Shown here piece by piece: positions 1-64,000 of a DNA stretch of 64,000 bases. Below the pieces are notes generated by a model, which saw nothing but the letters and a program-made list of their open reading frames with translations, made no database searches and was not told the DNA's origin. Location: the NCBI GenBank assembly GCA_902788095.1, contig CADAIT010000006.1, positions 62,001-126,000 on the forward strand, written 5' to 3'. Every line of letters starts with the position of its first letter. Position 1 is the first letter of the stretch. The position numbers and the translations under genes were made by a program. The stretch is from an uncultured Bacteroidia bacterium (GTDB taxonomy: Bacteria; Bacteroidota; Bacteroidia; Bacteroidales; UBA932).

Positions 1-1
1 T

Positions 2-73
2 CGCCAAGGACAAAAGATCGAGGCCGGCTTGCACCAGATTGCCAGGGAGCTGGAAGCTGTCTCCTTGCTGTAA
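2..73 (+). CDS. C-terminal end of an unidentified protein (partial)
   Basis: A frame is open from the left edge and stops at 71-73, giving 23 residues that end in ARELEAVSLL. The stretch is polar and probably helical. Its stop lies one base from the stop of the convergent lipoprotein gene at 75, the tight end-to-end packing seen elsewhere in this window. The rest of the gene lies outside the window, so no family can be assigned, and a short open frame like this could also be chance. Confidence 0.4.
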   Translation, partial: RQGQKIEAGLHQIARELEAVSLL

Positions 74-74
74 A

Positions 75-851
75 CTACAACGCTGTCAGGACAAGCCCCT
101 CGGAACAGTAAAACTTTCCTTCCACCAGAGTAATGCTGGCTTTGGAAGTGGAATAGGTGGTGGGATAGGTCCTGGCCGTGATAGTTACGGGCGAATCGAA
201 TTGCGGATATAAAGAGACATAGATGGCATCCGGATATGGATACCACGGTTCTATCGTATACTCGTCATAAGGGCCGAAACTGATAACAAGCTGGTTTATC
301 TTGTTGGTAATGTCGGTCGTCCCGTCGGTGAAAGAGAGTTTCCAGATGCAGTTATCGGCCCCCATGGTAACTCCGGCGGGAATAGTCACGGAACTACCTG
401 AAACAGAGAGCGTTCCATTTCCATAAACCGCCATAAAATTCTCATTGATATCCGCCAGCGTTCCTCTCTGAACCTCTTCCTGCAATCCTTTTCCTTCTTT
501 CCAATGTTTATAAGGGAAACCGAACAAGACACTGCCGCCATCCTTGGGGTCTGTCAGTTCTACGGAAACGGTGGCATTGCCACTTCCGTCCACGGCCGTC
601 ACGATGCCTCTGGCTTCGGAATTGGAATAAATGTCTTCATAAGATACCCAGATATAGTCTCCTACTTCCCAAGTTGTAGCGATTCCGGTGCCTGTATCGG
701 CTATAATGCTGCGTGTGAGCAGACCTTCCTGGGGAGAAAGGGTGGCTGTAAGGGTGAATACGGTTTTTTCCTGTAATTTGGAGCAGGAACCTGCCACGGC
801 TGCAACCATAAGCAGGGCGGCCATTTTCAGATATGTCTTCTTCGTTTTCAT
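75..851 (-). CDS. fimbrillin-like lipoprotein
   Basis: The 258-residue protein begins with a lipoprotein signal peptide. A hydrophobic stretch runs over residues 9-20 and a lipobox (AGSC) puts the acylated Cys at 23. The mature part (TRSIIADTGTG, then TTWEVGDYIWVSY) resembles the N-terminal domain of Bacteroidales fimbrillin-family proteins, where a 'W..GD.I.V' strand follows a TR/TK segment. It is expected to sit on the outer membrane, possibly as a short-fimbria or adhesin component. It is the last visible gene of a leftward operon and starts 12 nt after the larger lipoprotein gene. The family is inferred from sequence pattern only; no adhesive function can be read directly. Confidence 0.65.
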   Translation of the reverse strand: MKTKKTYLKMAALLMVAAVAGSCSKLQEKTVFTLTATLSPQEGLLTRSIIADTGTGIATTWEVGDYIWVSYEDIYSNSEARGIVTAVDGSGNATVSVELTDPKDGGSVLFGFPYKHWKEGKGLQEEVQRGTLADINENFMAVYGNGTLSVSGSSVTIPAGVTMGADNCIWKLSFTDGTTDITNKINQLVISFGPYDEYTIEPWYPYPDAIYVSLYPQFDSPVTITARTYPTTYSTSKASITLVEGKFYCSEGLVLTAL

Positions 852-863
852 CTTTCCTTGTGC

Positions 864-2363
864 TTAGATGTTAAAGGGATCGCCGGCATTGGGGAAGGTG
901 GGTATGCCGGGTATTGAAGTTCCGGAATTCGCTGCAACCACATAGATCCAGGTACTGGTACCGTCACCGTTGTCCACACCGGAGACACTGAGCGAATAGC
1001 CGGAAGCAGCGTGTACACTGAGCGGTACTCCGACACTGGGAGTTCCTGCGCCATCAGCTGTCATAATTCCCTGAGTTCCAATTGAATTGGTTACATGATC
1101 AATAATCAGGGTTCCATTTCCTCTGAAAACCACCTCCCCATACATCTTGTCCACCAGAATGGCAGGATGCTCTGCAGAGCCCCAAATTTTGGTCTGTCCA
1201 TCCAGGACAAGGGTTAGCGGGCCACGGTGAAGGTGTTCTATAAACGCTGTTTGAGTAGTGGTGAAGCCCTGCGGCATACCGTACGAAGTTCCGGAAAAAC
1301 GTACAGTGGCCCCTTCGGGTTCCAATGCACTGTCTTTCCACCGGAAACGACACTGGTCGCCATCTCCACTGATAGTGATATCCAGGCCAGGATTCTCATA
1401 ATAATAATAGTTGTCTGAAAACAACTTGTATAAACCAGTTGAAATCTGAGTGGGTTCTACGGGACTCGCGCTTCCTGTAAGGGTGACTTCCGGCTTGGGG
1501 AGCGGTATCATTGCAATGGTGGGAGTATAAAACTTCCCATTCGTGATTTTGCCGTCCGTCATTTTGCTCATGTCGTAGACGATTTTATTTACATCATCCA
1601 GAATAGCAAATGCCATCCAATCTATCTCAGGACTCACAGAAGGGGCCTCATAACAAAGCGACAACCAGACGGGGTCGGTGGAATTACTGCGGAAGACCTC
1701 TCTGGGGATCTTTCCATCGGCCATTTCACCATAATACTCCCGCGTACCGTCCGGGCTGTCCTTGAATACTAGATTTCCCATGACCGTTTTGATCCAAAGA
1801 TACTGGATGGGAATGGGATTGCCCGTATCCGCATCGACGAAACTGAAACGGAAAATGCTGTAGGGATTGGTGAAGGCGGCATCCTCCAGCGTGAGGGTAT
1901 GGTTCACGGCATCCACGGCCGTGACATTGACTGCAGCCACGCCGAAATCCCGGAGGTGCTCAAACGTCCCATCCTGCTCTTCATAGTCGAAAATCCCATT
2001 TCCGAAGGAGGAATAGGGACAGTAACGCAGTTCCAGCGCATCCCCAACGGAATAGCTCCCCGTGAGGGATCCGACCAGGTTCACGGAAGAGCCCTCCGCA
2101 TCCGGAGTCAGTACACCGGCGTCCAGGGCTCCTTTCGTCTTATTATAGACATAGACCTTGTCCGTAGCGGAAAAAGATGTGAGCACTTTTTTCCCAGGCT
2201 CGTCATAGGTAAGGGCCTTGGTGGCTTCACCGCCCTTGCTGGCAGGGACGCAGACAGACCAGTTCCCCTCCCCTTCCGGAGAAACAGTTTCCACCTGCTT
2301 ATCGCAGGAAAACACAGACAGCAGGACGAACCCTGCAAGAACAGGAAAACAATATTTATTCAT
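864..2363 (-). CDS. fimbrillin-like lipoprotein, large
   Basis: The 499-residue protein starts MNKYCFPVLAGFVLLSVFSC, a lipoprotein signal with the acylated Cys at 20. I chose this start, nine codons inside the longest open frame, because a strong AGGAGG lies 7 nt upstream and the signal peptide begins cleanly here. The N-terminal half (TKALTYDEPG, then FSATDKVYVYN) matches the fimbrillin-type fold, in which a sheet carries a 'D.V.VYN' strand. The C-terminal half is beta-rich and glycine-rich and ends NAGDPFNI. It is probably surface-exposed and assembled or displayed with its downstream neighbour. It is the middle gene of a three-gene leftward unit led by a 45-residue peptide. An adhesin or fimbrial role is inference. 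Confidence 0.65.
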   Translation of the reverse strand: MNKYCFPVLAGFVLLSVFSCDKQVETVSPEGEGNWSVCVPASKGGEATKALTYDEPGKKVLTSFSATDKVYVYNKTKGALDAGVLTPDAEGSSVNLVGSLTGSYSVGDALELRYCPYSSFGNGIFDYEEQDGTFEHLRDFGVAAVNVTAVDAVNHTLTLEDAAFTNPYSIFRFSFVDADTGNPIPIQYLWIKTVMGNLVFKDSPDGTREYYGEMADGKIPREVFRSNSTDPVWLSLCYEAPSVSPEIDWMAFAILDDVNKIVYDMSKMTDGKITNGKFYTPTIAMIPLPKPEVTLTGSASPVEPTQISTGLYKLFSDNYYYYENPGLDITISGDGDQCRFRWKDSALEPEGATVRFSGTSYGMPQGFTTTQTAFIEHLHRGPLTLVLDGQTKIWGSAEHPAILVDKMYGEVVFRGNGTLIIDHVTNSIGTQGIMTADGAGTPSVGVPLSVHAASGYSLSVSGVDNGDGTSTWIYVVAANSGTSIPGIPTFPNAGDPFNI

Positions 2364-2370
2364 ATACGCA

Positions 2371-2376
2371 CCTCCT
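2371..2376 (-). promoter_or_regulatory. strong Shine-Dalgarno site overlapping an upstream stop codon
   Basis: AGGAGG is read on the minus strand, 7 nt before the ATG at 2363. It overlaps the TAG stop of the 45-residue gene (TAGGAGG), so the two genes are probably translationally coupled. Such a perfect site is uncommon in Bacteroidota and decides the start of the large lipoprotein. Confidence 0.75.
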
Positions 2377-2512
2377 ACCATGACATCCATTCAAAATTAT
2401 CACGGAATCCGCTGAGCGGATCCGCCTGCTGGGAAACAGCCTGAAGAACCTCCGTATCCATTTCGACACTGAAGGTCTCCGGTCTTTCATACGGCATTTT
2501 TCTTTTGTCCAT
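2375..2512 (-). CDS. 45-residue peptide leading the fimbrillin-like operon
   Basis: The frame starts with ATG at 2512, is preceded in frame by TAA, and stops inside the Shine-Dalgarno site of the next gene. It encodes MDKRKMPYERPETFSVEMDT, continues through EVLQAVSQQADPLSG and ends in DNFEWMSW. The 'Y.(R/K)PE....E...EVL' pattern is like the short peptides that often precede lipoprotein genes in Bacteroidales. It has no signal peptide or membrane segment; it is acidic, with a Trp-rich tail. The packing (stop overlapping the next ribosome site) argues that it is really translated. Function is unknown. A precursor peptide or a small regulatory or chaperone-like partner of the lipoproteins are possibilities only. 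Confidence 0.6.
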   Translation of the reverse strand: MDKRKMPYERPETFSVEMDTEVLQAVSQQADPLSGFRDNFEWMSW

Positions 2513-2690
2513 AAGCAAGCTTTCTTATCATTTTGCGTAAATCTATGAATTCCGGGCGAAATGAAGAAAGGAAGCCACCCGCCTTTTGACGAACCGGCCC
2601 TTCCAGATGACGAACGGGCCCTTTCGCGGGGCGAAAGAAAAAAACTGCTGAGGCAAAACAAAATACGGTGGTAGAACAGGACAAAATCCC

Positions 2691-3179
2691 TATATTTGCC
2701 AGTGATGGACAACGTCTCCAGAATATCTTTGGCCGTACTTTGCCTGACCATGTTTTGCCCTCGGAGACTCCCTCTTCGTCGTTTCCCGGGGAAAAGTCTA
2801 TCCGCTCCGGGAAGTGCAACCCACCCTTTCAGGCCACGAAATCCGCAGCGTCCACCTGTCTCCGCGCGGGTATCTGGCAGTTGCGGCCATTGACGGGCTC
2901 CTGGTGGCGCGCATGGACGGAGACCTGCATGCCCGAGATGTCCACTGGTTCGATTCCGGCAACGGATTCACTGCCATCGAGCCGCTGATGGGGCCGATGG
3001 CAGAAAGTGAAGACGGCACGCTCTGGCTGGCCGGCCTAGAAGAAGTGACCTCCTTCCGGCCGGAGAATCTCCTCTTCGACAGTCAGCAGTCCACACAGGG
3101 ACCGGACGGTGCACAGACTGTGATGAAACTCTCCAAAAACGGAATGGATTTCCTGCTGGGCCGCCTGCTGGAGCAATAA
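2691..3179 (+). pseudogene. decayed beta-propeller sensor gene (remnant)
   Basis: An ATG at 2705 opens a signal peptide (MDNVSRISLAVLCLTMF). Within about 15 codons the homologous reading moves to the +1 frame (ALGDSLFVVSRGKVYPLRE...), which stays open to the TAA at 3177-3179. The second part reads SHGxEI-, HLSPRGYL- and EDGTLWLAGLEEVTSFRPE-like strands. These are typical of the periplasmic propeller ('two-component regulator propeller') domain of Bacteroidales hybrid sensor kinases and related regulators. Such proteins exceed 600 residues, and here only about 150 codons remain with no Y_Y_Y, kinase or HTH domain. A TATATTTG -7 box (2691-2698) still sits before the ATG. I read it as a frameshifted and internally deleted relic. 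Confidence 0.6.
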
Positions 3180-3374
3180 GAAAAAACGCTCCGTCGTAAA
3201 AAACGGAAAAAATTGTACTCCGGATGACAACAAGTTCATATCCTGTGCGGTTGACGGGAAATGCCTTTGACGATCTCGGCCATGACGGTTCTGCTGGTCC
3301 GCTTTTTGTATTTCGATTCACTGCGCTACATTTCTGCCTGATTTCGTGGCGCTTGGGCTTTTTATAAACAGAAC

Positions 3375-3860
3375 ATGACTGTGCGCGTGGGCATATCGTC
3401 GGATGTTCCGGCCATCATGGCTGTCCTGGAGGCGGCCAAGGGGATTATGTGCGCTTCCGGCAATATAGGGCAGTGGGTGAACGGGTATCCGTCGGAGCAG
3501 GTGGTCCGGGACGATATCGACAAGCGGCAGGGATATGTGCTTGAAGAGGGAGACAGGCTCGTCGGCTACTTTGTCTTTATGCCGTCGCCGGAGCCCACAT
3601 ACCGCGTCATTCATGAGGGTGCATGGCTGGACGACGAGCGGCCGTACCACGTACTTCACCGGATAGGCAGTCTGCCGGATGTACACGGCGTATTTGCCGC
3701 CATCATGGACTTCGCCTTCGCCCATGACCGGAACATCCGGATTGATACCCACAAGGACAACCATATCATGCAGCACAACATCCTCAAGCATGGATTTTCG
3801 TACTGCGGTATCATCTACCTGGATTCCGGAGACCCGCGTCTGGCCTACCAGAAATTATAG
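3375..3860 (+). CDS. GNAT-family N-acetyltransferase
   Basis: The 161-residue protein has the length and layout of a single-domain GNAT enzyme that moves an acyl group from acyl-CoA to an amine. It starts with a MTVRVGISSDVPAIMAVLEAA helix, followed by beta strands (GYFVFMPSPEPTY) and a VLHRIGSLPDVHGVF segment equivalent to the acetyl-CoA loop. The C-terminal part, NILKHGFSYCGIIYL, is typical of the last strands of GNATs that act on small molecules or protein N-termini. The substrate cannot be predicted. The gene stands alone between the sensor relic and the convergent GH92 gene, whose stop overlaps its last 6 nt. The ~195 bases before it (3180-3374) hold no gene I can support. Confidence 0.8.
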   Translation: MTVRVGISSDVPAIMAVLEAAKGIMCASGNIGQWVNGYPSEQVVRDDIDKRQGYVLEEGDRLVGYFVFMPSPEPTYRVIHEGAWLDDERPYHVLHRIGSLPDVHGVFAAIMDFAFAHDRNIRIDTHKDNHIMQHNILKHGFSYCGIIYLDSGDPRLAYQKL

Positions 3861-6410
3861 ACGGGGAGCGGCATTTGCCCAGACCTCGTCCACGAAGATA
3901 AAGCCGGGCGCCCCGGCACCGGGATGCCAGGAGGGGATGGTGCCGATATTGGCCGCATGCACTTTAATGTATCGCGCGGAGGCGTTGACGGGGATTTCGG
4001 CATCCCACACCTGCACGGTGTAATCTTTTTCATCCACGGGGTTTTCCAGCCGGCCCAGGAAAAAGTAGTTGACCCCATCCGTGGAGCCCTGGAATTCGAC
4101 ATATCGCGGCATCCAAATCCAGGAGCGGGCATCCTGGCAGAAGCCGGCGCCCACCGTTTTCAGGGAACGCACTTCCAGAAGGTCCAGGACCACATCAAAG
4201 TCCGTATCCTGATACCCCTGCCAGCCGCCGGTCCGCCAGTTCAGGCCGCCCCGGGTTCCGTCAATCAAGCCCTCGTCTCCGCCGGCCGTATATTGCCGGC
4301 TGTACTTGGACAGCAGCTGAATGGCGCAGTCCTTCTTGACTTGCCGCACCTGACTGCGGGTGACAAAACTGCGCCGTCCGTTTTCCTCGGCCCAGGCGGT
4401 AAGCGTGCACGGCTCGGTAACGGTGAAAGGACCTTCATAAAGTTGCGCAGGGCCGTCGGCCACCGTGTAATAGAGCGTTCCGGGTCCCTCCAGGGCCAGC
4501 GTGAGCGAGTCCGTGAACATATCGTTCTCCATGATGAAGGAGGGATTGCGGACAAGGGTATTTTCCATGCTTGTGACAGCCCCTGCCGGCGCGCCCGGAC
4601 ACACGGGATATTTCCCCAGCGAGGAAAGCACATACCAGGCGCTCATCTGTCCGCAGTCGTCGTTGCCGCATAGGCCGTCGGGCGCACTGGAATACAGTTT
4701 TTCCAGGATTTCCCGCACGCGTGCCTCCCGTTTCTCCGGCTTGCCGACAGCATCGTACAGGTAGGCGATATGGTGCGACGGCTCGTTGCCGTGGGCGTAC
4801 TGGCCAATCTGGCCGGTGATGTCCGCCTGTGTACGGCCGGTCGTCTGCTCCGGTGCCGTGAACAGGGCGTCCAGCCGCGCTTCAAAGGCTTCGGGACCGC
4901 CCAATGCTTCAATGAGGCCGGTCACATCCTGGGGAACAAAGAAGCTGTACTGCCATGAGTTGGCTTCGGTGTAATGATTGTTCACTTCACGCGGGTCGAA
5001 GGGACTCAGCCAGCGGCCGTTGAGGCGGGCGCGCATGAAGCGGGTGGCGGGGTCCAGCACATTCTTCCAATATTGGGCGCTTTGCATAAACGCCTCATAT
5101 TCGGCCATATGTCCCAGTTTGAGAGCCACCTGTGCCACGCACCAGTCGTTGTAGGCATATTCCAGCGTCTTGGAAACGGACTCGTGTTCGTCATCGGCCA
5201 GTACCAGTCCGTTTTTCCGGAAGCTGTCCAGGCCAAATTCGGTATTCCGTGCCGATGCCAACATGGCCTCGAATGCTTTTTCGTAGTCGAAGCCCTGCAG
5301 CCCGCGGGCAATGGCGTCGGCCAGGATGGGGGCGCTGTTGTAACCAATCATGCAGTTGGTTTCATAGCCGGAAAGCTCCCAGATGGGCAGTTTGCCCTGC
5401 TCGTCATAGATGGAGAGCATGCTGCGGATGAAATCCACCGTTCGCTCCGGTTCAATCTCCGTAAGCAGGGGATGCAGACCCCGGAACGTGTCCCAGGTGG
5501 AGAAAACGGTGTAACGCTCCCAGCCGTCGGTCTTGTGTACCTTCCCGTCCATGCCCCGGTATTCGCCGTTTGCGTCCGAGTAAAGTGAAGGATGGATAGC
5601 GGTGTGATAGAGGGCCGTATAGAAGCGGCGCCGGTGCTCCGTGTCCGTGTACGGGCAGTCCACCTTGCCCAGGTAGGTCTCCCACGCCTTTTCCGTTTTT
5701 TTACGGAACGATGTCAAGGTCTCAGGCCATTCCTGCTGCAGGTTGTCGCGGGCGTTCTCCCACGAGACGGAGGAAATGCCTGCGCGCACCTGCACATGCT
5801 TTTCCCGGAAGTGCAGGACGGCTTTTTCGCCCTGGATATGGCTCTCTGTCACCGGCGCCGAGAATTCCAGGTAGAAGTGTACCTGCTGTCCGCGGGCCCA
5901 GCTGTTGGAAACGCGATAGCCATAGCATCGATTGCCCTCAATCTGAATCTCATACGCTTCCAGCGGGTCCCTGTGCTTCAGGTCCACGGTGAGACTGGCC
6001 GTATCGCCCATGAACGTATAGTCGTGCAGCGCGCTGCGGCGGCCGGCCGCCAGTTGGACCAGCACGTGCGTATCGTCCAGATATACCTGATAGAAGCCGG
6101 GGGAGGCTTTTTCGCGCGTATGCGAGAAGCGGGAAGGCCGACCGCCGGGCGTAATGAGGACATCGCACCAGTCGTCACAGCCGGTGCCGCTCAGGTGCGT
6201 ATGCGAGAAGCCGTAAATGACGGAATCCGAGTAATGGTATCCGCTGCAGCCGTCCCAGTCTCCGGCCAGGGGGCGCGTGTCCGGGCTCAGTTGGATTTGT
6301 CCGAAGGGGTAAACGGCGCCGGGAAAGGTATGCCCATGTGCATCTGTCCCTACGAACGGATTTACGTAGGGCAACAGCGAGAGCAGGAGAAAGGTAAGGA
6401 GGCTATGCAT
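3855..6410 (-). CDS. GH92 family glycosidase (alpha-mannosidase type) with C-terminal discoidin-like domain
   Basis: The 851-residue protein has a short signal peptide (residues 1-14) and then the GH92 start YVNPFVGTDAHGHTFPGA and YGFSHTHLSGTG. GH92 enzymes are calcium-dependent exo-alpha-mannosidases that trim N-glycans or related mannosides. The expected catalytic motifs are present: HYTEANSWQY, with the general-acid Glu near residue 482, and GNDDCGQMSAW near 582-592, with the Asp pair that serves as general base. After the catalytic core (about 690 residues) a beta domain (GLNWRTGGWQGYQD to IFVDEVWAN) looks like an F5/8-type C carbohydrate-binding module. The protein is probably periplasmic or surface-located. 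It overlaps the start of the upstream acyltransferase gene's end by ATGA, so the two are coupled. Exact linkage specificity is not readable. Confidence 0.92.
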   Translation of the reverse strand: MHSLLTFLLLSLLPYVNPFVGTDAHGHTFPGAVYPFGQIQLSPDTRPLAGDWDGCSGYHYSDSVIYGFSHTHLSGTGCDDWCDVLITPGGRPSRFSHTREKASPGFYQVYLDDTHVLVQLAAGRRSALHDYTFMGDTASLTVDLKHRDPLEAYEIQIEGNRCYGYRVSNSWARGQQVHFYLEFSAPVTESHIQGEKAVLHFREKHVQVRAGISSVSWENARDNLQQEWPETLTSFRKKTEKAWETYLGKVDCPYTDTEHRRRFYTALYHTAIHPSLYSDANGEYRGMDGKVHKTDGWERYTVFSTWDTFRGLHPLLTEIEPERTVDFIRSMLSIYDEQGKLPIWELSGYETNCMIGYNSAPILADAIARGLQGFDYEKAFEAMLASARNTEFGLDSFRKNGLVLADDEHESVSKTLEYAYNDWCVAQVALKLGHMAEYEAFMQSAQYWKNVLDPATRFMRARLNGRWLSPFDPREVNNHYTEANSWQYSFFVPQDVTGLIEALGGPEAFEARLDALFTAPEQTTGRTQADITGQIGQYAHGNEPSHHIAYLYDAVGKPEKREARVREILEKLYSSAPDGLCGNDDCGQMSAWYVLSSLGKYPVCPGAPAGAVTSMENTLVRNPSFIMENDMFTDSLTLALEGPGTLYYTVADGPAQLYEGPFTVTEPCTLTAWAEENGRRSFVTRSQVRQVKKDCAIQLLSKYSRQYTAGGDEGLIDGTRGGLNWRTGGWQGYQDTDFDVVLDLLEVRSLKTVGAGFCQDARSWIWMPRYVEFQGSTDGVNYFFLGRLENPVDEKDYTVQVWDAEIPVNASARYIKVHAANIGTIPSWHPGAGAPGFIFVDEVWANAAPRL

Positions 6411-7482
6411 GAGGCGGGAGGAGGTTCTGCACCCGGTATTCTCCGTCGCTGAGGATGCCGATGAGTCGGTCCAGATCGTCCAGGCTTTGGCACCCTGCGA
6501 GCAGGTCGTCCGGAGCTACGCGCAGGAAATCCGGCTGTAGGTCGTGGAGGGACCGGAGGATTTCCTCGGCACGGGGTTCTGTGGGATGCTGCTGAAGAAA
6601 ATGTACCAGGAGGCTTTTGTAGAAGTCCGTACCGGAGACAGTCTGGGCCTCCAGCGCATAGGTCCGGTTCCGGATATAGGCGCCGAAGCTGTTTACATCC
6701 ATCTTTTCAAATTCTTCGGGCAGGATGGGCCGGCCGATACGGACTTTCACCACCAATCCCCGTTTGTTGAAGACTTCGTGAATGAGACGGACGGTGCGCA
6801 GCCGGCGGTGAATTTTTCCCAAAAAGTGAAAGTTGGCGGAGTTGGTCCCGTCAAAGTAGATGGGAATGACCGGCAAGGCGGATTTTTTGATGAGCTTGAT
6901 AATGTTGGGCGCCCAGGGCTTGTCCTCGACGACGGGTTTGGCCGACAAGGCCGTGCGTTTCCCTTTTTTCTGGTAGGTGGCCACCTCGCCGGCGGGGAAA
7001 AAGCCGATGGCACCGCCGTCCTGGATATGCCGCAGGGCCGTGCGGATGCTGTTGACGCTGCGGGCGTCCATTTTCCCGGACAGGTTGTCCACGGGGAGGA
7101 AGCCGTCGGAGAGTTCCGGAATCAGCGACAGCAGGAAGGTGGTGAGCAGTTTATAGTCCGGACGAAGCCTCCCGATGGCATCGCAGAGGATAAGGCCGTC
7201 GATACTGCCGAAATGATGGTTGGACACGGTGATGAACCCGCCCGAGGCCGGAATACGTTCCATTTGCCCTTGCGGGATTTCGTAGCTTACGCCCACATCT
7301 TTCAGGATGTCCCTGGCAAAGTCCTGGGCGTTTTCTCCCGCATACTTGAAGCGGGTTTCGTTCACTTTGTCGATTTCCAGTATTTTCATCACCCAGCGGG
7401 TGACCATGCGTCCGAAGGCCCCTTTGAGTCCCAGCATGCCCTGCAGTTTCTCAGGGCCCAATATGGCGTCGCTCTCTTTCAT
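6403..7482 (-). CDS. lysophospholipid acyltransferase family protein (PlsC-like)
   Basis: The 359-residue protein carries the acyltransferase HX4D motif (SNHHFGSIDG, around residues 92-101) and a second block GFFPAGEVATYQKK in place of the classical EGTRS substrate loop. It therefore probably transfers an acyl chain to a glycerophospholipid or an amino/ornithine lipid at the inner membrane. The FPAGE variant, together with the long N-terminal lead and the C-terminal helical tail, resembles hemolysin-type acyltransferases used for aminolipid synthesis in Bacteroidota. Its last bases overlap the GH92 start, and it starts 3 nt after the TonB-like gene stops. The catalytic family is clear; the lipid substrate is inference. 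Confidence 0.85.
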   Translation of the reverse strand: MKESDAILGPEKLQGMLGLKGAFGRMVTRWVMKILEIDKVNETRFKYAGENAQDFARDILKDVGVSYEIPQGQMERIPASGGFITVSNHHFGSIDGLILCDAIGRLRPDYKLLTTFLLSLIPELSDGFLPVDNLSGKMDARSVNSIRTALRHIQDGGAIGFFPAGEVATYQKKGKRTALSAKPVVEDKPWAPNIIKLIKKSALPVIPIYFDGTNSANFHFLGKIHRRLRTVRLIHEVFNKRGLVVKVRIGRPILPEEFEKMDVNSFGAYIRNRTYALEAQTVSGTDFYKSLLVHFLQQHPTEPRAEEILRSLHDLQPDFLRVAPDDLLAGCQSLDDLDRLIGILSDGEYRVQNLLPPHA

Positions 7483-7485
7483 AGG

Positions 7486-8208
7486 CTATTGTGCAATAAA
7501 GGCATAGGTAATGGTCCCCAGCTGCCGTGCAGGGGCTGTGGGGGAAGCCGAAAATTTGGACAGGCGGGCGGCGCGTGCTGCGAAAGTACGCAGGCAGTCG
7601 TCGTCCGTGGAAAGCCTGTTGTCCACTTTGGCGTTTACCACTTTGCCTTGGTTGTTTACGGTAATGATAACGGTCACTTCACCGGCGCCATAGCAACGGT
7701 AGGCCGGAATGGGAAGGTACGATGCTTTGCGCCCGTCCAGGCTCCAGGAAAGCACGGAAGGTCCGCTGTAAGGGCGTGGCTGCTCCGGCTTGTCCGTGTG
7801 CGACTGCTCCGGCTGGGCGGCGGCAAAGGCATCCGGTTCTTCCGGCTGCTGCTTCTGGCCGTCCTTGAGCTCCTGGGCCAGGCGTTCGGCATCCCGGTAC
7901 AGCTGGTCGGCATCTATGCCTTTGTCGTCTTTGAGCGTACTGCGGTCCACCGCGACATTGCGTATCTGGGAACTCCGCAGGGACGCCGCCTCCTGCAGCA
8001 GGCGTTCCAAGTCCCGTTCGGCCAGTTCGTGCAGCTCCGCCTGTTCCTGCTTCCGCTGCATCTCTTCCTGCTGCGTGAAGTCCAGCACAAAACTATTTTC
8101 CCGCTGCACTTCATAGCCGATTCGGACCGCCAGCAATACGATAATCACCGCGAGATGGATGCTCACGGTGATATACAATCCTGCTTGGCGATCCGGGCTC
8201 AGTTTCAT
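7486..8208 (-). CDS. TonB-like energy transducer protein
   Basis: The 240-residue protein has one N-terminal membrane helix (residues 10-28, LYITVSIHLAVIIVLLAV). A charged coiled coil follows (QQEEMQRKQEQAELHELAERDLERL), then a proline/glutamine linker (KQQPEEPDAFAAAQPEQ) and a TonB C-terminal-like domain (GEVTVIITVNNQGKVVNAKV, then ARQLGTITYAFIAQ). This is the layout of TonB proteins that carry proton-motive energy from ExbB/ExbD to outer-membrane receptors. Its 3' end leads into the acyltransferase gene, and its start overlaps the udk stop by four bases. It could serve either SusC receptor in the window. The C-terminal domain lacks the typical YP motif, so it may be a divergent or specialised transducer. 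Confidence 0.75.
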   Translation of the reverse strand: MKLSPDRQAGLYITVSIHLAVIIVLLAVRIGYEVQRENSFVLDFTQQEEMQRKQEQAELHELAERDLERLLQEAASLRSSQIRNVAVDRSTLKDDKGIDADQLYRDAERLAQELKDGQKQQPEEPDAFAAAQPEQSHTDKPEQPRPYSGPSVLSWSLDGRKASYLPIPAYRCYGAGEVTVIITVNNQGKVVNAKVDNRLSTDDDCLRTFAARAARLSKFSASPTAPARQLGTITYAFIAQ

Positions 8209-8837
8209 TTGCGGTGTTTTGCCCTTTTCTGGTGAAGTGCCTTTTCTACGGTTGTCGTGAGAATGTCGATGGCCACTCTGTTGTGCCCGCCCTGAGGGAC
8301 GATGATGTCGGCATAGCGTTTTGACGGCTCAATGAACTGCAGGTGCATGGGCTTCACGGTGTCGCAGTAGTGCTCGATGGCTGTTTCAATCGTGCGGCCG
8401 CGTTCCGCGATATCGCGTACGATAATGCGCATCAGGCGGTCGTCATCGTCAGCGTCCACGAAGATTTTGATGTTCATCTGGTCCCGTAATTCCTTGCAGG
8501 TGAAGATGAGAATGCCTTCCACGATGATGACTTCGGCCGGCTCCACCGTCACGGTTTCCGTCGTGGAACGGGAACAGGTAATGTACGAATATACCGGCTG
8601 CTGAATGGCCTTCCCGCTTTTAAGTTCACGGATTTGCTGGCACATCAGCTTCCAGTCAATCGCTTCCGGATGGTCGAAGTTGATGTTCTTCCGTTCTTCC
8701 ACGGGGACATGGCTGGAATCTTTGTAGTAGGAATCCTGCGGGATTACCACTACGCGGCCCTGAAGTTGGTTGACGATAGCTTTGACAACCGTTGTTTTTC
8801 CTGAACCGGAGCCACCGGCGATACCGATAACGAGCAT
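8205..8837 (-). CDS. udk: uridine kinase
   Basis: The 210-residue protein has the length and motifs of uridine/cytidine kinase, which phosphorylates uridine and cytidine to the monophosphates with ATP or GTP in pyrimidine salvage. The P-loop GGSGSGKTTV is at residues 8-17, and IPQDSYYKDSSHVP follows with the substrate-binding DxYY. NFDHPEAIDW and VIIVEGILIF (Walker B) are also present, as is the lid segment RDIAERGRTIE. It lies between asnS and the TonB-like gene in a leftward cluster. Salvaged nucleosides connect loosely with the riboside locus downstream of asnS, but that link is only proximity. Confidence 0.95.
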   Translation of the reverse strand: MLVIGIAGGSGSGKTTVVKAIVNQLQGRVVVIPQDSYYKDSSHVPVEERKNINFDHPEAIDWKLMCQQIRELKSGKAIQQPVYSYITCSRSTTETVTVEPAEVIIVEGILIFTCKELRDQMNIKIFVDADDDDRLMRIIVRDIAERGRTIETAIEHYCDTVKPMHLQFIEPSKRYADIIVPQGGHNRVAIDILTTTVEKALHQKRAKHRK

Positions 8838-8848
8838 AGTATGGTAGG

Positions 8849-10252
8849 TTAAAATTCTGCGTTTTTAGGTGTGCGGGGGAAGGGTATGACATCCCGGATG
8901 TTGGCCATGCCGGTAACAAAGAGCAGCAGGCGCTCAAAGCCCAGTCCGAATCCGCTGTGCGGAACAGAGCCGTAACGGCGGGTGTCGATATACCATTCCA
9001 GATTCTTCCGGGACATGCCCAGTTCTTCGATGCGCCGCTCCAGTTTTTCCAGGGAGGCCTCCCGTTCGCTGCCGCCGATGATTTCGCCGATTTTCGGGAA
9101 GAGCACGTCCATGCCCCGCACGGTGCGGCCGTCCTCGTTCTGCTTCATGTAGAAGGCCTTGATGTCCTTGGGGAAGTCGATGAGGATAACGGGTTTCTGG
9201 AAGTGTTTCTCCACCAGGTACCGTTCGTGCTCGCTCTGGAAATCCGTGCCCCAGTGTACGGGATACTCGAACTTGACACCGTTTGCGACAGCCTTTTCCA
9301 AAATGTCCACGGCTTCCGTATAGGTGACCTTCTGGAAGTCGATGCCCAGTACGCTGCGCATGCGCTCGATGAGGCCGTCGTCGTATTTGTCGTTGAGGAA
9401 GCGGAGGTCATCCAGGCAGTTGTCCAGCGCGTACTGCACCAGATATTTCACGAATTCCTCTGCCAGGGCCATGTTGTCGTTGATGTCGTAGAAGGCCATT
9501 TCCGGCTCAATCATCCAGAACTCGGCCAGGTGGCGCGGGGTGTTGGAGTTCTCTGCGCGGAAGGTAGGGCCGAAGGTGTAGATTTCGCCGACGGCGGTAG
9601 CTCCCAGCTCACCCTCCAGCTGGCCGGAAACGGTAAGGGAGGTTTTTTTGCCGAAGAAGTCCTTGGAGAAGTCCACGTTGCCCTTTTTGTCCAGCGGGAT
9701 GTTCTTGAGGTCCAGGGTGGTTACCTGGAACATGTCGCCGGCGCCCTCTGCATCGCTTTCTGTGATGAGTGGCGTGTGCAGATATACGAAACCTTTTTCG
9801 TTGAAGAACTTGTGGATGGCGAAAGCCATGGCGTTGCGGATGCGCAGGACGGCTCCGAAAGTGTTGGTCCTCAGGCGCATGTGGGCCACGCTGCGGAGAT
9901 ATTCCAATGTGGTGTCCTTTTTCTGGAGCGGGAAGCGCATGGGGTCGCAGTCTCCCAGGACCTCCATCTCGGAAGCCTGGATTTCCACGGCCTGGCCGCT
10001 GCCCTGTGATTCCACAAGCTGTCCTTTCACAGCCAGGGAAGCGCCCGTGGTGATGCGTTTGAGGAGTTCTTCGTCGAACAGCTCCGTATTGGCGACAATT
10101 TGGATATTATTGATGGTGGAACCGTCGTTCAGGGCGATGAATTTCACTTGCTTGTTGCCTCGCTTGGTGCGTACCCAGCCTTTGGCCAGTACTTCCCGGC
10201 CCGGCTCCGAGGCGAGCAGAGCCTTGATTTTGGTCCTTTTCACAGTTTCCAT
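8849..10252 (-). CDS. asnS: asparaginyl-tRNA synthetase
   Basis: The 467-residue class IIb synthetase charges tRNA-Asn. It has an N-terminal OB-fold anticodon-binding domain (about residues 15-105, [19 protein letters not shown]) and then the class II catalytic core. Motif 2 is [17 protein letters not shown], and motif 3 is [15 protein letters not shown] near the C-terminus. The FGLGFER and EPEMAFYD features favour AsnRS over AspRS or LysRS. It is the first gene of the leftward group asnS-udk-tonB-like-plsC-GH92, with a promoter (TTTG, 20 nt, TATATTTG) just upstream. Confidence 0.96.
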
Positions 10253-10275
10253 AATTTCCGATACTTCAAATCATG

Positions 10276-10307
10276 CAAATATAACATTTTCCCCGCACCT
10301 TAGCAAA
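10276..10307 (-). promoter_or_regulatory. promoter of asnS
   Basis: Read on the minus strand, TTTG (10304-10307) and TATATTTG (10276-10283) are separated by exactly 20 nt, the Bacteroidota -33/-7 arrangement. Transcription would begin near 10271, giving a leader of about 20 nt. The -33 element shares bases with the T-tract of the terminator that ends the upstream operon. Confidence 0.7.
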
Positions 10308-10336
10308 AAAAAGGCTCCCTGCTTTTACAGGGAGCC
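10305..10336 (-). terminator. rho-independent terminator of the riboside operon
   Basis: A perfect 9-bp stem (GGCTCCCTG/CAGGGAGCC) with a 6-nt loop is followed on the minus strand by eight T. It lies 22 nt after the stop of the repeat-bearing lipoprotein gene and closes the long leftward operon that starts with ribokinase. Confidence 0.88.
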
Positions 10337-10357
10337 GGAAATGCGTTGAACCGGGGG

Positions 10358-11254
10358 TTACTTTTTAACCTTGATGGTCTTCTTTTCCACGGCGAAGCAA
10401 ACGTCAAAGTCGTAGTCTCCGGCGTAGTATTTAACCTCCTTGACAATGCCACCGGTGGCCTCGTCGTATTCGTACTCGAAGGTAGCTTTGGCGTCGCGGT
10501 CCTGCCATTTGGCCTCGGTGCACACCTTTTCGGAGCTGCGGCCGAACAGACCGGTCTCATAGAGGAAGCGGCTCAGGCCGGCATCTTCGGAATAGGAAGT
10601 GTGGATGTCAGCCACATTGTCCTTGGTGTCGTACTTGTGCTCTTTGAGGCGGCTTCCGTCGCGGCTCCAGGTAAAGACATTCTTGTTTTGGACAACATAG
10701 GAGGTCTTAACCTCTCCGCCAATAGATGCGGTGAGCTGGAAACCGTCGGCGTCGTAGGTGTAGGTCCATACTTCCGCAGGGTCCTTGAGATTGTTGGTGA
10801 ACTGGGTGCAAAGACCTTTGTCGTTCAGCTTGAGGTTGTAGATTACGATGTTCTCATCGGCCTCCGTAGTGACGTCGCAGCTTGTGAAGTCATCGTTGTA
10901 GTCAAACAGATAACCTTTTTCCTTGTCGCCTTTTACGAGAGCGGAGACAATGTGACCGTACTCGTCATAGGAGAGGTCCCAACGGGTTTCGCCAATGCGG
11001 GTAGCCTTCCAGTCATTCTCCTCGGGCCAGTCGCAGATGGCCTCGATGTAAGCGGTCTTGAGGATTACTTCCACATCTTTGTACTCAGTGCCGGGGGTCT
11101 CGCCGCCAGGGGTATTGCCACCAGGAGTCTCACCGCCAGGAGTTTCTCCGCCAGGGGTCTCGCCGCCGGGCTTCACGGTCGGTGCGGGTTTTTCGCAGGA
11201 TGCCATCCCGGCCACCAGCAGGGACGCCATCAGTACATAGAATAACTTTTTCAT
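10358..11254 (-). CDS. lipoprotein with PGGET tandem repeats, unknown function
   Basis: The 298-residue protein begins with a lipoprotein signal (Cys at 20 in GMASCEK). A low-complexity linker of about five PGGETPGG-type repeats follows (residues ~27-58), encoded by a 15-bp tandem repeat at about 11091-11172. The rest (residues ~65-298) is beta-rich and contains repeated short 'YDEYGHIVSALVKGDKEKGY', 'YTYDADGFQLTAS' and 'EYEYDEATGGIVKEV' strands. This pattern is like YD/RHS-type or 'DUF4595-like' beta-sheet proteins of Bacteroidales. It is the last gene of the operon. The flexible linker suggests a surface domain held away from the membrane, possibly a binding protein for the scavenging system; that role is inferred from position only. 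Confidence 0.6.
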   Translation of the reverse strand: MKKLFYVLMASLLVAGMASCEKPAPTVKPGGETPGGETPGGETPGGNTPGGETPGTEYKDVEVILKTAYIEAICDWPEENDWKATRIGETRWDLSYDEYGHIVSALVKGDKEKGYLFDYNDDFTSCDVTTEADENIVIYNLKLNDKGLCTQFTNNLKDPAEVWTYTYDADGFQLTASIGGEVKTSYVVQNKNVFTWSRDGSRLKEHKYDTKDNVADIHTSYSEDAGLSRFLYETGLFGRSSEKVCTEAKWQDRDAKATFEYEYDEATGGIVKEVKYYAGDYDFDVCFAVEKKTIKVKK

Positions 11255-11271
11255 AATAAATAAATTAAGGA

Positions 11272-12807
11272 TTAAAAGTTAAAAAGTGTTTTATTGGTTT
11301 CAATCAGTCTGAGAATATCTTTTTCAGGGTCTTCCGTGGCTTTGGCTACGCGGTATTCGAAGGGGCAGTCTCCAAGTTTGCATGCAGTGTAGAGCGCTCC
11401 CATGTCTTTGTAATTGACGCCGTAATCCGTATTGAGGATAACATAGCTGCAAGTTCTGACCGGAACAATCTCTTCGCCCAGGGAAGCATCGATGAAGCAA
11501 ATTTTGGCGGCCTGTTCCTGAAGGGCGAGGGCTTCTTTTCCCGCCTCGCCGACGGCGACAATCCCCAGTTTAGCCCCGCTAATCCTGGACTGCCAGTCCT
11601 CTTTCCAATCGGCCAGGTTTTTCACGCTTAAATCGCAGGGCAGGAGGGCGTAATTGCCTGCGCCGCGGCTCAGTTCCGCCATCAGGTCTCCAACCCGCTT
11701 GAAGTCTTTGTATGCCACCAGTACAAGGGAACCGCTTTCGGAGAAAGTCTCCGTCCTGTACACACCCTCCCCGTCCAGCGTGATGTCGGGGATGCGGGGT
11801 TCCTCTATCTTGCGTCCCGGCCAGACATCCCCTCCGTTCATGTAGAAAGAGAACATGGTGAGGACTTCATTGAGGGCGTCCATCCAGTATGTGGAGGTGT
11901 GCGCGCCGTTGCCTACACGGTACTCGTGCGCAAAGCCGCGGTCCCGGAGCACGACGTGCAGGGAGTCGTTGGCTATCAGAAGCTGTTCTTCGTCGTCTCC
12001 GCAGGTGAAGTACCATTTCACGCTTTCAAGCGCCTGGCGGTTCTCTTCATTGAAGACATAGTAGGGACAATGCTCCTTGTAGTAGTCCGTGAGCCGGGCT
12101 TCCCCTTTTTCTCCCTTCCCGCCGAACAGCGACCCCCACTGGGTGTTCCATCCGCTGCTGCTTTCCGTCATATACTGCCGGTCCGTGCGGAAAGACATGG
12201 AAAGAGGAGCGCTGCAGAGGAAAACCTCGGGATGTTTCGCGGCAAGGACATAGGCCCCGAAGCCTCCCATGGAGTATCCCGTGACGCAGCGATGCTGCTT
12301 GTCTGGAATCGTACGGAGTGTGGCGTCAATATGCGGGACAAGTTCCTGGACAAACATGTCCATATAGTCAAAGGAATCGTCATACTTATTGACATAGTAG
12401 CACTGGTATCCCATGGGATAAACATATATCATGTCCTCGAGGCCGGCCGACTCAAGGGCCGATATCCGGTCACGGGCGTGGAGCCAGTCTCCGTTCCAGG
12501 AATTCTGGTCGTCTCCGTAGCCGTGCAGCATGTACACGACCGGATAATGCCTGTCCTGGTTGTCATGATAGTCCTTAGGCAGAAGAAGGGAATAACGTAC
12601 GTCCGTGTCCAGAATGGTGCTGGAGAGCACCAAGTCCCTCTGGTAGCGGTCGGGATTGGGGTCCTGCTTACCTTCTTCAGGGTCCGTTTTCTGCTCCTGC
12701 GGGTCTGGCTGCTTTTCCTCCGGCTGCTTCTCCGGTGTCTTGGAGCATCCGTTGGAGGACAGCATGGCCAGCATGCAAACAAACATTATGAAATTACAGT
12801 GAATCAT
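11272..12807 (-). CDS. secreted alpha/beta-hydrolase esterase (CE1/esterase D type) with extra C-terminal domain
   Basis: The protein has about 511 residues and a hydrophobic signal ending near LSSNGCSK, probably a lipoprotein. I use the ATG at 12807, the third in frame. The first two would place a charged stretch before the signal. Residues ~50-310 form an esterase D-like hydrolase: PVVYMLHGYGDDQNSW (oxyanion region), GYSMGGFGAY (nucleophile Ser) and NGAHTSTYWMDAL (catalytic His). Such enzymes cut carboxyl esters from sugars or small thioesters. Residues ~330-511 form a second alpha/beta domain with no motif I recognise. The start overlaps the preceding hydrolase gene by 14 nt, so it is co-translated with the three ADP-ribosylglycohydrolases and may remove ester groups from the same substrate. 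Confidence 0.78.
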   Translation of the reverse strand: MIHCNFIMFVCMLAMLSSNGCSKTPEKQPEEKQPDPQEQKTDPEEGKQDPNPDRYQRDLVLSSTILDTDVRYSLLLPKDYHDNQDRHYPVVYMLHGYGDDQNSWNGDWLHARDRISALESAGLEDMIYVYPMGYQCYYVNKYDDSFDYMDMFVQELVPHIDATLRTIPDKQHRCVTGYSMGGFGAYVLAAKHPEVFLCSAPLSMSFRTDRQYMTESSSGWNTQWGSLFGGKGEKGEARLTDYYKEHCPYYVFNEENRQALESVKWYFTCGDDEEQLLIANDSLHVVLRDRGFAHEYRVGNGAHTSTYWMDALNEVLTMFSFYMNGGDVWPGRKIEEPRIPDITLDGEGVYRTETFSESGSLVLVAYKDFKRVGDLMAELSRGAGNYALLPCDLSVKNLADWKEDWQSRISGAKLGIVAVGEAGKEALALQEQAAKICFIDASLGEEIVPVRTCSYVILNTDYGVNYKDMGALYTACKLGDCPFEYRVAKATEDPEKDILRLIETNKTLFNF

Positions 12808-14293
12808 AGACGACCATTTCTTGTGCATACAGTTCATAATCCGGATGAGGGTTATTCAGACGGAGGGTAAGCGTGTGTTCTCCGCTTTCGAAACAATAAG
12901 AACTGAAAATCTCGTACTTGCGCTTGATGTAGTCAATCGGCATAGTAAAGTGTTCAATTTCTTTTCCGTCCAGAAGGGCCGTAACGGACGCCACATAGCT
13001 GTCATCCGCATGGCCGGTTTTCCGGACGCTGCCTTCCACTACGATGCTGTTTCCTTTGAAGCTAAGGTCCACGGAGGTTGTGAACGCTTTTTTCAGGACC
13101 CGTTTCTCCACGGGCTTGATGCCTTCAAAGCTTTGTTCGTAGCGGACAGGCTGTGGTGTTTCCACATTGAATAAGATGCCGTTTTGGCCTGTTTCGTTGC
13201 ATTTTACAACCAGATTGTAGTTCTCCTGGCAGACCTGTTCCAGACTGAGCGTCGTGTACGGGAAGGGGATATCCTTGATTTTTTCGGCTCCCTTTTTCCA
13301 GTAGTCCGGGATTGCGTCATAACCGTACATGACACCCAGGATGCCCGCCGCCGATGCCGGGTTGCAGTCGGAGTCGTTTCCGCAGCGGGTGGATATGTCC
13401 ATCGTCTTCAGGAAATCCCCCTCTCCGTACAGGAGGCCGATGACCACGAACGCGGAGTTGATGGTGGCGTCGATGTTAAAGCCGTTCCAAACGCCCTCGG
13501 GGCATCCGACGTCGTTGGCATGGCGGTTGGTGACTTCGAACCAGCACTGTTTCCAGTCGTCGGGATACTTCTTCCAGTACTTGATTACATCCGAGATGGT
13601 ATTGTGGAACTTGGTTCCTTCGGGGATGGTCCTGAGGGCTTCGGTCACAAGGGTGGGGATGTCTTGGCACACATAGGCCAGGGCGTACATGGCGCCGATG
13701 TAAACGCCTCCGTACCAGCCGTCTCCGTAATTCATGATGTGGCCGATGCGGTCGCTGAGTTCCGAGGCCTTGTTCACCTGGCCGGGGTAGAGCATGCCGA
13801 TGAAATCGGCCTCGATCTGGAAGTCGATGTCATCTGCATGGGGATTGTACTTCCAGTGCCCGCTTTCCGGGGCGCCGCGCCCGTTGAGGATATTGTAGCG
13901 GGCGGCCTGGTTGGCGTGCCACAACTTGTAGTCGGCATAGGCAAAGGCGTTGGCATAAGACTCCACGGGTGCGTCCAGCCCTTCTTTCAGCATGGTCTCC
14001 ATGAAAGAGAGGTCCATGTAAACGTCGTCGTACAGGCCGGGATCCTCGATGTAGGTATCGTAGATATAGTCATCATACCAGGTGAGGGGAATCTCCTCCA
14101 TGATGAGTCCGCCCTTGTACTTGAACTCCGTAGGACCGCCATAGGTGCAGCCGATGGTCTGTCCGTACCACCCGCCGCGGATTTTGTCCATAAGGCTTGC
14201 CTGGTCCAGGCTCACGGATTGGCCATAAGGTACCTTTGGGGCCTGGGAGCAGGCCGCAAGGAAAACCAGTGATAGGATGAGTAACTTTTTCAT
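12794..14293 (-). CDS. ADP-ribosylglycohydrolase family lipoprotein (third of three)
   Basis: The 499-residue lipoprotein has its Cys at 15 (FLAACSQ). The ATG at 14293 is chosen because the slightly longer frame would need a TTG start. The DraG/ARH fold is visible. DKIRGGWYGQTIGCTYGGPT is the N-terminal metal-site helix, YDDVYMDLSF replaces the usual TDDT, and CGNDSDCNPASAAGILG is the second magnesium-binding block. These residues bind the two metal ions that cleave the N- or O-glycosidic bond to (ADP-)ribose. After ~370 residues a beta domain follows (VDLSFKGNSIVVEGSV and on). As a lipoprotein it acts outside the cytoplasm, unlike DraG. It lies in a run of three paralogous but diverged hydrolases after SusD. 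Confidence 0.85.
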   Translation of the reverse strand: MKKLLILSLVFLAACSQAPKVPYGQSVSLDQASLMDKIRGGWYGQTIGCTYGGPTEFKYKGGLIMEEIPLTWYDDYIYDTYIEDPGLYDDVYMDLSFMETMLKEGLDAPVESYANAFAYADYKLWHANQAARYNILNGRGAPESGHWKYNPHADDIDFQIEADFIGMLYPGQVNKASELSDRIGHIMNYGDGWYGGVYIGAMYALAYVCQDIPTLVTEALRTIPEGTKFHNTISDVIKYWKKYPDDWKQCWFEVTNRHANDVGCPEGVWNGFNIDATINSAFVVIGLLYGEGDFLKTMDISTRCGNDSDCNPASAAGILGVMYGYDAIPDYWKKGAEKIKDIPFPYTTLSLEQVCQENYNLVVKCNETGQNGILFNVETPQPVRYEQSFEGIKPVEKRVLKKAFTTSVDLSFKGNSIVVEGSVRKTGHADDSYVASVTALLDGKEIEHFTMPIDYIKRKYEIFSSYCFESGEHTLTLRLNNPHPDYELYAQEMVVYDSL

Positions 14294-14335
14294 TTCTTTT
14301 TTCAAATCCCTCGGCTATGCCCGGGATGACGGTAA

Positions 14336-15946
14336 TCAGTTGTGATAGTAAGTGTCCGTATTGGGCTTGCTGCCGTAGTATTCTATTGCGTTTATCCTGA
14401 GCAGATAGGTGTCAGGCTTGGGATTGCGCCAGATGAGCTTGACATGGTGGCGACCTTCTTCCATCCCGTACTTCCATGCGGGTTCCAGTTTGCGCGACGT
14501 TCCCTTCATGGGGAGGATGGACACCTGGTCCAGGACGCCGTCAATCCACACCTCGATTTCGGCCACATACGGGTCGTCTTCTTCGGCCATGGCAAAGACC
14601 TCGGAGCCGACATGTTTCTTGGCGACGCGCTGGGCGTAGTCTTCGGTGATGCCTCTCAGGCACACGAGGTTGCCCCAAATCACGAAGCCGTTGCCGGAGA
14701 AGTCAAACTCATAGACATCCTTCAGCCAGGCGTCTTTCTGGTCGCGCATCAGCGGATAAGTGTCCACAAAATTCTGCTCCAGGGGAAGAACTTTCGGTTT
14801 GGAGATGGGAATGACAACCTCGTTTTCACGTACTTCTCCGCCGTTTTTCGCGATGAGCTGCAGGGCGTGGTTGAAGGAATACTGACTGCCCTTCGAAAGG
14901 GAGACGTCCGTGCCTTCAAAGTCCAGGTCCCAGATTTCCATCACCGGCTTGCGCCAGAATTCCGGGATGTTCTCAAGGCCATAGACCACGCCGAGAACGC
15001 CGCCGACGGTTGCCGGGTTGCAGTCGGAATCCTGACCGCAGCGGGTGGCAATCTCCATGGATTTTCCAAAGTCTCCGTCACCGTACAGCATGCCGATGGT
15101 AACATAGGCGCTGTTGAGTTTCGCGTCGATGTCAAAACTCAGGCCGACGCCTTTGGGGCAGCCGGTGTCCGCACCCCACTTTTTCAGGACCTCGAACCAG
15201 GTGGCTTTCCAGTCCGAGGGGTATTTCCTGTGCCACTGGCGTACGTCGTTGATGCACTGCCAGAAAGTGCTCTCGTGGGGAATTGCCTCAAGGGCCATGT
15301 CCACAATTTTTGCAGGATTGTTCTCCACGAAGGCCGCGCTGTACAGGCCTGCAACGTATGCTCCGCCGTAGAATCCGTCACCGCTGTTCATGATGTGGCC
15401 CACCCTGTCCGCTATATCGAGCGCCTCGGGGAGCATGCCGGGGGCCATCAGTCCGACGAAATCGGCCTCAATCTGGAAATCAAGGTCATCGGCGTGGGGG
15501 TTGTTGAGCCAGTTGCCGCTTTCCGGAGGCATGATGCCCTGGCGGACATTGTACCTTCCCGCCTGGTTGGCATGGGCCAGGTGGTAAGGAGCATACGCGA
15601 AACGCATGGCCAGGTCCTTGGCCGATGCATCCAGCCCCAGCTCTTCGAAGGCCTCGGCAAAAGTGAGGTCGTTGTAAACATCGTCAAAGAGGCCGGGTTT
15701 GCGGTCCCACCAGTGTTTCACGTAGCCGTCGCCCCAGCCGATGGGAATCTCTTCCGGGATGATGGTGCCGCAGAACTTGAACTCCGTGGGAGCGCCGTAC
15801 ACTACGCCGATGGTCTGGCCGGCCCATCCGCCCTTGATTTTGTCCATCAGGGCGTCTTTCGAAAGGGTCGCTTCCGTTTTTTCGGGCGCGGTGGCGCAGG
15901 CCGAAAGCAGGAGGACAGCTGCCAGTACGAGACTATTCCGCTTCAT
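14336..15946 (-). CDS. ADP-ribosylglycohydrolase family lipoprotein (second of three)
   Basis: The 536-residue lipoprotein has its Cys at 17 (LLSACAT). It shares the layout of the next gene: DKIKGGWAGQTIGVVYGAPTEF, then LFDDVYNDLTFAEAFEELG, then CGQDSDCNPATVGGVLGVVYG. The acidic metal ligands of the family are kept. Residues ~400-536 form a C-terminal beta domain (FDFSGNGFVIWGNLVCLRG) related to the one in the neighbour. Its start overlaps the end of the first hydrolase gene by 14 nt, so translation is coupled. It is probably a periplasmic or surface hydrolase of riboside bonds. It differs enough from its two neighbours to suggest a different substrate rather than a recent duplicate. Confidence 0.87.
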   Translation of the reverse strand: MKRNSLVLAAVLLLSACATAPEKTEATLSKDALMDKIKGGWAGQTIGVVYGAPTEFKFCGTIIPEEIPIGWGDGYVKHWWDRKPGLFDDVYNDLTFAEAFEELGLDASAKDLAMRFAYAPYHLAHANQAGRYNVRQGIMPPESGNWLNNPHADDLDFQIEADFVGLMAPGMLPEALDIADRVGHIMNSGDGFYGGAYVAGLYSAAFVENNPAKIVDMALEAIPHESTFWQCINDVRQWHRKYPSDWKATWFEVLKKWGADTGCPKGVGLSFDIDAKLNSAYVTIGMLYGDGDFGKSMEIATRCGQDSDCNPATVGGVLGVVYGLENIPEFWRKPVMEIWDLDFEGTDVSLSKGSQYSFNHALQLIAKNGGEVRENEVVIPISKPKVLPLEQNFVDTYPLMRDQKDAWLKDVYEFDFSGNGFVIWGNLVCLRGITEDYAQRVAKKHVGSEVFAMAEEDDPYVAEIEVWIDGVLDQVSILPMKGTSRKLEPAWKYGMEEGRHHVKLIWRNPKPDTYLLRINAIEYYGSKPNTDTYYHN

Positions 15947-17702
15947 AAACCTTGAGTTCCGTTATTGAAATGAAGGCCGACACCGCCTTGGTGTACTTGT
16001 GCCAGTGAATGAGGACGGCATCGTCTCCGATGATGCGCACGGCCGTTGTCGTAACCTTGGGGAAGGTGAAGACAAACTCGGCATTGTGCGGCTGGAAAAA
16101 GACTTCGTCCGAGTAGGGAAGAGAGGGCGTGACAGTGGCTTCTATCGGCACCCAGTTGCCGTTTTCGTCCAGATATTCCGGGTGCATGTTGCTATACCAT
16201 CCGCCGAATTCCTCCAGCGGACCATAGTGGAAGGAAATCATGTCCGTCGTTACGGGCTGGCTCCAGCGATAGCCGAAGTAGTCCTGCTTGGGCGCGTTGG
16301 ATTTTTCTCCAAGCGAGTAGAAGGCCGCTCCGGGGCCGCTCTCTACGCCGTCGTTGATGACATCCACGGTGTAGGCACGATAGGAAACGGGAATGGTGAG
16401 CCAGCAGGAATCCAGCGTGGCGCGGTCCGTCTCACGGGTGGCGGCAAGGATTTCCACCGCTTCGGGGGCGATGTTGCGGCCGTGGGGAGCGGGAAGCTCA
16501 AACAGGGCGGCAGGTTCCTTGGCCGGCGTGAAGCGGGCCTTGCGGTTGATGGTGTAGATTTTCTCTCCGTTTTCCTCGCGAACTTTGCCGCCACGGGCCA
16601 GGATGTTCTTTTCGGCAAGGACGACGGTGCGCTCGATGAGGTCCTCGATGGAGGCGTCGGGCATGTCGTAGCGGGTTACGTTGATGTAACGGTCGTTGAA
16701 GGGCTTGGTCCAGTGTTCAAAAGGCATGGCACGGTCCAGCGGAACGCATTCCACCCCGTTGATGACCCCCAGCAGTCCGCACATGGTGGCGGTCTGGTTG
16801 TCACAGTCGAAGCCCAGCGCACAGCCGATGGAAAGGGTCTTTTCCATGTCGCCGTCGCCATACAGAAGGGACAGGATGCCCATGGCGCCGTTCAGGTCCG
16901 CGTTCCAGATGCTCTTGGAAAGGTCGTCTTCGTTGAAATAGAGTTCATCGGCGATGACCTTTCTGGAAGCCTTCCAGTCCTGGGGATTCTTCTTCCAGAG
17001 CTCCAGGCATTCGTCTATGATGCCCCTGAAGCGGTCCTTTTCGGGGAGATACTCCTTGGCGTTGCGAATGAGGGTGGGGATGTCCTTCTCGAAGAAGGCT
17101 TCGGCGTACATGGCACCGTACACGACGGTAGGGGACACGGCCCAGTCGTCGGAGGTGATACGGGCCGCCCAGTCGGAAATGCCGGCCGCATAGTCGGGCA
17201 TGCCGGGGGCGGTGTAGGCCCAAATCTCGTTAATGAGCTGAGGGTCAATTTGGAACCAGTGCGGATTGTACTCCTTCTTGCCCGTGAGGGGCGGCGTGAA
17301 ACCGTAGTGCATCAGGCCCAGGGCGGCGCGGTTTGCCAGCCACACCCTGTCACGGATGTGATACATCCAGTGGTCACGGACCTGGGCATAAGTGGGATCC
17401 ACTCCGTTTTTCTCCATCATCAGGAGGTAGAGGTATTCGACATCGGTGTCATCGTCCGAGAAGGCGCCGTCCACGGCCTCCATTTTGCGCATGGCCTTGT
17501 TGAAGACAAAGGGGCCTTCACCGGGTTCGTCCACAAACTTGTTCTCATACTCAAGTCCGTAGATGTTGCCTACCATCTGGCCAATCCAGGCGCCGGCAAT
17601 CTTGTCCTTGAGCTGCGTGCGGGTAATTTCCAACGGCTTCTGCGCGCAGGATGCGGCAAGAAGGAGGATCGCTGCTGACAGTATTATTGATAACTTTTTC
17701 AT
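15933..17702 (-). CDS. ADP-ribosylglycohydrolase family lipoprotein (first of three)
   Basis: The 589-residue lipoprotein starts MKKLSIILSAAILLLAASC (Cys 19). A longer open frame exists, but its first 40 codons read like SusD C-terminal sequence out of frame, and the ATG here overlaps the SusD stop as ATGA. The family blocks are KDKIAGAWIGQMVGNIYG, FSDDDTDVEYLYLL (close to the canonical TDDT) and ALGFDCDNQTATMCGLLG. The C-terminal ~190 residues include a beta domain with WSQPVTTDMISFHYGPLEE, which resembles a small binding module. It is the most diverged of the three hydrolases and the first to be translated after SusD. A surface glycan-cleaving or ADP-ribose-removing role is inference. Confidence 0.87.
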   Translation of the reverse strand: MKKLSIILSAAILLLAASCAQKPLEITRTQLKDKIAGAWIGQMVGNIYGLEYENKFVDEPGEGPFVFNKAMRKMEAVDGAFSDDDTDVEYLYLLMMEKNGVDPTYAQVRDHWMYHIRDRVWLANRAALGLMHYGFTPPLTGKKEYNPHWFQIDPQLINEIWAYTAPGMPDYAAGISDWAARITSDDWAVSPTVVYGAMYAEAFFEKDIPTLIRNAKEYLPEKDRFRGIIDECLELWKKNPQDWKASRKVIADELYFNEDDLSKSIWNADLNGAMGILSLLYGDGDMEKTLSIGCALGFDCDNQTATMCGLLGVINGVECVPLDRAMPFEHWTKPFNDRYINVTRYDMPDASIEDLIERTVVLAEKNILARGGKVREENGEKIYTINRKARFTPAKEPAALFELPAPHGRNIAPEAVEILAATRETDRATLDSCWLTIPVSYRAYTVDVINDGVESGPGAAFYSLGEKSNAPKQDYFGYRWSQPVTTDMISFHYGPLEEFGGWYSNMHPEYLDENGNWVPIEATVTPSLPYSDEVFFQPHNAEFVFTFPKVTTTAVRIIGDDAVLIHWHKYTKAVSAFISITELKVYEAE

Positions 17703-19279
17703 TCTGCGTCTGATGCACTTGAATAACCGGGATTCTGCTGTAGTTTGGGATTTGCGCCGCGCATCTCCTCGGGGATGGGCAGGAGGAGTTCGCGCTCCTG
17801 TCCGGCCTCTTTCATCCACCACTTGTCAAGATACTTTCCAAAGCGGATAAGGTCCTGCCGGCCCCATCCTTCCATGACCAGTTCATGCTGGCGCTCCCAG
17901 AGTAAGTTGTCGAGCGTGAGTTCGGCCGCCGTCATGGGCGCCAGGCCTGCACGGGTGCGGATAGTCTTGAATTCCTCGACGGCCGCGGCCTCGCCGGTCT
18001 TGTTCTGGCGCATGAGGGCTTCGACATACATCAGCACCACATCGGCATAGCGGAAGAGGATGAAGTCATTCTCCATGCCGACGCTGTAGCTGGTGAGGCT
18101 GCCGTCGCTCTGGTAGGTCCATTTGATGATTCTCGCGCCGTCCGTGCGGGACAGGCCATAGGAGAACTTGGATTCGTCAATGTTCACGTCTTCAAGGATA
18201 TAGTCCCGATAGACGGGCGCACCCTTCTTATCGACGCCCACGGATATGCGCCACTTGTTTCCATTGAGGTCATAGACCTGCCCGTAGAGCCAGGTGTCGC
18301 TCTTTCGGGTATCGGCAGGGTCATAGGAGGCCATGAAGTCCGGCTGGCCGATGAAGGCGCCGTTCCAGGTACCGCTGATATTCCAAATTTTTTCGCAGTC
18401 GGAATTCAGGGTAAGGCAGAAGGGATAGAACGCATTGCGGTCCGAGGTCGTGATGCCGGTGCTGTAAGGGATGGCGAAGATTGACTCGGAAGAACCCTCG
18501 TTGTGGACATCGAAATTCTCCTTGTAGGTACGGGTGAGGGCGTAGTGTCCGCTGCCCATGATGGCCTTGCACTCCGCGGCGGCTTCGGCCCACATCTCCT
18601 TGCCTATCCATACTTTAGCGTTAAGGTAAAGCTTGGCGAGGAGGAAATGTGCCATGTCCTGGTTGCAGCGGCCGTAATTGACAGGCGTAGCGTGGGGATC
18701 CAGTTTGTCGATGTTTTCCTTGATTTCATTCTCGATGAAGGGGAAGAAGAAATCACGGCCTTTGACATCCGGATAGCCTTCCTGCTTCTTGTCCACGGAG
18801 TAGGGGATGTTGCCCCAGCAGTCCATGGCCATCAGATAGCAGTAGGCGCGGAGCACCTTCATTTCGGCAATGATTTTCTCCTTGTTCTCGCTCATCTCGC
18901 CGGAGTTTGAAACTTCGTAAATTACGTCGTTGCAGCCGGCGATGATATTGAAGCAGAATTCCCATGCCGTGCGGATGAGTTTGTTGTTGGTTTGCATCTT
19001 ATGGGTCTGAATCTCACGGTAACGGGGTTCAGACCAGCTTCCGTTGTAGGATTTGGGCACGGCCACCTCATTGCTCAGTTGCATGATGAGCGTCCACATG
19101 CTCTGTTCCACACCCCAGTTCTGCAGCAGGGTATATGGCCTTGCGCTGTAGGTGATAAGCTGCGATTCCGACTTGAAGAATTCTTCCTTGGGCAGCTGTG
19201 AATAGGGGGTTTCTTCCAGATTGGTGCAGGCGGTAAACCCGCAGGCCGCTATTCCAAGTATATATAGAAACTTTTTCAT
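17699..19279 (-). CDS. SusD-family surface substrate-binding lipoprotein
   Basis: The 526-residue lipoprotein has its Cys at 18 (GFTACTN). The SusD fold is recognised from the N-terminal LEETPYSQLPKEEFFKSES, the helical TPR-like body (MKVLRAYCYLMAMDCWGNIPYS) and the C-terminal LLWERQHELVMEGWGRQDLIRFGKY block. SusD proteins cover the SusC barrel on the cell surface and bind the substrate to be imported. It follows susC by 12 nt and its stop overlaps the first hydrolase start (ATGA). The substrate is presumably the same riboside-like material handled by the rest of the operon. Confidence 0.95.
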   Translation of the reverse strand: MKKFLYILGIAACGFTACTNLEETPYSQLPKEEFFKSESQLITYSARPYTLLQNWGVEQSMWTLIMQLSNEVAVPKSYNGSWSEPRYREIQTHKMQTNNKLIRTAWEFCFNIIAGCNDVIYEVSNSGEMSENKEKIIAEMKVLRAYCYLMAMDCWGNIPYSVDKKQEGYPDVKGRDFFFPFIENEIKENIDKLDPHATPVNYGRCNQDMAHFLLAKLYLNAKVWIGKEMWAEAAAECKAIMGSGHYALTRTYKENFDVHNEGSSESIFAIPYSTGITTSDRNAFYPFCLTLNSDCEKIWNISGTWNGAFIGQPDFMASYDPADTRKSDTWLYGQVYDLNGNKWRISVGVDKKGAPVYRDYILEDVNIDESKFSYGLSRTDGARIIKWTYQSDGSLTSYSVGMENDFILFRYADVVLMYVEALMRQNKTGEAAAVEEFKTIRTRAGLAPMTAAELTLDNLLWERQHELVMEGWGRQDLIRFGKYLDKWWMKEAGQERELLLPIPEEMRGANPKLQQNPGYSSASDAE

Positions 19280-19291
19280 GGTAATCTCACA

Positions 19292-22201
19292 TTAGAAGGT
19301 TATTGAAGCGCCCAGTGTGAAACTTCTGGTACGGGGATAGTAGCTGAGCGGAGCAATGCCCGGTGCCAGGCCGGAGAGTGAGACCTCGGGGTCAACGCCG
19401 GTATAGCCGGTGAGGACAAATACATTCTGGGCGGTTGCATAGACGCGAATTCCCTTTACATATTTGTTTTCCAGAGGAATGCTGTAGGTGAGGGAGATGT
19501 TGTCGAGCTTCAGGTACGTGGCGTCTTCCAGATATTTGGAAGAGTAAACCACGCCGCCGGTATAATCCTGGTCGTACAGCCAGGATTCCTGGATGTTCTG
19601 GAGGCCCATGTTGGTGATGTTTTCATACACGCCCCGCATCTGGTTGAGCACCTTTCCGCCGATAGCGGCGCGGAAAGTGGCGCTGAGAGAAAGGTTTTTC
19701 CAGGAAACGCTGTTGCTCCAGCCGAGGTTGAAGTCCGGGTAGGCGCTTCCGAGCCATTTCCACTCGTTTTCGTCGTCGGTGGAGACCATGGCGTTGCCGG
19801 TTTCTTTGTCCGTGCCCAGGAATTCGGGGCCATAGAAACTGCCGAGGCTCTTTCCTTCTTCAAGGCGCTGGGTATAGACGCCCAGCGGGGTGTTCACCCA
19901 GCCGATCCTGTACTCCTGTCCCTGGAACTCCTCGTTGGTGAACTTGATGAGTTTGTTGGCGTTTTTGGAGAAGATGAGGGTGGTGTTCCATTCCCAGTCG
20001 TTGGTTTTGACGGGGATGGCATTGATGGTGACCTCTATACCGCTGTTGCTGATGGCGCCTACGTTGGTAAAGAACGATTTGTAGTCGTACGGGGGCACGG
20101 GAACGGCATAGTCATAGAGCAGGTCCGTGGTCAAACGGTAATAGTAGTCGATGGTACCGCCGAGACGGCCCTTGAGCACGCTCCAGTCTATACCAATATT
20201 GAATTCCGACTTCTTTTCCCATCCGAGGTCGGGGTTGGCGTTGCTGGCGGGAACGTAGGTGTTGTACCACTTGCCGTTTGAGTAAAAGAGCCCGCTGGTG
20301 GCCATCAGGAACAGTGACCTGTAGTTGTCGAAGTCCTGGTTTCCGGTCACGCCGTAACCGGCACGCAGCTTCAGTTCCTCAAGCCATGAGACATTTTTCA
20401 TGAAATTTTCCTGGGTGATGCGCCAGCCGAGGCTTACGGCGGGGAACCAACCCCACTTGTGCTGGGAACCAAAGCGGGAAGAACCGTCCCTTCTGAGGGA
20501 AACGGAAGCCAGGTACTTGTCACCATAGTTATACATGACGCGGCCGAAGAAAGCGATGTACCTGCTGTCCGACCTGTAAGAACTCATATCGGCCATGCCG
20601 TCTTTAAGGGCGTATCCGGAACCGATATTGTCCGTTCCGAAGTAATCCGTATCAAAACTGTAGTTGTACTGGTAGGCGCTGCGGTATCCGCGCGTCTGGT
20701 AAGTATAGCCCAGGATACCCTGCACATTGTGCTTCCCGAAGCTGTTGTTGTAGCTGATGGTGGACTCATACTGGAGATCGGTCGAGGAGGCATTCTCAAT
20801 TTCGGCCGAACCCATCATGCCGGTTTCTCCGGGATAGAAGCGGGTTTTGTAGTCACGGCTTTCCCTGCGGGTGATGCCGTAGCTGATGAAGTTGTCCCAT
20901 TTGAGGCCCTTCACGGGCAGGATGTTAAGGGTTGCACGGCCGTTTACGCCGACCATGTCAACGACGGTTTCGCCGTTTCTCTCGTTGAGCATGGCCACGG
21001 GGTTGTAGTAGTCCATGGCCGTGACGGTGAAGTATCCGCCGTGTTCCTTGTCGTCGGGGTCCAGAACGGCTTCCGTGGGGTTATGGATGAATGCCTGACG
21101 GAAGATGCCGGAGCGGGTTCCGTTGTATTTGCGTTTGGCGTAGCTGAGGTTGTAGTCGAAGGTAAGCCATCCCTGCAGCGCTTCCTGACGGATATTGGTC
21201 TTGATCAGGTATTTGCTTGCATCGTTCTTGCGGAGGATACCCTGGTTCTGTTCGACATTCAGGACCGTACGGTGGGAGAATTTCTCTGAGCCGCCTGCAA
21301 TGGCAAGGCTGTGCTTGTGGCTGATGGGGACACGGGTAACCTGCTCGAACCAGTCCGTGTCCGAGCCGTACAGGTATGCCTCACCGCCGTTGACATAGGC
21401 GGTCACGGCGTCCTTGAACTGGCTGGCGTTCATCGGCTTGGCCCTTGAGAGGACGGTCTGGACGGAAACCTGGCCGTCATACTCCACGCTGGTTTTGCCG
21501 GAGCGTGCACGCTTTGTGTTGATGATGATGACGCCGTTGGTGCCGCGGGTGCCGTAAATGGCGGCGGCGGAACCGTCCTTCAAGACATCCATGGACTCCA
21601 CTTCCTGGAAGTTGATGGAGCTGAGGTCGGCATCTACGACACCGTCAATGATGATGAGGGGGCCCTGCCCTGCACTGAGGGTATTGGTGCCTCGGAGCAG
21701 AATTTCAAAGGAACCGTTCGGGTCTCCGCCGTTGGGGTTGGTAATCTGCAGACCGGCGACCTTGCCCTGAAGCATGCCTGCGGGGCTGTTGAAGGCACCC
21801 TTGTCAAAGTCTTCGCTGCGGAGGCTGGTGACCGAGCCGGTGACTTCCTTCTTGGTGGTGGTACCGTAACCGATGGCTACGGATTCGTTGAGCATGGTCG
21901 CCTCGGAGGGACTCATGGAAATATTGTACTGTGCGGCTCCCGTTACGGTGAACAGATAGTCGTCATATCCCAGATAGGAAACCGTAATTTCCTGCCCCTG
22001 GCGTACGGACATGGAGAATTTTCCGTTGGCATCCGTGATGGCGTACGCCTGGCTTCCGGCAGCGACCAGGGTTGCTCCGGGAAGGGGTTCGGAACGTTCA
22101 TCCCGAACAGTGCCGGAGATGGTCTTGTTCTGTGCGAATGCGGTGATGCCGGCCAGAAGGAGGACGGCGGCTGCAATCGTCATTTTCTTAATTGTAATCA
22201 T
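19292..22201 (-). CDS. SusC-family TonB-dependent outer-membrane transporter
   Basis: The 969-residue protein has a signal peptide ending at FAQ (residue ~24). A carboxypeptidase-regulatory-like domain follows (ISGTVRDERSEPLPGATLVA, ~28-105), then the TonB box region and plug (ESVAIGYGTTTKKEVTGSV, then LLRGTNTLSAGQGPLIIIDG). The remainder is a large barrel ending in SFTLGASITF with the terminal Phe. It imports oligomeric substrates using TonB/ExbBD energy. It pairs with the SusD gene downstream and lies 13 nt after the permease gene. It is rather short for a SusC, similar to receptors for small substrates such as nucleosides or oligosaccharides. Confidence 0.96.
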   Translation of the reverse strand: MITIKKMTIAAAVLLLAGITAFAQNKTISGTVRDERSEPLPGATLVAAGSQAYAITDANGKFSMSVRQGQEITVSYLGYDDYLFTVTGAAQYNISMSPSEATMLNESVAIGYGTTTKKEVTGSVTSLRSEDFDKGAFNSPAGMLQGKVAGLQITNPNGGDPNGSFEILLRGTNTLSAGQGPLIIIDGVVDADLSSINFQEVESMDVLKDGSAAAIYGTRGTNGVIIINTKRARSGKTSVEYDGQVSVQTVLSRAKPMNASQFKDAVTAYVNGGEAYLYGSDTDWFEQVTRVPISHKHSLAIAGGSEKFSHRTVLNVEQNQGILRKNDASKYLIKTNIRQEALQGWLTFDYNLSYAKRKYNGTRSGIFRQAFIHNPTEAVLDPDDKEHGGYFTVTAMDYYNPVAMLNERNGETVVDMVGVNGRATLNILPVKGLKWDNFISYGITRRESRDYKTRFYPGETGMMGSAEIENASSTDLQYESTISYNNSFGKHNVQGILGYTYQTRGYRSAYQYNYSFDTDYFGTDNIGSGYALKDGMADMSSYRSDSRYIAFFGRVMYNYGDKYLASVSLRRDGSSRFGSQHKWGWFPAVSLGWRITQENFMKNVSWLEELKLRAGYGVTGNQDFDNYRSLFLMATSGLFYSNGKWYNTYVPASNANPDLGWEKKSEFNIGIDWSVLKGRLGGTIDYYYRLTTDLLYDYAVPVPPYDYKSFFTNVGAISNSGIEVTINAIPVKTNDWEWNTTLIFSKNANKLIKFTNEEFQGQEYRIGWVNTPLGVYTQRLEEGKSLGSFYGPEFLGTDKETGNAMVSTDDENEWKWLGSAYPDFNLGWSNSVSWKNLSLSATFRAAIGGKVLNQMRGVYENITNMGLQNIQESWLYDQDYTGGVVYSSKYLEDATYLKLDNISLTYSIPLENKYVKGIRVYATAQNVFVLTGYTGVDPEVSLSGLAPGIAPLSYYPRTRSFTLGASITF

Positions 22202-22214
22202 AACCAGTTGTGAA

Positions 22215-23228
22215 TTACATTCCTGCTACAACAATACATGACAGTCCGGCCACGAAGAGGGCGAACATGAGGGCCAGAAGGCTATAGACATTCTTCGAGG
22301 CGCCTTTGAATTCCTTCCAGATGAATACGCCCCAGATAGCTGCAATCATGGGTGCGCCCTGGCCAAGTGCATAGGAAACGGCTGCGCCTGCTTCACCTGC
22401 GCTGATGTAGTTGAGAGATGTACCCAGGGCCCAGATGGCGCCGCCGAGCATGCCTACGAGGTGCGTTTTGAAGTTGCCCTTGAAATACTGGGCGTAGGTG
22501 ACTGGCTCTCCCACGAAGGGTTTCTTCATCACGATGGTGTTCACGACGAAGTTGCTGAGAACCACGCCCAGGGCAAAGATGACCATGGCGGTGTAGGGGG
22601 TGAGCTTGCCGGCTGCGGGGTGATGGAAATCGGCCAGGTCCACGCCGTTGTAAACGAGCGCGGAGAAGAAGGACATCACAAGGCCGGCGATGACGGCCAG
22701 GATGACGCCCTTGCGGTTCTGTTTGGGGTCACGCTGCTCGTTGGAAACCTTGCCGGAAGCGATGCCGTTGCATACGACGGCCGCCACCACGAGGGCGACG
22801 CCCAGCCAGAGAAGGCCGGTATTCTGCCCTTCCGTGGGGTGCAGAAGCAAGTTGTTCAATACGCCCATCACCAGTGCGATGCCTACGCCAAGCGGGAAGG
22901 CTACGGCCATGCCGGCAATGGAGGTGGAGGCGGAAAGCAGAATGTTGGATACATTGAACACCACAGCGCCGAGGAGCACCCATCCGATGCTGGACCAGTC
23001 GGCCTGCGCAAGGTCCTGAAGGAAGGGCCGTCCCTCTGTGCCGATACTGCCGGCCGTGAAGGCCAGGAGCAGGGAGAAGAGGAGCATGCCGATGACATAG
23101 TCCCAATAGAAAAGCTCATAGCGCCAGCTCTTTGCCGCGAGTTTCTGGGTGTTTCCCCATGAGCCCCAGCAGAGCATTGTGATAAAGCAGAAAATTACTG
23201 CGAGAGAGTAACTGCCAACGATGAACAT
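22215..23228 (-). CDS. inner-membrane sugar permease of the DMT/GRP-RhaT type (putative ribose transporter)
   Basis: The 337-residue protein has about ten hydrophobic segments (for example LAVIFCFITMLCWGSWGNTQ, VIGMLLFSLLLAF, and VYSLLALMFALFVAGLSCIV at the end). The N-terminal 'CWGSWGNTQK' and the GQGAPMIAAIWGVFIWKEFKG block are typical of the glucose/ribose porter and rhamnose-transporter branch of the drug/metabolite superfamily. It lies directly between ribokinase and susC, so it most likely brings the released pentose across the inner membrane for phosphorylation. The substrate is inferred from the neighbour kinase, not from residues. Confidence 0.82.
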   Translation of the reverse strand: MFIVGSYSLAVIFCFITMLCWGSWGNTQKLAAKSWRYELFYWDYVIGMLLFSLLLAFTAGSIGTEGRPFLQDLAQADWSSIGWVLLGAVVFNVSNILLSASTSIAGMAVAFPLGVGIALVMGVLNNLLLHPTEGQNTGLLWLGVALVVAAVVCNGIASGKVSNEQRDPKQNRKGVILAVIAGLVMSFFSALVYNGVDLADFHHPAAGKLTPYTAMVIFALGVVLSNFVVNTIVMKKPFVGEPVTYAQYFKGNFKTHLVGMLGGAIWALGTSLNYISAGEAGAAVSYALGQGAPMIAAIWGVFIWKEFKGASKNVYSLLALMFALFVAGLSCIVVAGM

Positions 23229-23239
23229 AGTCTTATAAT

Positions 23240-24145
23240 TTAAATGTTAATATCTTTACGGAAAGGGATGGAGTTCTGCGCGCCCATCTTTTGTACGGTG
23301 AGGGCCGATGCCGCCGTCGCGAACTCCGTGGCTTCCTTGAGGGATTTGCCCTCGGAGATGGCGACGCAAAGAGCCCCGCAGAAGGTGTCTCCTGCCGCCG
23401 TCGTGTCCACGGCCTTTACTTTGTGCGCCGGTACGAAGACTTCCGGACCGCCGTCGCAGATGAGGGCCCCTCGGCTTCCCATGGTGACGATAATTTTGCC
23501 TACGCCCTTGCTCTGCATGGCAGCGGCGGCCTGCCGGGCCTGGGCGGCGTCCGTTACGGGCAAGCCGCTGAAGGTGGAGAGTTCCGTCTCGTTCGGGATG
23601 AACAGGTCAACATAACGGAACAGCTCTTCCGGGAGCGGGCAGGCGGGTGCGGGATTCAGCACCACCATCGCTCCGGCCTCGTGTGCCATTTTGGCCGCTT
23701 TGAGAACCGACGGGATGGGGATTTCCAGCTGAAGCAGCAGAATGCCGCAATGCGCGATGGCCTCCCGGGATGCGTCGATGTCGGCCTCGGACAGGTCTCC
23801 GTTTGCGCCCGATGCAACCACAATGCAGTTTTCGGCGCTGTCATCGACATAAATCAGGGCGACACCGGAAGGAAGGGAAGAGCGGAGGACGCCGGACACA
23901 TCCAGCCCTTCCGCCTTATACTGGGCGACGGCGTTGTCGCCGAACATATCCCGGCCCACTTTGCAGATGAATTGCACGTCTCCGCCCAGCCTCTGTGCGG
24001 CGACAGCCTGGTTGGCGCCTTTTCCGCCGGCCCCCATGGTGAATACGCCCCCCAATACGGTTTCCCCGGGACGGGGAAGGGAGTGCGTTTTGGCAGTCAT
24101 GTCGGTATTGCTGCTACCGATGACAAGGATTCTTTTCTTGGTCAT
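23240..24145 (-). CDS. rbsK: ribokinase
   Basis: The 301-residue PfkB-family sugar kinase has the size of ribokinase, which converts D-ribose and ATP to ribose-5-phosphate. The motifs are complete. GSSNTDMTAKTHSLPRPGET is the N-terminal substrate region, GAGGKGANQAVAAQRLGG is the first PfkB signature, and DTTAAGDTFCGAL is the C-terminal signature with the catalytic Asp and anion hole. The residues match ribokinase better than fructokinase or adenosine kinase. It is the first gene of the leftward operon, next to the promoter and twin operators, so it gives the whole locus its likely end product. Confidence 0.93.
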   Translation of the reverse strand: MTKKRILVIGSSNTDMTAKTHSLPRPGETVLGGVFTMGAGGKGANQAVAAQRLGGDVQFICKVGRDMFGDNAVAQYKAEGLDVSGVLRSSLPSGVALIYVDDSAENCIVVASGANGDLSEADIDASREAIAHCGILLLQLEIPIPSVLKAAKMAHEAGAMVVLNPAPACPLPEELFRYVDLFIPNETELSTFSGLPVTDAAQARQAAAAMQSKGVGKIIVTMGSRGALICDGGPEVFVPAHKVKAVDTTAAGDTFCGALCVAISEGKSLKEATEFATAASALTVQKMGAQNSIPFRKDINI

Positions 24146-24174
24146 ATCCTTGGTTTTAGTGTCTTAATTATACT

Positions 24175-24192
24175 TGCGCAATCGATTGTGCA
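24175..24192. promoter_or_regulatory. LacI-type operator 1
   Basis: TGCGCAATCGATTGTGCA is an almost perfect 18-bp palindrome centred at 24183/24184, with the central C-G step of LacI-family sites. It lies in the leader, ~30 nt before the ribokinase start, and shares its 14-bp core with the second site 73 bp away. Confidence 0.8.
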
Positions 24193-24248
24193 GTCATTTG
24201 CGCCGTTAAGAGGGTGGTGAAAGGCTTATGTTTCAGTGGGTCCTCTTA

Positions 24249-24266
24249 ATGCAATCGATTGTGCAA
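24249..24266. promoter_or_regulatory. LacI-type operator 2
   Basis: ATGCAATCGATTGTGCAA has the same CAATCGATTG core as operator 1 and is centred at 24256/24257. It begins right after the predicted operon start site, so a bound repressor would block initiation or escape. The two centres are 73 bp apart, close to seven helical turns, which places both sites on the same DNA face. Confidence 0.8.
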
Positions 24267-24273
24267 CTCGTGA

Positions 24274-24303
24274 CAAATATAAGCAATATTTTTAATTATC
24301 AAA
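24274..24303 (-). promoter_or_regulatory. promoter of the riboside operon
   Basis: On the minus strand TTTG (24300-24303), 18 nt and TATATTTG (24274-24281) form a Bacteroidota-type promoter. The predicted start, about 24268, abuts operator 2. The leader to the ribokinase ATG would be ~120 nt and contains operator 1. Confidence 0.7.
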
Positions 24304-24311
24304 CATATTAA

Positions 24312-24342
24312 TTGATTTTTTTTTGCTTTTATCGTATCTTTG
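24312..24342 (+). promoter_or_regulatory. promoter of the LacI-type regulator gene
   Basis: TTG (24312-24314), 20 nt and TATCTTTG (24335-24342) match the Bacteroidota consensus, 16 nt before the regulator start codon. It is divergent from the operon promoter; the two -33 elements are only ~10 bp apart. Confidence 0.7.
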
Positions 24343-24358
24343 CCACTGCAACTTTAGT

Positions 24359-25366
24359 ATGATGGAAAAAAATAATATCTTTTCTATCTCCGAGCATACA
24401 GGTTATTCTGCATCCACGGTTTCGCGTGTGCTTTCCGGTAAAGCGCAGAAGTACCGTATCAGCCAAAAAGCCGTTTCCATCATTACCCAGGAGGCGGAAC
24501 GTTGCCATTATCGGCCCAATCTTTTGGCGCAGAGCCTCCGTACCCGGAAGACGCATACCATCGGCCTGCTTGTGCCCGGCATCGAAAATCCCTTTTTCTC
24601 CAATCTTGCCGCCATACTCATCAATTTGCTCGACGCACGCGGATACCGGACGATACTGGCCGACTCCCGCGAGTCTGCCGATGAAGAACTGCAGGAACTG
24701 GAAATGTTGCAGCGCGGGGGAGTGGACGGAATTATCTGTGTTCCGGTTTCCGAGTCTCCGGAGGTGCATGAAAAGGTATCCGTGCAGATTCCGATGGTCC
24801 TGATAGACCGTTATTTCAGAGATACGACGCTGCCTTATGTCTGCACCGACAATTATACCGGCGCCAAAATGGCTGCCGAACTTTTGCTGAAAAAAGAGTA
24901 CAAGTGCATACTGGCGATTCAGGGTGTGCCGGGTTCCATCCCCAACCAGGAGCGTGTGAGCGGTTTTGTGGATACGCTGGAAGGACATCATATAGACTTT
25001 GACATCGTCGGCAATGCCTTTTCCATCGAGAACGGTTACCGTGAAACATGCCGTGCCTTCGGCAAAAAGAAGTACGATGCCGTTTTTGCGTTCAGCGCCA
25101 CCATTCTGCTGGGTGTCCTCAAAGCGCTTCGGGAGCGCAACCGGCAAATCGGAAAGGACGTGGGCGTGGTCTCTTACGACAATAACGGTTTCCTCGAATT
25201 CATGGAACCGGCCATTACCTGCATCGAGCAGCCCCTGAGAGAGAACGCGGAGCTGGCGGTAGCGTCGCTGTTCTCCATCATCGAGGCCCGTAACCAGGGC
25301 GCCCCCGATCCGGAAATCCTTCAGCAGCTGATGCCGCCTCTCTTAATAGAAAGGGACAGCTGTTAA
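24359..25366 (+). CDS. LacI-family transcriptional regulator of the riboside operon
   Basis: The protein has about 335 residues. The frame could start further upstream, but the ATG pair at 24359/24362 lies just after a good -7 box and directly before the DNA-binding domain. The helix-turn-helix (ISEHTGYSASTVSRVLSGK) and hinge region (YRPNLLAQSLRTRKTHTIGL) are typical. The remainder is a periplasmic-binding-protein-like effector domain (TIGLLVPGIENPFFSNLAAIL, VLIDRYF, GVVSYDNNGFLEFMEPAIT). It is transcribed away from the ribokinase operon, with two matching LacI palindromes between them, so it very probably represses that operon until a ribose-related inducer binds. Confidence 0.93.
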   Translation: MMEKNNIFSISEHTGYSASTVSRVLSGKAQKYRISQKAVSIITQEAERCHYRPNLLAQSLRTRKTHTIGLLVPGIENPFFSNLAAILINLLDARGYRTILADSRESADEELQELEMLQRGGVDGIICVPVSESPEVHEKVSVQIPMVLIDRYFRDTTLPYVCTDNYTGAKMAAELLLKKEYKCILAIQGVPGSIPNQERVSGFVDTLEGHHIDFDIVGNAFSIENGYRETCRAFGKKKYDAVFAFSATILLGVLKALRERNRQIGKDVGVVSYDNNGFLEFMEPAITCIEQPLRENAELAVASLFSIIEARNQGAPDPEILQQLMPPLLIERDSC

Positions 25367-25379
25367 GCCGTCCCGTCAG

Positions 25380-25904
25380 TCAGAGTTTCCAGAGTTTTCT
25401 GTATTTCGGGTCATTCAGGTAGTGCAGTTCCTCGCCCGTCCTGCAAGCTTTTCGGGGCAGGAGCGCCAGGTATTCTTTCTTATAAGGTGAATCGGACGCT
25501 TCGATCCGTGCACGAAGGCGGGTTTTGATGCGGCTGGCATCTTCGGGCCCGCCGAGTCCGGCGAGTCTGGCCGCCAGGGCGTTCGTGAAGCCGGCGGCCG
25601 AATAGGAGAATATCAGGATGGATTTCGGGGAAAGCGTCGGGAAGTCGTGGTGCAGCCGGGAGAGGATGCCGTGCATTTCACGCTCCATCTTTTCCTGGAG
25701 GAGCCCGGGCGCTTTCCGGCTGCCTAACAGCTCCTGAAGCGTTGCCATACACCGCTTACGGCGATAGTCGTCGGTATAGTGCATTTCTTCCGCCTCCATC
25801 CATTGATAGGCAAAAATGGCCAGGCTTACCAGTTCGTGATGCATGAATACACGCTGCAGCTTTCTGCGGGTGCTGCGCCCCATCGGTTTTTGGTCTTTTT
25901 TCAT
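25380..25904 (-). CDS. unidentified protein with LuxR/sigma-4-like helical C-terminal half
   Basis: The 174-residue protein is basic and has no signal peptide. The C-terminal part (FPTLSPKSILIFSYSAAGFT, then SRIKTRLRARIEASDSPYKKEYLALLPR) resembles the output domain of Bacteroidales regulators, where 'LT..D...F.Y..AGFS...IA...G....V...K.RLR.RI' forms a LuxR-like helix-turn-helix. The N-terminal half is helical (RRKLQRVFMHHELVSLAIFAYQWME). This would be a stand-alone DNA-binding or anti-activator module without a sensor. The gene converges with the LacI gene and has a TACTTTTG box at 25931-25938. The relation is a pattern match only; the precise role is unknown. Confidence 0.5.
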   Translation of the reverse strand: MKKDQKPMGRSTRRKLQRVFMHHELVSLAIFAYQWMEAEEMHYTDDYRRKRCMATLQELLGSRKAPGLLQEKMEREMHGILSRLHHDFPTLSPKSILIFSYSAAGFTNALAARLAGLGGPEDASRIKTRLRARIEASDSPYKKEYLALLPRKACRTGEELHYLNDPKYRKLWKL

Positions 25905-25950
25905 GGTACTTTAGTGTAAAAATAAGTGCGCAAAAGTACCCTGAAAGCAC

Positions 25951-25981
25951 AAAAAAAAGCAGCCCCGGAGAGCTGCTTTTT
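25951..25981 (-). terminator. terminator of the ExbB/ExbD operon
   Basis: AGCAGC and GCTGCT form a 6-bp stem with a GC-rich 8-nt loop. On the minus strand the hairpin is followed by eight T, and on the plus strand by five T, so it may also act from the other side. It lies 22 nt after the last exbD stop. Confidence 0.75.
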
Positions 25982-26002
25982 CCTATTGTACGATGTAGTC
26001 CC

Positions 26003-26476
26003 TTAGTCCTTCGCCGGTTTGCGGGCGGAGTACATGATTTTAAGGGCGGAGCAGCGGCGCAGCTCCTGTTTTACATCGGAAACGATACCCATGCGGACGT
26101 CCTGGTCCACCTTGAGGTTCACGGTCATCAGGGACCGTTCCGCCTCGGACATGGCGTCACGCTCTGCGGCAATGAAGTCGCGGATGTCTGCTACAGTCTT
26201 GAAAGAGTCGTTGAGCTGGATACGGGCATCGGTACCGTACATGGCCTGATACTGCAGGGTAGGGGAACCGATGAGGATATTGGCGCTCAAGTCCTTTCTC
26301 TCCAATTTGGCAACCTCGGAGGCTACAGGCATGGTTACCTTCACCTTCTGCTCCGTTTCACGCATCTGCGTGGTTACCATAAAGAAGAACAGGAGCATGA
26401 AAACGATATCGGACAGGGAGTTCGATGATGCCTCCGGGACTTCCTTCTTATTACTGGAACTTCCAAATTTTGACAT
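26003..26476 (-). CDS. exbD: ExbD/TolR-family biopolymer transport protein (second copy)
   Basis: The 157-residue protein has one N-terminal membrane helix (LSDIVFMLLFFFMVTTQM) carrying the functional Asp (SDIVFMLLFF) that conducts protons in ExbD/TolR. The rest is a small periplasmic domain ending CSALKIMYSARKPAKD. It is the last of four genes ExbB-membrane protein-ExbD-ExbD, a layout common in Bacteroidota. These complexes energise TonB-dependent receptors such as the SusC proteins here. The terminator follows 22 nt after its stop. Confidence 0.9.
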   Translation of the reverse strand: MSKFGSSSNKKEVPEASSNSLSDIVFMLLFFFMVTTQMRETEQKVKVTMPVASEVAKLERKDLSANILIGSPTLQYQAMYGTDARIQLNDSFKTVADIRDFIAAERDAMSEAERSLMTVNLKVDQDVRMGIVSDVKQELRRCSALKIMYSARKPAKD

Positions 26477-26490
26477 AATTTTACCTCCTA

Positions 26491-27060
26491 TTATTTTTTA
26501 CCGGTATCCTTGGGTTCTGCCTCGGAAATGTTCTGAGGCACAGCCTTTTTAACAATGTCCTGCTCAGCTTCGGTGAGTTTGGAGAATTTTCTGCCGCCGA
26601 AGTTGGCTCTGGAGAAGTCGTCGCGGAGTTCGTTGACGGCCTTTACCAGCTCGTTCTGTACCTGGAGGTATGCCTGATAGCTGGTACCACGGTCGTTCTG
26701 CAGGGAGATGACGCCCTTGGAGACCATGTAGGTCTTGCCCTCAATTTCCTTGGCTTCCTTTTCCGGGAGGTTCGGGTCGTTGGCGGGGTTGGTCAGGAAC
26801 TCTTTGATTTTGTCTTTCAAGTATAAGATGTCCATGGGCTCGCTACCGGCAAACAGCTTATCGGCAGAGTTGATTCTGACGATGATGATGTTACGGCGGT
26901 TCACCTTCTGGTCCTGAACCTGATCGCTGTCAGGGATAGGGGGAAGGCGGCGCTGCAGACCGGACTGGTCCCCCATGGTGGTAGTCATGAGGAAGTAGCA
27001 CAGCAGCAGGAAAGCAATGTCAGCCGTAGAGCCGATTGTTGAGATTTTTCTTCTTGCCAT
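26491..27060 (-). CDS. exbD: ExbD/TolR-family biopolymer transport protein (first copy)
   Basis: The 189-residue protein starts MARRKISTIGSTADIAFLLL, where the membrane helix carries the proton-path Asp (TADIAFLLLCYFLMT). A longer periplasmic part follows, with the strand NRRNIIIVRINSADKLFAG typical of the ExbD fold and an insert around residues 85-115. The two ExbD copies differ in sequence and may form a heteromeric ring with ExbB. It starts 8 nt after the small membrane protein and ends 14 nt before the next ExbD. Confidence 0.92.
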   Translation of the reverse strand: MARRKISTIGSTADIAFLLLCYFLMTTTMGDQSGLQRRLPPIPDSDQVQDQKVNRRNIIIVRINSADKLFAGSEPMDILYLKDKIKEFLTNPANDPNLPEKEAKEIEGKTYMVSKGVISLQNDRGTSYQAYLQVQNELVKAVNELRDDFSRANFGGRKFSKLTEAEQDIVKKAVPQNISEAEPKDTGKK

Positions 27061-27068
27061 GGTGTCTC

Positions 27069-27515
27069 TTATTTTTTGCGGATGGCCATAATGACTTCAC
27101 CTGCGATAATCGAGAGGATGGCGAGGCCACCGACGATGTATGCGAGGTTGAGGATGGTGTCGGTCATTTTGAGCTCGGATGCGGTGGGAGGGATGGCTCC
27201 GGAGTATCCGATGGCCGGGCTGCCCGGGGAAATCAGATACACGATGCCGGCCAGGACGGCCGCACCAAGGACATAGATGCCGAGTTTAACAAGACTCTTG
27301 GGGTCGGTGGTGGCGCGGATGTAGATACCCACGCAAACCACGGCTGCGAGAGCGATGCCCAGAACGATGTATGCCCAGCGGAGGAGCAGATTCGTCGCAG
27401 CGCCGTCATTGGCCTCGAATCCCGTTAAGAAACCCCAGACCAGCACGCAGACGCTCAGGACCATGAGGACCCAGAGGACAATCTTGAAAATTTTAGCGTA
27501 TTTCTGGTTTTCCAT
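27069..27515 (-). CDS. conserved membrane protein of the ExbBD operon
   Basis: The 148-residue protein has four predicted membrane helices (VLWVLMVLSVCVLVWGFL, WAYIVLGIALAAVVCVGIYI, LGIYVLGAAVLAGIVYLI, IVGGLAILSIIAGEVIMAIR). It has no catalytic motif that I recognise. Proteins of this size and topology sit between ExbB and ExbD in many Bacteroidota, so an accessory role in the motor complex is likely but not shown by sequence. Confidence 0.8.
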   Translation of the reverse strand: MENQKYAKIFKIVLWVLMVLSVCVLVWGFLTGFEANDGAATNLLLRWAYIVLGIALAAVVCVGIYIRATTDPKSLVKLGIYVLGAAVLAGIVYLISPGSPAIGYSGAIPPTASELKMTDTILNLAYIVGGLAILSIIAGEVIMAIRKK

Positions 27516-27536
27516 TGTAATGTGGAATTTAAGGGA

Positions 27537-28331
27537 TTACTTATTCTTCTTGTTGTATTTTACCATGGCGTCCACGAAGCGGATGGAGGAGTCTTCCATG
27601 TCGATGGACAGAGCGTCAATCTTGGCAATGATGTAGTTGTAGAAGATCTGGAGGATCATGGCGACGATAAGACCACCCACAGTGGTGATAAGGGCCACCT
27701 TCATACCGCCGGCAACAACGTTCGGGGAGATATCACCGGCTGCCTGGATGGCGTCGAAGGCCTGGATCATACCGATAACGGTACCAAGGAATCCCAGGGA
27801 CGGGGCGATACTGATGAACAGGGACAGCCAGCTGAGGCCGTTCTCCATGAGGCTCATCTGAACACCGCCATAGGAAACGATGGTCTTCTCCACTACATCT
27901 ACGCCCTGGTCTGCGCGGAGCAGGCCCTGATAGAAGATGCTGGCCACGGGACCGCGGGTTTCACGGCATACTTTCTTGGCTTCTTCGATGCCGCCTTTCT
28001 CAAGAGCAGCTTCCACGGCTTCCAGGAGCTTGGTGGTGTTGGTCTTGGAGAATGCCAGGTACAGGATGCGCTCGATAGCGATGGCCATACCGAGGATGAG
28101 GCAGATGATAATCAGGGACATGAAGCCGGCACCACCTTCGATGAACTTGGTCTTCAGGGCCTGGTGGAGGGGAACTTCCTCACCGGAACCGGCGAACAGG
28201 TCCGTTACCTCTTCAGCCTCTTCTACCTGCTGGGCAGCGGCGGGGGCAGCGGCCTCGTCCTGAGCAGAAGCAATGTTTGCAGTGAAGGTCATGAGACCGG
28301 CGACTGCCAAAAACATGAAAAACTTTTTCAT
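27537..28331 (-). CDS. exbB: MotA/TolQ/ExbB-family proton channel protein
   Basis: The 264-residue protein starts with a cleavable signal peptide (MKKFFMFLAVAGLMTFTANIASA) and an acidic/alanine-rich segment, then three membrane helices of the ExbB fold. The first is AGFMSLIIICLILGMAIAIE; the later pair surrounds ISIAPSLGFLGTVIGMIQAF, which includes the conserved TVIGMI region, and LITTVGGLIVAMILQIFYNY. It forms the pentameric stator that with ExbD drives TonB. The signal peptide before helix 1 is a Bacteroidota variation absent from E. coli ExbB. It is the first gene of the operon; the ~100-base gap before it holds no clear consensus promoter. Confidence 0.93.
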   Translation of the reverse strand: MKKFFMFLAVAGLMTFTANIASAQDEAAAPAAAQQVEEAEEVTDLFAGSGEEVPLHQALKTKFIEGGAGFMSLIIICLILGMAIAIERILYLAFSKTNTTKLLEAVEAALEKGGIEEAKKVCRETRGPVASIFYQGLLRADQGVDVVEKTIVSYGGVQMSLMENGLSWLSLFISIAPSLGFLGTVIGMIQAFDAIQAAGDISPNVVAGGMKVALITTVGGLIVAMILQIFYNYIIAKIDALSIDMEDSSIRFVDAMVKYNKKNK

Positions 28332-28432
28332 AATCGTTTTTGTGTTGTTAGTTATTAAGTTGAATTAGTTAATGAATATAATTTTCTCTTTTGGTCGTGC
28401 AATTTAGGAATTTTTTTCCAAATAGCCAAAGT

Positions 28433-29464
28433 TTATTTGCTTATTTCGCCGCAGAGGTCCTTTTCGAGCATGGTCTTCACCCACTTGTTGTTGTCGCTCC
28501 GTCCCATCAGCGAGAAGAGTTTGCCCAGGGCGGCTTCGGTGGTTATATCGGCCCCGGAAAGGACTCCGGCATGCTTCAGGCTGGCTCCGGTGGCATATAA
28601 ATCCATGTTCACGGTGCCTGCGTTGCACTGCGTGACATTGAGCAGAATCTTCCCCTCGTCGCCTGCCTGCTTCACCAGGTCCAGGAACCAGGGCTTGGAC
28701 AGGGCGTTGCCGGAACCGTAGGTTTCGATGATGCAGGCGCGGGTGAGCGGGTCCGACACGACGGCGCGCATCACCTGCGGTGTCATGCCGGGATGCACTT
28801 TCAGGATGGATACGCGTGTGTCCAGCTTGGTTTGAACCCGCAGCTGGGCGTCCCAATATACCGGTTTGCGAATGACGTCCGTGTGGTACCGGATATTGAT
28901 TCCGGCTTCCGCCAGCGGCGGACAGTTGGGGGAGGCGAAGGCGTTGAAGGCCTCTGCGCTGTACTTGGTGGAGCGGTTGCCCCGCAGCAGCCTGGAGTCA
29001 AAGTAAATGCTCACCTCAGGAACCCGCGCATGCCCCTCATGGTCCTTTGCCGCGGCAATTTCCACGGCGGAAATCAGGTTTTCCTTGCCGTCGGTGCGCG
29101 GTACGCCGATGGGCAGCTGGCTTCCAGTGAAAACGACGGGCTTGGCCAGGCCTTCCAGCATGAAACTCAGGGCCGAAGCGCTGTAGGCCATGGTGTCCGT
29201 GCCATGCAGGATGACAAAACCGTCGAATTCCTCGTAGCGTTCGCTGATGAGCTGCGCCAGCTGCACCCAGATGGCCGGCTCCACGTCGGAGGAGTCTATG
29301 AGCGGATTGAAGGTATAGGATTCGATAAAAACGTCAAACTTGTTCAGTTCCGGCACTTCCTCCATGATTTGGCTGAAGTCGAAGGGCTTCAGGGTGCCGT
29401 CCTGCGGATCTTCCTTCATGCCGATGGTGCCGCCGGTGTAAATGATGAGAATGGACGATTTCAT
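28433..29464 (-). CDS. ansA: type I L-asparaginase (cytoplasmic)
   Basis: The 343-residue enzyme hydrolyses L-asparagine to aspartate and ammonia. It lacks a signal peptide and has the AnsA hallmarks. YTGGTIGMKED carries the first catalytic Thr. HGTDTMAYSASALSFML carries the Thr-Asp pair. KPVVFTGSQLPIG and the C-terminal ETYGSGNAL follow the type I pattern. Its start overlaps the tatD stop as ATGA, so it is expressed with tatD. Together with aspartase elsewhere in the window it fits fermentative use of asparagine/aspartate feeding fumarate. Confidence 0.93.
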   Translation of the reverse strand: MKSSILIIYTGGTIGMKEDPQDGTLKPFDFSQIMEEVPELNKFDVFIESYTFNPLIDSSDVEPAIWVQLAQLISERYEEFDGFVILHGTDTMAYSASALSFMLEGLAKPVVFTGSQLPIGVPRTDGKENLISAVEIAAAKDHEGHARVPEVSIYFDSRLLRGNRSTKYSAEAFNAFASPNCPPLAEAGINIRYHTDVIRKPVYWDAQLRVQTKLDTRVSILKVHPGMTPQVMRAVVSDPLTRACIIETYGSGNALSKPWFLDLVKQAGDEGKILLNVTQCNAGTVNMDLYATGASLKHAGVLSGADITTEAALGKLFSLMGRSDNNKWVKTMLEKDLCGEISK

Positions 29465-30345
29465 AGGTTAAACAGTCGTATAGCGTTATCTGTGGTAATG
29501 GCTTCCGTTTCTTCGAGGCTGATTCCCTTGACCTCGGCCAGCTTTGCGGCGATGAGCGGCAGGTAGGCGCTCTCGTTGCGCTTCCCGCGGTAGGGAGCGG
29601 GGGCCAGATAGGGAGCGTCGGTCTCCAGAAGGATATGCTTCATGGGGATGCGGGCCACGGTGGAGGGCAGGGAAGCGTTCTTGAAGGTGAGCACCCCGCC
29701 GATTCCCACGGAAAAATCGCCGCTCCTGTTGGCCCGTTCATATATTTCATAGCTGCCCGAAAAGCAGTGCAGGTTGCCCCTGAGGTGCAGGTGTCGGCAG
29801 TCTTCCAGTACGGCAAAAAAATCCTCCCAGGCGTCTCTCATGTGGATATTCACCGGCAAATCCAACTTGGCGGCCAGTTCGAACTGCAGCCGCAGCACCT
29901 CCTGCTGCTCCTTCGCGTATTCCTTCCCTTCATGGTAATCCAGGCCGATTTCGCCAATGGCGGTAAACGCCATTGGCTTTAAACCCGTTTCACTCTCTGG
30001 GGGCCTAATCCCCCAGACCCCCTGGGTCGCTTCGCTCCGAGGTGCTACATCCGACCTTTCTGTCATTCCGAGCGAAGCCGGGGAATCTCCTGCCGCGATG
30101 CGGTACACCTGGTCCAGTTCCTCCTTCCAGTTCTCCGTGGTCACCGAGCCGGGATACAGCCCCAGCATCTGGTACAACACCCCCGGATGGCGCAGGCCGA
30201 CCGCCCACATGTCCGGACGTTCGCGGCTGTCCACATCGGCCTGAATCATTTTCCCCACGCCGGCGTCCAACGCACGCTGAATGGCCGCATCCGCATCCGG
30301 GAGCAGCCACTCATCGTAAAAGTGCGTATGGGTATCCACGAACAT
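29461..30345 (-). CDS. tatD: TatD-family metal-dependent hydrolase with an in-frame repeat insert
   Basis: The 294-residue protein is a TatD DNase (usually near 255-265 residues). It has DTHTHFYDEW with the metal-binding HxH, GEIGLDYHEG (Glu metal ligand), NIHMRDAWED, LHCFSGSYE and LLETDAPYLAP at the end. About 41 residues after position 84 (GDSPASLGMTERSDVAPRSE to PPESETGLKPM) break the alpha/beta barrel between the first helical region and GEIGLDYH. They match a dispersed palindromic repeat rather than TatD sequence. All catalytic blocks survive, so the enzyme may still work. It lies 63 nt after dprA with its own TATATTTG box (30351-30358) only 5 nt before the ATG. Confidence 0.92.
   Translation of the reverse strand: MFVDTHTHFYDEWLLPDADAAIQRALDAGVGKMIQADVDSRERPDMWAVGLRHPGVLYQMLGLYPGSVTTENWKEELDQVYRIAAGDSPASLGMTERSDVAPRSEATQGVWGIRPPESETGLKPMAFTAIGEIGLDYHEGKEYAKEQQEVLRLQFELAAKLDLPVNIHMRDAWEDFFAVLEDCRHLHLRGNLHCFSGSYEIYERANRSGDFSVGIGGVLTFKNASLPSTVARIPMKHILLETDAPYLAPAPYRGKRNESAYLPLIAAKLAEVKGISLEETEAITTDNAIRLFNL
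29971..30093 (-). repeat. palindromic dispersed repeat inserted in frame in tatD
   Basis: This ~123-bp segment contains a 7-bp perfect hairpin (CTGGGGG/CCCCCAG) and a copy of the TGTCATTCCGAGCGAAGC motif also found at 34860 and 46221. It keeps the frame and adds 41 codons. The same boundary separates typical TatD sequence on both sides. Confidence 0.75.
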
Positions 30346-30408
30346 ACCTACAAATATACGAAATTTTTTTTGCGAGGTCTCATGTCGCAGTCCGGACTTC
30401 GCCCGTTC

Positions 30409-31566
30409 TCATTCCCAGCCGGGTGCGACGGAGCAGCGCCGGAGCAGGTCCGTGCGCAGGAAGCCCGCCGCTTCCAGCGTGCCCACGGCCGTCATGGTCC
30501 CGGCAAAAGGCAGCTGCAGCAGGGCCGACAGCTCCTCTACCGTCACGCCGCGGTTCTGCTGCACGGCCAGGCCTGCTGCGGTTTCGTCGGCATCGGCGCC
30601 GAAGCGTTGCACCAGGGCGTTCCTGAGCCTTTCGGCCCCGTTTTTCCGGGAACCGCCTTCGCCGCGCCGGGTCCCGCCCAGTCCCAGCCGGGCCGCCAGG
30701 TCTTCCGGCGTGGTGATGATTTCGGCCATGTTTTCGCGCACGAGGGAGTTGCAGCCGGCGCTGCGTAGGTCGTCGGCCCTGCCGGGGAGGGCATATACGT
30801 CGCGTCCGTACTCCACGGCATAGCGGGCGGTCATGAGCGAACCGCCTTTGGTTTTGGATTCCACCACGACGACGGCCCGCACCAGCGCGGCGATAATCCG
30901 GTTCCGGCGCAGGAAATTCAGCGCTACCGGCGCCGTGCCCGCAGGGTAGTCGGTCACCAGGCCGCAGCCGGGCGTCGCAATCATCTGCATGGCCAGGCGT
31001 TCATGCTGCCAGGGATAGACCTTCTCAATGCCTGTGGGCAGGACGCCGATGGTCGTCAGACCACATTCCAGGGCCGTCTGGTGCGCGATTCCGTCGGCCC
31101 CGAGCGCCATGCCGCTCACGATGCAGGGCCGTATCCGGGCGCGTGCCATCCCTTCCACCAGCTTCCGGCACCAGCTCCGCCCGTACGGACTCAAATCCCG
31201 CGTGCCCACGACGCCCACCATGGGGTGAAGCGTGAAAATCTGCGCAGGCGGCGTGCTGCCGTTCAGATAGATGCCTAGCGGCGGGTCCGGTATTTCCCGC
31301 AGCGGGGCGGGGTAATCCTCGTCCGAAATCCCCAGGAAGCGGAATCCTTTCCCGCGGATACGTTCCAGTTCGCCGGCCGCCCAGTCCAGCATGGCCGGGA
31401 CCAGCTGTTCCGCCAGTTCCGGATGTCCCGGCACCGGCAGGTCGCGCCGGTCAAAAACGGCCGAGGCACTGCCGGCCGCCTCCATCAGGTCCATCGCCAG
31501 CCGCGGGTGATAGCCGAAAATTTTGTTCAGCGCGCACAGCGCCACTTGCTCGTCATACCTTGTCAT
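30409..31566 (-). CDS. dprA: DNA-processing protein DprA
   Basis: About 385 residues. I use the ATG at 31566 (MTRYDEQVALCALNKIFGY), six codons inside the longest frame. DprA/Smf loads RecA on incoming single-stranded DNA during transformation. The Rossmann-like core is clear: VGVVGTRDLSPYGRSWC, SGMALGADGIAHQTAL and PAGTAPVALNFLRRNRIIAAL, then SKTKGGSLMTARYA and LPGRADDLRSAGCN. The C-terminal ~60 residues form a winged-helix (VTVEELSALLQLPFAGTMTA). It is followed by tatD and ansA. It does not by itself show that the organism is naturally competent. Confidence 0.93.
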   Translation of the reverse strand: MTRYDEQVALCALNKIFGYHPRLAMDLMEAAGSASAVFDRRDLPVPGHPELAEQLVPAMLDWAAGELERIRGKGFRFLGISDEDYPAPLREIPDPPLGIYLNGSTPPAQIFTLHPMVGVVGTRDLSPYGRSWCRKLVEGMARARIRPCIVSGMALGADGIAHQTALECGLTTIGVLPTGIEKVYPWQHERLAMQMIATPGCGLVTDYPAGTAPVALNFLRRNRIIAALVRAVVVVESKTKGGSLMTARYAVEYGRDVYALPGRADDLRSAGCNSLVRENMAEIITTPEDLAARLGLGGTRRGEGGSRKNGAERLRNALVQRFGADADETAAGLAVQQNRGVTVEELSALLQLPFAGTMTAVGTLEAAGFLRTDLLRRCSVAPGWE

Positions 31567-31599
31567 GCAGCGAAAGTAGCGCAATAAAACGAAAAACAG

Positions 31600-31621
31600 C
31601 GCAATCGTAAAAAAGATTGCG
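31600..31621 (-). terminator. possible hairpin terminator after queA
   Basis: A 7-bp stem (CGCAATC/GATTGCG) with an 8-nt loop is followed on the minus strand by a T-rich run. It lies 47 nt after the queA stop. The stem is short, so I hold it only as a possible terminator. Confidence 0.4.
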
Positions 31622-31668
31622 TTGTTTCACATGTTTTTTTGCTGTTTCTACCGATTCGGTAAAAAAAA

Positions 31669-32718
31669 CTACACGATGAGCAGGGCGTCTCCGTAAGGGC
31701 CGAACTTGTATCCTTCCTTCAGCGCTTCTTCGTACGCGGCCATTACCGGCTTGTAACCGCCGAAGGCTGCAACGCTCATGAGCATGGTGCTTTGCGGCAG
31801 GTGGAAATTGGATACGATGGCATCCGGCACGGAATAGTCGTACGGGGGGAAGATGAACTTGTTGGTCCAGCCGTCGAAGGCGTTTACCTCGTGCGTGGTG
31901 GTCACGTAGGTTTCCAGGCCGCGCATGACGGTGGCGCCGATGGCGCATACCTTTTTCCCGGAGCGCTTGGCCCGGTTGATGACGGCGGCGGCGTCCTCCG
32001 GGATGATGAGGCGTTCGGAGTCCATCCGGTGCTTGGAGAGGTCTTCCACATCTACGCTGCGGAAGTGGCCGATACCCATGTGTACGGTAATGAAAGCCTT
32101 TTCGATGTCCTTCAGAATCATGCGGTTGAAGAGTTCGCGGCTGAAGTGCAGGCCGGCGGCGGGAGCGCTGACGGCGCCCTCGTGCGCGGCAAAGATGGTC
32201 TGGTAGTTCTCGACGTCCTCCGGAGTGGTCTTTTCTTTCACCCATTCCGGGACATACGGCTCGCCCAGGGCGTACAGGGCCTCCTTGAAGTCCTCGTACG
32301 GACCGTCGAAGAGAAAACGCAGGGTACGGCCGCGGGAAGTGGTGTTGTCAATCACCTCCGCCACCATGGATTCGTCTTCACCGAAGTACAGCTTGTTGCC
32401 GATACGGATTTTGCGCGCAGGGTCCACGATGACATCCCACAGGCGCTGCTCCCGGTTGAGCTCACGGAGCAGGAGCACCATGATATCGGCACCGGTTTTC
32501 TCCTTTTTCCCGTACAGGCGTGCGGGGAAGACCTTGGTATCGTTGAGGACGAAAACATCCCCTTTCCCGAAGTAGTCGATGATGTCCTTGAAGAGCCGAT
32601 GCTCAATGTCGCCGGTGTTTTTGTGAAGGACCATCAGACGGGCTTCGTCCCGCCAGCGGGGAGGGTCCTGTGCAATCCGATCCATGGGGAGATCGAAGTT
32701 GAATTGTGAAAGTTTCAT
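31669..32718 (-). CDS. queA: S-adenosylmethionine:tRNA ribosyltransferase-isomerase
   Basis: The 349-residue enzyme transfers the ribosyl part of S-adenosylmethionine to 7-aminomethyl-deazaguanine in tRNA, giving epoxyqueuosine. The start MKLSQFNFDLPMDRIAQDPP is canonical for QueA; the open frame extends further upstream but only into non-matching sequence. Typical blocks are FVLNDTKVFPARLYG, VPEWVKEKTTPEDVENYQTI, AVSAPAAGLHFSRELFNRM, HMGIGHFRSV and FHLPQSTMLMSVAAF. It is in line with the TPR gene 52 nt upstream but may have its own promoter. Other queuosine genes are not in this window. Confidence 0.95.
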   Translation of the reverse strand: MKLSQFNFDLPMDRIAQDPPRWRDEARLMVLHKNTGDIEHRLFKDIIDYFGKGDVFVLNDTKVFPARLYGKKEKTGADIMVLLLRELNREQRLWDVIVDPARKIRIGNKLYFGEDESMVAEVIDNTTSRGRTLRFLFDGPYEDFKEALYALGEPYVPEWVKEKTTPEDVENYQTIFAAHEGAVSAPAAGLHFSRELFNRMILKDIEKAFITVHMGIGHFRSVDVEDLSKHRMDSERLIIPEDAAAVINRAKRSGKKVCAIGATVMRGLETYVTTTHEVNAFDGWTNKFIFPPYDYSVPDAIVSNFHLPQSTMLMSVAAFGGYKPVMAAYEEALKEGYKFGPYGDALLIV

Positions 32719-32770
32719 TAGATCCGTTGTTACGATACTATTATAATACGGATGTTTTTGGAAAATAGTT

Positions 32771-33700
32771 TCACTTCTTTCGCTGATAAGCATCCAGGCG
32801 GGCCTGGGCGCTGGCGCGGTCCGTTTCCGTTTCTCCATGGACGGCCATCAGGGCCAGGTACTTCTTCTCCGTCTTGATATCTTTGGCGCTGCGGGCCATC
32901 AGCAGACAGTTCTTGAGGGCGGTCATGTCGCCGGGGTGCTTCTTGAGCACCTGGTCGTAATACTTCCGGGCCATCTTGTTGTTTTTATTCACCAGGTAGT
33001 AAGACCCCAGGTTGTCCAGATACAGGGGATTGTCCTTGCTGTAGGTGAGCAGATGCTCCGACAGGGCCTTGAACGCCTCCAGGGATACCGGCGAGTTAAT
33101 CCGGAACAGGGCGGCACAGTAGTCCTGCATGATGGCCTCGAACTGCTCCGGCGTCACCTTCCCCAGCTGCTCGTGCTCCCAGTCCGGTTTGCGCGTATAA
33201 TGGAAGGTGGCCAGCGACTTGAGCTCCTGCAGCGTCATGTCCGGACTTTCCTTTTCGTAGGCCAGCAGGGCGTTGATTTTGTACATCCGCCAGTCCAGGC
33301 GGTGCTGGGCGGTGGCGATGGCTTTCCCGATGGCGGCGTTGGCATCGGCAAACAGGGCGTCGTCGTAGTCCGTTACCTCAAAATAGTTCACCTTATTGCC
33401 CAGGGAGTCTTTCATGGGAACGAGCGGCGGATTGCCCAGATAGCGGTCGCGGTCCATCGGAACCACCCGGGTCTGCCGGCTGCGGGCAAAACAGAAGGAG
33501 AAACGGGCCAGCATCTGGTTCGGGTCCTCCGGCCAGGCGGCTTCCCACTTGTTCAGCAGCGTTTCTATGCCCAGTCCGTCGGCTCCCACGCGTTCCACAA
33601 GATTGTTGTAGCGGCGCAGGAATTCCTCCTTGGAATCCTGGGCGCGCAAAGGCACCAGGCACATAAGTCCCAGCACGACAAGAAGTATTCTTTTTTTCAT
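32771..33700 (-). CDS. secreted tetratricopeptide-repeat protein
   Basis: The 309-residue protein has a signal peptide (MKKRILLVVLGLMCLVPLRA, cut before QDSKEEF). The ATG at 33700 overlaps the stop of the methyltransferase gene (ATGA), which fixes the start. The body is helical and has TPR-like repeats, clearest near the C-terminus (PLYLDNLGSYYLVNKNNKMA and KYYDQVLKKHPGDMTALKNC). TPR proteins scaffold other proteins, here in the periplasm. No enzyme motif is visible. It may serve an envelope complex, but neighbours give no strong clue. Confidence 0.8.
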   Translation of the reverse strand: MKKRILLVVLGLMCLVPLRAQDSKEEFLRRYNNLVERVGADGLGIETLLNKWEAAWPEDPNQMLARFSFCFARSRQTRVVPMDRDRYLGNPPLVPMKDSLGNKVNYFEVTDYDDALFADANAAIGKAIATAQHRLDWRMYKINALLAYEKESPDMTLQELKSLATFHYTRKPDWEHEQLGKVTPEQFEAIMQDYCAALFRINSPVSLEAFKALSEHLLTYSKDNPLYLDNLGSYYLVNKNNKMARKYYDQVLKKHPGDMTALKNCLLMARSAKDIKTEKKYLALMAVHGETETDRASAQARLDAYQRKK

Positions 33701-34851
33701 CGGATATCCATTCTGATTCGTTTGGCTTTGGGATAGAGGTTGTTGCAGCGCTTCCCCAGATTTTTGGCCGGACCCAGCGGAAGGCCTTGATAGCAAATGG
33801 TGAGCGGGCCGGCGGGAGCATCGGCCGGCAGGACCAGGGCGTCGCCGTGCAAGTAGCGCAGGGCGGTCTCCCGGTCCACGTCCCAGCGGGGGAGCGCCTC
33901 CGGAGCGGCGAGGCTTGCCGCCCGGAACAGGGCGAACGGGTCGCCGGTGCGGATATCGTCCGCTTCCGCGTGCTTGCGCAGGACGGCGGCGTATTGTCCC
34001 TCCCCGGGGACCAGTCCCGGCAGCATGGCATAGCCGTGGCGCGTGGCGACGGCAGGGGTGGCGTCGGCCAATACAGGGACGATGTCCGCTCCCAGTTCTT
34101 CCGCGGCCCAGGCTACGGTGTCGTCGTTTTCGAGGTGATTGAAGGTGCAGGTGGAGTAGAGCAGCCAGCCGCCCGGTTTGAGCGCGGGCCAGATGTCACG
34201 CAGGATGCGCCGGGAACGGGCTGCACAGAATGTCACGGTCTGCGGCGACCATTCCGCCGCCGCCTGCGCGTCTTTGCGGAACATCCCTTCGCCGGAGCAG
34301 GGGACATCGGCCACGATGACGTCGAACAGGGCTTGCGTGCCGAAGGCCGACGGATCCCGCGAAACGGTCCCGACGCGCGTGTCCCCCCAGCTTTCCACAT
34401 TGCTGCGGAGCAGGCTGTAACGGGCGCGCATCACCTCGTTGGAAAGCAGCGTGAAACGGTCCCCGAAACGTTCCCGGAGCGATGCCGCCAGGTCGGTGGT
34501 TTTTCCGCCGGGCGCCGCGCACAGGTCCAGCACCGTGGCGCCTTCCCGAAGCGGAAGCCGGCGGAACACATGGCCCACGAACATGGCCGATGTGTCCTGT
34601 ACGTAATAGGCGCCGGCATGGAACAGCGGGTCCAGGGTGAAGACCGGCCGTTCCTTGAGGAGGTACCCGTATGGACTCCAGGCCACCGGCACGGCATCCG
34701 GGAAAGGGCAGGTGCGCAGTTTGGACGGGTTCAGGCGGATAGAAACGGAAGGCGCCGCCTGCAGTGCTTCCAGCACCGTGGCGGCCCGCTCCGCACCCAC
34801 CGACGCGGTGAGCAGCGCTTGAAATCCATCCGGAAAACCTGTCATGGGCAC
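33697..34851 (-). CDS. rsmF: rRNA cytosine-C5 methyltransferase (RsmF/Nop2-Sun family)
   Basis: The 384-residue enzyme methylates cytosine in 16S rRNA using S-adenosylmethionine. VLDLCAAPGGKTTDLAASL is the SAM-binding block. DVPCSGEGMFRKD carries one of the two catalytic cysteines, and LYSTCTFNHLENDDTV carries the other. The C-terminal ~100 residues (ending NLYPKAKRIRMDIR) look like the RNA-binding extension of RsmF-type enzymes. Its last bases overlap the TPR gene start. A dispersed repeat sits immediately before the gene. The target base (C1407 in E. coli) is assumed from family, not seen. Confidence 0.9.
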   Translation of the reverse strand: MPMTGFPDGFQALLTASVGAERAATVLEALQAAPSVSIRLNPSKLRTCPFPDAVPVAWSPYGYLLKERPVFTLDPLFHAGAYYVQDTSAMFVGHVFRRLPLREGATVLDLCAAPGGKTTDLAASLRERFGDRFTLLSNEVMRARYSLLRSNVESWGDTRVGTVSRDPSAFGTQALFDVIVADVPCSGEGMFRKDAQAAAEWSPQTVTFCAARSRRILRDIWPALKPGGWLLYSTCTFNHLENDDTVAWAAEELGADIVPVLADATPAVATRHGYAMLPGLVPGEGQYAAVLRKHAEADDIRTGDPFALFRAASLAAPEALPRWDVDRETALRYLHGDALVLPADAPAGPLTICYQGLPLGPAKNLGKRCNNLYPKAKRIRMDIR

Positions 34852-34859
34852 AAGTGTGT

Positions 34860-34886
34860 TGTCATTCCGAGCGCAGCGAAGAATCT
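34860..34886. repeat. short dispersed repeat (TGTCATTCCGAGCGCAGCGA type)
   Basis: This 27-bp copy fills most of the gap between the SRPBCC gene and the methyltransferase gene and overlaps the SRPBCC stop codon (34885-34887). It closely matches copies at 30061 (inside tatD) and 46221. Confidence 0.7.
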
Positions 34887-35331
34887 ACTTGGCCCAGTTG
34901 GCCGGGTCAAAGCCTTCCGGCATTTTGCCGTTGGAGGCATCTACCAGGCCGTCCACCACTTTGTCCAGCGCCTCTTTCAGCTTGCCGGAAAGCATCATTT
35001 TCATCATCAGGTTCAGGTCGGCTTCCACCTTAATCCAGAAGTCGGTTTTGTACGGGTCCTCCCGGGCCGGTTCGAAGTGCAGGACGACATGAAAAGCGAA
35101 GGGCGCGTCAAAATCCACCAGTTCAATGCGGGAATACGGCACCCGTTGATGCACCTTTACGCCGATATGGAAGCCCTGTACCGTGGCGGTAAGGGTGTCA
35201 TAGTCTGCCGTGACCATGTCCTTTTTGTCTTCCGGCAGCATGCGCTGGAAGTTCTGCAGGTCCACGAAAGACATGTACATTTCGTGCGGTTGGCGCGAAA
35301 CGATTCCGTGTTTGCTTTCGATTTCAGTCAT
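34885..35331 (-). CDS. SRPBCC/START-like fold protein
   Basis: The 148-residue protein starts MTEIESKHGIVSRQPHEMYM; earlier in-frame starts lie beyond the promoter. The pattern of a short helix (FVDLQNFQRMLP), beta strands (VKVHQRVPYSRIELVDFDAP, FAFHVVLHFEP, FWIKVEADLNLMMKMMLSG) and a long C-terminal helix (LKEALDKVVDGLVDASNGKM) is that of the SRPBCC helix-grip fold, which binds lipids or other hydrophobic ligands. No catalytic residues can be assigned. It shares a back-to-back promoter region with the Nudix gene. Its stop overlaps a dispersed repeat. Confidence 0.7.
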   Translation of the reverse strand: MTEIESKHGIVSRQPHEMYMSFVDLQNFQRMLPEDKKDMVTADYDTLTATVQGFHIGVKVHQRVPYSRIELVDFDAPFAFHVVLHFEPAREDPYKTDFWIKVEADLNLMMKMMLSGKLKEALDKVVDGLVDASNGKMPEGFDPANWAK

Positions 35332-35338
35332 AAGTTCG

Positions 35339-35360
35339 TATCTTTGTAAATGCAAAGATA
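35339..35360. promoter_or_regulatory. overlapping inverted -7 boxes between SRPBCC and Nudix genes
   Basis: TATCTTTG on the plus strand (35339-35346) and TATCTTTG on the minus strand (35353-35360) form a perfect 8-bp inverted repeat with a 6-nt spacer. The plus box serves the Nudix gene (ATG at 35370) and the minus box the SRPBCC gene (ATG at 35331). The two transcripts would start inside each other's promoter, so use of one should hinder the other. Confidence 0.65.
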
Positions 35361-35369
35361 GCAAAAACC

Positions 35370-35981
35370 ATGCACAAAATCTACTTTGAGAAACGCTGCA
35401 TCATAATTTGTTCGCCCCGGGAAGAAGCCCTGGCAGACCCGAACTCCGTTGAATTCCACGTAGGGGAGAAGCTGAATATCCATGCCCTGGTCCGCATGTT
35501 CGAGGTACAGGACACCCTGTCCCGCATCTATATTCCCACCGACAATGTGGAAAATACCTATCGGCGCATCTGCACGGAATTCAAGGAGGTAAATGCGGCC
35601 GGCGGGCTGGTGAGCAACCGGCGCGGAGACTTTCTGCTTATTTCCCGAAACGGACTCTGGGACCTGCCCAAGGGGCATCAGGAGCCCGGCGAAGACATTG
35701 AGGTTTGTGCCATGAGGGAGGTCCAGGAGGAAACCGGCGTGGACCAGCTGGAACTGCGGCGGCTCATTTGCATCACGGACCATGTCTATTTCCGTCAGGG
35801 GCTTTGGCACCTCAAGCACACCTGGTGGTACGACATGCTGTACACCGACCCGACCAACCTTACTCCGCAGCGGGAGGAGGACATCGCCAAAGCCGCCTGG
35901 GTGGCCAAAAGCTCGCTTCCGCCGTTCCTGAAAAACACCTATCCTTCCATCGTGGAGGTTTTCCGCGAGGCCCGCATTTAG
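35370..35981 (+). CDS. Nudix hydrolase
   Basis: The 203-residue protein has a complete Nudix box. GHQEPGEDIEVCAMREVQEE, followed by TGV, fits Gx5Ex7REUxEExGU and binds the magnesium that cleaves nucleoside diphosphate-X compounds. The N-terminal ~85 residues (KIYFEKRCIIICSPREEA to STNVEN-like strands) form an extra domain seen in Bacteroidota Nudix proteins. Possible substrates include ADP-ribose, NADH or diadenosine polyphosphates; ADP-ribose would fit the riboside operon, but the genes are 11 kb apart and the link is speculative. Its stop overlaps the stop of the LolE gene (TTAG). Confidence 0.92.
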   Translation: MHKIYFEKRCIIICSPREEALADPNSVEFHVGEKLNIHALVRMFEVQDTLSRIYIPTDNVENTYRRICTEFKEVNAAGGLVSNRRGDFLLISRNGLWDLPKGHQEPGEDIEVCAMREVQEETGVDQLELRRLICITDHVYFRQGLWHLKHTWWYDMLYTDPTNLTPQREEDIAKAAWVAKSSLPPFLKNTYPSIVEVFREARI

Positions 35982-37156
35982 TCGGCTTTCACGCTGGCGG
36001 CCGGGTCGATGCGCGCAATCACGCGAGAAGGCAGCCAAAGCAGGGCCAGGATGCCCAGGAAAGCCAGGGCGTCGGCGCCCAGAATCCAAAGTACGTTCAC
36101 GTGGACGGGGACCCAGGAAACGAAGTAATTGGCCGGGTCCAGCGGAATCAGGTGCCACGTGCCCTGCACCCAGCAAAACAGCAGCGCCAGCACATTCCCT
36201 GCCAGCATGCCCTTCAGAACCGCTTTTGCACCGACCGTGACAAAGAGGCGGCCGATGGCGCCGTTGTCCATGCCCATCGTCTTCAGCGTGCCGATGGTGG
36301 CAATGTTCCGCAGGAGCATCACCAGCAGCCCGCTCACCATGTTGAAGCCGGCCACCAGGGTCATCAGGAGCAGGATGATGAGCACGTTGAAATCCAGCAG
36401 CCCCAGCCAGTCGAAGACCTGCGGATAACGGCCCGATGCGGTTGAAACCAGCAGGTCTTCCTCCGTCTCGTTATCCAGCAGGCGGGTGCTGATTTCCAGT
36501 CCCGTCCACTCTACCTGCGAACGGCTTTTCTCCGGCGTTACGCGCACGTCCAGGCACGAAACCTGCTCCGGAGACCAGCCGTTGAGGCGCTGCATGTCTT
36601 CCAGGGGAGCATATACAAGCAGGTTGTCGTCCAGCTCCAGCAGGTCCTGGTGTATCGCGTTGACGGCAAAGCGGCGTACGCGAACTTTTTCGCCGACAAA
36701 ATAAATGGTCATGGCGTCGCCCACGCCCAGTCCGGTGATTTCGCTGAGCCGGCGGGGGATGGACAGGGACGGACCCTTCCGCTCGACCGTATCGGCCTTC
36801 CCGGCCAGGCCGGGAATCCCGGGGACGCCTTTCACCAGCACCCCGTGCACGGTATCGCCCTGCTTCACGATGCCGGCCCGAACGACGGCGGGGACAATTT
36901 CCTGCACGCCCGGCAGGGAAAGAATAGCCTCTTCGGAGGGGATATGGCGCGGCATGGGCACGTTGTCTTCTCCGTCGGAACGCGGAGCGATGCGTATGTC
37001 GCCCGTAAGCTGGGCCACTCCCTCCCGGATGGCATGGCGGAAGCCGGAACTCACGGCTACCGCGACAATTATGACAAAGAAACTGACGGCGATTGCCACC
37101 GCCGCCACGTTTCCTTGAAAAGTCAGTTTACGCGATATGAATCGCTCCGCTACCAA
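35978..37156 (-). CDS. LolC/LolE-type ABC transporter permease
   Basis: The 392-residue permease has an N-terminal membrane helix (LTFQGNVAAVAIAVSFFVIIVAVAV), a large periplasmic domain (residues ~50-240) and three C-terminal helices (VLIILLLMTLVAGFNMVSGL, VGAKAVLKGMLAGNVLALLF, ILGADALAFLGILALLWL). This is the FtsX fold of lipoprotein-releasing permeases that extract lipoproteins from the inner membrane. The start is TTG at 37156, within TTGGTAG where TAG is the stop of the M13 gene, so translation depends on that gene. No ATPase (LolD) partner is adjacent. A MacB-like role is the alternative. Confidence 0.85.
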   Translation of the reverse strand: MVAERFISRKLTFQGNVAAVAIAVSFFVIIVAVAVSSGFRHAIREGVAQLTGDIRIAPRSDGEDNVPMPRHIPSEEAILSLPGVQEIVPAVVRAGIVKQGDTVHGVLVKGVPGIPGLAGKADTVERKGPSLSIPRRLSEITGLGVGDAMTIYFVGEKVRVRRFAVNAIHQDLLELDDNLLVYAPLEDMQRLNGWSPEQVSCLDVRVTPEKSRSQVEWTGLEISTRLLDNETEEDLLVSTASGRYPQVFDWLGLLDFNVLIILLLMTLVAGFNMVSGLLVMLLRNIATIGTLKTMGMDNGAIGRLFVTVGAKAVLKGMLAGNVLALLFCWVQGTWHLIPLDPANYFVSWVPVHVNVLWILGADALAFLGILALLWLPSRVIARIDPAASVKAD

Positions 37157-39162
37157 ATGTGTACACGTTCCTCTTCCGGACGGTACATCGGGTCTCCTTC
37201 ATGGATGTCGAAGGCGTCAAAGAAGGTCTGGAAGTTGCGGATGCTTACATTTACACGGTTTACGGCCAGGGAGTGCGGGTCCAGGTTGGTCAGACGGGCC
37301 TTTTCCTGGTCGGTGATGTTCTGGGCCCAGATGGCCGCGTAGCTCAGGTAGAAGCGCTGGGCAGGGGTGAAACCGTCGATGGGCTTGGTTTTGCCGGAAA
37401 GCTTGAGGGCGTTCTCCATGGCGGTGTAGGCGATGGACAGGCCGCCGTGGTCGCCGATGTTTTCACCCAGGGTGTAGCGGCCGTTGGCGTGTACGCCGGG
37501 CAGCACTTCCACCTCGTCGAACTGGGCGGCCAGTTTGTCGCCGAGTTTGTCGAATTTGGCCTTGTCCGCAGCCGTCCACCAGTTTACCATGTTGCCGCTG
37601 GCGTCAAACATGGAGCCCTGGTCGTCGAAGCCGTGGGACATTTCGTGGCCGATTACCACGCCGATGCCGCCATAGTTCACGGGGTCGTCGGCCTCCGGGT
37701 CGAAGAACGGTTTCTGGAGGATGGCGGCCGGGAAGCAGATTTCGTTGGTGGTGGGGTTGTAGTAGGCGTTTACCGTCTGCGGCGTCATGCCCCATTCGGT
37801 CTTGTCCGTCGGCTTGCCCAGTTTGTCCATGTTATCCTTTACATACCAGGCACTTGCATTGCGCAGGTTCTCGTAGTAGGTTTTGGAAGGGTCAATTTCC
37901 AGGGTGCTGTAGTCTTTCCATTTGTCCGGATAGCCGATTTTCACGGTGAAGGCGGCCAGCTTTTCACGGGCGCGCACCTTGGTGGTGTCGCTCATCCACT
38001 CCAGGGCGTCGATGTGCTCGCCCAGGGCGGTGCGCAGGTTCTCCACCAGCGTAACCATCTTCTGCTTGGAACTTTCCGGGAAGTAACGGCTTACGTACAT
38101 CTCACCCACGGCTTCTCCCAGCAGGCTGTTGGGAACGCTCATGGCGCGTTTCCAGCGGGGCTGCTGTTCCTTGGCGCCGCCCATCTGGTGGGAGAAGAAC
38201 TCCCACTGGGCCGTGACGAAGTCGTCGGACAGGGAACTGGCCTGGCCGCTTACGAACTGGCACAGCGTATAGGCTTTGAGCTGTTCCAGCGGCAGGTCTT
38301 TGAACAGCTTGTTCAGGCCGTCGAAGTAGCTGGGCTGCTGTACAATCACTTTTTCCTGCGGCGCTACACCGGCCGCGTCCATCGTCAGGTTGAACAGGAG
38401 ATGGGGCCAGCGGGTGCAGATTTCCTCGGTGGACATGGGGTTGTAGATGGCCTGCATGTTGCGGTTCTGCTCGCGGCTCCAGAAGATGGAAGCCATCTCG
38501 TTCTCCACGAGAAGGTCGCTCTCCGCCTGGGCCCGGGCGTCGTCCACGCCGGCAAGGGTGAGCACCTGCACCAGATAGGCCTTATAGCCGTCGTACAGGG
38601 CCTTGTTTTCCTCCTTCAGATAGTAGTCGCGGTCTCCCATGCCCAGGCCGCCCTGGCCCAGGTACAGCACCTGCATGTCGCTGTCGGCCAGGTCCGCCTC
38701 TACGCCGAAGCCCAGGAAGCCGCCGTCGCCATAGAGGTTCATTTCACCCAGCAGGGTGGCGAGTTCCTCTTTGGTCCCGACATTTTGAATCTGGGCGATA
38801 TAAGGCTGGATGGGCTTGGCTCCCAGGTTGTTGCGGGTGGTGGAATCCAGGGCCATCTTGTACAGGTCGGAAATTTTCTGGTCCACGCTGCCGGGCGTGG
38901 CTTCCATGGTGGTCATGCTCTCGAAGAGGGCGTTTAGGTTTTCCTGGGTGCGTTCCCGGATGGCATCGAAACTGCCGTAGCGGGAAAACTCAGGACGGAG
39001 CGGGTTTTTCTGCTGCCAGCCGCCGGTGGCGTACTGGTAGAAGTCCACCTTGGGACTGGCGGTGGTGTCCAGGTCGGTCAAATCCAATGCGGGTGCGCCG
39101 GTTTTGGGAGCGCAGGCTGCAAAGGCAAGCAGTGACATCATAAGAACAATTCCTTTTTTCAT
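37150..39162 (-). CDS. M13-family metalloendopeptidase (PepO/neprilysin type) lipoprotein
   Basis: About 670 residues, starting MKKGIVLMMSLLAFAACAPK (lipoprotein Cys 17). The longer upstream frame is dropped because the signal peptide begins here. The zinc site is VVIGHEMSHGFDDQG (HExxH), with the third ligand in GENIGDHGG and the NAYYNPTTNEICFPAAILQ substrate-binding motif before it. The N-terminal two-thirds is the helical cap of the family. It degrades small peptides in the periplasm or at the surface. The LolE-type gene begins inside its stop codon. Confidence 0.95.
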   Translation of the reverse strand: MKKGIVLMMSLLAFAACAPKTGAPALDLTDLDTTASPKVDFYQYATGGWQQKNPLRPEFSRYGSFDAIRERTQENLNALFESMTTMEATPGSVDQKISDLYKMALDSTTRNNLGAKPIQPYIAQIQNVGTKEELATLLGEMNLYGDGGFLGFGVEADLADSDMQVLYLGQGGLGMGDRDYYLKEENKALYDGYKAYLVQVLTLAGVDDARAQAESDLLVENEMASIFWSREQNRNMQAIYNPMSTEEICTRWPHLLFNLTMDAAGVAPQEKVIVQQPSYFDGLNKLFKDLPLEQLKAYTLCQFVSGQASSLSDDFVTAQWEFFSHQMGGAKEQQPRWKRAMSVPNSLLGEAVGEMYVSRYFPESSKQKMVTLVENLRTALGEHIDALEWMSDTTKVRAREKLAAFTVKIGYPDKWKDYSTLEIDPSKTYYENLRNASAWYVKDNMDKLGKPTDKTEWGMTPQTVNAYYNPTTNEICFPAAILQKPFFDPEADDPVNYGGIGVVIGHEMSHGFDDQGSMFDASGNMVNWWTAADKAKFDKLGDKLAAQFDEVEVLPGVHANGRYTLGENIGDHGGLSIAYTAMENALKLSGKTKPIDGFTPAQRFYLSYAAIWAQNITDQEKARLTNLDPHSLAVNRVNVSIRNFQTFFDAFDIHEGDPMYRPEEERVHIW

Positions 39163-39188
39163 ATAGCAGTGATTAATAGTTTTCACAG

Positions 39189-39220
39189 TTTGCAAAATTA
39201 CACAATTATGCGGATATTTG
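39189..39220 (+). promoter_or_regulatory. probable promoter of the membrane-protein pair
   Basis: TTTG (39189-39192), 20 nt and GATATTTG (39213-39220; one base from TAnnTTTG) lie 19 nt before the ATG at 39240. The spacing is ideal, but the -7 box is imperfect. A minus-strand TAATTTTG at 39193-39200 may serve the divergent M13 gene. Confidence 0.5.
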
Positions 39221-39239
39221 CACACCTGAAACTGATTTT

Positions 39240-39926
39240 ATGAAAACACGGAATATTCTGGTACGATATAGCATCTCCACCTTGGGCCTCATCGTCGTGG
39301 CGCTGGGGGTGGGTCTGTCCATCAAATCCAACCTCGGCATCTCGCCGCCGTCCTGTCCGCCCACCATCTTCAACCTGGCTTGGCCGTCCGTTTCCGTGGG
39401 TACGTTCACCTGGATTCTGCATTTGGTGTTCATCCTCCTGCAGTTCCTCCTGCTCCGGAAAGATTTCAAACTGAGCTACCTCATGCAGATTCCCGCCGCT
39501 TTCGTGTTCGGCTATCTGTGCGACGCCTTCATCTGGATGTTCGACGCCATCGCCTCCCCGTCTTCCGATTATGCGATGCAAATGTTTTTGTGCCTGATTT
39601 CCGTTCCCATCACGGCCGTCGGCATTAAGCTGGAGGTGCTGGGAGAGGGCTGGATTCTGGCCGGAGACATGACCACCGCTGTGCTCAGCCGGGTTACCAA
39701 AGCGCCGTTCAGCACGGTAAAAGTCCTGTTCGACATCGCCCTGGTGGTGTTTACCGCGGCTTTTTCCTGGTTTGCTTTCGGTAAACTTACCGGCAACGGA
39801 TTCACCGTGGTCATCCGCGAGGGGACGCTCATTCTGGCCTTCCTTACCGGTATCTGCATGCGGCTGACCGATCCGCTTCTGGACAGGCTCTTCGCCCCGC
39901 TGGTGAAAAAATACATTCATGCGTAG
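39240..39926 (+). CDS. YitT/YczE-family integral membrane protein
   Basis: The 228-residue protein has five or six membrane segments (SISTLGLIVVALGVGLSIKS, TFTWILHLVFILLQFLLL, LMQIPAAFVFGYLCDAFIW, FLCLISVPITAVGIKLEVLG, VLFDIALVVFTAAFSWFAFG). The KSNLGISPPSCPPTIFNL segment after helix 1 and the VLGEGWILAGDMTTAVLSRV segment are hallmark blocks of the YczE/YitT-like family. The transported compound is unknown. It overlaps the next gene by 8 nt. Confidence 0.8.
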   Translation: MKTRNILVRYSISTLGLIVVALGVGLSIKSNLGISPPSCPPTIFNLAWPSVSVGTFTWILHLVFILLQFLLLRKDFKLSYLMQIPAAFVFGYLCDAFIWMFDAIASPSSDYAMQMFLCLISVPITAVGIKLEVLGEGWILAGDMTTAVLSRVTKAPFSTVKVLFDIALVVFTAAFSWFAFGKLTGNGFTVVIREGTLILAFLTGICMRLTDPLLDRLFAPLVKKYIHA

Positions 39927-40884
39927 GCTGGTTTCCTTTCTGAAAGAGTGGATGCTTCCCTGCGCCATCGTGCTGGGAATCAGTCTGTATCTGCTGTATC
40001 ATTTCACGCCGGCCCTGCACCCGGCGGGGCCCGTGCTGCACGTGATGGCCTCCGAGGGACAGCGGCTCGTGATAGCTTTCCTGCTTTTCTTTCAATTCGT
40101 GAAAATATCGCCCCACGACCTCAGGCTCAGCCGCTGGCACCTGGGCGCCTTGGCTGTGCAGGTGCTCAGTTTCCTGGCGTTGGCCGGGCTTGTGGCCATC
40201 TCGGAAGGGGAATTGCAGATGCTGCTGGAGTGCGCCATGCTGTGCATGATTTGTCCCACCGCGTCGGCCGCCGGCGTTATTACGGACCGCCTGGGGGGCA
40301 ACCTGGCCGGCACGGTCACCTATCTGGTCCTTATCAACGTGGCCGCCACGTTCCTCATTCCGCTCGTTATTCCGCTGGTGAATCCTTCCGCCACCTTGGG
40401 ATTCTGGGTGTATGTGGGGCACATCGCCCTGAAAGTGTTTCCGGTGCTGATTCTGCCCGGCCTGCTTGCCTGGCTGGTGCGCTACACCACCCGCAACCTG
40501 CAGCGGCGGCTGATGCGCTGGGCTTCCAATTCCTTTTACATCTGGGGCATCGGCCTCACGTTGGCCATGGTGCTGTCCACACGCGCACTTTTGATGAGCC
40601 GCCTGAGCCTGTGGGCCGTGGCGGGAATCGTCCTGCTTTCCGTCCTCTGTTGTTTCCTGCAGTTTTTCGCGGGCCGGCGGATGGGGCGCGGCAAGGTGGA
40701 TAGCCTGACGGCCGGCCAGGCGCTGGGACAAAAGAATACGGGATTTCTTATATGGCTGGGATACAATTACTTAACGCCTGTAACCTCTGTGGCGGGCGGG
40801 CTCTATGCCATCTGGCAGAACCTGTTCAATTCGTGGGAATTGTATCAGAAAGCACGCGAAGACGCAGAGCAGAAGGCTGTGTGA
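39919..40884 (+). CDS. bile acid:sodium symporter-like (BASS fold) transporter
   Basis: The 321-residue protein has about nine or ten membrane helices. The characteristic segment LLECAMLCMICPTASAAGVI contains the 'CPTASAAG' crossover motif typical of BASS-fold permeases, followed by RLGGNLAGTVTYLVLINVAATFL. The C-terminal block TGFLIWLGYNYLTPVTSVAG is the second crossover region. It probably exchanges an organic anion with sodium. The substrate is not known; it is not established as a bile-acid importer. It overlaps the preceding gene by 8 nt, and its last 59 nt overlap the convergent lytic transglycosylase gene. Confidence 0.75.
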   Translation: MRRLVSFLKEWMLPCAIVLGISLYLLYHFTPALHPAGPVLHVMASEGQRLVIAFLLFFQFVKISPHDLRLSRWHLGALAVQVLSFLALAGLVAISEGELQMLLECAMLCMICPTASAAGVITDRLGGNLAGTVTYLVLINVAATFLIPLVIPLVNPSATLGFWVYVGHIALKVFPVLILPGLLAWLVRYTTRNLQRRLMRWASNSFYIWGIGLTLAMVLSTRALLMSRLSLWAVAGIVLLSVLCCFLQFFAGRRMGRGKVDSLTAGQALGQKNTGFLIWLGYNYLTPVTSVAGGLYAIWQNLFNSWELYQKAREDAEQKAV

Positions 40885-41443
40885 GCAGATAGTGGTCGTA
40901 GAGCCGTAAAATACTGTTGACATATCTTCGGGATTGGTGCCAGAGCGGCACAACCTCCTCCCATTGCCGTGGGTCCTTGCCGCTTTCGGCGGCATCGGCC
41001 ATGAGCCGGGACAGCCTCCCGTCGCCCATGTTATAGGCGGACAGGGCGAATTTGATGGTGTCCAGCCGGCTGGCCGCAGAGTACATCTGCTCCAATTTCT
41101 TCAGGTAGCGCGTCCCAATCCGTATGTTCTGCTCCGGGTCCATCAGTGTTTCCTGGCTGTATCTGGCCGATTGGACCTGCATCAGGCCCACGGCGCCCCC
41201 GGGTGAAATCACCTTGCTGTTGAAACGCGATTCCTGCCGGATGAGGGCTGCTATCAGGCGCCAGTCCCAGCCGATGCTGTCCGCATACGAACGGATGATG
41301 GAGTCGTAAGGGCTCAGGGGAGCGGAAACGGCGTGAACGGTCGCAAAGCTCTTTTCGGGTACGCCGTGCCTGTGCCCGTTGAACGGAACAAAAAGCAGTG
41401 CCGCCGCCACCGTTACGGCAAGAATCAGTTTTTCGCGTTTCAT
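40826..41443 (-). CDS. membrane-bound lytic transglycosylase (SLT domain)
   Basis: The 205-residue protein has a signal anchor (LILAVTVAAALLFVPFNG). Its SLT lysozyme-like domain carries the catalytic Glu in ALIRQESRFNSKVISPGG and the pocket AVGLMQVQSARYS, then RIGTRYLKKLEQMYS and KFALSAYNMGDGRLSRL (the AYN(A/M)G motif). It cuts peptidoglycan glycan strands. Small size and absence of accessory domains suggest the minimal type. Its start overlaps the porin gene's stop. Its C-terminal tail overlaps the BASS gene antisense, and both frames look genuine there. Confidence 0.92.
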   Translation of the reverse strand: MKREKLILAVTVAAALLFVPFNGHRHGVPEKSFATVHAVSAPLSPYDSIIRSYADSIGWDWRLIAALIRQESRFNSKVISPGGAVGLMQVQSARYSQETLMDPEQNIRIGTRYLKKLEQMYSAASRLDTIKFALSAYNMGDGRLSRLMADAAESGKDPRQWEEVVPLWHQSRRYVNSILRLYDHYLLTQPSALRLRVLSDTIPTN

Positions 41444-44151
41444 CGGGACATGTTCCTTAGGCCACCCGACAAACCGCCGCCCGCGTTGCCTCCGCCGCCC
41501 ATGCCGCCGGAACTGACGCGTTCACTGAGCGTTCTCAGTTTGCCCAGGCGCGGGTAGAACGGCCACGAAATACCCAGCTTGATCATCCGCGGAGTCTGGA
41601 TATAGTGGTGCGCCGTGAAGTAATCCTTGCGTTCCATGGGCCAGCCGTTGCCGGCATTCTCCAGTTTCAGGAAAATGCAGCACTTCTTCCACTGTGCGTT
41701 GATGAAAACATCGAATACGGGACAGTTTCCGTAATTCTCTTTGTTCTGCGCGGTGAAAGTGCCGGTGACAGGATTGTACGAAGGTGCATGCCACAGGGTG
41801 GTGTAACGGGCATTCACGCCCAGCTGGAGCTGCAGGATTTTCGGGTCCTTGATGTTGAACTGGAGATACCAGCGCAAGTTCAGGGCCACGGTCGGGAGGG
41901 GAATCACCTGCTGGTTGGAAGACAGCTGCACCAGCGCAGTATTGTCCAGATGTACCGGTCCGAAGGCGAAGTTCTTGGTCAGCGCGGCGGAGAAAACGCT
42001 TTCCGGCGTAGTGTGCTGCCGTACGATGCCCAGGGTGTCGTAATATACCTGGTTGGCCAGCAGGGCATACCCCACCTCCGCTTTCAGCTGCCATTTGGGG
42101 ATGCTCAGCGTGGCGTTGATTTTCGTGGTCGATACTTTTGAGAAGTTGTTTTCCCAGCGGAAGTGGTTGGAGTAGAAGTGCTGCTGGTAAAAATCCGGCG
42201 TCTTGAGCCCGGTCTCAAAATGGGCATACAGGCTGATGGGACTGTCCGGACTCCGTCGGAAGGGGAAGAAATTCAGCGTCGCGTTGGCGTTGACGGAGAA
42301 GTCGTTCACTTCGTTTCCGGCGAAGGTGTACAAGCCGGTGGCGTTCCATTGCATGTAGCGCCTCCATCGGCCTTCCACTCCGGCATAGGCGTACAAGCTG
42401 TTCCATTTGTGGCTGGCCGGCCGATAGAGGACTTCGTTCGGCTGCTGCAGGTAAAAGGTCTGGAACCGGTCGCCGATACCGCCTTCGATTTTCGAGACGA
42501 TGGCGTCTTCCTTCCAGGGCTGCAGGCGTATGAAAATGCGGTTGTCCAGGCGCATGGTGCGCAGCGAATCCACGCTCTTGGCCGGATTGATGTTGAATAC
42601 GTCGTAGTAGAAAGCGGACAGCGGGCTGGCGGTATTATCCACGTATTTTTTACTGTAGGTGGTAAATTCCGACGCGGTGCCCACAAAGGCCGTGGTGGCG
42701 TCCCGGTTCAGGCTGTCCGAAGGTGTCCAGGTGGTATCCCCGCGGTGGCGGAGCCGTTCGATGAAGGTAAAGGGGATGCGGAGGCTCTGGTCCAGGAAAA
42801 CGGTGGTTTTACGATAGCTGTTGGTGGCCGCCGCCAGGTTCACCTCGATTTCGCGCACGGCGACGGTGGTGTCCCGAACCCACATGTTGTCTATCATACC
42901 GCCGCTCTCCTGCCGGGCAATTTTGTTGTAGATGAAACCGGCGTGGGCCATGTATCTCTTGCCCAGGTAGTTTCCGCTTACGAAGTAGGTGCGGTTGTCG
43001 GTCTGTTCGTTCTTGAGGGTACCGGCACCGCCGTATCGTTTCATTTCCAGGGCGACATTGAGGGAGGGCAGGATGTTCTGGGTGGTGAAAACCCGGAAAT
43101 TGTCTGCGCTGAGCGTCTTGCTGTTAAACAGGTTGCCGGAGTATTCCAGCTCCGTGTACGGGGTCTTGGTATTGAAGAACGTGAAGTCATCGGCGTTATA
43201 GGTCCAGCTTTCCTGTGCCTGGTAGAAGCTGGTACTCTGTTCCCGGTTCCGGCGGAAGAAGTTGTATTGCTGCACGGCGCTGCCCGGCATGCCCAGCCAC
43301 GTGGCGCCGGCATCGTCCCGCATGAAGGGGTAGTCGTAGAAGTGGTAGTTGGCCGTTGTATCCCACTGGGTGGTTTCCATGCTGTTGAACAGGCGGTCGT
43401 GCTTCCAGGTGGTGAGCCGCTTGTACAAAAGGCTGTCCGGCAGGAAAGGGGTTTCCAGGATACGCGGCGTATTCTCTATGATGCTGTCCCTGATGTGCCT
43501 GAGGCTGTCTTTCCGTTTCATGATGCTGTCCTGCCGATGCCTGATGGCGGGCAGCTGCACGTTTTCATAAGTCCAGCGTTTGCGCTCCGCCTTGCTCATG
43601 GAAGCCCATTTTTTCTCCCAGGCGATTTGGGCCTGGAGGGTGGAATCGGCAATGAAAAGGGAATCCACGCGGGGCCAGATGAGGCTGTCTCCGGTCTGTT
43701 TGAGGGAGTCGATGACCACGCGGTGGGTATAGCTGTCTTTGGTGGCCACATACCACTTGTACAGGAACGGGTCCGTGACTTTCAGGCTGTCCGGCACCTT
43801 CATGGTGTCGCGGGCGAAGACGGTGGGCGTGGCATCCTCCGCTCCAAACAGGTCAAACTCTTCTTCCTCCGCAGCCAGGCTGTCGAGGGAGGTTCTGGTC
43901 GGTTTGAGGCTGTCCGGCAGGTGCTTGAGCGTGTCCGGAAGGGTTTTTGCCAGGCTGTCGAGGGAAGTTTTGACCGGTACCAGGCTGTCGAGCGACTTGC
44001 GGGCGGAATCCACCTGCAGGGTATCCCGTTTGGCATCGGGGAACCATGCATGCAGCACCCTGGCGCGGTTCACTTCCACGCCCAGCGTCTGCGCTGCCAC
44101 CGTTCCGGCCAGCGCCAGAGGCAGCAGGATATCGGTCCACAATTTCGCCAT
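41440..44151 (-). CDS. large putative porin / beta-barrel outer-membrane protein
   Basis: About 903 residues, starting MAKLWTDILLPLALAGTVAA (signal peptide). The frame is open 52 codons further, but that part runs through non-coding hairpin repeats and I exclude it. A low-complexity stretch (residues ~45-90) repeats SLDSLA/PDSLK units. The body then has alternating strands with many aromatic residues, as in Bacteroidota 'putative porin' barrels, and ends in RLGKLRTLSERVSSGGMGGG. A porin or surface-barrel role is inferred from topology. The lytic transglycosylase gene follows, overlapping by 4 nt. A TATATTTG box lies 6 nt before the ATG. Confidence 0.75.
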   Translation of the reverse strand: MAKLWTDILLPLALAGTVAAQTLGVEVNRARVLHAWFPDAKRDTLQVDSARKSLDSLVPVKTSLDSLAKTLPDTLKHLPDSLKPTRTSLDSLAAEEEEFDLFGAEDATPTVFARDTMKVPDSLKVTDPFLYKWYVATKDSYTHRVVIDSLKQTGDSLIWPRVDSLFIADSTLQAQIAWEKKWASMSKAERKRWTYENVQLPAIRHRQDSIMKRKDSLRHIRDSIIENTPRILETPFLPDSLLYKRLTTWKHDRLFNSMETTQWDTTANYHFYDYPFMRDDAGATWLGMPGSAVQQYNFFRRNREQSTSFYQAQESWTYNADDFTFFNTKTPYTELEYSGNLFNSKTLSADNFRVFTTQNILPSLNVALEMKRYGGAGTLKNEQTDNRTYFVSGNYLGKRYMAHAGFIYNKIARQESGGMIDNMWVRDTTVAVREIEVNLAAATNSYRKTTVFLDQSLRIPFTFIERLRHRGDTTWTPSDSLNRDATTAFVGTASEFTTYSKKYVDNTASPLSAFYYDVFNINPAKSVDSLRTMRLDNRIFIRLQPWKEDAIVSKIEGGIGDRFQTFYLQQPNEVLYRPASHKWNSLYAYAGVEGRWRRYMQWNATGLYTFAGNEVNDFSVNANATLNFFPFRRSPDSPISLYAHFETGLKTPDFYQQHFYSNHFRWENNFSKVSTTKINATLSIPKWQLKAEVGYALLANQVYYDTLGIVRQHTTPESVFSAALTKNFAFGPVHLDNTALVQLSSNQQVIPLPTVALNLRWYLQFNIKDPKILQLQLGVNARYTTLWHAPSYNPVTGTFTAQNKENYGNCPVFDVFINAQWKKCCIFLKLENAGNGWPMERKDYFTAHHYIQTPRMIKLGISWPFYPRLGKLRTLSERVSSGGMGGGGNAGGGLSGGLRNMSR

Positions 44152-44227
44152 AGCCTGCAAATATACAAATAATTTGCCATTCGCCTGCCTTCTCCCCAAA
44201 TTTCCTCGGCAATCCTGCCTTGCGCGT

Positions 44228-44313
44228 GCTGTCATCGTCCCACAATTTGGACCCATGACAGCGTTTTGGGCGTTTTTTGCTGTCATCGTCCCATCTTTTG
44301 GACCCATAACAGC
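44228..44313. repeat. two tandem 35-nt hairpin repeats, period 51
   Basis: Copies at 44228-44262 and 44279-44313 are 31/35 identical. Each starts GCTGTCAT and ends ATGACAGC (or ATAACAGC in the second), so each can fold on itself. They lie upstream of the porin gene, in a 433-base gap before fumarase that has no other gene I can support apart from the hairpin element and promoter listed separately. Confidence 0.75.
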
Positions 44314-44351
44314 ACTCAGGGGTAAGAAAACTGCCGAATGAAACGCTTATG

Positions 44352-44420
44352 TGACTGCAAATCATTTGATTATCATACACTTATAACATAATCCTCGTTC
44401 AAAAATCGAACGAGGATTAT
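44352..44420 (+). repeat. ~70-nt hairpin element, copy 1
   Basis: It contains AATCATTTGATTA near its left end and a perfect 13-bp hairpin (ATAATCCTCGTTC, 7-nt loop, GAACGAGGATTAT at 44388-44420). The same element, inverted, lies at 46469-46539, so the two bracket the fumarase and rubredoxin genes. It has no T-tract, so it is not a classic terminator. Confidence 0.75.
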
Positions 44421-44526
44421 ACGGGAAATGGTTGAGAATCAGGCGAATAGCTGCCACATGTTTCGGGCCGTCGAACGAGTGGACAACCGCGCCGAAACAG
44501 CGGATGGAAGCCTGTCTGAAAATTGA

Positions 44527-44558
44527 TTTGCGAAGGTCTGATTGATTCATTAAATTTG
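44527..44558 (+). promoter_or_regulatory. promoter of fumarase
   Basis: TTTG (44527-44530), exactly 20 nt and TAAATTTG (44551-44558) form an ideal Bacteroidota promoter. The start would fall near 44564, giving a leader of ~20 nt to the ATG at 44585. Confidence 0.75.
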
Positions 44559-44584
44559 CAAATTCAAAACAAACTGTATCAACG

Positions 44585-46213
44585 ATGCCTGATTTCAAAT
44601 ACGCCCCTATGTTTCAGCTTGGTAGGGATACCGCTGAATACTACAAGATTCCCGGCTCAGAGAAGTTGGTGAAAACCGTTCAGTGCGGAGATAAAACGCT
44701 GCTGGAAGTATCTCCGGAAGCGCTTACGCTGGTAGCGCAGCAGTCTTTCCATGACTGCCAGTTCATGCTGCGCCGTGCGCACAATGCGCAGGTGGCTGCC
44801 ATCCTGAAGGACCCGGAGGCCTCCGACAACGACAAATATGTGGCCCTGCAGTTCCTGCGCAATGCGGAAACTTCCGTCAAGGGAGTGCTTCCTTTCTGCC
44901 AGGACACCGGCACCGCCATCATCCACGGCGAGAAAGGCCAGCATGTCTGGACGGACTTCGAGGACGAAGAAGCCCTCAGCCGCGGGGTTTTCAACACTTA
45001 CACGCAGGAGAATCTCCGTTACAGCCAGAACGCTCCGCTGGATATGTACAACGAGGTGAACACCAAGTGCAACCTGCCGGCGCAGATTGACATCGAGGCC
45101 ACCCAGGGCAGCGAGTACCGCTTTGTCATGGTAGCCAAAGGCGGCGGCAGCGCCAACAAGACCTACTTCTACCCCATGACCAAGGCCACCATCCAGAACG
45201 AGGGAACCCTGATTCCCTTCCTGGTGGAAAAGATGCGCTCGCTGGGAACGGCCGCCTGCCCGCCTTACCACATCGCCTTCGTAATCGGCGGCACATCGGC
45301 CGAAAAGAACCTCCTTACCGTGAAGCTGGCCAGCATCAAGTTCTATGACGGCCTGCCCACCACCGGTGACGAAACCGGCCGCGCTTTCCGCGACATCGAC
45401 CTGGAGGAAAAGCTCCTGAAAGAGGCGCAGAAGATTGGCCTGGGCGCGCAGTTCGGTGGCAAATACCTGGCCCATGACATCCGCGTCGTGCGCCTTCCCC
45501 GCCACGGCGCCAGCTGCCCCATCGGCATGGGTGTCAGCTGCAGCGCGGACCGCAACATCAAGTCCAAAATCAACGCCGGCGGCGTCTGGATCGAGAAGAT
45601 GGACTCGAACCCTTCGGAGCTGATTCCCGAGGAGTTCCGTCGTCCCGGCGAAGGCCCCAAGGGCATTGAGATAGACCTGGACAAAGGCATCGACGCCGTG
45701 CGTGCGGAACTTACCAAATACACCGTGGGCACGCGCGTGAACCTTAAGGGAACCATTATCGTGGCGCGTGACATCGCCCATGCAAAACTGAAGGCCCGTC
45801 TGGATGCAGGGGAGGAAATGCCCGCCTACTTCAAGGACCATCCCATCCTGTATGCCGGCCCGGCCAAAACGCCTGCCGGCTATCCCTGCGGCTCGATGGG
45901 CCCCACCACGGCCAACCGCATGGACCCGTATGTGGACGAGTTCCAGGACCACGGCGCATCGCTGGTGATGATTGCCAAGGGCAACCGCTCCCAGGTGGTG
46001 ACGGACGCCTGCCGGAAACACGGCGGATTCTACCTCGGGACCATCGGCGGCGTGGCTGCCGTGCTCTCCCAAAGCAGCATCCGCAGCATCGAATGTGTGG
46101 AATATCCGGAGCTGGGCATGGAAGCCATTTGGAAAATCACCGTAGAAGACTTCCCGGCCTTCATCCTGGTGGACGACAAGGGCAACGATTTCTTCAAGAA
46201 GATTGGCCTGTAG
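44585..46213 (+). CDS. fumA: class I fumarate hydratase (iron-sulfur type)
   Basis: The 542-residue enzyme interconverts fumarate and malate. It is the single-chain class I form with a 4Fe-4S cluster. [18 protein letters not shown] places a cluster Cys at 105, the same number as in E. coli Fum[33 protein letters not shown] and the C-terminal beta part [13 protein letters not shown] are also family blocks. It needs iron and is oxygen-sensitive, which fits an anaerobe with a reductive branch of the TCA cycle making succinate. A rubredoxin gene follows 51 nt later, and both lie between the inverted hairpin elements. Confidence 0.95.
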
Positions 46214-46220
46214 CCCTCCC

Positions 46221-46247
46221 TGTCATTCTGAGCAAAGCGAAGAATCT
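46221..46247. repeat. short dispersed repeat (TGTCATTCTGAGCAAAGCGA type)
   Basis: This 27-bp copy differs from the copy at 34860 at only a few bases. It fills the gap between fumarase and rubredoxin, so the two genes may share a transcript through it. Confidence 0.65.
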
Positions 46248-46264
46248 CTCTAACTATAAAGGAT

Positions 46265-46426
46265 ATGAAAAAGTACGTTTGCAACATTTGCGGGTATATC
46301 TATGACCCCGTAGCCGGCGACCCGGACAGCGGCATCGCCCCCGGAACCGCCTTTGAAGACATCCCTGCCGACTGGGTTTGCCCCGTCTGCGGAGTAGGCA
46401 AGGACGATTTCTCCCCGGCCGAGTAG
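46265..46426 (+). CDS. rubredoxin
   Basis: The 53-residue protein [20 protein letters not shown] is a standard rubredoxin. Its two CxxCG knuckles (CNICG at 6-10 and CPVCG at 39-43) bind one iron atom. The family signature [14 protein letters not shown] is complete. It carries single electrons in the cytoplasm, commonly to oxygen- or peroxide-reducing enzymes of anaerobes. It follows fumarase by 51 nt and may be co-expressed. A protective link to the oxygen-sensitive fumarase cluster is an attractive inference only. Confidence 0.95.
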
Positions 46427-46468
46427 CTTTTTGTGGCAACTAAGTGCCTGTTCTTCAGGTTTTTGCGT

Positions 46469-46539
46469 ATATTCCTCGTTCAATTTTTGAACGAGGAATA
46501 TTGCGTTATGCGCTGGTAATCAAATGATTAGCTGTCACA
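46469..46539 (-). repeat. ~70-nt hairpin element, copy 2 (inverted)
   Basis: A 13-bp perfect hairpin (ATATTCCTCGTTC/GAACGAGGAATAT) at 46469-46501 is followed by TAATCAAATGATTA. The reverse complement aligns along its whole length with copy 1 at 44352-44420. Compensating changes keep both stems paired (ATAATCC/GGATTAT versus ATATTCC/GGAATAT), which suggests selection on the fold. Confidence 0.75.
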
Positions 46540-46564
46540 AGTAAAAATATTTTGAAAATTTTAC

Positions 46565-46583
46565 TACTTTGTATTGCAAAGTA
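46565..46583. promoter_or_regulatory. probable PadR operator
   Basis: TACTTTG-TATTG-CAAAGTA is a perfect 7-bp inverted repeat with a 5-nt spacer overlapping the -33 element of the PspC-PadR-PspC operon. Its position and symmetry suit self-repression by the PadR protein encoded in the operon. Confidence 0.7.
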
Positions 46584-46605
46584 CCAAAAATAATTTATAT
46601 CTTTG
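46574..46605 (+). promoter_or_regulatory. promoter of the PspC-PadR-PspC operon
   Basis: TTG (46574-46576), 21 nt and TATCTTTG (46598-46605) lie 21 nt before the first PspC ATG. The -33 TTG lies inside the operator palindrome. Confidence 0.7.
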
Positions 46606-46626
46606 CATCAACAAATATTTTGAAAA

Positions 46627-47199
46627 ATGAAAAAGGTAGTAAATGTTTCTTTGGGAGGCCGCAGCTTCATTCTGAATGAGGATGCTTATACCCGCCTGCA
46701 GGATTATCTGGCCCACTTCAAGGCCAAGCTCACCGTTCCTGAGCATCAGAAGGCAGAAGTGATGGAGGAAATCGAATGCCGCATCGCCGAACTCTTCTTC
46801 CAGGAAGTGGGGGAGGGTTCCCGCGTGGTGACGCTGGAAATGGTTCAGAAGGTGGCATCGGCCCTCGGGATGCCCGACGGGTCTGCGGAAGCCGGCTTCA
46901 GCGCCTCTTCTTCGGCCGCCGGAGGAGAAATACCCCGCCGCCTGTACCGGGACGTGGACAACAAATCCGTCGCCGGCGTCTGTTCCGGTCTGGCGATGTA
47001 CTTTGATATCGACCTCACCCTTGTGCGCATCGTCATGCTGGCGGCGCTGATTTTCGGCTCGGTCGGCTTTTGGATTTATCTGATTCTGTGGATTGCCGTC
47101 CCCAAGGCCGATACCCCGGCCAAAAAGTGCGAGATGCGCGGCATTCCTCCCACCGCGGAGAATATGTCGGCTTTCGCCCGTGGAACCTATAAACAGTAA
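46627..47199 (+). CDS. PspC-domain membrane protein (short)
   Basis: The 190-residue protein has an N-terminal SHOCT/HTH-like soluble part (VNVSLGGRSFILNEDAYTRL, then LTVPEHQKAEVMEEIECRIA). A PspC domain follows: RRLYRDVDNKSVAGVCSGLA, then a YFDIDLTLVRIVMLAALIFG helix pair ending WIYLILWIAVPKA. PspC proteins sense or respond to envelope stress in other bacteria. Here the first part is shared with the second PspC gene, so they are paralogues. The PadR gene starts 6 nt after its stop. Confidence 0.9.
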   Translation: MKKVVNVSLGGRSFILNEDAYTRLQDYLAHFKAKLTVPEHQKAEVMEEIECRIAELFFQEVGEGSRVVTLEMVQKVASALGMPDGSAEAGFSASSSAAGGEIPRRLYRDVDNKSVAGVCSGLAMYFDIDLTLVRIVMLAALIFGSVGFWIYLILWIAVPKADTPAKKCEMRGIPPTAENMSAFARGTYKQ

Positions 47200-47205
47200 G
47201 TGGCT

Positions 47206-47535
47206 ATGGAAAATATCAGTGAAAATGTCCGCTCTCAAATGCGGAAAGGAGTGCTGGAATACTGCATTCTGTGTATCCTGAGCCGGAAGGAGGCCTATGC
47301 TTCCGTTATTCTGGAAGAGCTCAAGGCCGCCAATATGCTCGTAGTGGAAGGAACGCTTTATCCGCTGCTTATCCGCCAGAAAAACCAGGGACTCCTGAGT
47401 TACCGCTGGGAGGAATCCACCCAGGGTCCGCCCAGAAAATACTATGTAATTACGGAAAAAGGCCGCGAACTGCTTGCCGAGATGGACGCCGCCTGGGAAG
47501 AAATGGTCCAAAGCATTCAAACCTTAAAACAGTAA
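47206..47535 (+). CDS. PadR-family transcriptional regulator
   Basis: The 109-residue regulator has the winged-helix core of PadR (MRKGVLEYCILCILSRKEAY, then ASVILEELKAANMLVVEGTL). The wing is GPPRKYYVITEKGRELLAEM and a C-terminal dimer helix follows. I use the ATG at 47206; a GTG six bases upstream is possible. It sits between two PspC genes and probably binds the palindrome overlapping their promoter. The signal it responds to is unknown. Confidence 0.92.
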   Translation: MENISENVRSQMRKGVLEYCILCILSRKEAYASVILEELKAANMLVVEGTLYPLLIRQKNQGLLSYRWEESTQGPPRKYYVITEKGRELLAEMDAAWEEMVQSIQTLKQ

Positions 47536-47541
47536 ACCTGT

Positions 47542-48570
47542 ATGAAAGAAACCATACAACTCAGCATAGGCGGTTACGCCTTTATGCTGGAAAAGGATGC
47601 GGCCGAAGCGCTCTCCGGCTATCTGACTACCCTGGAAACCCACTACCTTAAGCAGGAAGGCGGGAAAGAAATCATGGAAGGCATCGAGGAGCGGGTGGCC
47701 GAGCTCCTGCAGGAAAAGACGCCCAAGGGCGCCGTCGTCACCCTCCCCGGGGTGCAGCAGGTGATTGATGTCATCGGCCGTCCGGAAACCATCGAGGCCG
47801 ATGATCCCGCCCCCGAAGCCGCCAAGGAAAAGCCCCGGAGAAAACTTTATCGGGACCTGTCCAACAAGCGTCTGGGCGGCGTCTGTTCCGGGCTGGGCAA
47901 CTATTTCGGGATAGAGGTGAGCCTGCTGCGGGTTATCTTTGCCGTAGTGGCCGTCGTTGTCTTTTTTTCGTGTGCCGATGAAGGCGTCTGGTGCCTGTCC
48001 GTTCCTTTTTTCTATGCCATCCTCTGGGTGTCCATGCCGGCCGCCCGCACGGCGCAGGAGCGCTGGGCCATGAAAGGGGACCCCGGTACGGCCGACGATA
48101 TCCGCCGCACCGTCCAGAGCGGTATTCAGGAGATGGGCGATACGGCGCGGGAAGTGGCGCATTCCGACTTTTTCCGGCGTTTCGGAAAGTGGATGCTGGT
48201 GGCTGTCGGAATCGTGCTTCTCATTGTCGGGTCTTCCGGGCTGGCGTCCGTGTCGGTGCTGTCCCTGAAAGGAACCCAGATTTTCGGCGTCCCCATCACC
48301 CGTATGATGGAGGATTTGTCCAGGGATTGGCCGGCCGTATATGACCTCCTGTCCACGCCCTGGGTAATGGTGCTGGCCGCCTTGGCTGTCATCCTGCCTT
48401 TTGTCGGCCTCCTCTACGGCGGCATTCAGCTCATCTTCGGTTTCAAATCCCCCTCCTGGAAGCCCGGATTGGTGATTTTTGTCCTCTGGCTCATCACGGT
48501 CATCGTTCTGCTGGTCCTGTTCATCGCAAGCGTCGCATCCACCAGTTTCGACTGGTCGATAACCGTCTGA
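47542..48570 (+). CDS. PspC-domain membrane protein (long)
   Basis: The 342-residue protein has an N-terminal soluble part like that of the short PspC (IQLSIGGYAFMLEKDAAEAL), then the PspC domain (RRKLYRDLSNKRLGGVCSGL, GNYFGIEVSLLRVIFAVVAV). Three or four additional membrane helices are added (WMLVAVGIVLLIVGSSGLAS, VMVLAALAVILPFVGLLYGG, LVIFVLWLITVIVLLVLFIA). It extends the short paralogue and is probably an envelope-stress or membrane-organising protein. It starts 6 nt after padR and ends 3 nt before the convergent DUF1963 gene. Confidence 0.88.
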   Translation: MKETIQLSIGGYAFMLEKDAAEALSGYLTTLETHYLKQEGGKEIMEGIEERVAELLQEKTPKGAVVTLPGVQQVIDVIGRPETIEADDPAPEAAKEKPRRKLYRDLSNKRLGGVCSGLGNYFGIEVSLLRVIFAVVAVVVFFSCADEGVWCLSVPFFYAILWVSMPAARTAQERWAMKGDPGTADDIRRTVQSGIQEMGDTAREVAHSDFFRRFGKWMLVAVGIVLLIVGSSGLASVSVLSLKGTQIFGVPITRMMEDLSRDWPAVYDLLSTPWVMVLAALAVILPFVGLLYGGIQLIFGFKSPSWKPGLVIFVLWLITVIVLLVLFIASVASTSFDWSITV

Positions 48571-48573
48571 CAA

Positions 48574-49206
48574 CTAGCGGGAGGCCAAGCAGGCGTGGAC
48601 CAGTTTCCACTTGCCGGCGGCCAGGTCCGACTGCCTGTACAGGAGCTTGAGGACGCCATTGTCCGGGAAATGCAGTCCGGCTGTTCCGGAAACAATCTGC
48701 AGGAAGTTCTCCAGCCCGTCCCCGGAGCCGGCGGGCAAACTTTCCGGACCGATACCCATCAGGCGGGTGCAGTCCGCATCGTCCTCGCAGGCCTCGAAGG
48801 TCATTTTGAGCGCCGGCTGCGTAAGCGGCCGGTCCTCGTCGTCCACCAGGATGGCGCTGCGGAAGGTTTCGAAGTTGATGGCCTTGGTGTACTTGACAAC
48901 CACCATTTTTCGGGCCCATTCACCCGGCCCGTTGTGGTACGGGGCATCGTAGTCCAGATACTCGTCGATGGCGGCAAATACGTAGAACATCCCCTGGTGC
49001 GGCAGTCTGCCTTCCGGGTCCAGCGGTGCAATGTCCTCGCAGTCTATCTGGCACACGAAGGTGAGCGGATAGTCAAAGCTTTCGCCGTCTTCCGTCACCT
49101 GTACGACGGGGTATTCCATATCGGCGGGGAGATCAGGGTCTCCCCACCATTTGGACGAGCAGAACAGTTCAGTTTCCGTTCTTTGCAGCTTGATACTGAC
49201 GGCCAT
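48574..49206 (-). CDS. DUF1963 (YwqG-like) protein
   Basis: The 210-residue protein matches the DUF1963 pattern: WWGDPDLPADMEYP, LTFVCQIDCEDIAPLDPEG, LPHQGMFYVFAA, and a final HFPDNGVLKLLYRQSDLAAG. DUF1963 proteins have no firmly assigned function. It follows the aspartase gene by a single base on the same strand, so they form a two-gene operon. No signal peptide is present. Some DUF1963 members are linked to toxin or polymorphic systems, but nothing here supports that. Confidence 0.85.
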   Translation of the reverse strand: MAVSIKLQRTETELFCSSKWWGDPDLPADMEYPVVQVTEDGESFDYPLTFVCQIDCEDIAPLDPEGRLPHQGMFYVFAAIDEYLDYDAPYHNGPGEWARKMVVVKYTKAINFETFRSAILVDDEDRPLTQPALKMTFEACEDDADCTRLMGIGPESLPAGSGDGLENFLQIVSGTAGLHFPDNGVLKLLYRQSDLAAGKWKLVHACLASR

Positions 49207-49207
49207 C

Positions 49208-50620
49208 TTACTTGAGCAGGTCGTGCGAGGCGGTCATGGCCTTGGGGTCCAGGGCCTCGTCCAGCTTCTCGCGTGTCATCAGGCCTTTTTCCAGCACGAG
49301 GTCGTACACGCTTCGGCCGGTTTCCAGCGCTTCCTTGGCCACTTTGGTGGAGGCTTTGTAGCCGATGTACGGGTTAAGGGCCGTTACGATGCCGATGGAA
49401 TTGAGCACCATGTTGTAGCAGTGCTCCGCATTCACGGTGATGCCGTCCACGCACTTGGTGCGCAGGGTATTCATGGCATTCATGAGCCAGGTCTGGCTTT
49501 CCAGGATACATTCCGCGATGACGGGTTCCATCACGTTCAGCTGCAGCTGGCCGGCTTCTGCGGCAAAGCACACGGCGGTGTCGTTGCCGATTACTTTGAA
49601 GCACACCTGGTTGGTCACCTCCGGGATAACCGGGTTCACCTTGCCGGGCATGATGGAGGAACCGGGCGCCATGGCCGGGAGGTTTATCTCGTGCAGGCCG
49701 CAGCGGGGGCCGGAGGCCATGAGGCGGAGGTCGTTACAAATCTTGGAGAGCTTGACTGCCAGGCGTTTAAGCGCGGCGGAATAGCTCACGTACGCACCCG
49801 TATCCGGCGTGGCTTCTACCAAATCCGGCGCCTTTTCAAACGTGTCGCCGGAGAACTCGGACAACCGCTGGGTGCACAGCTCCGCAAAACCGGGAACGGC
49901 GTTAAGTCCCGTGCCGATAGCCGTTCCGCCCATGTTGATTTCCTTCAGCAGCACGGCGTTGCGCTCCAGATTGGCCAGTTCCTCTTCCAAGTTGTTGGCA
50001 AAGGCGTTGAATTCCTGACCGGAGGTCATGGGAACGGCATCCTGCAGTTGCGTACGCCCCATTTTGAGGACATCCTTGAATTCCTCTCCCTTGGCGCGGA
50101 AGGAGGCGATGAGTTCACGCAGGGACGCTTCCACGTGCTTGTTCATGCGCACGAAGGTATAGCGGAAGGCGGTAGGGTAGGCGTCGTTGGTGCTCTGGGC
50201 GCAGTTGACGTGGTCGTTGGGCGAGCAGAACTGGTATTCGCCCTTCTTGTGGCCCATGAGCTCCAGGGCGCGGTTGGCAATGACCTCGTTGGCGTTCATG
50301 TTCACGGAGGTGCCGGCACCGCCCTGCATCATGTCCACCGGGAACTGGTCCCACAGTTTTCCGGACACGATTTCCTTGCAGGCGGCCACAATCGCCTCTC
50401 CGATTTTTTTGTCCAGCACGCCCAGCTCGGTATTGGCGGCCGCCGCGGCCATTTTCACGTAGGCCATGGCAATGATGTACTCCGGATAGTCGCACATCCG
50501 CGTGTTGGAAATTTTGTAGTTGTTGAGTGCCCGTTGGGTTTGTACGCCATAGTATGCGTCGATGGGAACCTGAAGTTCGCCGATGAGGTCGCTCTCGACC
50601 CGGAATTTGGTTTCTGACAT
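49208..50620 (-). CDS. aspA: aspartate ammonia-lyase
   Basis: About 470 residues, starting [19 protein letters not shown]. The open frame continues upstream without family similarity. Aspartase converts aspartate to fumarate and ammonia. Signatures are [36 protein letters not shown]-like blocks, [20 protein letters not shown] and [16 protein letters not shown] (the fumarase/aspartase signature with the catalytic Ser loop). The start YYGVQTQRA favours aspartase over class II fumarase. With asparaginase and fumarase in the window it can feed succinate fermentation. A promoter lies 54 nt upstream. Confidence 0.93.
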
Positions 50621-50673
50621 AGTTTTTGTGTGGTATAACATGTGGTGCGCAGGTACCTCCTGCGTCCGACATA

Positions 50674-50704
50674 CAAAGATAAGCAAATAAAACTACCCCA
50701 GCAA
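50674..50704 (-). promoter_or_regulatory. promoter of aspA
   Basis: Read on the minus strand, TTG (50702-50704), 20 nt and TATCTTTG (50674-50681) match the consensus. The -33 element falls inside the coding end of the 31-residue gene. Confidence 0.7.
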
Positions 50705-50788
50705 GACATCCAGCACCATCATGAGGGCGAATCCCAGGGCAAAGCCCAGCAGCGCCTTTTGCAGCAGGGCAGGTATCTCCCGCCGCAT
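50693..50788 (-). CDS. 31-residue single-helix membrane peptide
   Basis: The frame starts at ATG 50788 and encodes MRREIPALLQKALLGFALGF followed by ALMMVLDVLLG. Two arginines precede one hydrophobic helix, the pattern of small inner-membrane proteins. It lies in the ~225-base gap between aspA and the MATE gene, whose only other content is the aspA promoter. No family is recognised. Support is limited to the start codon, charge pattern and hydrophobic bias. Confidence 0.5.
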   Translation of the reverse strand: MRREIPALLQKALLGFALGFALMMVLDVLLG

Positions 50789-50845
50789 GAAAAAGATAGC
50801 ATATTTTCAGCGGGTGAAAAAAATTATTTGTAACTTTACAAATTC

Positions 50846-52627
50846 GTGGAAAAGTTTGGCAACATACCCGCCCTCAGCCGGAAACAGTTCCGGGAGACCA
50901 TGCTGGTCCTTATCAATGCGGAGCTGGCCGATGCCCTTTGCGGCGTTATCGACGGCATTGTCGTGGGACGTTTTCTGGGAGAGGAAGCCATGGCCGCTCA
51001 TGGTATTGCCACGCCCATTTTCGTGCTGCTCACCATCTTTTCCTACATGATTACCGTCGGTTTCCAGCAGCCGTGCACCATGTATATCGGCAGGGGAGAA
51101 AAAAGGCGCGCCAACGGCTTGTTTTCCGCCACCATGTACCTGACCATCGGCATTGCGGTCCTTTGTTCCGTTCTGGGTCTGCTGTTCACGGACGCCATCG
51201 CCCGCGTCATGGGCACCCCCGCGTCAGGCGCCGTCCATGACATGGCCGAAGATTACCTGAAGGCCGTTTTTCTGGGTACACCCTTCCTGCTGGTATTCCT
51301 GTCGCTCATCCCCGTTCTGCAGATAGAAGGACGGCGGAAACTGGTGCATGTGGGCAGTTTGGTGATGGGCGTGTCGGACATCGTCATCGACCTGTTGAAC
51401 GTAAAGGTGTTCCACGGCGGCATGTTCGGCATCGGGCTGGCGACCAGCGTCAGTTATATGCTGGGAACGCTGGTGCTGCTGACGTATTTCCTCAGGAAGG
51501 ACAGGATGTTCCACCTGCGCTGGCGTGACATACGCGGCAGTCAGTCGCGCACCATTTTCCTTGCGGGCCTTCCTGCCGGCCTTCGCGTAGGTGCGCGCGC
51601 CGTTGCTGAAATCGGCCTGAACGCCTTGGTGATGGGAACGGCCGGCGCTACCGCCATGGCCGCTTTTTCCGTGCAGCATAACCTGTCCGGCCTGCTTATA
51701 TCGGTGGCTGTCGGCATCTCCGGCGCAACGTTGCTGCTGTCCGGCATCAGTTACGGGGAGCAGGACCGGCGCGGACTCATGGACGTGGTCCGCATGAGCG
51801 CATACGCCTGCATAAGCATCATGGGAGCGGTCGGAATTGCCGTTTTTGCTTTGGCCCGGCCGATTGTGACGCTGTATCTTGCTCCAAACGATACGAGTTT
51901 TCCTCTGGCCGTCTTCGCTGTCCGCTGTATGGCCGTCAGCTTACCCCTGTTGGCCTGGACCCGTTGTATGGGCTGTTATGAACAAAGCGTCGGGAAAATG
52001 TACAAGGCTGTCTGGATTTTCCTGGGAGAAGAACTGCTGGCCCTGCTGACCTGCGCCCTCATCATGTTCGAAATATGGGGGGTGAAAGGTATTTTTGCTG
52101 CTTTTCCTGTAGGCCAGCTGCTCGTTGTCGCCTCCATGAATCTGCATGCCTATCTGCACCGGAACCGCCGCTACAAGGGGATGGAAGCCTATCTGGATGT
52201 GCCGGACAATTTCGGCGTACCGCCTGAAGACCGTATGGTGCGCACCCTGGAGCGTCCGGAGCAGGTATGGGCGTTGGCGGAGCGGGCCCAGGCCTTTTGC
52301 AGGGAACGGGGTTCCTCGCGCGAAGTGGCTTACATGGTGAGCATGTACATCGAGGAAATGGGCAACATCATCATGCTTTACGGCTTTTCCGACGGGAAAC
52401 CGCATCATCTGGAAGTCCGCCTTTCGCTGCTTCACGGGCAGGCCTTTCTGCGTTTCCGCGACGACTGCCGCCGTTTCGACATCACGGAAAGGGCCGCTCA
52501 CTGGAAGGAGGACCCGGAACATCCGGAAACCACCCTGGGCGTGCGCATGGTCATGAATTCAGGCGGCTTGCTCAGGTACGACAACTCCCTGAGCACCAAC
52601 AACCTGATGGTGCTGATAGAGGCTTAG
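50846..52627 (+). CDS. MATE-family transporter with C-terminal ATPase-like domain
   Basis: The 593-residue protein starts with GTG. Residues 1-~440 are a MATE/NorM fold with about twelve membrane helices (for example ELADALCGVIDGIVVGRFLG and NALVMGTAGATAMAAFSVQH), a sodium- or proton-driven antiporter of cationic compounds. Residues ~450-593 form a soluble domain (EVAYMVSMYIEEMGNIIMLY, then FRDDCRRFDITERA and GVRMVMNSGGLLRYDNSLST). This resembles the ATP-binding domain of anti-sigma-factor kinases, including the N-box Glu/Asn; the G1 box (DxG) is altered (FRDDCRRFD), so ATP hydrolysis is uncertain. It could couple nucleotide or regulator state to transport. The last 4 nt overlap the convergent barrel gene. 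Confidence 0.85.
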   Translation: MEKFGNIPALSRKQFRETMLVLINAELADALCGVIDGIVVGRFLGEEAMAAHGIATPIFVLLTIFSYMITVGFQQPCTMYIGRGEKRRANGLFSATMYLTIGIAVLCSVLGLLFTDAIARVMGTPASGAVHDMAEDYLKAVFLGTPFLLVFLSLIPVLQIEGRRKLVHVGSLVMGVSDIVIDLLNVKVFHGGMFGIGLATSVSYMLGTLVLLTYFLRKDRMFHLRWRDIRGSQSRTIFLAGLPAGLRVGARAVAEIGLNALVMGTAGATAMAAFSVQHNLSGLLISVAVGISGATLLLSGISYGEQDRRGLMDVVRMSAYACISIMGAVGIAVFALARPIVTLYLAPNDTSFPLAVFAVRCMAVSLPLLAWTRCMGCYEQSVGKMYKAVWIFLGEELLALLTCALIMFEIWGVKGIFAAFPVGQLLVVASMNLHAYLHRNRRYKGMEAYLDVPDNFGVPPEDRMVRTLERPEQVWALAERAQAFCRERGSSREVAYMVSMYIEEMGNIIMLYGFSDGKPHHLEVRLSLLHGQAFLRFRDDCRRFDITERAAHWKEDPEHPETTLGVRMVMNSGGLLRYDNSLSTNNLMVLIEA

Positions 52628-53136
52628 AAGGAATAGTACAGACCCGCCGAGAAAGCGCTGCCGTCAAGGTAAAAATTGATGGTGCGGGAGTAGGAATTGT
52701 AATCCAGGCGTCCAAAGGTTCCCTGAAGCGTCCAATGCTCCGTGAGAGAAATTTCCAGACCCGGTCCGATGTAGGGGATGAAACTCCAGTATTGGACCAC
52801 GTTGGACGCGAAGCGGCTCACCTCCAATCCTCCATCCAGAAAGAATGAAAACTGTCCGATGCGGAAGAAAAAGTATTGGATATAAGGAGCCAGGCCAAGC
52901 TTGTAGATTGTCTCGGGCGTGCTGTTATTCGAATTGAATCTGTCAAACTCCGCGATGCCGTTGATACCCACGGCTATGTCCTTGAAGGTGTATGATACAT
53001 CCGGTCTTAGCGTCATGCCGAAAGAGCCGTTCCCGACATTACCGTTGATGCTGACCCTGCCGCCTGCAGACCATTGTGCCCGGGCCGGGACGGCCAGCAA
53101 CAGGAGAAGAACGAAAATGAGCCATTTCTTTTGCAT
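52624..53136 (-). CDS. small outer-membrane beta-barrel protein
   Basis: The 170-residue protein starts MQKKWLIFVLLLLLAVPARA (signal peptide ending before QWSAGG). The earlier in-frame start is rejected because it adds sequence beyond the -7 box. The mature part is about 150 residues with alternating strands (GNGSFGMTLRPDVSYTFKDI, FFFRIGQFSFFLDGGLEVSR, HWTLQGTFGRLDYN) and ends GLYYSF with the C-terminal aromatic typical of inserted barrels. No function can be assigned. A TATCTTTG box lies 8 nt before the start. It is divergent from the next barrel-like gene. Confidence 0.72.
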   Translation of the reverse strand: MQKKWLIFVLLLLLAVPARAQWSAGGRVSINGNVGNGSFGMTLRPDVSYTFKDIAVGINGIAEFDRFNSNNSTPETIYKLGLAPYIQYFFFRIGQFSFFLDGGLEVSRFASNVVQYWSFIPYIGPGLEISLTEHWTLQGTFGRLDYNSYSRTINFYLDGSAFSAGLYYSF

Positions 53137-53160
53137 AGTACGGGCAAAGATACAAATTCT

Positions 53161-53192
53161 TTTGATAAAATCGGCCGAAACCATTATTTTTG
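53161..53192 (+). promoter_or_regulatory. promoter of the second small barrel gene
   Basis: TTTG (53161-53164), 20 nt and TATTTTTG (53185-53192) lie 21 nt before the ATG at 53214. Spacing and sequence match the Bacteroidota consensus. Confidence 0.7.
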
Positions 53193-53213
53193 TAGGGTAA
53201 ATCGTTCAGGAAG

Positions 53214-53861
53214 ATGAAACGTGTCCTATTAGTAGTGTGCTGTCTTGCTGCCGTCCTTACGGCCGGCGCGCAGACCGCCCGCGAAATCGGCATGCGCCAT
53301 CAGGTGCGTGTGGGTTGGGGGGACGCTATCTTCGAATCTATCGCATTTTCCAATACCTCGCCCCACAAGTATGCCAATCCGGGTTCCCTGCCGGAGACTT
53401 TTTCCGTTCAGGAGCGGTACAACAGTGCCTGCACCGGCCATTTCTTCGCGGAGTACCAGTATCGGACTTCCCGGGTCGTGCGCATCGGCGTCCAGCTGGA
53501 CGTGGAGGGTATTTTCTGGCAGGAGGGCCATTTCGACCGCTACCACAATCTGATCGGCACGGGCAAAAAGGTGCGCAACTACAATATTGTCGCCATGCCC
53601 ACCGTCCGCTTTTCGTATTTGAACACGCGGGTGGTCAGCCTGTATTCAGGAGCGGGTGCCGGCCTGCTCGTGGCCCTGGACAACGCCGGAGGCAGCGCCC
53701 TTTCTCCGGCCTTCAACCTGAACCTGGTGGGTGTCCAGCTGGGTTCGGGCCATTGGTCCGGCAGCATGGAACTGGGCTTCATGGCGGCTCTCAGCGGTAC
53801 CAACAAGGTGTATATGCTGGGGTCCCGTCTCGTTTCTATCAGTCTCAATTATGCATGGTAA
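53214..53861 (+). CDS. secreted beta-rich protein, probable outer-membrane barrel
   Basis: The 215-residue protein has a signal peptide (MKRVLLVVCCLAAVLTAGAQ). The mature part alternates strands with many aromatic residues (CTGHFFAEYQYRTSRVVRIG, NIVAMPTVRFSYLNTRVVSL) and ends SLNYAW, the C-terminal pattern of outer-membrane barrels. It has no enzyme motif. It is followed 4 nt later by a lipase-like lipoprotein gene, with which it probably forms an operon. Its role may be to display or anchor the lipase, but this is only positional inference. Confidence 0.7.
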   Translation: MKRVLLVVCCLAAVLTAGAQTAREIGMRHQVRVGWGDAIFESIAFSNTSPHKYANPGSLPETFSVQERYNSACTGHFFAEYQYRTSRVVRIGVQLDVEGIFWQEGHFDRYHNLIGTGKKVRNYNIVAMPTVRFSYLNTRVVSLYSGAGAGLLVALDNAGGSALSPAFNLNLVGVQLGSGHWSGSMELGFMAALSGTNKVYMLGSRLVSISLNYAW

Positions 53862-53865
53862 GCGT

Positions 53866-55077
53866 ATGAATAAGCTAATTTTCCCCCTTGTTCTGGCATG
53901 TCTGCTGGCCGCCTGCGAGAAACCGGAGGTGATATTCGCAGATTACGATACTTTCAAAGTGACATCCGTACAATCCACGAACGTGGCCTTGTCGGACGGG
54001 ACCTTGAATCCGGTGGTCCGGCTCATGGAGGACGATGAGCCGGAAACCAAAGTGGCGGTCACCAGCGTGGCGCACGCGGTATCGGATTTGCTGGGCAGCA
54101 TTACCAGCAACAACGTCATCCAGGTGAGCGGCACCTATACGGGACGGGACGTGGACGGCAGCCCTGTCACCCTCTCGGGGAAGTTGCTGCTGCCGCGTGA
54201 CGGCAAAATCAAGAACATGGTCATCGTGAGCCACTACACCATCGGCGCCAATTATGAGTGCCCGTCGGAATGTTTCCCCATGGAGGGAATCGTTGCGGCC
54301 AAGGGCTATGCCGTGGTGGTCGCGGACTATATCGGCTTCGGTGTCACGGCCGGGCGGATTCATCCGTACATGCATGTGTCCAGCACGGCCAATGCCGTCA
54401 TCGACATGGCCCTTGCCATAAAGCCATACCTTCAGTATATCGGCCGGGCGCCGGAAAGCGATGAAGTTTACCTGATGGGCTATTCCCAGGGAGGGTCCAC
54501 CACCCTGGGCGTCATGCGCACCATCCAGCGCGATTATGCCGACGTGTTTCCCATCCGGAAAGTGTTTGCCGGCGGCGGCCCGTATGACCTTGCCGCCACC
54601 TTCGACTTCGCCATGGAAACGGATGTCACCGGCATCCCCTGCGCCATCCCCATGATTGTCCAGGGCATCAACGAGGGCGAAAAACTGGGGCTGGACATGT
54701 CCGATTTCTTCCAGGAACGCCTGCTGGAGAATTACGACGAGTGGATTAATTCCAAGAAATACACCGTGGGGCAAATCAACAAGCTTATTGGGGTGAAAAA
54801 CCTGAGCGAACTGATGACAGATGAAGGCCGGGACAAGACTTCGGAAGAAACAGCGTCCTTGTACAGGGCGCTCGTACGCAATTCCGTGCTCGACTTCACC
54901 CCTGCTTCTCCCATTTATATGTTCCACAGCAAGGACGACAAAACTGTACCTTTTGTCAATGCCCAGCGTGCGGAGGAATACTTCAAGGGCCGGGACATAA
55001 CGTATGACTTCGGCCATTATGGCGCACACGGCATGGGCGGCATCCGTTTTATCATGTCGGTGGCTGCGCAGCTGTGA
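53866..55077 (+). CDS. lipase-like alpha/beta-hydrolase lipoprotein
   Basis: About 403 residues, starting MNKLIFPLVLACLLAACEKP (Cys 17). ATGs upstream lie inside the previous gene's coding end. The body is a secretory-lipase fold: VVVADYIGFGVTAGRIHPYM (strand and loop), YLMGYSQGGSTTLGVMRTIQ (nucleophile Ser in GYSQGG) and late PIYMFHSKDDKTVPFVNAQR (Asp). A His in GHYGAHGMGGIRF completes a plausible triad. Such enzymes cut acylglycerols or other esters at the surface or in the periplasm. It lies 13 nt before gpsA, which makes glycerol-3-phosphate. The shared link to glycerolipid is suggestive. Confidence 0.85.
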   Translation: MNKLIFPLVLACLLAACEKPEVIFADYDTFKVTSVQSTNVALSDGTLNPVVRLMEDDEPETKVAVTSVAHAVSDLLGSITSNNVIQVSGTYTGRDVDGSPVTLSGKLLLPRDGKIKNMVIVSHYTIGANYECPSECFPMEGIVAAKGYAVVVADYIGFGVTAGRIHPYMHVSSTANAVIDMALAIKPYLQYIGRAPESDEVYLMGYSQGGSTTLGVMRTIQRDYADVFPIRKVFAGGGPYDLAATFDFAMETDVTGIPCAIPMIVQGINEGEKLGLDMSDFFQERLLENYDEWINSKKYTVGQINKLIGVKNLSELMTDEGRDKTSEETASLYRALVRNSVLDFTPASPIYMFHSKDDKTVPFVNAQRAEEYFKGRDITYDFGHYGAHGMGGIRFIMSVAAQL

Positions 55078-55090
55078 ATATTTTCAGACT

Positions 55091-56137
55091 ATGGCAATTA
55101 TTACTATTATAGGAATCGGGCAGTATGGTTCTGCCTTGGCCTGTGTGGCCGCAGAGAAAGGAAATGAAATCCGCATGGCCGGATCGCCGGTGGATGACGA
55201 GATTGTGGACGCCTGCAGAAAAACAGGCCGGCATCCCAAAGTGGACGTCCCCTATCCGGAGAATGTCAAATTCTACCATTGCCGGGATTGGGAAAAAGCC
55301 GTCGAAGGGGCCGATTTCCTTATCGGCGCCGTCAATTCATTCGGCGTGGACTGGTTCCTGAACGACATTCTCATGAAGCTGGACCCGTCCGTCCCTGTGC
55401 TTTCCGCCGCCAAGGGGCTCATGGAGAAGAGGGACGGCACGCTTATCTCGTATCCTTCTTATTGGGAGTCCAAGCTGGCCAAAGCGGGCATTAAGCGGGA
55501 TATTTACGCGCTGGGCGGCCCCGGTACGGCGGAAGGGATTATCAATCACGACCATACGCATGTTACCATTTGCGGCAAGGACAACGCCATTCTTAAAATG
55601 ATGAAAAACGCCCTGCAGGCATCGTGGTATCATATTTCCCTTACACACGACGCGGAAGGGCTGGAAACGGCCGTGGCCATCAAGAATGCTTACGCATTGG
55701 GCGTGGCCATCGCCCTGGGACGGGCGCACCGGCTGGATAAAGGGGCGGAGCAGCCGCATTTCAACTCGCAGGCGGCGGTTTTCTACCAGGCCGCCAAGGA
55801 GATGCTCCGTGTATTGGAACTGGAACATGCGGAGCTGGACAGCGCCCTGGTGGGCATCGGCGACTTGTACGTAACCTCCATGGGAGCCCGCACGCGCAAG
55901 TTCGGACTCCTGCTGGGTGAAGGGAAAACCTGCGAGGAAGCCCAGGAACTGCTGGGCGGCATCACGCTGGAGTCGCTGGTGGTGGTACGCCGGCTCTCCC
56001 ATGCCATGACCGTAAAAGCCCGCCAGGGGAAGGTGAACCTCTCAGACTTCCCGCTGCTGCAATATGTCATGAGCGTGCTGGAAACAGGCAAGGCAAACGC
56101 CCTTCCATGGCGTCGCTTCACCTACGAAAATCTGTAG
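55091..56137 (+). CDS. gpsA: NAD(P)H-dependent glycerol-3-phosphate dehydrogenase
   Basis: The 348-residue enzyme reduces dihydroxyacetone phosphate to glycerol-3-phosphate for phospholipid synthesis. The start MAIITIIGIGQYGSALACVA carries the GxGxxG dinucleotide-binding motif; longer frames upstream belong to the previous gene. Other family blocks are VLSAAKGLMEKRDG, YALGGPGTAEGIINHDHTHV, AVAIKNAYALGVAIALGRAH (the Lys/Asn catalytic region) and GIGDLYVTSMGARTRKFGLL. The central substrate region is a little divergent from E. coli GpsA, as in many Bacteroidota. Confidence 0.85.
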   Translation: MAIITIIGIGQYGSALACVAAEKGNEIRMAGSPVDDEIVDACRKTGRHPKVDVPYPENVKFYHCRDWEKAVEGADFLIGAVNSFGVDWFLNDILMKLDPSVPVLSAAKGLMEKRDGTLISYPSYWESKLAKAGIKRDIYALGGPGTAEGIINHDHTHVTICGKDNAILKMMKNALQASWYHISLTHDAEGLETAVAIKNAYALGVAIALGRAHRLDKGAEQPHFNSQAAVFYQAAKEMLRVLELEHAELDSALVGIGDLYVTSMGARTRKFGLLLGEGKTCEEAQELLGGITLESLVVVRRLSHAMTVKARQGKVNLSDFPLLQYVMSVLETGKANALPWRRFTYENL

Positions 56138-56172
56138 CCGTTTGTTTTGTTGTCCCCGGGGGTGGCGAAAGT

Positions 56173-57081
56173 TCAGATGAGGTAAACACAGAATCCTGCG
56201 CCCAGAAGGAGGCACAGGAGGAAGGTGGACATGACCAGCAGCGGCAGAGCGGGGTCCAGGGCACGGTCCGAACAGGTCCACACCATGTGCAAGTGCTTGA
56301 TGTACAGCGGCAGCGTTACAACCCACATCCAGTGCCACCAGGAAGGCCAGCACAAGAGGCAGTAGGCCGTCAGGCACGCCCAGCCCAGGCCGATGAGCAC
56401 CGTCTGGTAAATGCGCGCCCGCCGTCCGCCCAGTTTCAATGCCACGGTGGTGCGGGTGGCAGCGTCCGTTTTCATGTCGCGGATGTTGTTCACATTGAGC
56501 ACGCCGACGGAGAAAAATCCCACGGCCGCGCCCGGCAGCAGCAACTTCCAGTGCAAGCCCAAACCCTTGGTACACACGAAGTAAGCGCCCAGCACGGACA
56601 CCAGCCCGAAGAAAATGAACACGTAAATGTCCCCTTTGGCCCGATACCCGTACGGATTGGGACCCAAGGTGTATTTCATGGCGGCGGCAATGGCGGCGGC
56701 GCCCAGCATGAGCACCAGGATGGGCGTCAGGTCCAGCAGGGTGCCGAACGCCCGCCAGGTCATGGCCACCCCCAGCACCGCACACAGCCCCACAAACGTG
56801 CCGATGAGTCCCTTCATCTCCACTATGGTGAGTCCGCCGCCGTTCAGGCCGTACTGCGGCCCCTGCCGCTCGGCGGTGTCCGTGCCATGCAGCACGTCCC
56901 CCAACTCGTTGGAGAGGTTGGAAAGAATCTGTAAACTCATGGCGGTAAGGACAATGAGTACGGCCGACCACGGGTCCACCTTCCAGTCGGCCACGGCCAG
57001 CAGGATGCCGAGCAGCACCCCGCTCGTGGAGAGCGGCAAGGTGCGCAGGCGCATCGATTGAAGAGCAGCTTTTACGTTCAT
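56173..57081 (-). CDS. menA: 1,4-dihydroxy-2-naphthoate polyprenyltransferase (menaquinone synthesis)
   Basis: The 302-residue UbiA-family enzyme attaches the isoprenoid tail to dihydroxynaphthoate. The start is MNVKAALQSMRLRTLPLSTS; the longer frame has no supporting signal. The two Asp-rich motifs are NLSNELGDVLHGTD and NVNNIRDMKTDAATRT, which bind magnesium and the diphosphate. About nine membrane helices follow the UbiA pattern. UbiA family is certain; MenA is preferred over heme or other prenyltransferases because of the NELGDxxxGxD form. A TATTTTTG box lies 5 nt before the start. Confidence 0.9.
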   Translation of the reverse strand: MNVKAALQSMRLRTLPLSTSGVLLGILLAVADWKVDPWSAVLIVLTAMSLQILSNLSNELGDVLHGTDTAERQGPQYGLNGGGLTIVEMKGLIGTFVGLCAVLGVAMTWRAFGTLLDLTPILVLMLGAAAIAAAMKYTLGPNPYGYRAKGDIYVFIFFGLVSVLGAYFVCTKGLGLHWKLLLPGAAVGFFSVGVLNVNNIRDMKTDAATRTTVALKLGGRRARIYQTVLIGLGWACLTAYCLLCWPSWWHWMWVVTLPLYIKHLHMVWTCSDRALDPALPLLVMSTFLLCLLLGAGFCVYLI

Positions 57082-57140
57082 AGCCGCAAAAATAGCAAAT
57101 TTCCCCCGAAGCGCCATAAAAAGGCGCGAAATGATGGCAC

Positions 57141-57171
57141 TTGGCGGTTTGGCTAAATTGCGTTATCTTTG
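57141..57171 (+). promoter_or_regulatory. promoter of lepA
   Basis: TTG (57141-57143), 20 nt and TATCTTTG (57164-57171) lie only 6 nt before the lepA ATG, so the transcript is probably leaderless or nearly so. Confidence 0.7.
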
Positions 57172-57177
57172 CAGACT

Positions 57178-58965
57178 ATGAAGAATATCCGCAACTTTTG
57201 CATCATCGCCCATATCGACCATGGGAAAAGTACCTTGGCAGACCGCCTGTTGGAACTTACGCGTACGCTGAGCGACCGTGAGATGGAGAATCAGGTGCTG
57301 GACGACATGGACCTGGAAAAGGAGAAGGGCATCACCATCAAGAGCCACGCCATCCAGATGGATTACGTGCGCGGCGGGGAGACGTACCGGCTCAACCTGA
57401 TTGACACGCCCGGCCACGTGGACTTTTCCTACGAGGTGTCCCGTTCCATCGCCTCCTGCGAAGGCGCACTGCTGGTTGTGGATGCGTCGCAAGGTATTCA
57501 GGCACAAACCATCAGCAACCTGTACCAGGCCATCGACCATGGGCTGGAGATTATTCCCGTGCTCAACAAAATCGACATGGACAGCGCCCAGCCGGATTTG
57601 GTGCAGGACCAGGTGTGCGACCTGCTGGGCTGCGACCCGGAGGACGTGCTTCGCGTGAGCGCCCGCACCGGAGCGGGGGTGCAGGAGGTGCTGGATGCCA
57701 TCGTGGACAAGGTACCGGCGCCCAAAGGAGACCCGGACGGTCCGCTGCAGGCCCTGATTTTCGACTCGGTATTCAACTCCTTCCGGGGCATCATCGCCTA
57801 TTTCAAGGTGGTTAACGGCACCATCCGCAAGGGGGACAAGGTGAAATTCTTCTCCACCGGCAACGAGTACGAGGCGGAAGAAATCGGCAATCTCAAACTC
57901 AAGCTGAACCCCACCGGAGAGGTGCGTGCCGGGGATGTAGGCTATATCATCACGGGCATCAAGGCGGCTGTGGAAGTGAAGGTGGGCGACACCATCACGC
58001 ACGTGGAACGGCCTTGCGCAGAGGCCATTGCGGGCTTCGAGGAAGTGAAGCCCATGGTCTTTGCCGGCCTGTATCCGGTGGATGCCTCCAAGTTCGAGGA
58101 ACTGCGTGCCACACTGGAGAAATTCCAGCTCAACGACGCCTCGTTCACCTATGAGCCGGAAAGTTCGCTGGCCCTGGGCTTCGGTTTCCGCTGCGGCTTC
58201 CTGGGCCTGCTGCACCTGGAAATCGTGCAGGAGCGCCTGTTCCGGGAGTTCAACATGGATGTCATCACCACCGTGCCCAACGTGTCGTACAAGGTGTACA
58301 CCACCAAGGGGGAGGTCATCGACGTGCACAATCCCTCCGGCCTGCCGGCACCGTCCGTCGTGGACCATATCGAAGAACCGTATATCCGCGCCCAGATAAT
58401 CTCCAAGGCCGATTTCTACGGCCCCATCATGAAACTGTGCATGGACAAGCGGGGCACGCTGATAGGCCAGCATTACATTACCACGGACCGCGTGGAGCTC
58501 AACTACGACCTGCCGCTGTCGGAGGTGGTTTTTGACTTCTACGACAAACTCAAATCCATTTCCAAAGGCTATGCGTCGTTCGACTACCATGTGACGGATT
58601 TCCGTCCGGCGCGCCTGGTGAAGCTGGATATTCTGCTCAATGGAGACCCGGCGGATGCGTTGAGTACGCTCATTCACGAGGACCACGCCTATGACTTCGG
58701 CCGAAAAATTTGCCTGAAGCTCAAGGACCTCATTCCGCGCCAGCAGTTCGACATTGCCGTGCAGGCGGCCATCGGGGCAAAAATCATCGCCCGCGAAACC
58801 GTGCGTCAGGTGCGTAAGGACGTGACAGCCAAGTGTTACGGCGGCGATGTCACCCGTAAGCGCAAGCTGCTGGAAAAGCAGAAGGAAGGCAAGAAGCGCA
58901 TGCGTCAGATTGGCACCGTGCAAGTCCCGCAGAGTGCCTTCATGGCTGTGCTCAAGCTGGATTAG
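57178..58965 (+). CDS. lepA: elongation factor 4 (LepA)
   Basis: The 595-residue translational GTPase acts on stalled ribosomes. Blocks are [18 protein letters not shown] (G1), [16 protein letters not shown] (G3), [12 protein letters not shown] (G4) and [15 protein letters not shown] (G5). LepA-specific parts are the [20 protein letters not shown] segment and the C-terminal [21 protein letters not shown] use ATG at 57178; a TTG three codons upstream would also be in frame but lies in the -7 box. Complete. Confidence 0.97.
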
Positions 58966-58970
58966 CGGCG

Positions 58971-59717
58971 CTACTTCTCCAGCCAGGCCATGAAGTCCTC
59001 CACGCGTGCGCGGGAGACGGTGAAATCCGTGGCGGCGAGGATGCCCGGGCGCAGGGAAATGCGCAGGCGGCCGCCCATCAGGCGGGATACGCTGTCAATG
59101 ACCCGGTCCGAAATGATGCAGCTCCGCGAAATACGGAAGAAAGCGGCGGGGTCCAGTCCGTTGGCAATGGTGTCCAGGGAATCGTCCAGAATGTACGAGG
59201 AGCCGTTGAGCGTGACAATGTAGGAGTTTTTGTCTTCCGAATAGAAATAGGCGGCCTCATCCGTGCGAATGGGCACGATGCGGTCGTTCAGGCGGATGAG
59301 GAATTTCTCCTTCCGGACTTCCTTCAAAAGGGAATGTATGGCCTCGGTGCGCGGCCTGCCGGTTTCCCCGGAAGCGATACGGCCCATGGCGCGGCGGAGT
59401 TCGGCCACTTCGATGGGCTTGAGCAAATAGTCGATGGCGTGCACCTCAAATGCCTTGACGGCGTATTGGTCGTAGGCGGTGGTCATGATAACCGGAGAGG
59501 AGACCTCCACCTGGGAGAAAATCTCAAACGAAATGCCGTCGCTCAGTTCTACATCCATGAAAATGACATCCGGTGCAGGATTGGCCTGCAGCCATTGCAC
59601 GGCGGTGGTTACCGACCCGACGGCGCCCACGACTTCCGTTTCCGGGAACTGTTCCGTGAGCAGTTTGATCATGTGTCCGCGTGCAAGCGGTTCGTCCTCT
59701 ATGATAAGCGCTTTCAT
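58971..59717 (-). CDS. LytTR-family response regulator
   Basis: The 248-residue regulator has a receiver domain (residues 1-~120) that starts MKALIIEDEPLARGHMIKLL. It has the phospho-acceptor Asp in DVIFMDVELSDGISFEI, plus the Lys in YLLKPIEVAELRRAM. The C-terminal LytTR DNA-binding domain follows (FLIRLNDRIVPIRTDEAAYF, then FFRISRSCIISDRVIDSV). It pairs with the LytS-type kinase gene 19 nt upstream, and a good promoter lies inside the end of that kinase gene. Its targets are unknown; the adjacent sugar-transporter and SusC genes are candidates. Confidence 0.93.
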   Translation of the reverse strand: MKALIIEDEPLARGHMIKLLTEQFPETEVVGAVGSVTTAVQWLQANPAPDVIFMDVELSDGISFEIFSQVEVSSPVIMTTAYDQYAVKAFEVHAIDYLLKPIEVAELRRAMGRIASGETGRPRTEAIHSLLKEVRKEKFLIRLNDRIVPIRTDEAAYFYSEDKNSYIVTLNGSSYILDDSLDTIANGLDPAAFFRISRSCIISDRVIDSVSRLMGGRLRISLRPGILAATDFTVSRARVEDFMAWLEK

Positions 59718-59723
59718 GTATGG

Positions 59724-59754
59724 CAAAGATAGTCAATTATTTGAAATCTTCCAA
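59724..59754 (-). promoter_or_regulatory. internal promoter of the LytTR gene
   Basis: On the minus strand TTG (59752-59754), 20 nt and TATCTTTG (59724-59731) lie 6 nt before the LytTR start and overlap the end of the kinase gene. The regulator may therefore be made separately from the kinase, from a nearly leaderless transcript. Confidence 0.6.
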
Positions 59755-60888
59755 GATGGGGACCGTAACGGCAAAGTAATCAGCCGTTTTGGTTACTGTG
59801 ATTTCTGCGTTGGCCAGGTCCCTGTACTGGTTGCGGATATATTGCAGGCCGATTCCCATGGAAGGCCGTGTGGAAACCTTCGGAATGAGCGTATTGCGCA
59901 TGGTAATGCTTTTCCCGTCGGTGGAGACGCTCACCACCAGCGGTTTTTCCGTACTGATGGCGTTGTGTTTAATCGCGTTCTCCAGCAGCAGCTGCAGGGT
60001 GCAGGGGAAGATATAGCCGGAAGGAATCTTGTCGCCGATAGGGTCCTCCAGCACCAGCCCCTCCGGGAAGCGGATTTGGATGAGTTCCTTGTACGTCCGG
60101 GCAAACTGGATTTCTTCCGCGAGCGGCACCAGCTGCCGGGCCTCGTGCTGCATGAGGTAGCGGTAAATGCCGGCCAGCTTGTGGATGTATTCGCTGGCCT
60201 CCTGCGGCGTTCCGTCCTGGACGATGGAGTCCAGTACGTTGAGGCTGTTGAAGAGGAAATGCGGGTCCACCTGGCTTTTGAGCGTCATGTAGCGGAACTC
60301 CGCCTGATGCCGCCGGGTGCGCTGGTCGGCCGCCTCCCGCTGCATCTTCACGGCAAAGAGCACCATGAAGGCCAGCATGAACACGGAAATGAGCACCAGG
60401 ATGCCCACGATGGCCGATTCCTGGAACAGGTTCCCCTGGTAGGACGTGCCGATATAGCCCCGAAGCGCGAAAAGTACGCCGATGGAGATAATCAGCACCC
60501 AACGATGCTTTTTCCAGGATATCTGCCGGTCATGTCTGGCAGCCGGAGAAGGGGAGAAGGCGTTGGCGAACAGATACAGCGACCAGCCCAGCAGTTCCGT
60601 CACCACCACCGTGGAAACCACGTTTTGCCATGCGCCGGGAAGGGCGCCGAACACCAGCTGCGCGCCCAGGTTGCCCAGCAGAAACCCCACCACGTTCACC
60701 AGGATGACGGCCGACAGGGTGATTTCCACCGTGAGGTTCTCCATGTAGCACAGGATGACGGCCATGAGTATGGTAAGGGCGGTGAGAGGGAGTGGGTCCG
60801 GCAGGCCGAGCCACGCGCAGACGGCTACCGTGACTGCGTGCAGGAGCGCGAAGCCGTGGATAAGCGCATGGATATTCCGCTTTTTCAT
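59737..60888 (-). CDS. LytS-type sensor histidine kinase
   Basis: The 383-residue kinase has N-terminal membrane segments (LTALTILMAVILCYMENLTV, VILVNVVGFLLGNLGAQLVF, WVLIISIGVLFALRGYI, IVGILVLISVFMLAFMVLFA). The His-kinase domain of the LytS/YehU group follows: MTLKSQVDPHFLFNSLNVLD carries the phosphorylated His, and the ATPase N-box LLENAIKHNAI and GIGLQYIRNQYRDL follow. It phosphorylates the LytTR regulator encoded next. The stimulus is unknown; there is no periplasmic sensor domain of note. Confidence 0.92.
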   Translation of the reverse strand: MKKRNIHALIHGFALLHAVTVAVCAWLGLPDPLPLTALTILMAVILCYMENLTVEITLSAVILVNVVGFLLGNLGAQLVFGALPGAWQNVVSTVVVTELLGWSLYLFANAFSPSPAARHDRQISWKKHRWVLIISIGVLFALRGYIGTSYQGNLFQESAIVGILVLISVFMLAFMVLFAVKMQREAADQRTRRHQAEFRYMTLKSQVDPHFLFNSLNVLDSIVQDGTPQEASEYIHKLAGIYRYLMQHEARQLVPLAEEIQFARTYKELIQIRFPEGLVLEDPIGDKIPSGYIFPCTLQLLLENAIKHNAISTEKPLVVSVSTDGKSITMRNTLIPKVSTRPSMGIGLQYIRNQYRDLANAEITVTKTADYFAVTVPILEDFK

Positions 60889-61022
60889 GGAGCGAAGTTA
60901 CGCAATAATTCCGTTCGTCGCAAAAAAATGTCCATTCAACCGTTTTCCGGCGCGCGTATATAAGCGGTTTGCGCGCAAAGATGTAATTTTGCCCAGCCAT
61001 ATTGGCTAAAACTAGTAACGCT

Positions 61023-62364
61023 ATGTCCACAAAACGTGACTTAACCTTCCGCCAGCTGGTGGATTTGAGCTTCGGCTTTTTCGGCGTGCAGATTGCCTAT
61101 GCCCTGCAGAGCGCCAACATCAGCCGTATCTTCGCCACCCTGGGTGCGGACCCTCACCAGCTCAGTTTCTTCTGGATTCTTCCCCCGCTGATGGGCATGA
61201 TTGTGCAGCCGCTCATCGGCAAGTATTCGGACAGGACCTGGTGCCGGATGGGGCGCCGCAAACCCTACCTGATCGTGGGAGCCGTCATCGCCGTGCTGGT
61301 GATGCTGCTGCTGCCCAACGCCGGCAGCCTCAACTTCGGCACGCGGCTGTTCCTGGGCCTGAACATGGCCATGTGGTTCGGTCTTTTCTCGCTCATTTTC
61401 CTGGATACGTCCATCAACATTGCCATGCAGCCCTTCAAGATGATGGTGGGCGACATGGTGAACGAGCGCCAGAAAACCACCGCCTACAGCATTCAGAGCT
61501 TCCTTTGCAATGCCGGTTCCCTGGTAGGTTATCTTTTCCCCATCTTCTTCACCTGGATAGGCATTGCCAACACCGCTCCCAAGGGCGTGGTGCCGGACAG
61601 CGTCATCTGGAGCTTCTACTGCGGCGCGGCCATCCTCATCCTGTGCGTCATGTACACCTTCCTGCGCGTGAAGGAGATGCCGCCCAAGGAGTACGCGGAG
61701 TTCCACGGGATTACCCCCCCCCTCGCCGGATAGTCCCCAAAAGGCCGAAAAGCCTTCCGAGGGCCTGATGAAGCTCCTCGCCAAGGCGCCTGCCACCTTC
61801 TGGACGGTGGGCCTGGTGCAGTTTTTCTCCTGGGCCGCCTTCCTCTACATGTGGACTTACACCAATGGTGCCATCGCCCATAACGTATGGCATACCGGCG
61901 ACGTGTCCTCGGATGCATACCAGACCGCCGGCAACTGGGTGGGCGTGCTCTTTGCCGTACAGGCGGTGGGTTCCCTTGTCTGGGCCGCCGTCCTGCCGCG
62001 CTTCAAGAACCTGAAGTCGGCCTACGCGGTAAGCCTGCTCATCGGCGCTGCGGGCTTTGTTTCCGTCATCCTCATTCACAACCAGTACCTGCTGTTTGTA
62101 AGCTACTTCCTTATCGGAGCGGCCTGGGCGGCCATGCTGGCCCTGCCTTTCACCCTTCTGACCAATGCGCTGGAAGGAAGTCCTTACATGGGAAGTTACC
62201 TGGGGCTGTTCAACGGCACCATCTGCCTGCCGCAGATTGTGGCGGCCGCAACGGGCGGTCTGGTGCTTTCGCTGGTGGGAGGCAGCCAGCCGGCCATGCT
62301 TGTGGTCGCCGGCGTGTTCCTGGTGCTGGGAGCGTTTTGCGTGAAATTCATCAAAACCAAATAA
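61023..62364 (+). pseudogene. MFS sugar transporter (SLC45/GPH-like), split by a frameshift at a nine-C run
   Basis: The first frame (61023-61733) holds the N-terminal half: FRQLVDLSFGFFGVQIAYAL, then IGKYSDRTWCRMGRRKPYLI (the loop 2-3 signature of sucrose/maltose-type MFS carriers). It ends at TAG after GITPPLAG. The second frame (from ~61720, with ATG at 61768) continues the fold (APATFWTVGLVQFFSWAAFL to VFLVLGAFCVKFIKTK). Removing one C from the run at 61714-61722 joins them smoothly as HGITPPSPDSPQKAEKPSEG, about 447 residues. It is either a phase-variable gene in the off state or a sequencing error. A SusC gene follows 24 nt later. Confidence 0.9.
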
Positions 62365-62388
62365 TAACAAATTATTAACTACACACTA

Positions 62389-64000
62389 ATGAAAAGGATT
62401 TTAACCGCAATCGCAGTGTTGCTCGCAGCCTGCGCTACCGTATTCGCCCAGGGCGGATACCAGGTTAAAGGTGTGGTGAAAGACGCCATGGGCCCCGTGA
62501 TTGGTGCAACCGTCATGGAGCAGGGTACCACCAACGGTACCACCACCGGTCTGGACGGCGATTTCATCCTCACCGTTTCCAATGCCAATGCAGTGGTGGA
62601 AATCTCCTGTATCGGCTATGCGACCCAAAGCTTCACGGCATCGGCCGTGCCTGCCACCATTCTCCTTGCCGAGGATGCCGAATTCCTGGACGAGGTGGTG
62701 GTGATTGGCTACGGTACGGTGAAGAAGAGCGACCTCACCGGCTCAGTCTCCACCGTCAAGGCCGATGAAATCAACCGTGGTGCCATCAACTCTCCGGAGC
62801 AGATGCTCATGGGTAAGGTGGCCGGTCTGCTTGTGACCCCGCCTTCCGGTTCCCCGGGTGAGTCTTCAACCATCCGTATCCGTGGCGCTGCCTCCCTGAA
62901 CGCATCCAACGATCCTCTGATTGTGATTGATGGCGTTCCTATTACGCCCGACGGTGGCGCAGGCATGGGTAATCCGCTTGCTTCCGTGAACCCGAACGAT
63001 ATCGAAAGCTATTCCGTCCTCAAGGATGCTTCTGCAACTGCCATCTACGGTTCCCGCGCTTCCAACGGTGTTATCATCATTACCACCAAGAAGGGTACTT
63101 CTCAGGGGCTGAAGGTTACGCTCAACGCCAGCTATTCCTTGAAACAGAACTATCAGTTCTTCAACACTATGAGCGGTGATGAATTCAAGGACTACGTTAC
63201 GGCCAATTATCCTACGGCCGTTCCTCTGCTGGGCTACAACGGTGTCACTTACAACACTGATTGGCAAAGGGAAGTTTACCGCCTGGGTTCAGGTGTGGAT
63301 GCCAACCTTTCCATCATGGGTGGAAAAATTATCCCGACCCGTGTGAGCGCCGGTTTCAATATTGACCAGGCCACCGTGAAAGTGGGCGGAAACGACCGTT
63401 ACAACCTGGATGTGAGCCTTTCTCCGAAGTTCTTTGACAATCATCTCTCGGTGAACCTGAATGCAAAGGCTATTTATCAGTTCACTTCCTGGGCCTCCAA
63501 TCCCGTGGGCAGTGCACTTGCCTTTGATCCCACCAAGCCCATCTACATGACGGACGGACGTTACTGGAACTGGTATGGTGCCAGCGGTGATCCGAATACC
63601 ATGGCCGGCTCGAACCCGCTGTCCAATATGTATGAGTATTATAATAATGGTCAGGCAATCCGTTCCATCGGCAATATCCAGGTGGACTATAAGATTCATG
63701 GATTTGAGGACCTTCGCGTGAACGTTAATTTCGGTTACGACGTGGCCAATAACAGCGGCTCCACATACAATCAGATTGGTTCCCGCAATGCCCTGGCTTC
63801 CAGTCCGGACCTCGCCGGCAAGTATTCCAACTTCGCTTCCAACACTGTTTTGGAGGCGTATGCCGACTATTCTCATGACTGGGGCTGGTCCAACCTGGAT
63901 GTGATGGCCGGTTATTCCAGCCAGCACAACTATCGCGATGATACGTGGGCCAGCTGGCTCAATCGCCTGCCTCGATTCAGCAACGAATATGTTTACGAAG
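62389..64000 (+). CDS. SusC-family TonB-dependent receptor (partial, runs off the window)
   Basis: From the ATG at 62389 the frame is open to the window end (~537 codons). The signal peptide ends AACATVFAQ. A carboxypeptidase-regulatory-like domain (YQVKGVVKDAMGPVIGATVM, ~23-105) is followed by the plug with the TonB-box-like EVVVIGYGTVKKSDLTGSVS and IRIRGAASLNASNDPLIVID. The barrel follows. SusD and enzymes presumably lie beyond the window. With the adjacent sugar MFS transporter this looks like the start of a maltodextrin-type or similar polysaccharide locus; the substrate is not determined. Confidence 0.95.
   Translation, partial: MKRILTAIAVLLAACATVFAQGGYQVKGVVKDAMGPVIGATVMEQGTTNGTTTGLDGDFILTVSNANAVVEISCIGYATQSFTASAVPATILLAEDAEFLDEVVVIGYGTVKKSDLTGSVSTVKADEINRGAINSPEQMLMGKVAGLLVTPPSGSPGESSTIRIRGAASLNASNDPLIVIDGVPITPDGGAGMGNPLASVNPNDIESYSVLKDASATAIYGSRASNGVIIITTKKGTSQGLKVTLNASYSLKQNYQFFNTMSGDEFKDYVTANYPTAVPLLGYNGVTYNTDWQREVYRLGSGVDANLSIMGGKIIPTRVSAGFNIDQATVKVGGNDRYNLDVSLSPKFFDNHLSVNLNAKAIYQFTSWASNPVGSALAFDPTKPIYMTDGRYWNWYGASGDPNTMAGSNPLSNMYEYYNNGQAIRSIGNIQVDYKIHGFEDLRVNVNFGYDVANNSGSTYNQIGSRNALASSPDLAGKYSNFASNTVLEAYADYSHDWGWSNLDVMAGYSSQHNYRDDTWASWLNRLPRFSNEYVYE

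What the first reader, a model, noticed from the sequence alone, without database searches (positions are those of the whole stretch)
10305..25366. Candidate ADP-ribose/riboside scavenging locus with three different secreted ADP-ribosylglycohydrolases
Nine genes run in one direction from a LacI-controlled promoter to a terminator: ribokinase, sugar permease, SusC, SusD, three diverged lipoproteins of the ADP-ribosylglycohydrolase family, an esterase and a repeat-linked lipoprotein. Known: ADP-ribosylglycohydrolases free ADP-ribose or ribose-type groups, ribokinase uses ribose, and Bacteroides ribose-utilization (rus) loci combine SusC/D, permease and kinases. What is unusual here is the trio of outside-facing family members, each with its metal motifs and a different C-terminal beta domain, plus an esterase. 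Inference: the cell strips ribose from a complex substrate (poly- or mono-ADP-ribosylated protein, NAD-derived material, acylated ADP-ribose or another riboside).
Basis: partly seen in the sequence, partly recalled or inferred. Interest (0 to 1): 0.88.

Follow-up and report, generated by a model that had tools for sequence, protein, structure and literature searches.

The report
Ribose-scavenging locus with three paralogous glycosidases
A gene cluster in a Bacteroidales bacterium appears to import a ribose-bearing compound, strip ribose from it with three related secreted enzymes, and feed the ribose into metabolism; the same cluster is conserved in many related bacteria, but what it actually eats is unknown and it need not be ADP-ribose.

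Summary
The locus is real and well described: nine tightly packed genes (24145 to 10358, minus strand), a divergent LacI gene, a terminator-like hairpin, and a conserved LacI-type operator that I located. It is not a one-off. The set SusC, SusD, ADPRG1-3, esterase recurs across Bacteroidales (Bacteroides xylanisolvens XB1A, Alistipes, Hallella, Cryptobacteroides, Paludibacter, Draconibacterium); 77 of the 80 best loci of one scan have all three ADPRGs, and the other three are cut there by contig ends. Each paralogue forms its own group in a tree, so the trio is old and kept together. Ribokinase and a DMT-type permease tie it to ribose, as in the published B. thetaiotaomicron ribose-utilisation system (RUS). 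The ADP-ribose part is not supported: the enzymes keep the catalytic Glu and metal-binding Asp pairs of the ARH/DraG fold but have lost most of the usual Thr/Ser ligands; ADPRG2/3 carry a C-terminal domain with a weak carbohydrate-binding-module match; the operon holds no nucleosidase, phosphatase or pyrophosphatase. They lack surface-export signals, so they are probably periplasmic, not outside-facing. Best reading: a RUS-type locus that imports an esterified riboside, probably a glycan, and cleaves it in the periplasm. New variant of a known kind; substrate untested.

The parts
24323..25366 (+). LacI-family repressor gene, divergent from the operon (ORF opens with TTG; a later ATG is the likelier start)
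   Evidence: PF13407/PF13377/PF00532 above cut-off; the LacI helix-turn-helix model itself scores 21.2, below its cut-off 27; best NCBIfam relatives are RbsR-, FruR- and UriR-type regulators, all below their cut-offs
24176..24191 (.). LacI-type operator GCRCAAWCGWTTGYGC, exact; second copy with 2 mismatches at 24249-24264
   Evidence: Pattern with at most 0/1/2 mismatches in 26/33/36 of 41 intergenic regions (window plus 40 named loci) against shuffled means 0.00/0.02/0.02; only these two sites in the 64 kb window at up to 2 mismatches, 0.32 expected
23240..24145 (-). ribokinase (RbsK)
   Evidence: TIGR02152 equivalog 362 bits, above cut-off; PRK11142 340.1 bits, just below its 341; closest solved chains are ribokinases; motifs GSSNTD, GGKGAN, AVDTTAAGD present
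22215..23228 (-). inner-membrane DMT-type sugar permease, RusT-like
   Evidence: PF07168 85.5 bits, PF06800 and PF07857 above cut-offs; a ribokinase-like gene within 8 kb in 28 of 43 permease rows
19292..22201 (-). SusC-type TonB-dependent transporter
   Evidence: TIGR04056 714 bits, cut-off 368
17699..19279 (-). SusD-type lipoprotein
   Evidence: PF07980 and PF14322 above cut-off; SusD copies carry the acidic surface-export signal after the lipobox Cys
15933..17702 (-). ADPRG1: PF03747 lipoprotein with its own C-terminal domain; overlaps the SusD stop by 4 bp
   Evidence: PF03747 103 bits; E53, D83-D85, D299, D301 invariant in 9 of 9 orthologs; one group in the tree
14336..15946 (-). ADPRG2: PF03747 lipoprotein with a weakly CBM-like C-terminal domain
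   Evidence: PF03747 133 bits; AlphaFold2 model mean pLDDT 90.9; ARH/DraG fold and weak CBM36 match
12794..14293 (-). ADPRG3: PF03747 lipoprotein, same domain layout as ADPRG2 (ORF opens with TTG at 14305; ATG at 14293 is the likelier start)
   Evidence: PF03747 136 bits; 43% identical to ADPRG2; C-terminal domain homologous to that of ADPRG2
11272..12837 (-). CE1-like serine esterase
   Evidence: PF00756 78 bits; nearest solved chains annotated ferulic acid esterase, E 8e-34; GYSMG nucleophile motif
10358..11254 (-). DUF4595-like lipoprotein on a GGETP-repeat linker; possible surface binding protein
   Evidence: PF15283 E 1.2e-6, 29.1 bits, below cut-off 34.2; tblastn match in 55 of 80 loci
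10313..10336 (-). intrinsic-terminator-like hairpin
   Evidence: 10-bp stem with 7 G-C pairs followed by T8

Best explanation
A RUS-type ribose acquisition locus. A LacI repressor binding GCRCAAWCGWTTGYGC holds the operon off until an inducer, probably ribose or a ribose derivative, appears (operator shown by conservation; inducer inferred). SusC/SusD take a ribose-bearing compound across the outer membrane (inferred from family). The esterase removes acyl groups (inferred). The three PF03747 enzymes, anchored or soluble in the periplasm, act as metal-dependent glycosidases on different ribosyl linkages of that compound, most likely alpha-ribofuranosides in a glycan or glycoconjugate, and free ribose (inferred). 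The DMT permease brings ribose in and ribokinase makes ribose-5-phosphate (supported by family). The ADP-ribosylglycohydrolase name describes the fold; ADP-ribose is not the likely substrate.
For: Ribokinase equivalog above cut-off. In 295 sampled genomes of the order (own genome included), 26 of the 32 with an ADPRG2-like hit also have the permease, against 10 of 263 without (overlap tallied by hand; Fisher p 1.4e-23, kinship and genome size not corrected). 77 of 80 best loci hold all three ADPRGs and 57 of 80 hold all eight core genes (presence in the locus). A1, A2 and A3 are each one group over Bacteroidaceae, Prevotellaceae, Rikenellaceae, Paludibacteraceae and Prolixibacteraceae. Operator conserved. 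The only permease hit of B. xylanisolvens XB1A (E 1e-20 or better) and all three of its PF03747 hits lie in its copy of this locus. Two or more acidic residues at +2..+6 after the lipobox Cys: ADPRG1 0/48, ADPRG2 2/63, ADPRG3-like 2/75, SusD 57/57; no lipobox in the B. xylanisolvens and Hallella seregens copies of the trio (by eye). Weak CBM36 match of the C-terminal domain. Of the neighbours of single relatives that I picked for Pfam, some are NH, GH78 and GH106 rhamnosidases, AXE1, SASA, sulfatase, GH31 and GH38.
Against: No activity or expression data. The CBM36 match is weak (E 6e-3). Alpha-riboside glycans are not a known common food (recalled). Many single ADPRG relatives have no ribokinase or permease nearby, several of the neighbours I tested had no glycan-related family, and three distant ADPRG1 homologs overlap an upstream gene that in the two tested is alpha-amylase-like, so the released sugar may differ in other contexts. 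Two cassettes (L196, L197) have other genes where the kinase should be, and L184 has no permease match. The B. thetaiotaomicron RUS carries a nucleoside hydrolase; this one does not.
Confidence: 0.55

Rival explanations
1. ADP-ribose scavenging: the trio cleaves poly- or mono-ADP-ribose, ADP-ribosylated protein or O-acetyl-ADP-ribose, and the ribose is used.
For: All three match PF03747 far above cut-off; the ADPRG2 model matches ARH3, DraG and ARH1; the catalytic-type Glu and both Asp pairs are invariant; the esterase could remove acyl groups; the own genome has one 5'-nucleotidase C-terminal domain (PF02872) protein elsewhere.
Against: In 39 sequences of the ADPRG2/3 type, TDDT and DxD[ST] read [YFQ]DD[VIL] and D[SA]D[C] (one S), and the D of GDxxG reads Q or K, while two other PF03747 proteins of the same genome keep SDDT/TDDS and GD. 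None of the operon genes is a Nudix hydrolase, phosphatase or nucleosidase. No PF01156 hit in the own genome (83% complete). NCBIfam ADP-ribosylarginine hydrolase scores 15.3 and 18.1 bits against 490.
Confidence: 0.15
2. The trio acts on a glycan whose main product is not ribose (another furanose or pentose); ribokinase and permease handle a minor or related sugar.
For: ADPRG relatives occur beside GH106 (L048), GH31 (L158) and GH38 (L160) genes with no ribokinase-like gene within 8 kb; distant ADPRG1 homologs overlap an alpha-amylase-family gene in two tested cases.
Against: Ribokinase is an equivalog-level match in the window and a ribokinase match is in 65 of 80 cassette loci. The GH78/AXE1/sulfatase neighbourhood (L042) does have ribokinase and permease.
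Confidence: 0.17
3. A nucleoside or NAD-derived riboside route, with PF03747 enzymes replacing nucleoside hydrolase for alpha-anomeric ribosides such as alpha-ribazole or alpha-NAD.
For: In 8 of 18 permease rows with an ADPRG within 8 kb, a nucleoside-hydrolase-like gene is also there (by BLAST or motif). The B. thetaiotaomicron RUS itself pairs SusC/D with a nucleoside hydrolase.
Against: No match to four nucleoside hydrolase queries in 77 of 80 cassette loci; the esterases and the CBM-like domain are not explained by it.
Confidence: 0.1

Closest known systems
Ribose utilisation system (RUS, BT2803-BT2809) of Bacteroides thetaiotaomicron, Glowacki et al. 2020
   Same: Ribokinase, DMT-type permease, SusC, SusD and hydrolases in one locus (gene content from a table row of PMC10434189; RusR regulon and ribose response from passages of PMC12596196).
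   Different: Three PF03747 enzymes and esterase instead of nucleoside hydrolase and the DUF4969 protein; LacI instead of RusR. I could not read Glowacki et al. (not held); I recall, unverified, that it reports RUS variants with ADP-ribosylglycohydrolases.
ARH/DraG ADP-ribosyl hydrolases (PF03747)
   Same: Family match, fold, catalytic-type Glu, Asp pairs.
   Different: Secreted, extra C-terminal domain, altered Thr/Ser ligands and GD motif, genetic context of a SusC/D locus.
CE1 feruloyl-type esterases
   Same: Nearest solved chains to the esterase are 7xrt/7xrv, annotated ferulic acid esterase.
   Different: Extra C-terminal region of about 190 aa beyond the Pfam match; substrate untested.

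Membership tests
RUS-type ribose utilisation locus | ribokinase | tested here: met
   TIGR02152 above cut-off
RUS-type ribose utilisation locus | RusT-type DMT permease in the locus | tested here: inconclusive
   DMT-type permease present, but BT2809 itself was not available for comparison
RUS-type ribose utilisation locus | SusC/SusD pair | tested here: met
RUS-type ribose utilisation locus | nucleoside hydrolase (B. thetaiotaomicron form) | tested here: not met
   none in the operon; no PF01156 in the own genome, 83% complete
RUS-type ribose utilisation locus | RusR regulator | tested here: inconclusive
   A LacI gene stands beside the operon, but RusR itself was not available and was not searched for in the genome; in L237 and other cassettes a divergent protein of about 500 aa stands there, without Pfam match in L237
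RUS-type ribose utilisation locus | induction by ribose | not testable with these tools
   needs expression data
ARH/DraG ADP-ribosyl hydrolases | PF03747 domain above gathering score | tested here: met
   103-136 bits, cut-off 26.2
ARH/DraG ADP-ribosyl hydrolases | all-helical ARH fold | tested here: met
   ADPRG2 model only: ARH3, DraG, Thermus ADPRG, TMt up to 0.74; the ADPRG1 model was too poor to use (pLDDT 48.9); ADPRG3 not modelled
ARH/DraG ADP-ribosyl hydrolases | catalytic Glu and metal-binding Asp pairs | tested here: met
   invariant in 39 of 39 and 9 of 9; role of the residues recalled
ARH/DraG ADP-ribosyl hydrolases | Thr/Ser metal ligands (TDDT, DxD[ST]) | tested here: not met
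   [YFQ]DD[VIL] in 39 of 39 and DxDC in 38 of 39 for the ADPRG2/3 type; ADPRG1 has SDDDT but DxDN, 9 of 9
ARH/DraG ADP-ribosyl hydrolases | hydrolysis of ADP-ribosyl bonds | not testable with these tools
   needs an assay
Tri1 ADP-ribosylarginine hydrolase (NF041672) | score above the equivalog cut-off | tested here: not met
   15.3 and 18.1 bits (ADPRG3, ADPRG2) against 490; ADPRG1 no match

The most novel reading that the evidence does not exclude
A widespread branch of the ADP-ribosylglycohydrolase fold has been turned into periplasmic glycan-active glycosidases (probably alpha-ribofuranosidases), and an old three-enzyme set of them, kept together across Bacteroidales families, breaks down a common but unrecognised ester-substituted, ribose-containing polymer in gut, rumen and sediment.
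Probability: 0.35. Interest if true: 0.78.

Novelty: new variant of a known kind. Interest (0 to 1): 0.52.

Why it matters
If right, the label 'ADP-ribosylglycohydrolase' is misleading for many secreted Bacteroidales proteins: they would be glycosidases of a new activity, and the locus would be a genetic handle on a ribose-bearing substrate for which gut and rumen bacteria have kept a dedicated three-enzyme pathway. The test is direct, because a named strain with a complete genome (B. xylanisolvens XB1A) has the locus as its only hit for both the permease and the PF03747 family.

Tried and rejected
Chance clustering of unrelated genes: rejected; gene content and order are conserved across families. 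Recent duplication within one genome: rejected; each paralogue is its own group. Surface-exposed hydrolases: disfavoured on signal evidence (the acidic surface-export rule is recalled). Inactive relatives: unlikely, since catalytic-type Glu and Asp residues are invariant.

Led nowhere: viral-contig scan with the permease (no relative); the ADPRG1 structure model (pLDDT 48.9) was not searched; the listings of paper searches showed no paper evidently on this locus ('ribofuranosidase': 0 papers; library limited to open licences), and the two papers opened mention the RUS paper only in their reference lists. One search was wasted by a wrong year bound. Mapping the locus to B. xylanisolvens PUL 18 (BXY_19520-19610, 'unknown substrate', repressed on pectins; passages of PMC4769552) failed: a hand interpolation from my own assignment of GH10 and GH32 hits to published tags gives about BXY_19190, so identity is neither shown nor excluded.

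One search counts presence in a locus, not order; there L180 and L196 are printed with ADPRG3 before ADPRG2, while the frame map shows 1-2-3 for both, and in L174 the kinase match is on the other strand. The operator pattern was derived from the same regions it was counted in; five of the 41 (L179, L198, L199, L231, L232) have no match within two mismatches. The Fisher test ignores kinship and genome size. Lipobox counts use only proteins in which my pattern found a lipobox (57 of 76 SusD, 48 of 85 ADPRG1, 63 of 80 ADPRG2, 75 of 109 ADPRG3-like, single relatives included); esterases were mixed (16 of 61 with two or more acidic residues). The 20 neighbours given to Pfam were picked by me. The tree used the quick method with 84 chosen rows; four rows have long branches (two canonical proteins, L162, L163), and the program warns that L163 may be joined to the ADPRG1 group falsely; groups are sides of a branch in an unrooted tree, and horizontal transfer is not excluded.
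Full report
WHAT IS THERE. Nine genes on the minus strand run from 24145 to 10358: ribokinase, DMT-type permease, SusC, SusD, three PF03747 proteins (called here ADPRG1, 2, 3 in gene order), a PF00756 esterase and a DUF4595-like lipoprotein on a GGETP-repeat linker. Neighbouring genes overlap or lie within 30 bp. A LacI-family gene diverges at 24323, and a terminator-like hairpin with T8 lies at 10336-10313. ADPRG3 probably starts at the ATG at 14293 rather than the TTG at 14305.

REGULATION. The gap between LacI and ribokinase holds a palindromic LacI-type site, GCACAATCGATTGCGC at 24191-24176, and a copy with two mismatches at 24264-24249. The pattern GCRCAAWCGWTTGYGC occurs exactly in 26, and with at most one mismatch in 33, of 41 such gaps (window plus 40 named loci with divergent LacI and ribokinase), against 0.00 and 0.02 in shuffles; five of the 41, Hallella multisaccharivorax among them, have no match within two mismatches. 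The two window sites are the only ones in the 64 kb at up to two mismatches, with 0.32 expected. The pattern was read off the same data, but exact matches occur in B. xylanisolvens (L222), Alistipes (L219, L224) and Hallella seregens (L227).

CONSERVATION. By tblastn, ADPRG1 is in 79, ADPRG2 in 80 and ADPRG3 in 78 of the 80; all three in 77. The three loci that miss one (L182, L187, L203) are cut at that point by a contig end. All eight core genes (kinase, permease, SusC, SusD, trio, esterase) are present in 57 of 80; many of the misses are on short or cut contigs. Departures exist: L196 and L197 have other genes where the kinase should be, and L184 has no permease match. The permease sits after the kinase or at the 3' end, depending on lineage. 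Hosts by record title include B. xylanisolvens XB1A, Alistipes senegalensis, Hallella seregens and H. multisaccharivorax, Candidatus Cryptobacteroides, Paludibacter and Draconibacterium. Among 295 sampled genomes of the order, seven carry the trio (G000, G057, G079, G092, G155, G203, G307, by my reading of the places). In 395 genomes of the phylum, an ADPRG1 match of 48% identity or more outside the own genome was seen only in three genomes of one genus. In a tree of 84 rows, A1, A2 and A3 each form one group (support 96, 100, 97; 19 rows each). So the trio is old and its members are probably not interchangeable.

LINK TO RIBOSE. The kinase passes the ribokinase equivalog cut-off of TIGR02152. 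In the order sample 36 genomes have the permease and 32 have an ADPRG2-like protein; 26 have both (my tally; Fisher p 1.4e-23, kinship and genome size ignored). Of 43 permease rows in the 73 regions mapped, 28 have a ribokinase-like gene, 18 a PF03747 protein and 11 a nucleoside-hydrolase-like gene (BLAST or motif) within 8 kb; 8 have both of the last two. In B. xylanisolvens XB1A the only permease hit, and all three PF03747 hits, lie in this locus. The published B. thetaiotaomicron RUS has ribokinase, SusC, SusD, a DUF4969 protein, a nucleoside hydrolase and a DMT permease (a table row of PMC10434189 and passages of PMC12596196). The architecture is therefore RUS-like, with different hydrolases.

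THE THREE ENZYMES. The ADPRG2 model (39 sequences, mean pLDDT 90.9) has 37 solved chains at E 1e-3 or better. They include ARH3, DraG, ARH1, Tri1 and Thermus ADPRG structures (TMt up to 0.74, Thermus), and two chains of chloroplast FtsHi motor complexes, one of which ranks first. Below these come, weakly, CBM36 and carbohydrate-esterase accessory domains among other matches (E 6e-3 and worse). The catalytic-type Glu and both Asp pairs are invariant in 39 of 39 ADPRG2/3-type and 9 of 9 ADPRG1 sequences. Yet the Thr/Ser positions of TDDT and DxD[ST] are [YFQ], [VIL] and Cys (38 of 39) in the ADPRG2/3 type, and Asn after DxD in ADPRG1, which keeps an SDDDT run. The two other PF03747 proteins of the same genome have GD, SDDT/TDDS and DSDS/DSDT. 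So the trio belongs to the fold but to a divergent branch. A profile of the ADPRG2/3 type reaches only two solved sequences, weakly (6dre and 1t5j); a profile of ADPRG1 reaches none.

WHERE THEY ACT. After the lipobox Cys, SusD carries two or more acidic residues in 57 of 57 cases, but ADPRG1 in 0 of 48, ADPRG2 in 2 of 63 and ADPRG3-like in 2 of 75 (proteins without a recognised lipobox left out). In B. xylanisolvens and Hallella seregens the trio's N-terminal sequences look like signal peptides without a lipobox (by eye). By the surface-export rule for Bacteroidota lipoproteins (recalled), the trio faces the periplasm. SusC/D would then import the substrate before the trio acts.

SUBSTRATE. 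Against ADP-ribose: no operon gene could take ADP-ribose to ribose by family; the own genome (83% complete) has no PF01156 nucleoside hydrolase and one PF02872 5'-nucleotidase-type protein elsewhere (Nudix not searched); the active-site ligands are altered. For a glycan: the weakly CBM-like domain; esterases whose nearest solved relatives are annotated feruloyl esterases; a Na+/anion symporter gene (PF00939) close downstream in L039, with relatives in five of the 80 named loci, which might take up a released acid; single relatives beside a GH78 rhamnosidase, AXE1 and a sulfatase (L042, with ribokinase and permease), or beside GH106 and SASA (L048), GH31 (L158) and GH38 (L160) without them. Against certainty: other tested neighbours had no glycan-related family (TPR protein and two without match in L155, DUF4434 in L151), and distant ADPRG1 homologs in three genomes of one genus overlap an upstream gene that is alpha-amylase-like in the two tested, with GH77 nearby in one, so the family may handle other sugars. 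ARH enzymes cut alpha-ribosyl bonds (recalled), so alpha-ribofuranosides are the first candidates.

JUDGEMENT. Observation confirmed. Interpretation partly supported: ribose scavenging yes, ADP-ribose not supported, outside-facing disfavoured. Novelty: a variant of the RUS kind. I recall without being able to check that the RUS paper mentions ADP-ribosylglycohydrolases in some loci, which would lower novelty further. The open and testable point is the substrate.

Noticed in passing
L253:4488-6359, L254:9329-11242, L255:8775-10646: ADPRG1 homologs (39-42% over about 600 aa) in three genomes of one genus outside the class overlap the end of an upstream gene by a few bases; in L254 and L255 that gene is alpha-amylase/CBM48-type (GlgB-like) by Pfam, and GH77 lies nearby in L254.
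   Followed up: partly
L228, L229, L237-L239, L241, L242 (upstream of ribokinase): Where LacI is missing, a divergent protein of about 500-550 aa stands in its place; the L237 example, like one in L120, has no Pfam match. Possibly RusR-like, not checked.
   Followed up: partly
L039:1710-3197 and five of the 80 named loci: A PF00939/DASS-type symporter follows the cassette in some lineages, perhaps for an acid released by the esterases.
   Followed up: partly
window 8205-8837: Uridine kinase family gene (PF00485) downstream of the operon; a gene with a very similar start also follows the cassette in L164.
   Followed up: no
L131:873-4205: Several short frames with a repeated peptide (SIPLWFDWE and similar), as a CRISPR-like DNA repeat would give.
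   Followed up: no
L126:104-9201: Permease, a 25%-identical ADPRG, ribokinase and three nucleoside-hydrolase-like genes in one run.
   Followed up: no
window 28433-29464: Asparaginase (PF00710 and PF17763) gene outside the finding.
   Followed up: no
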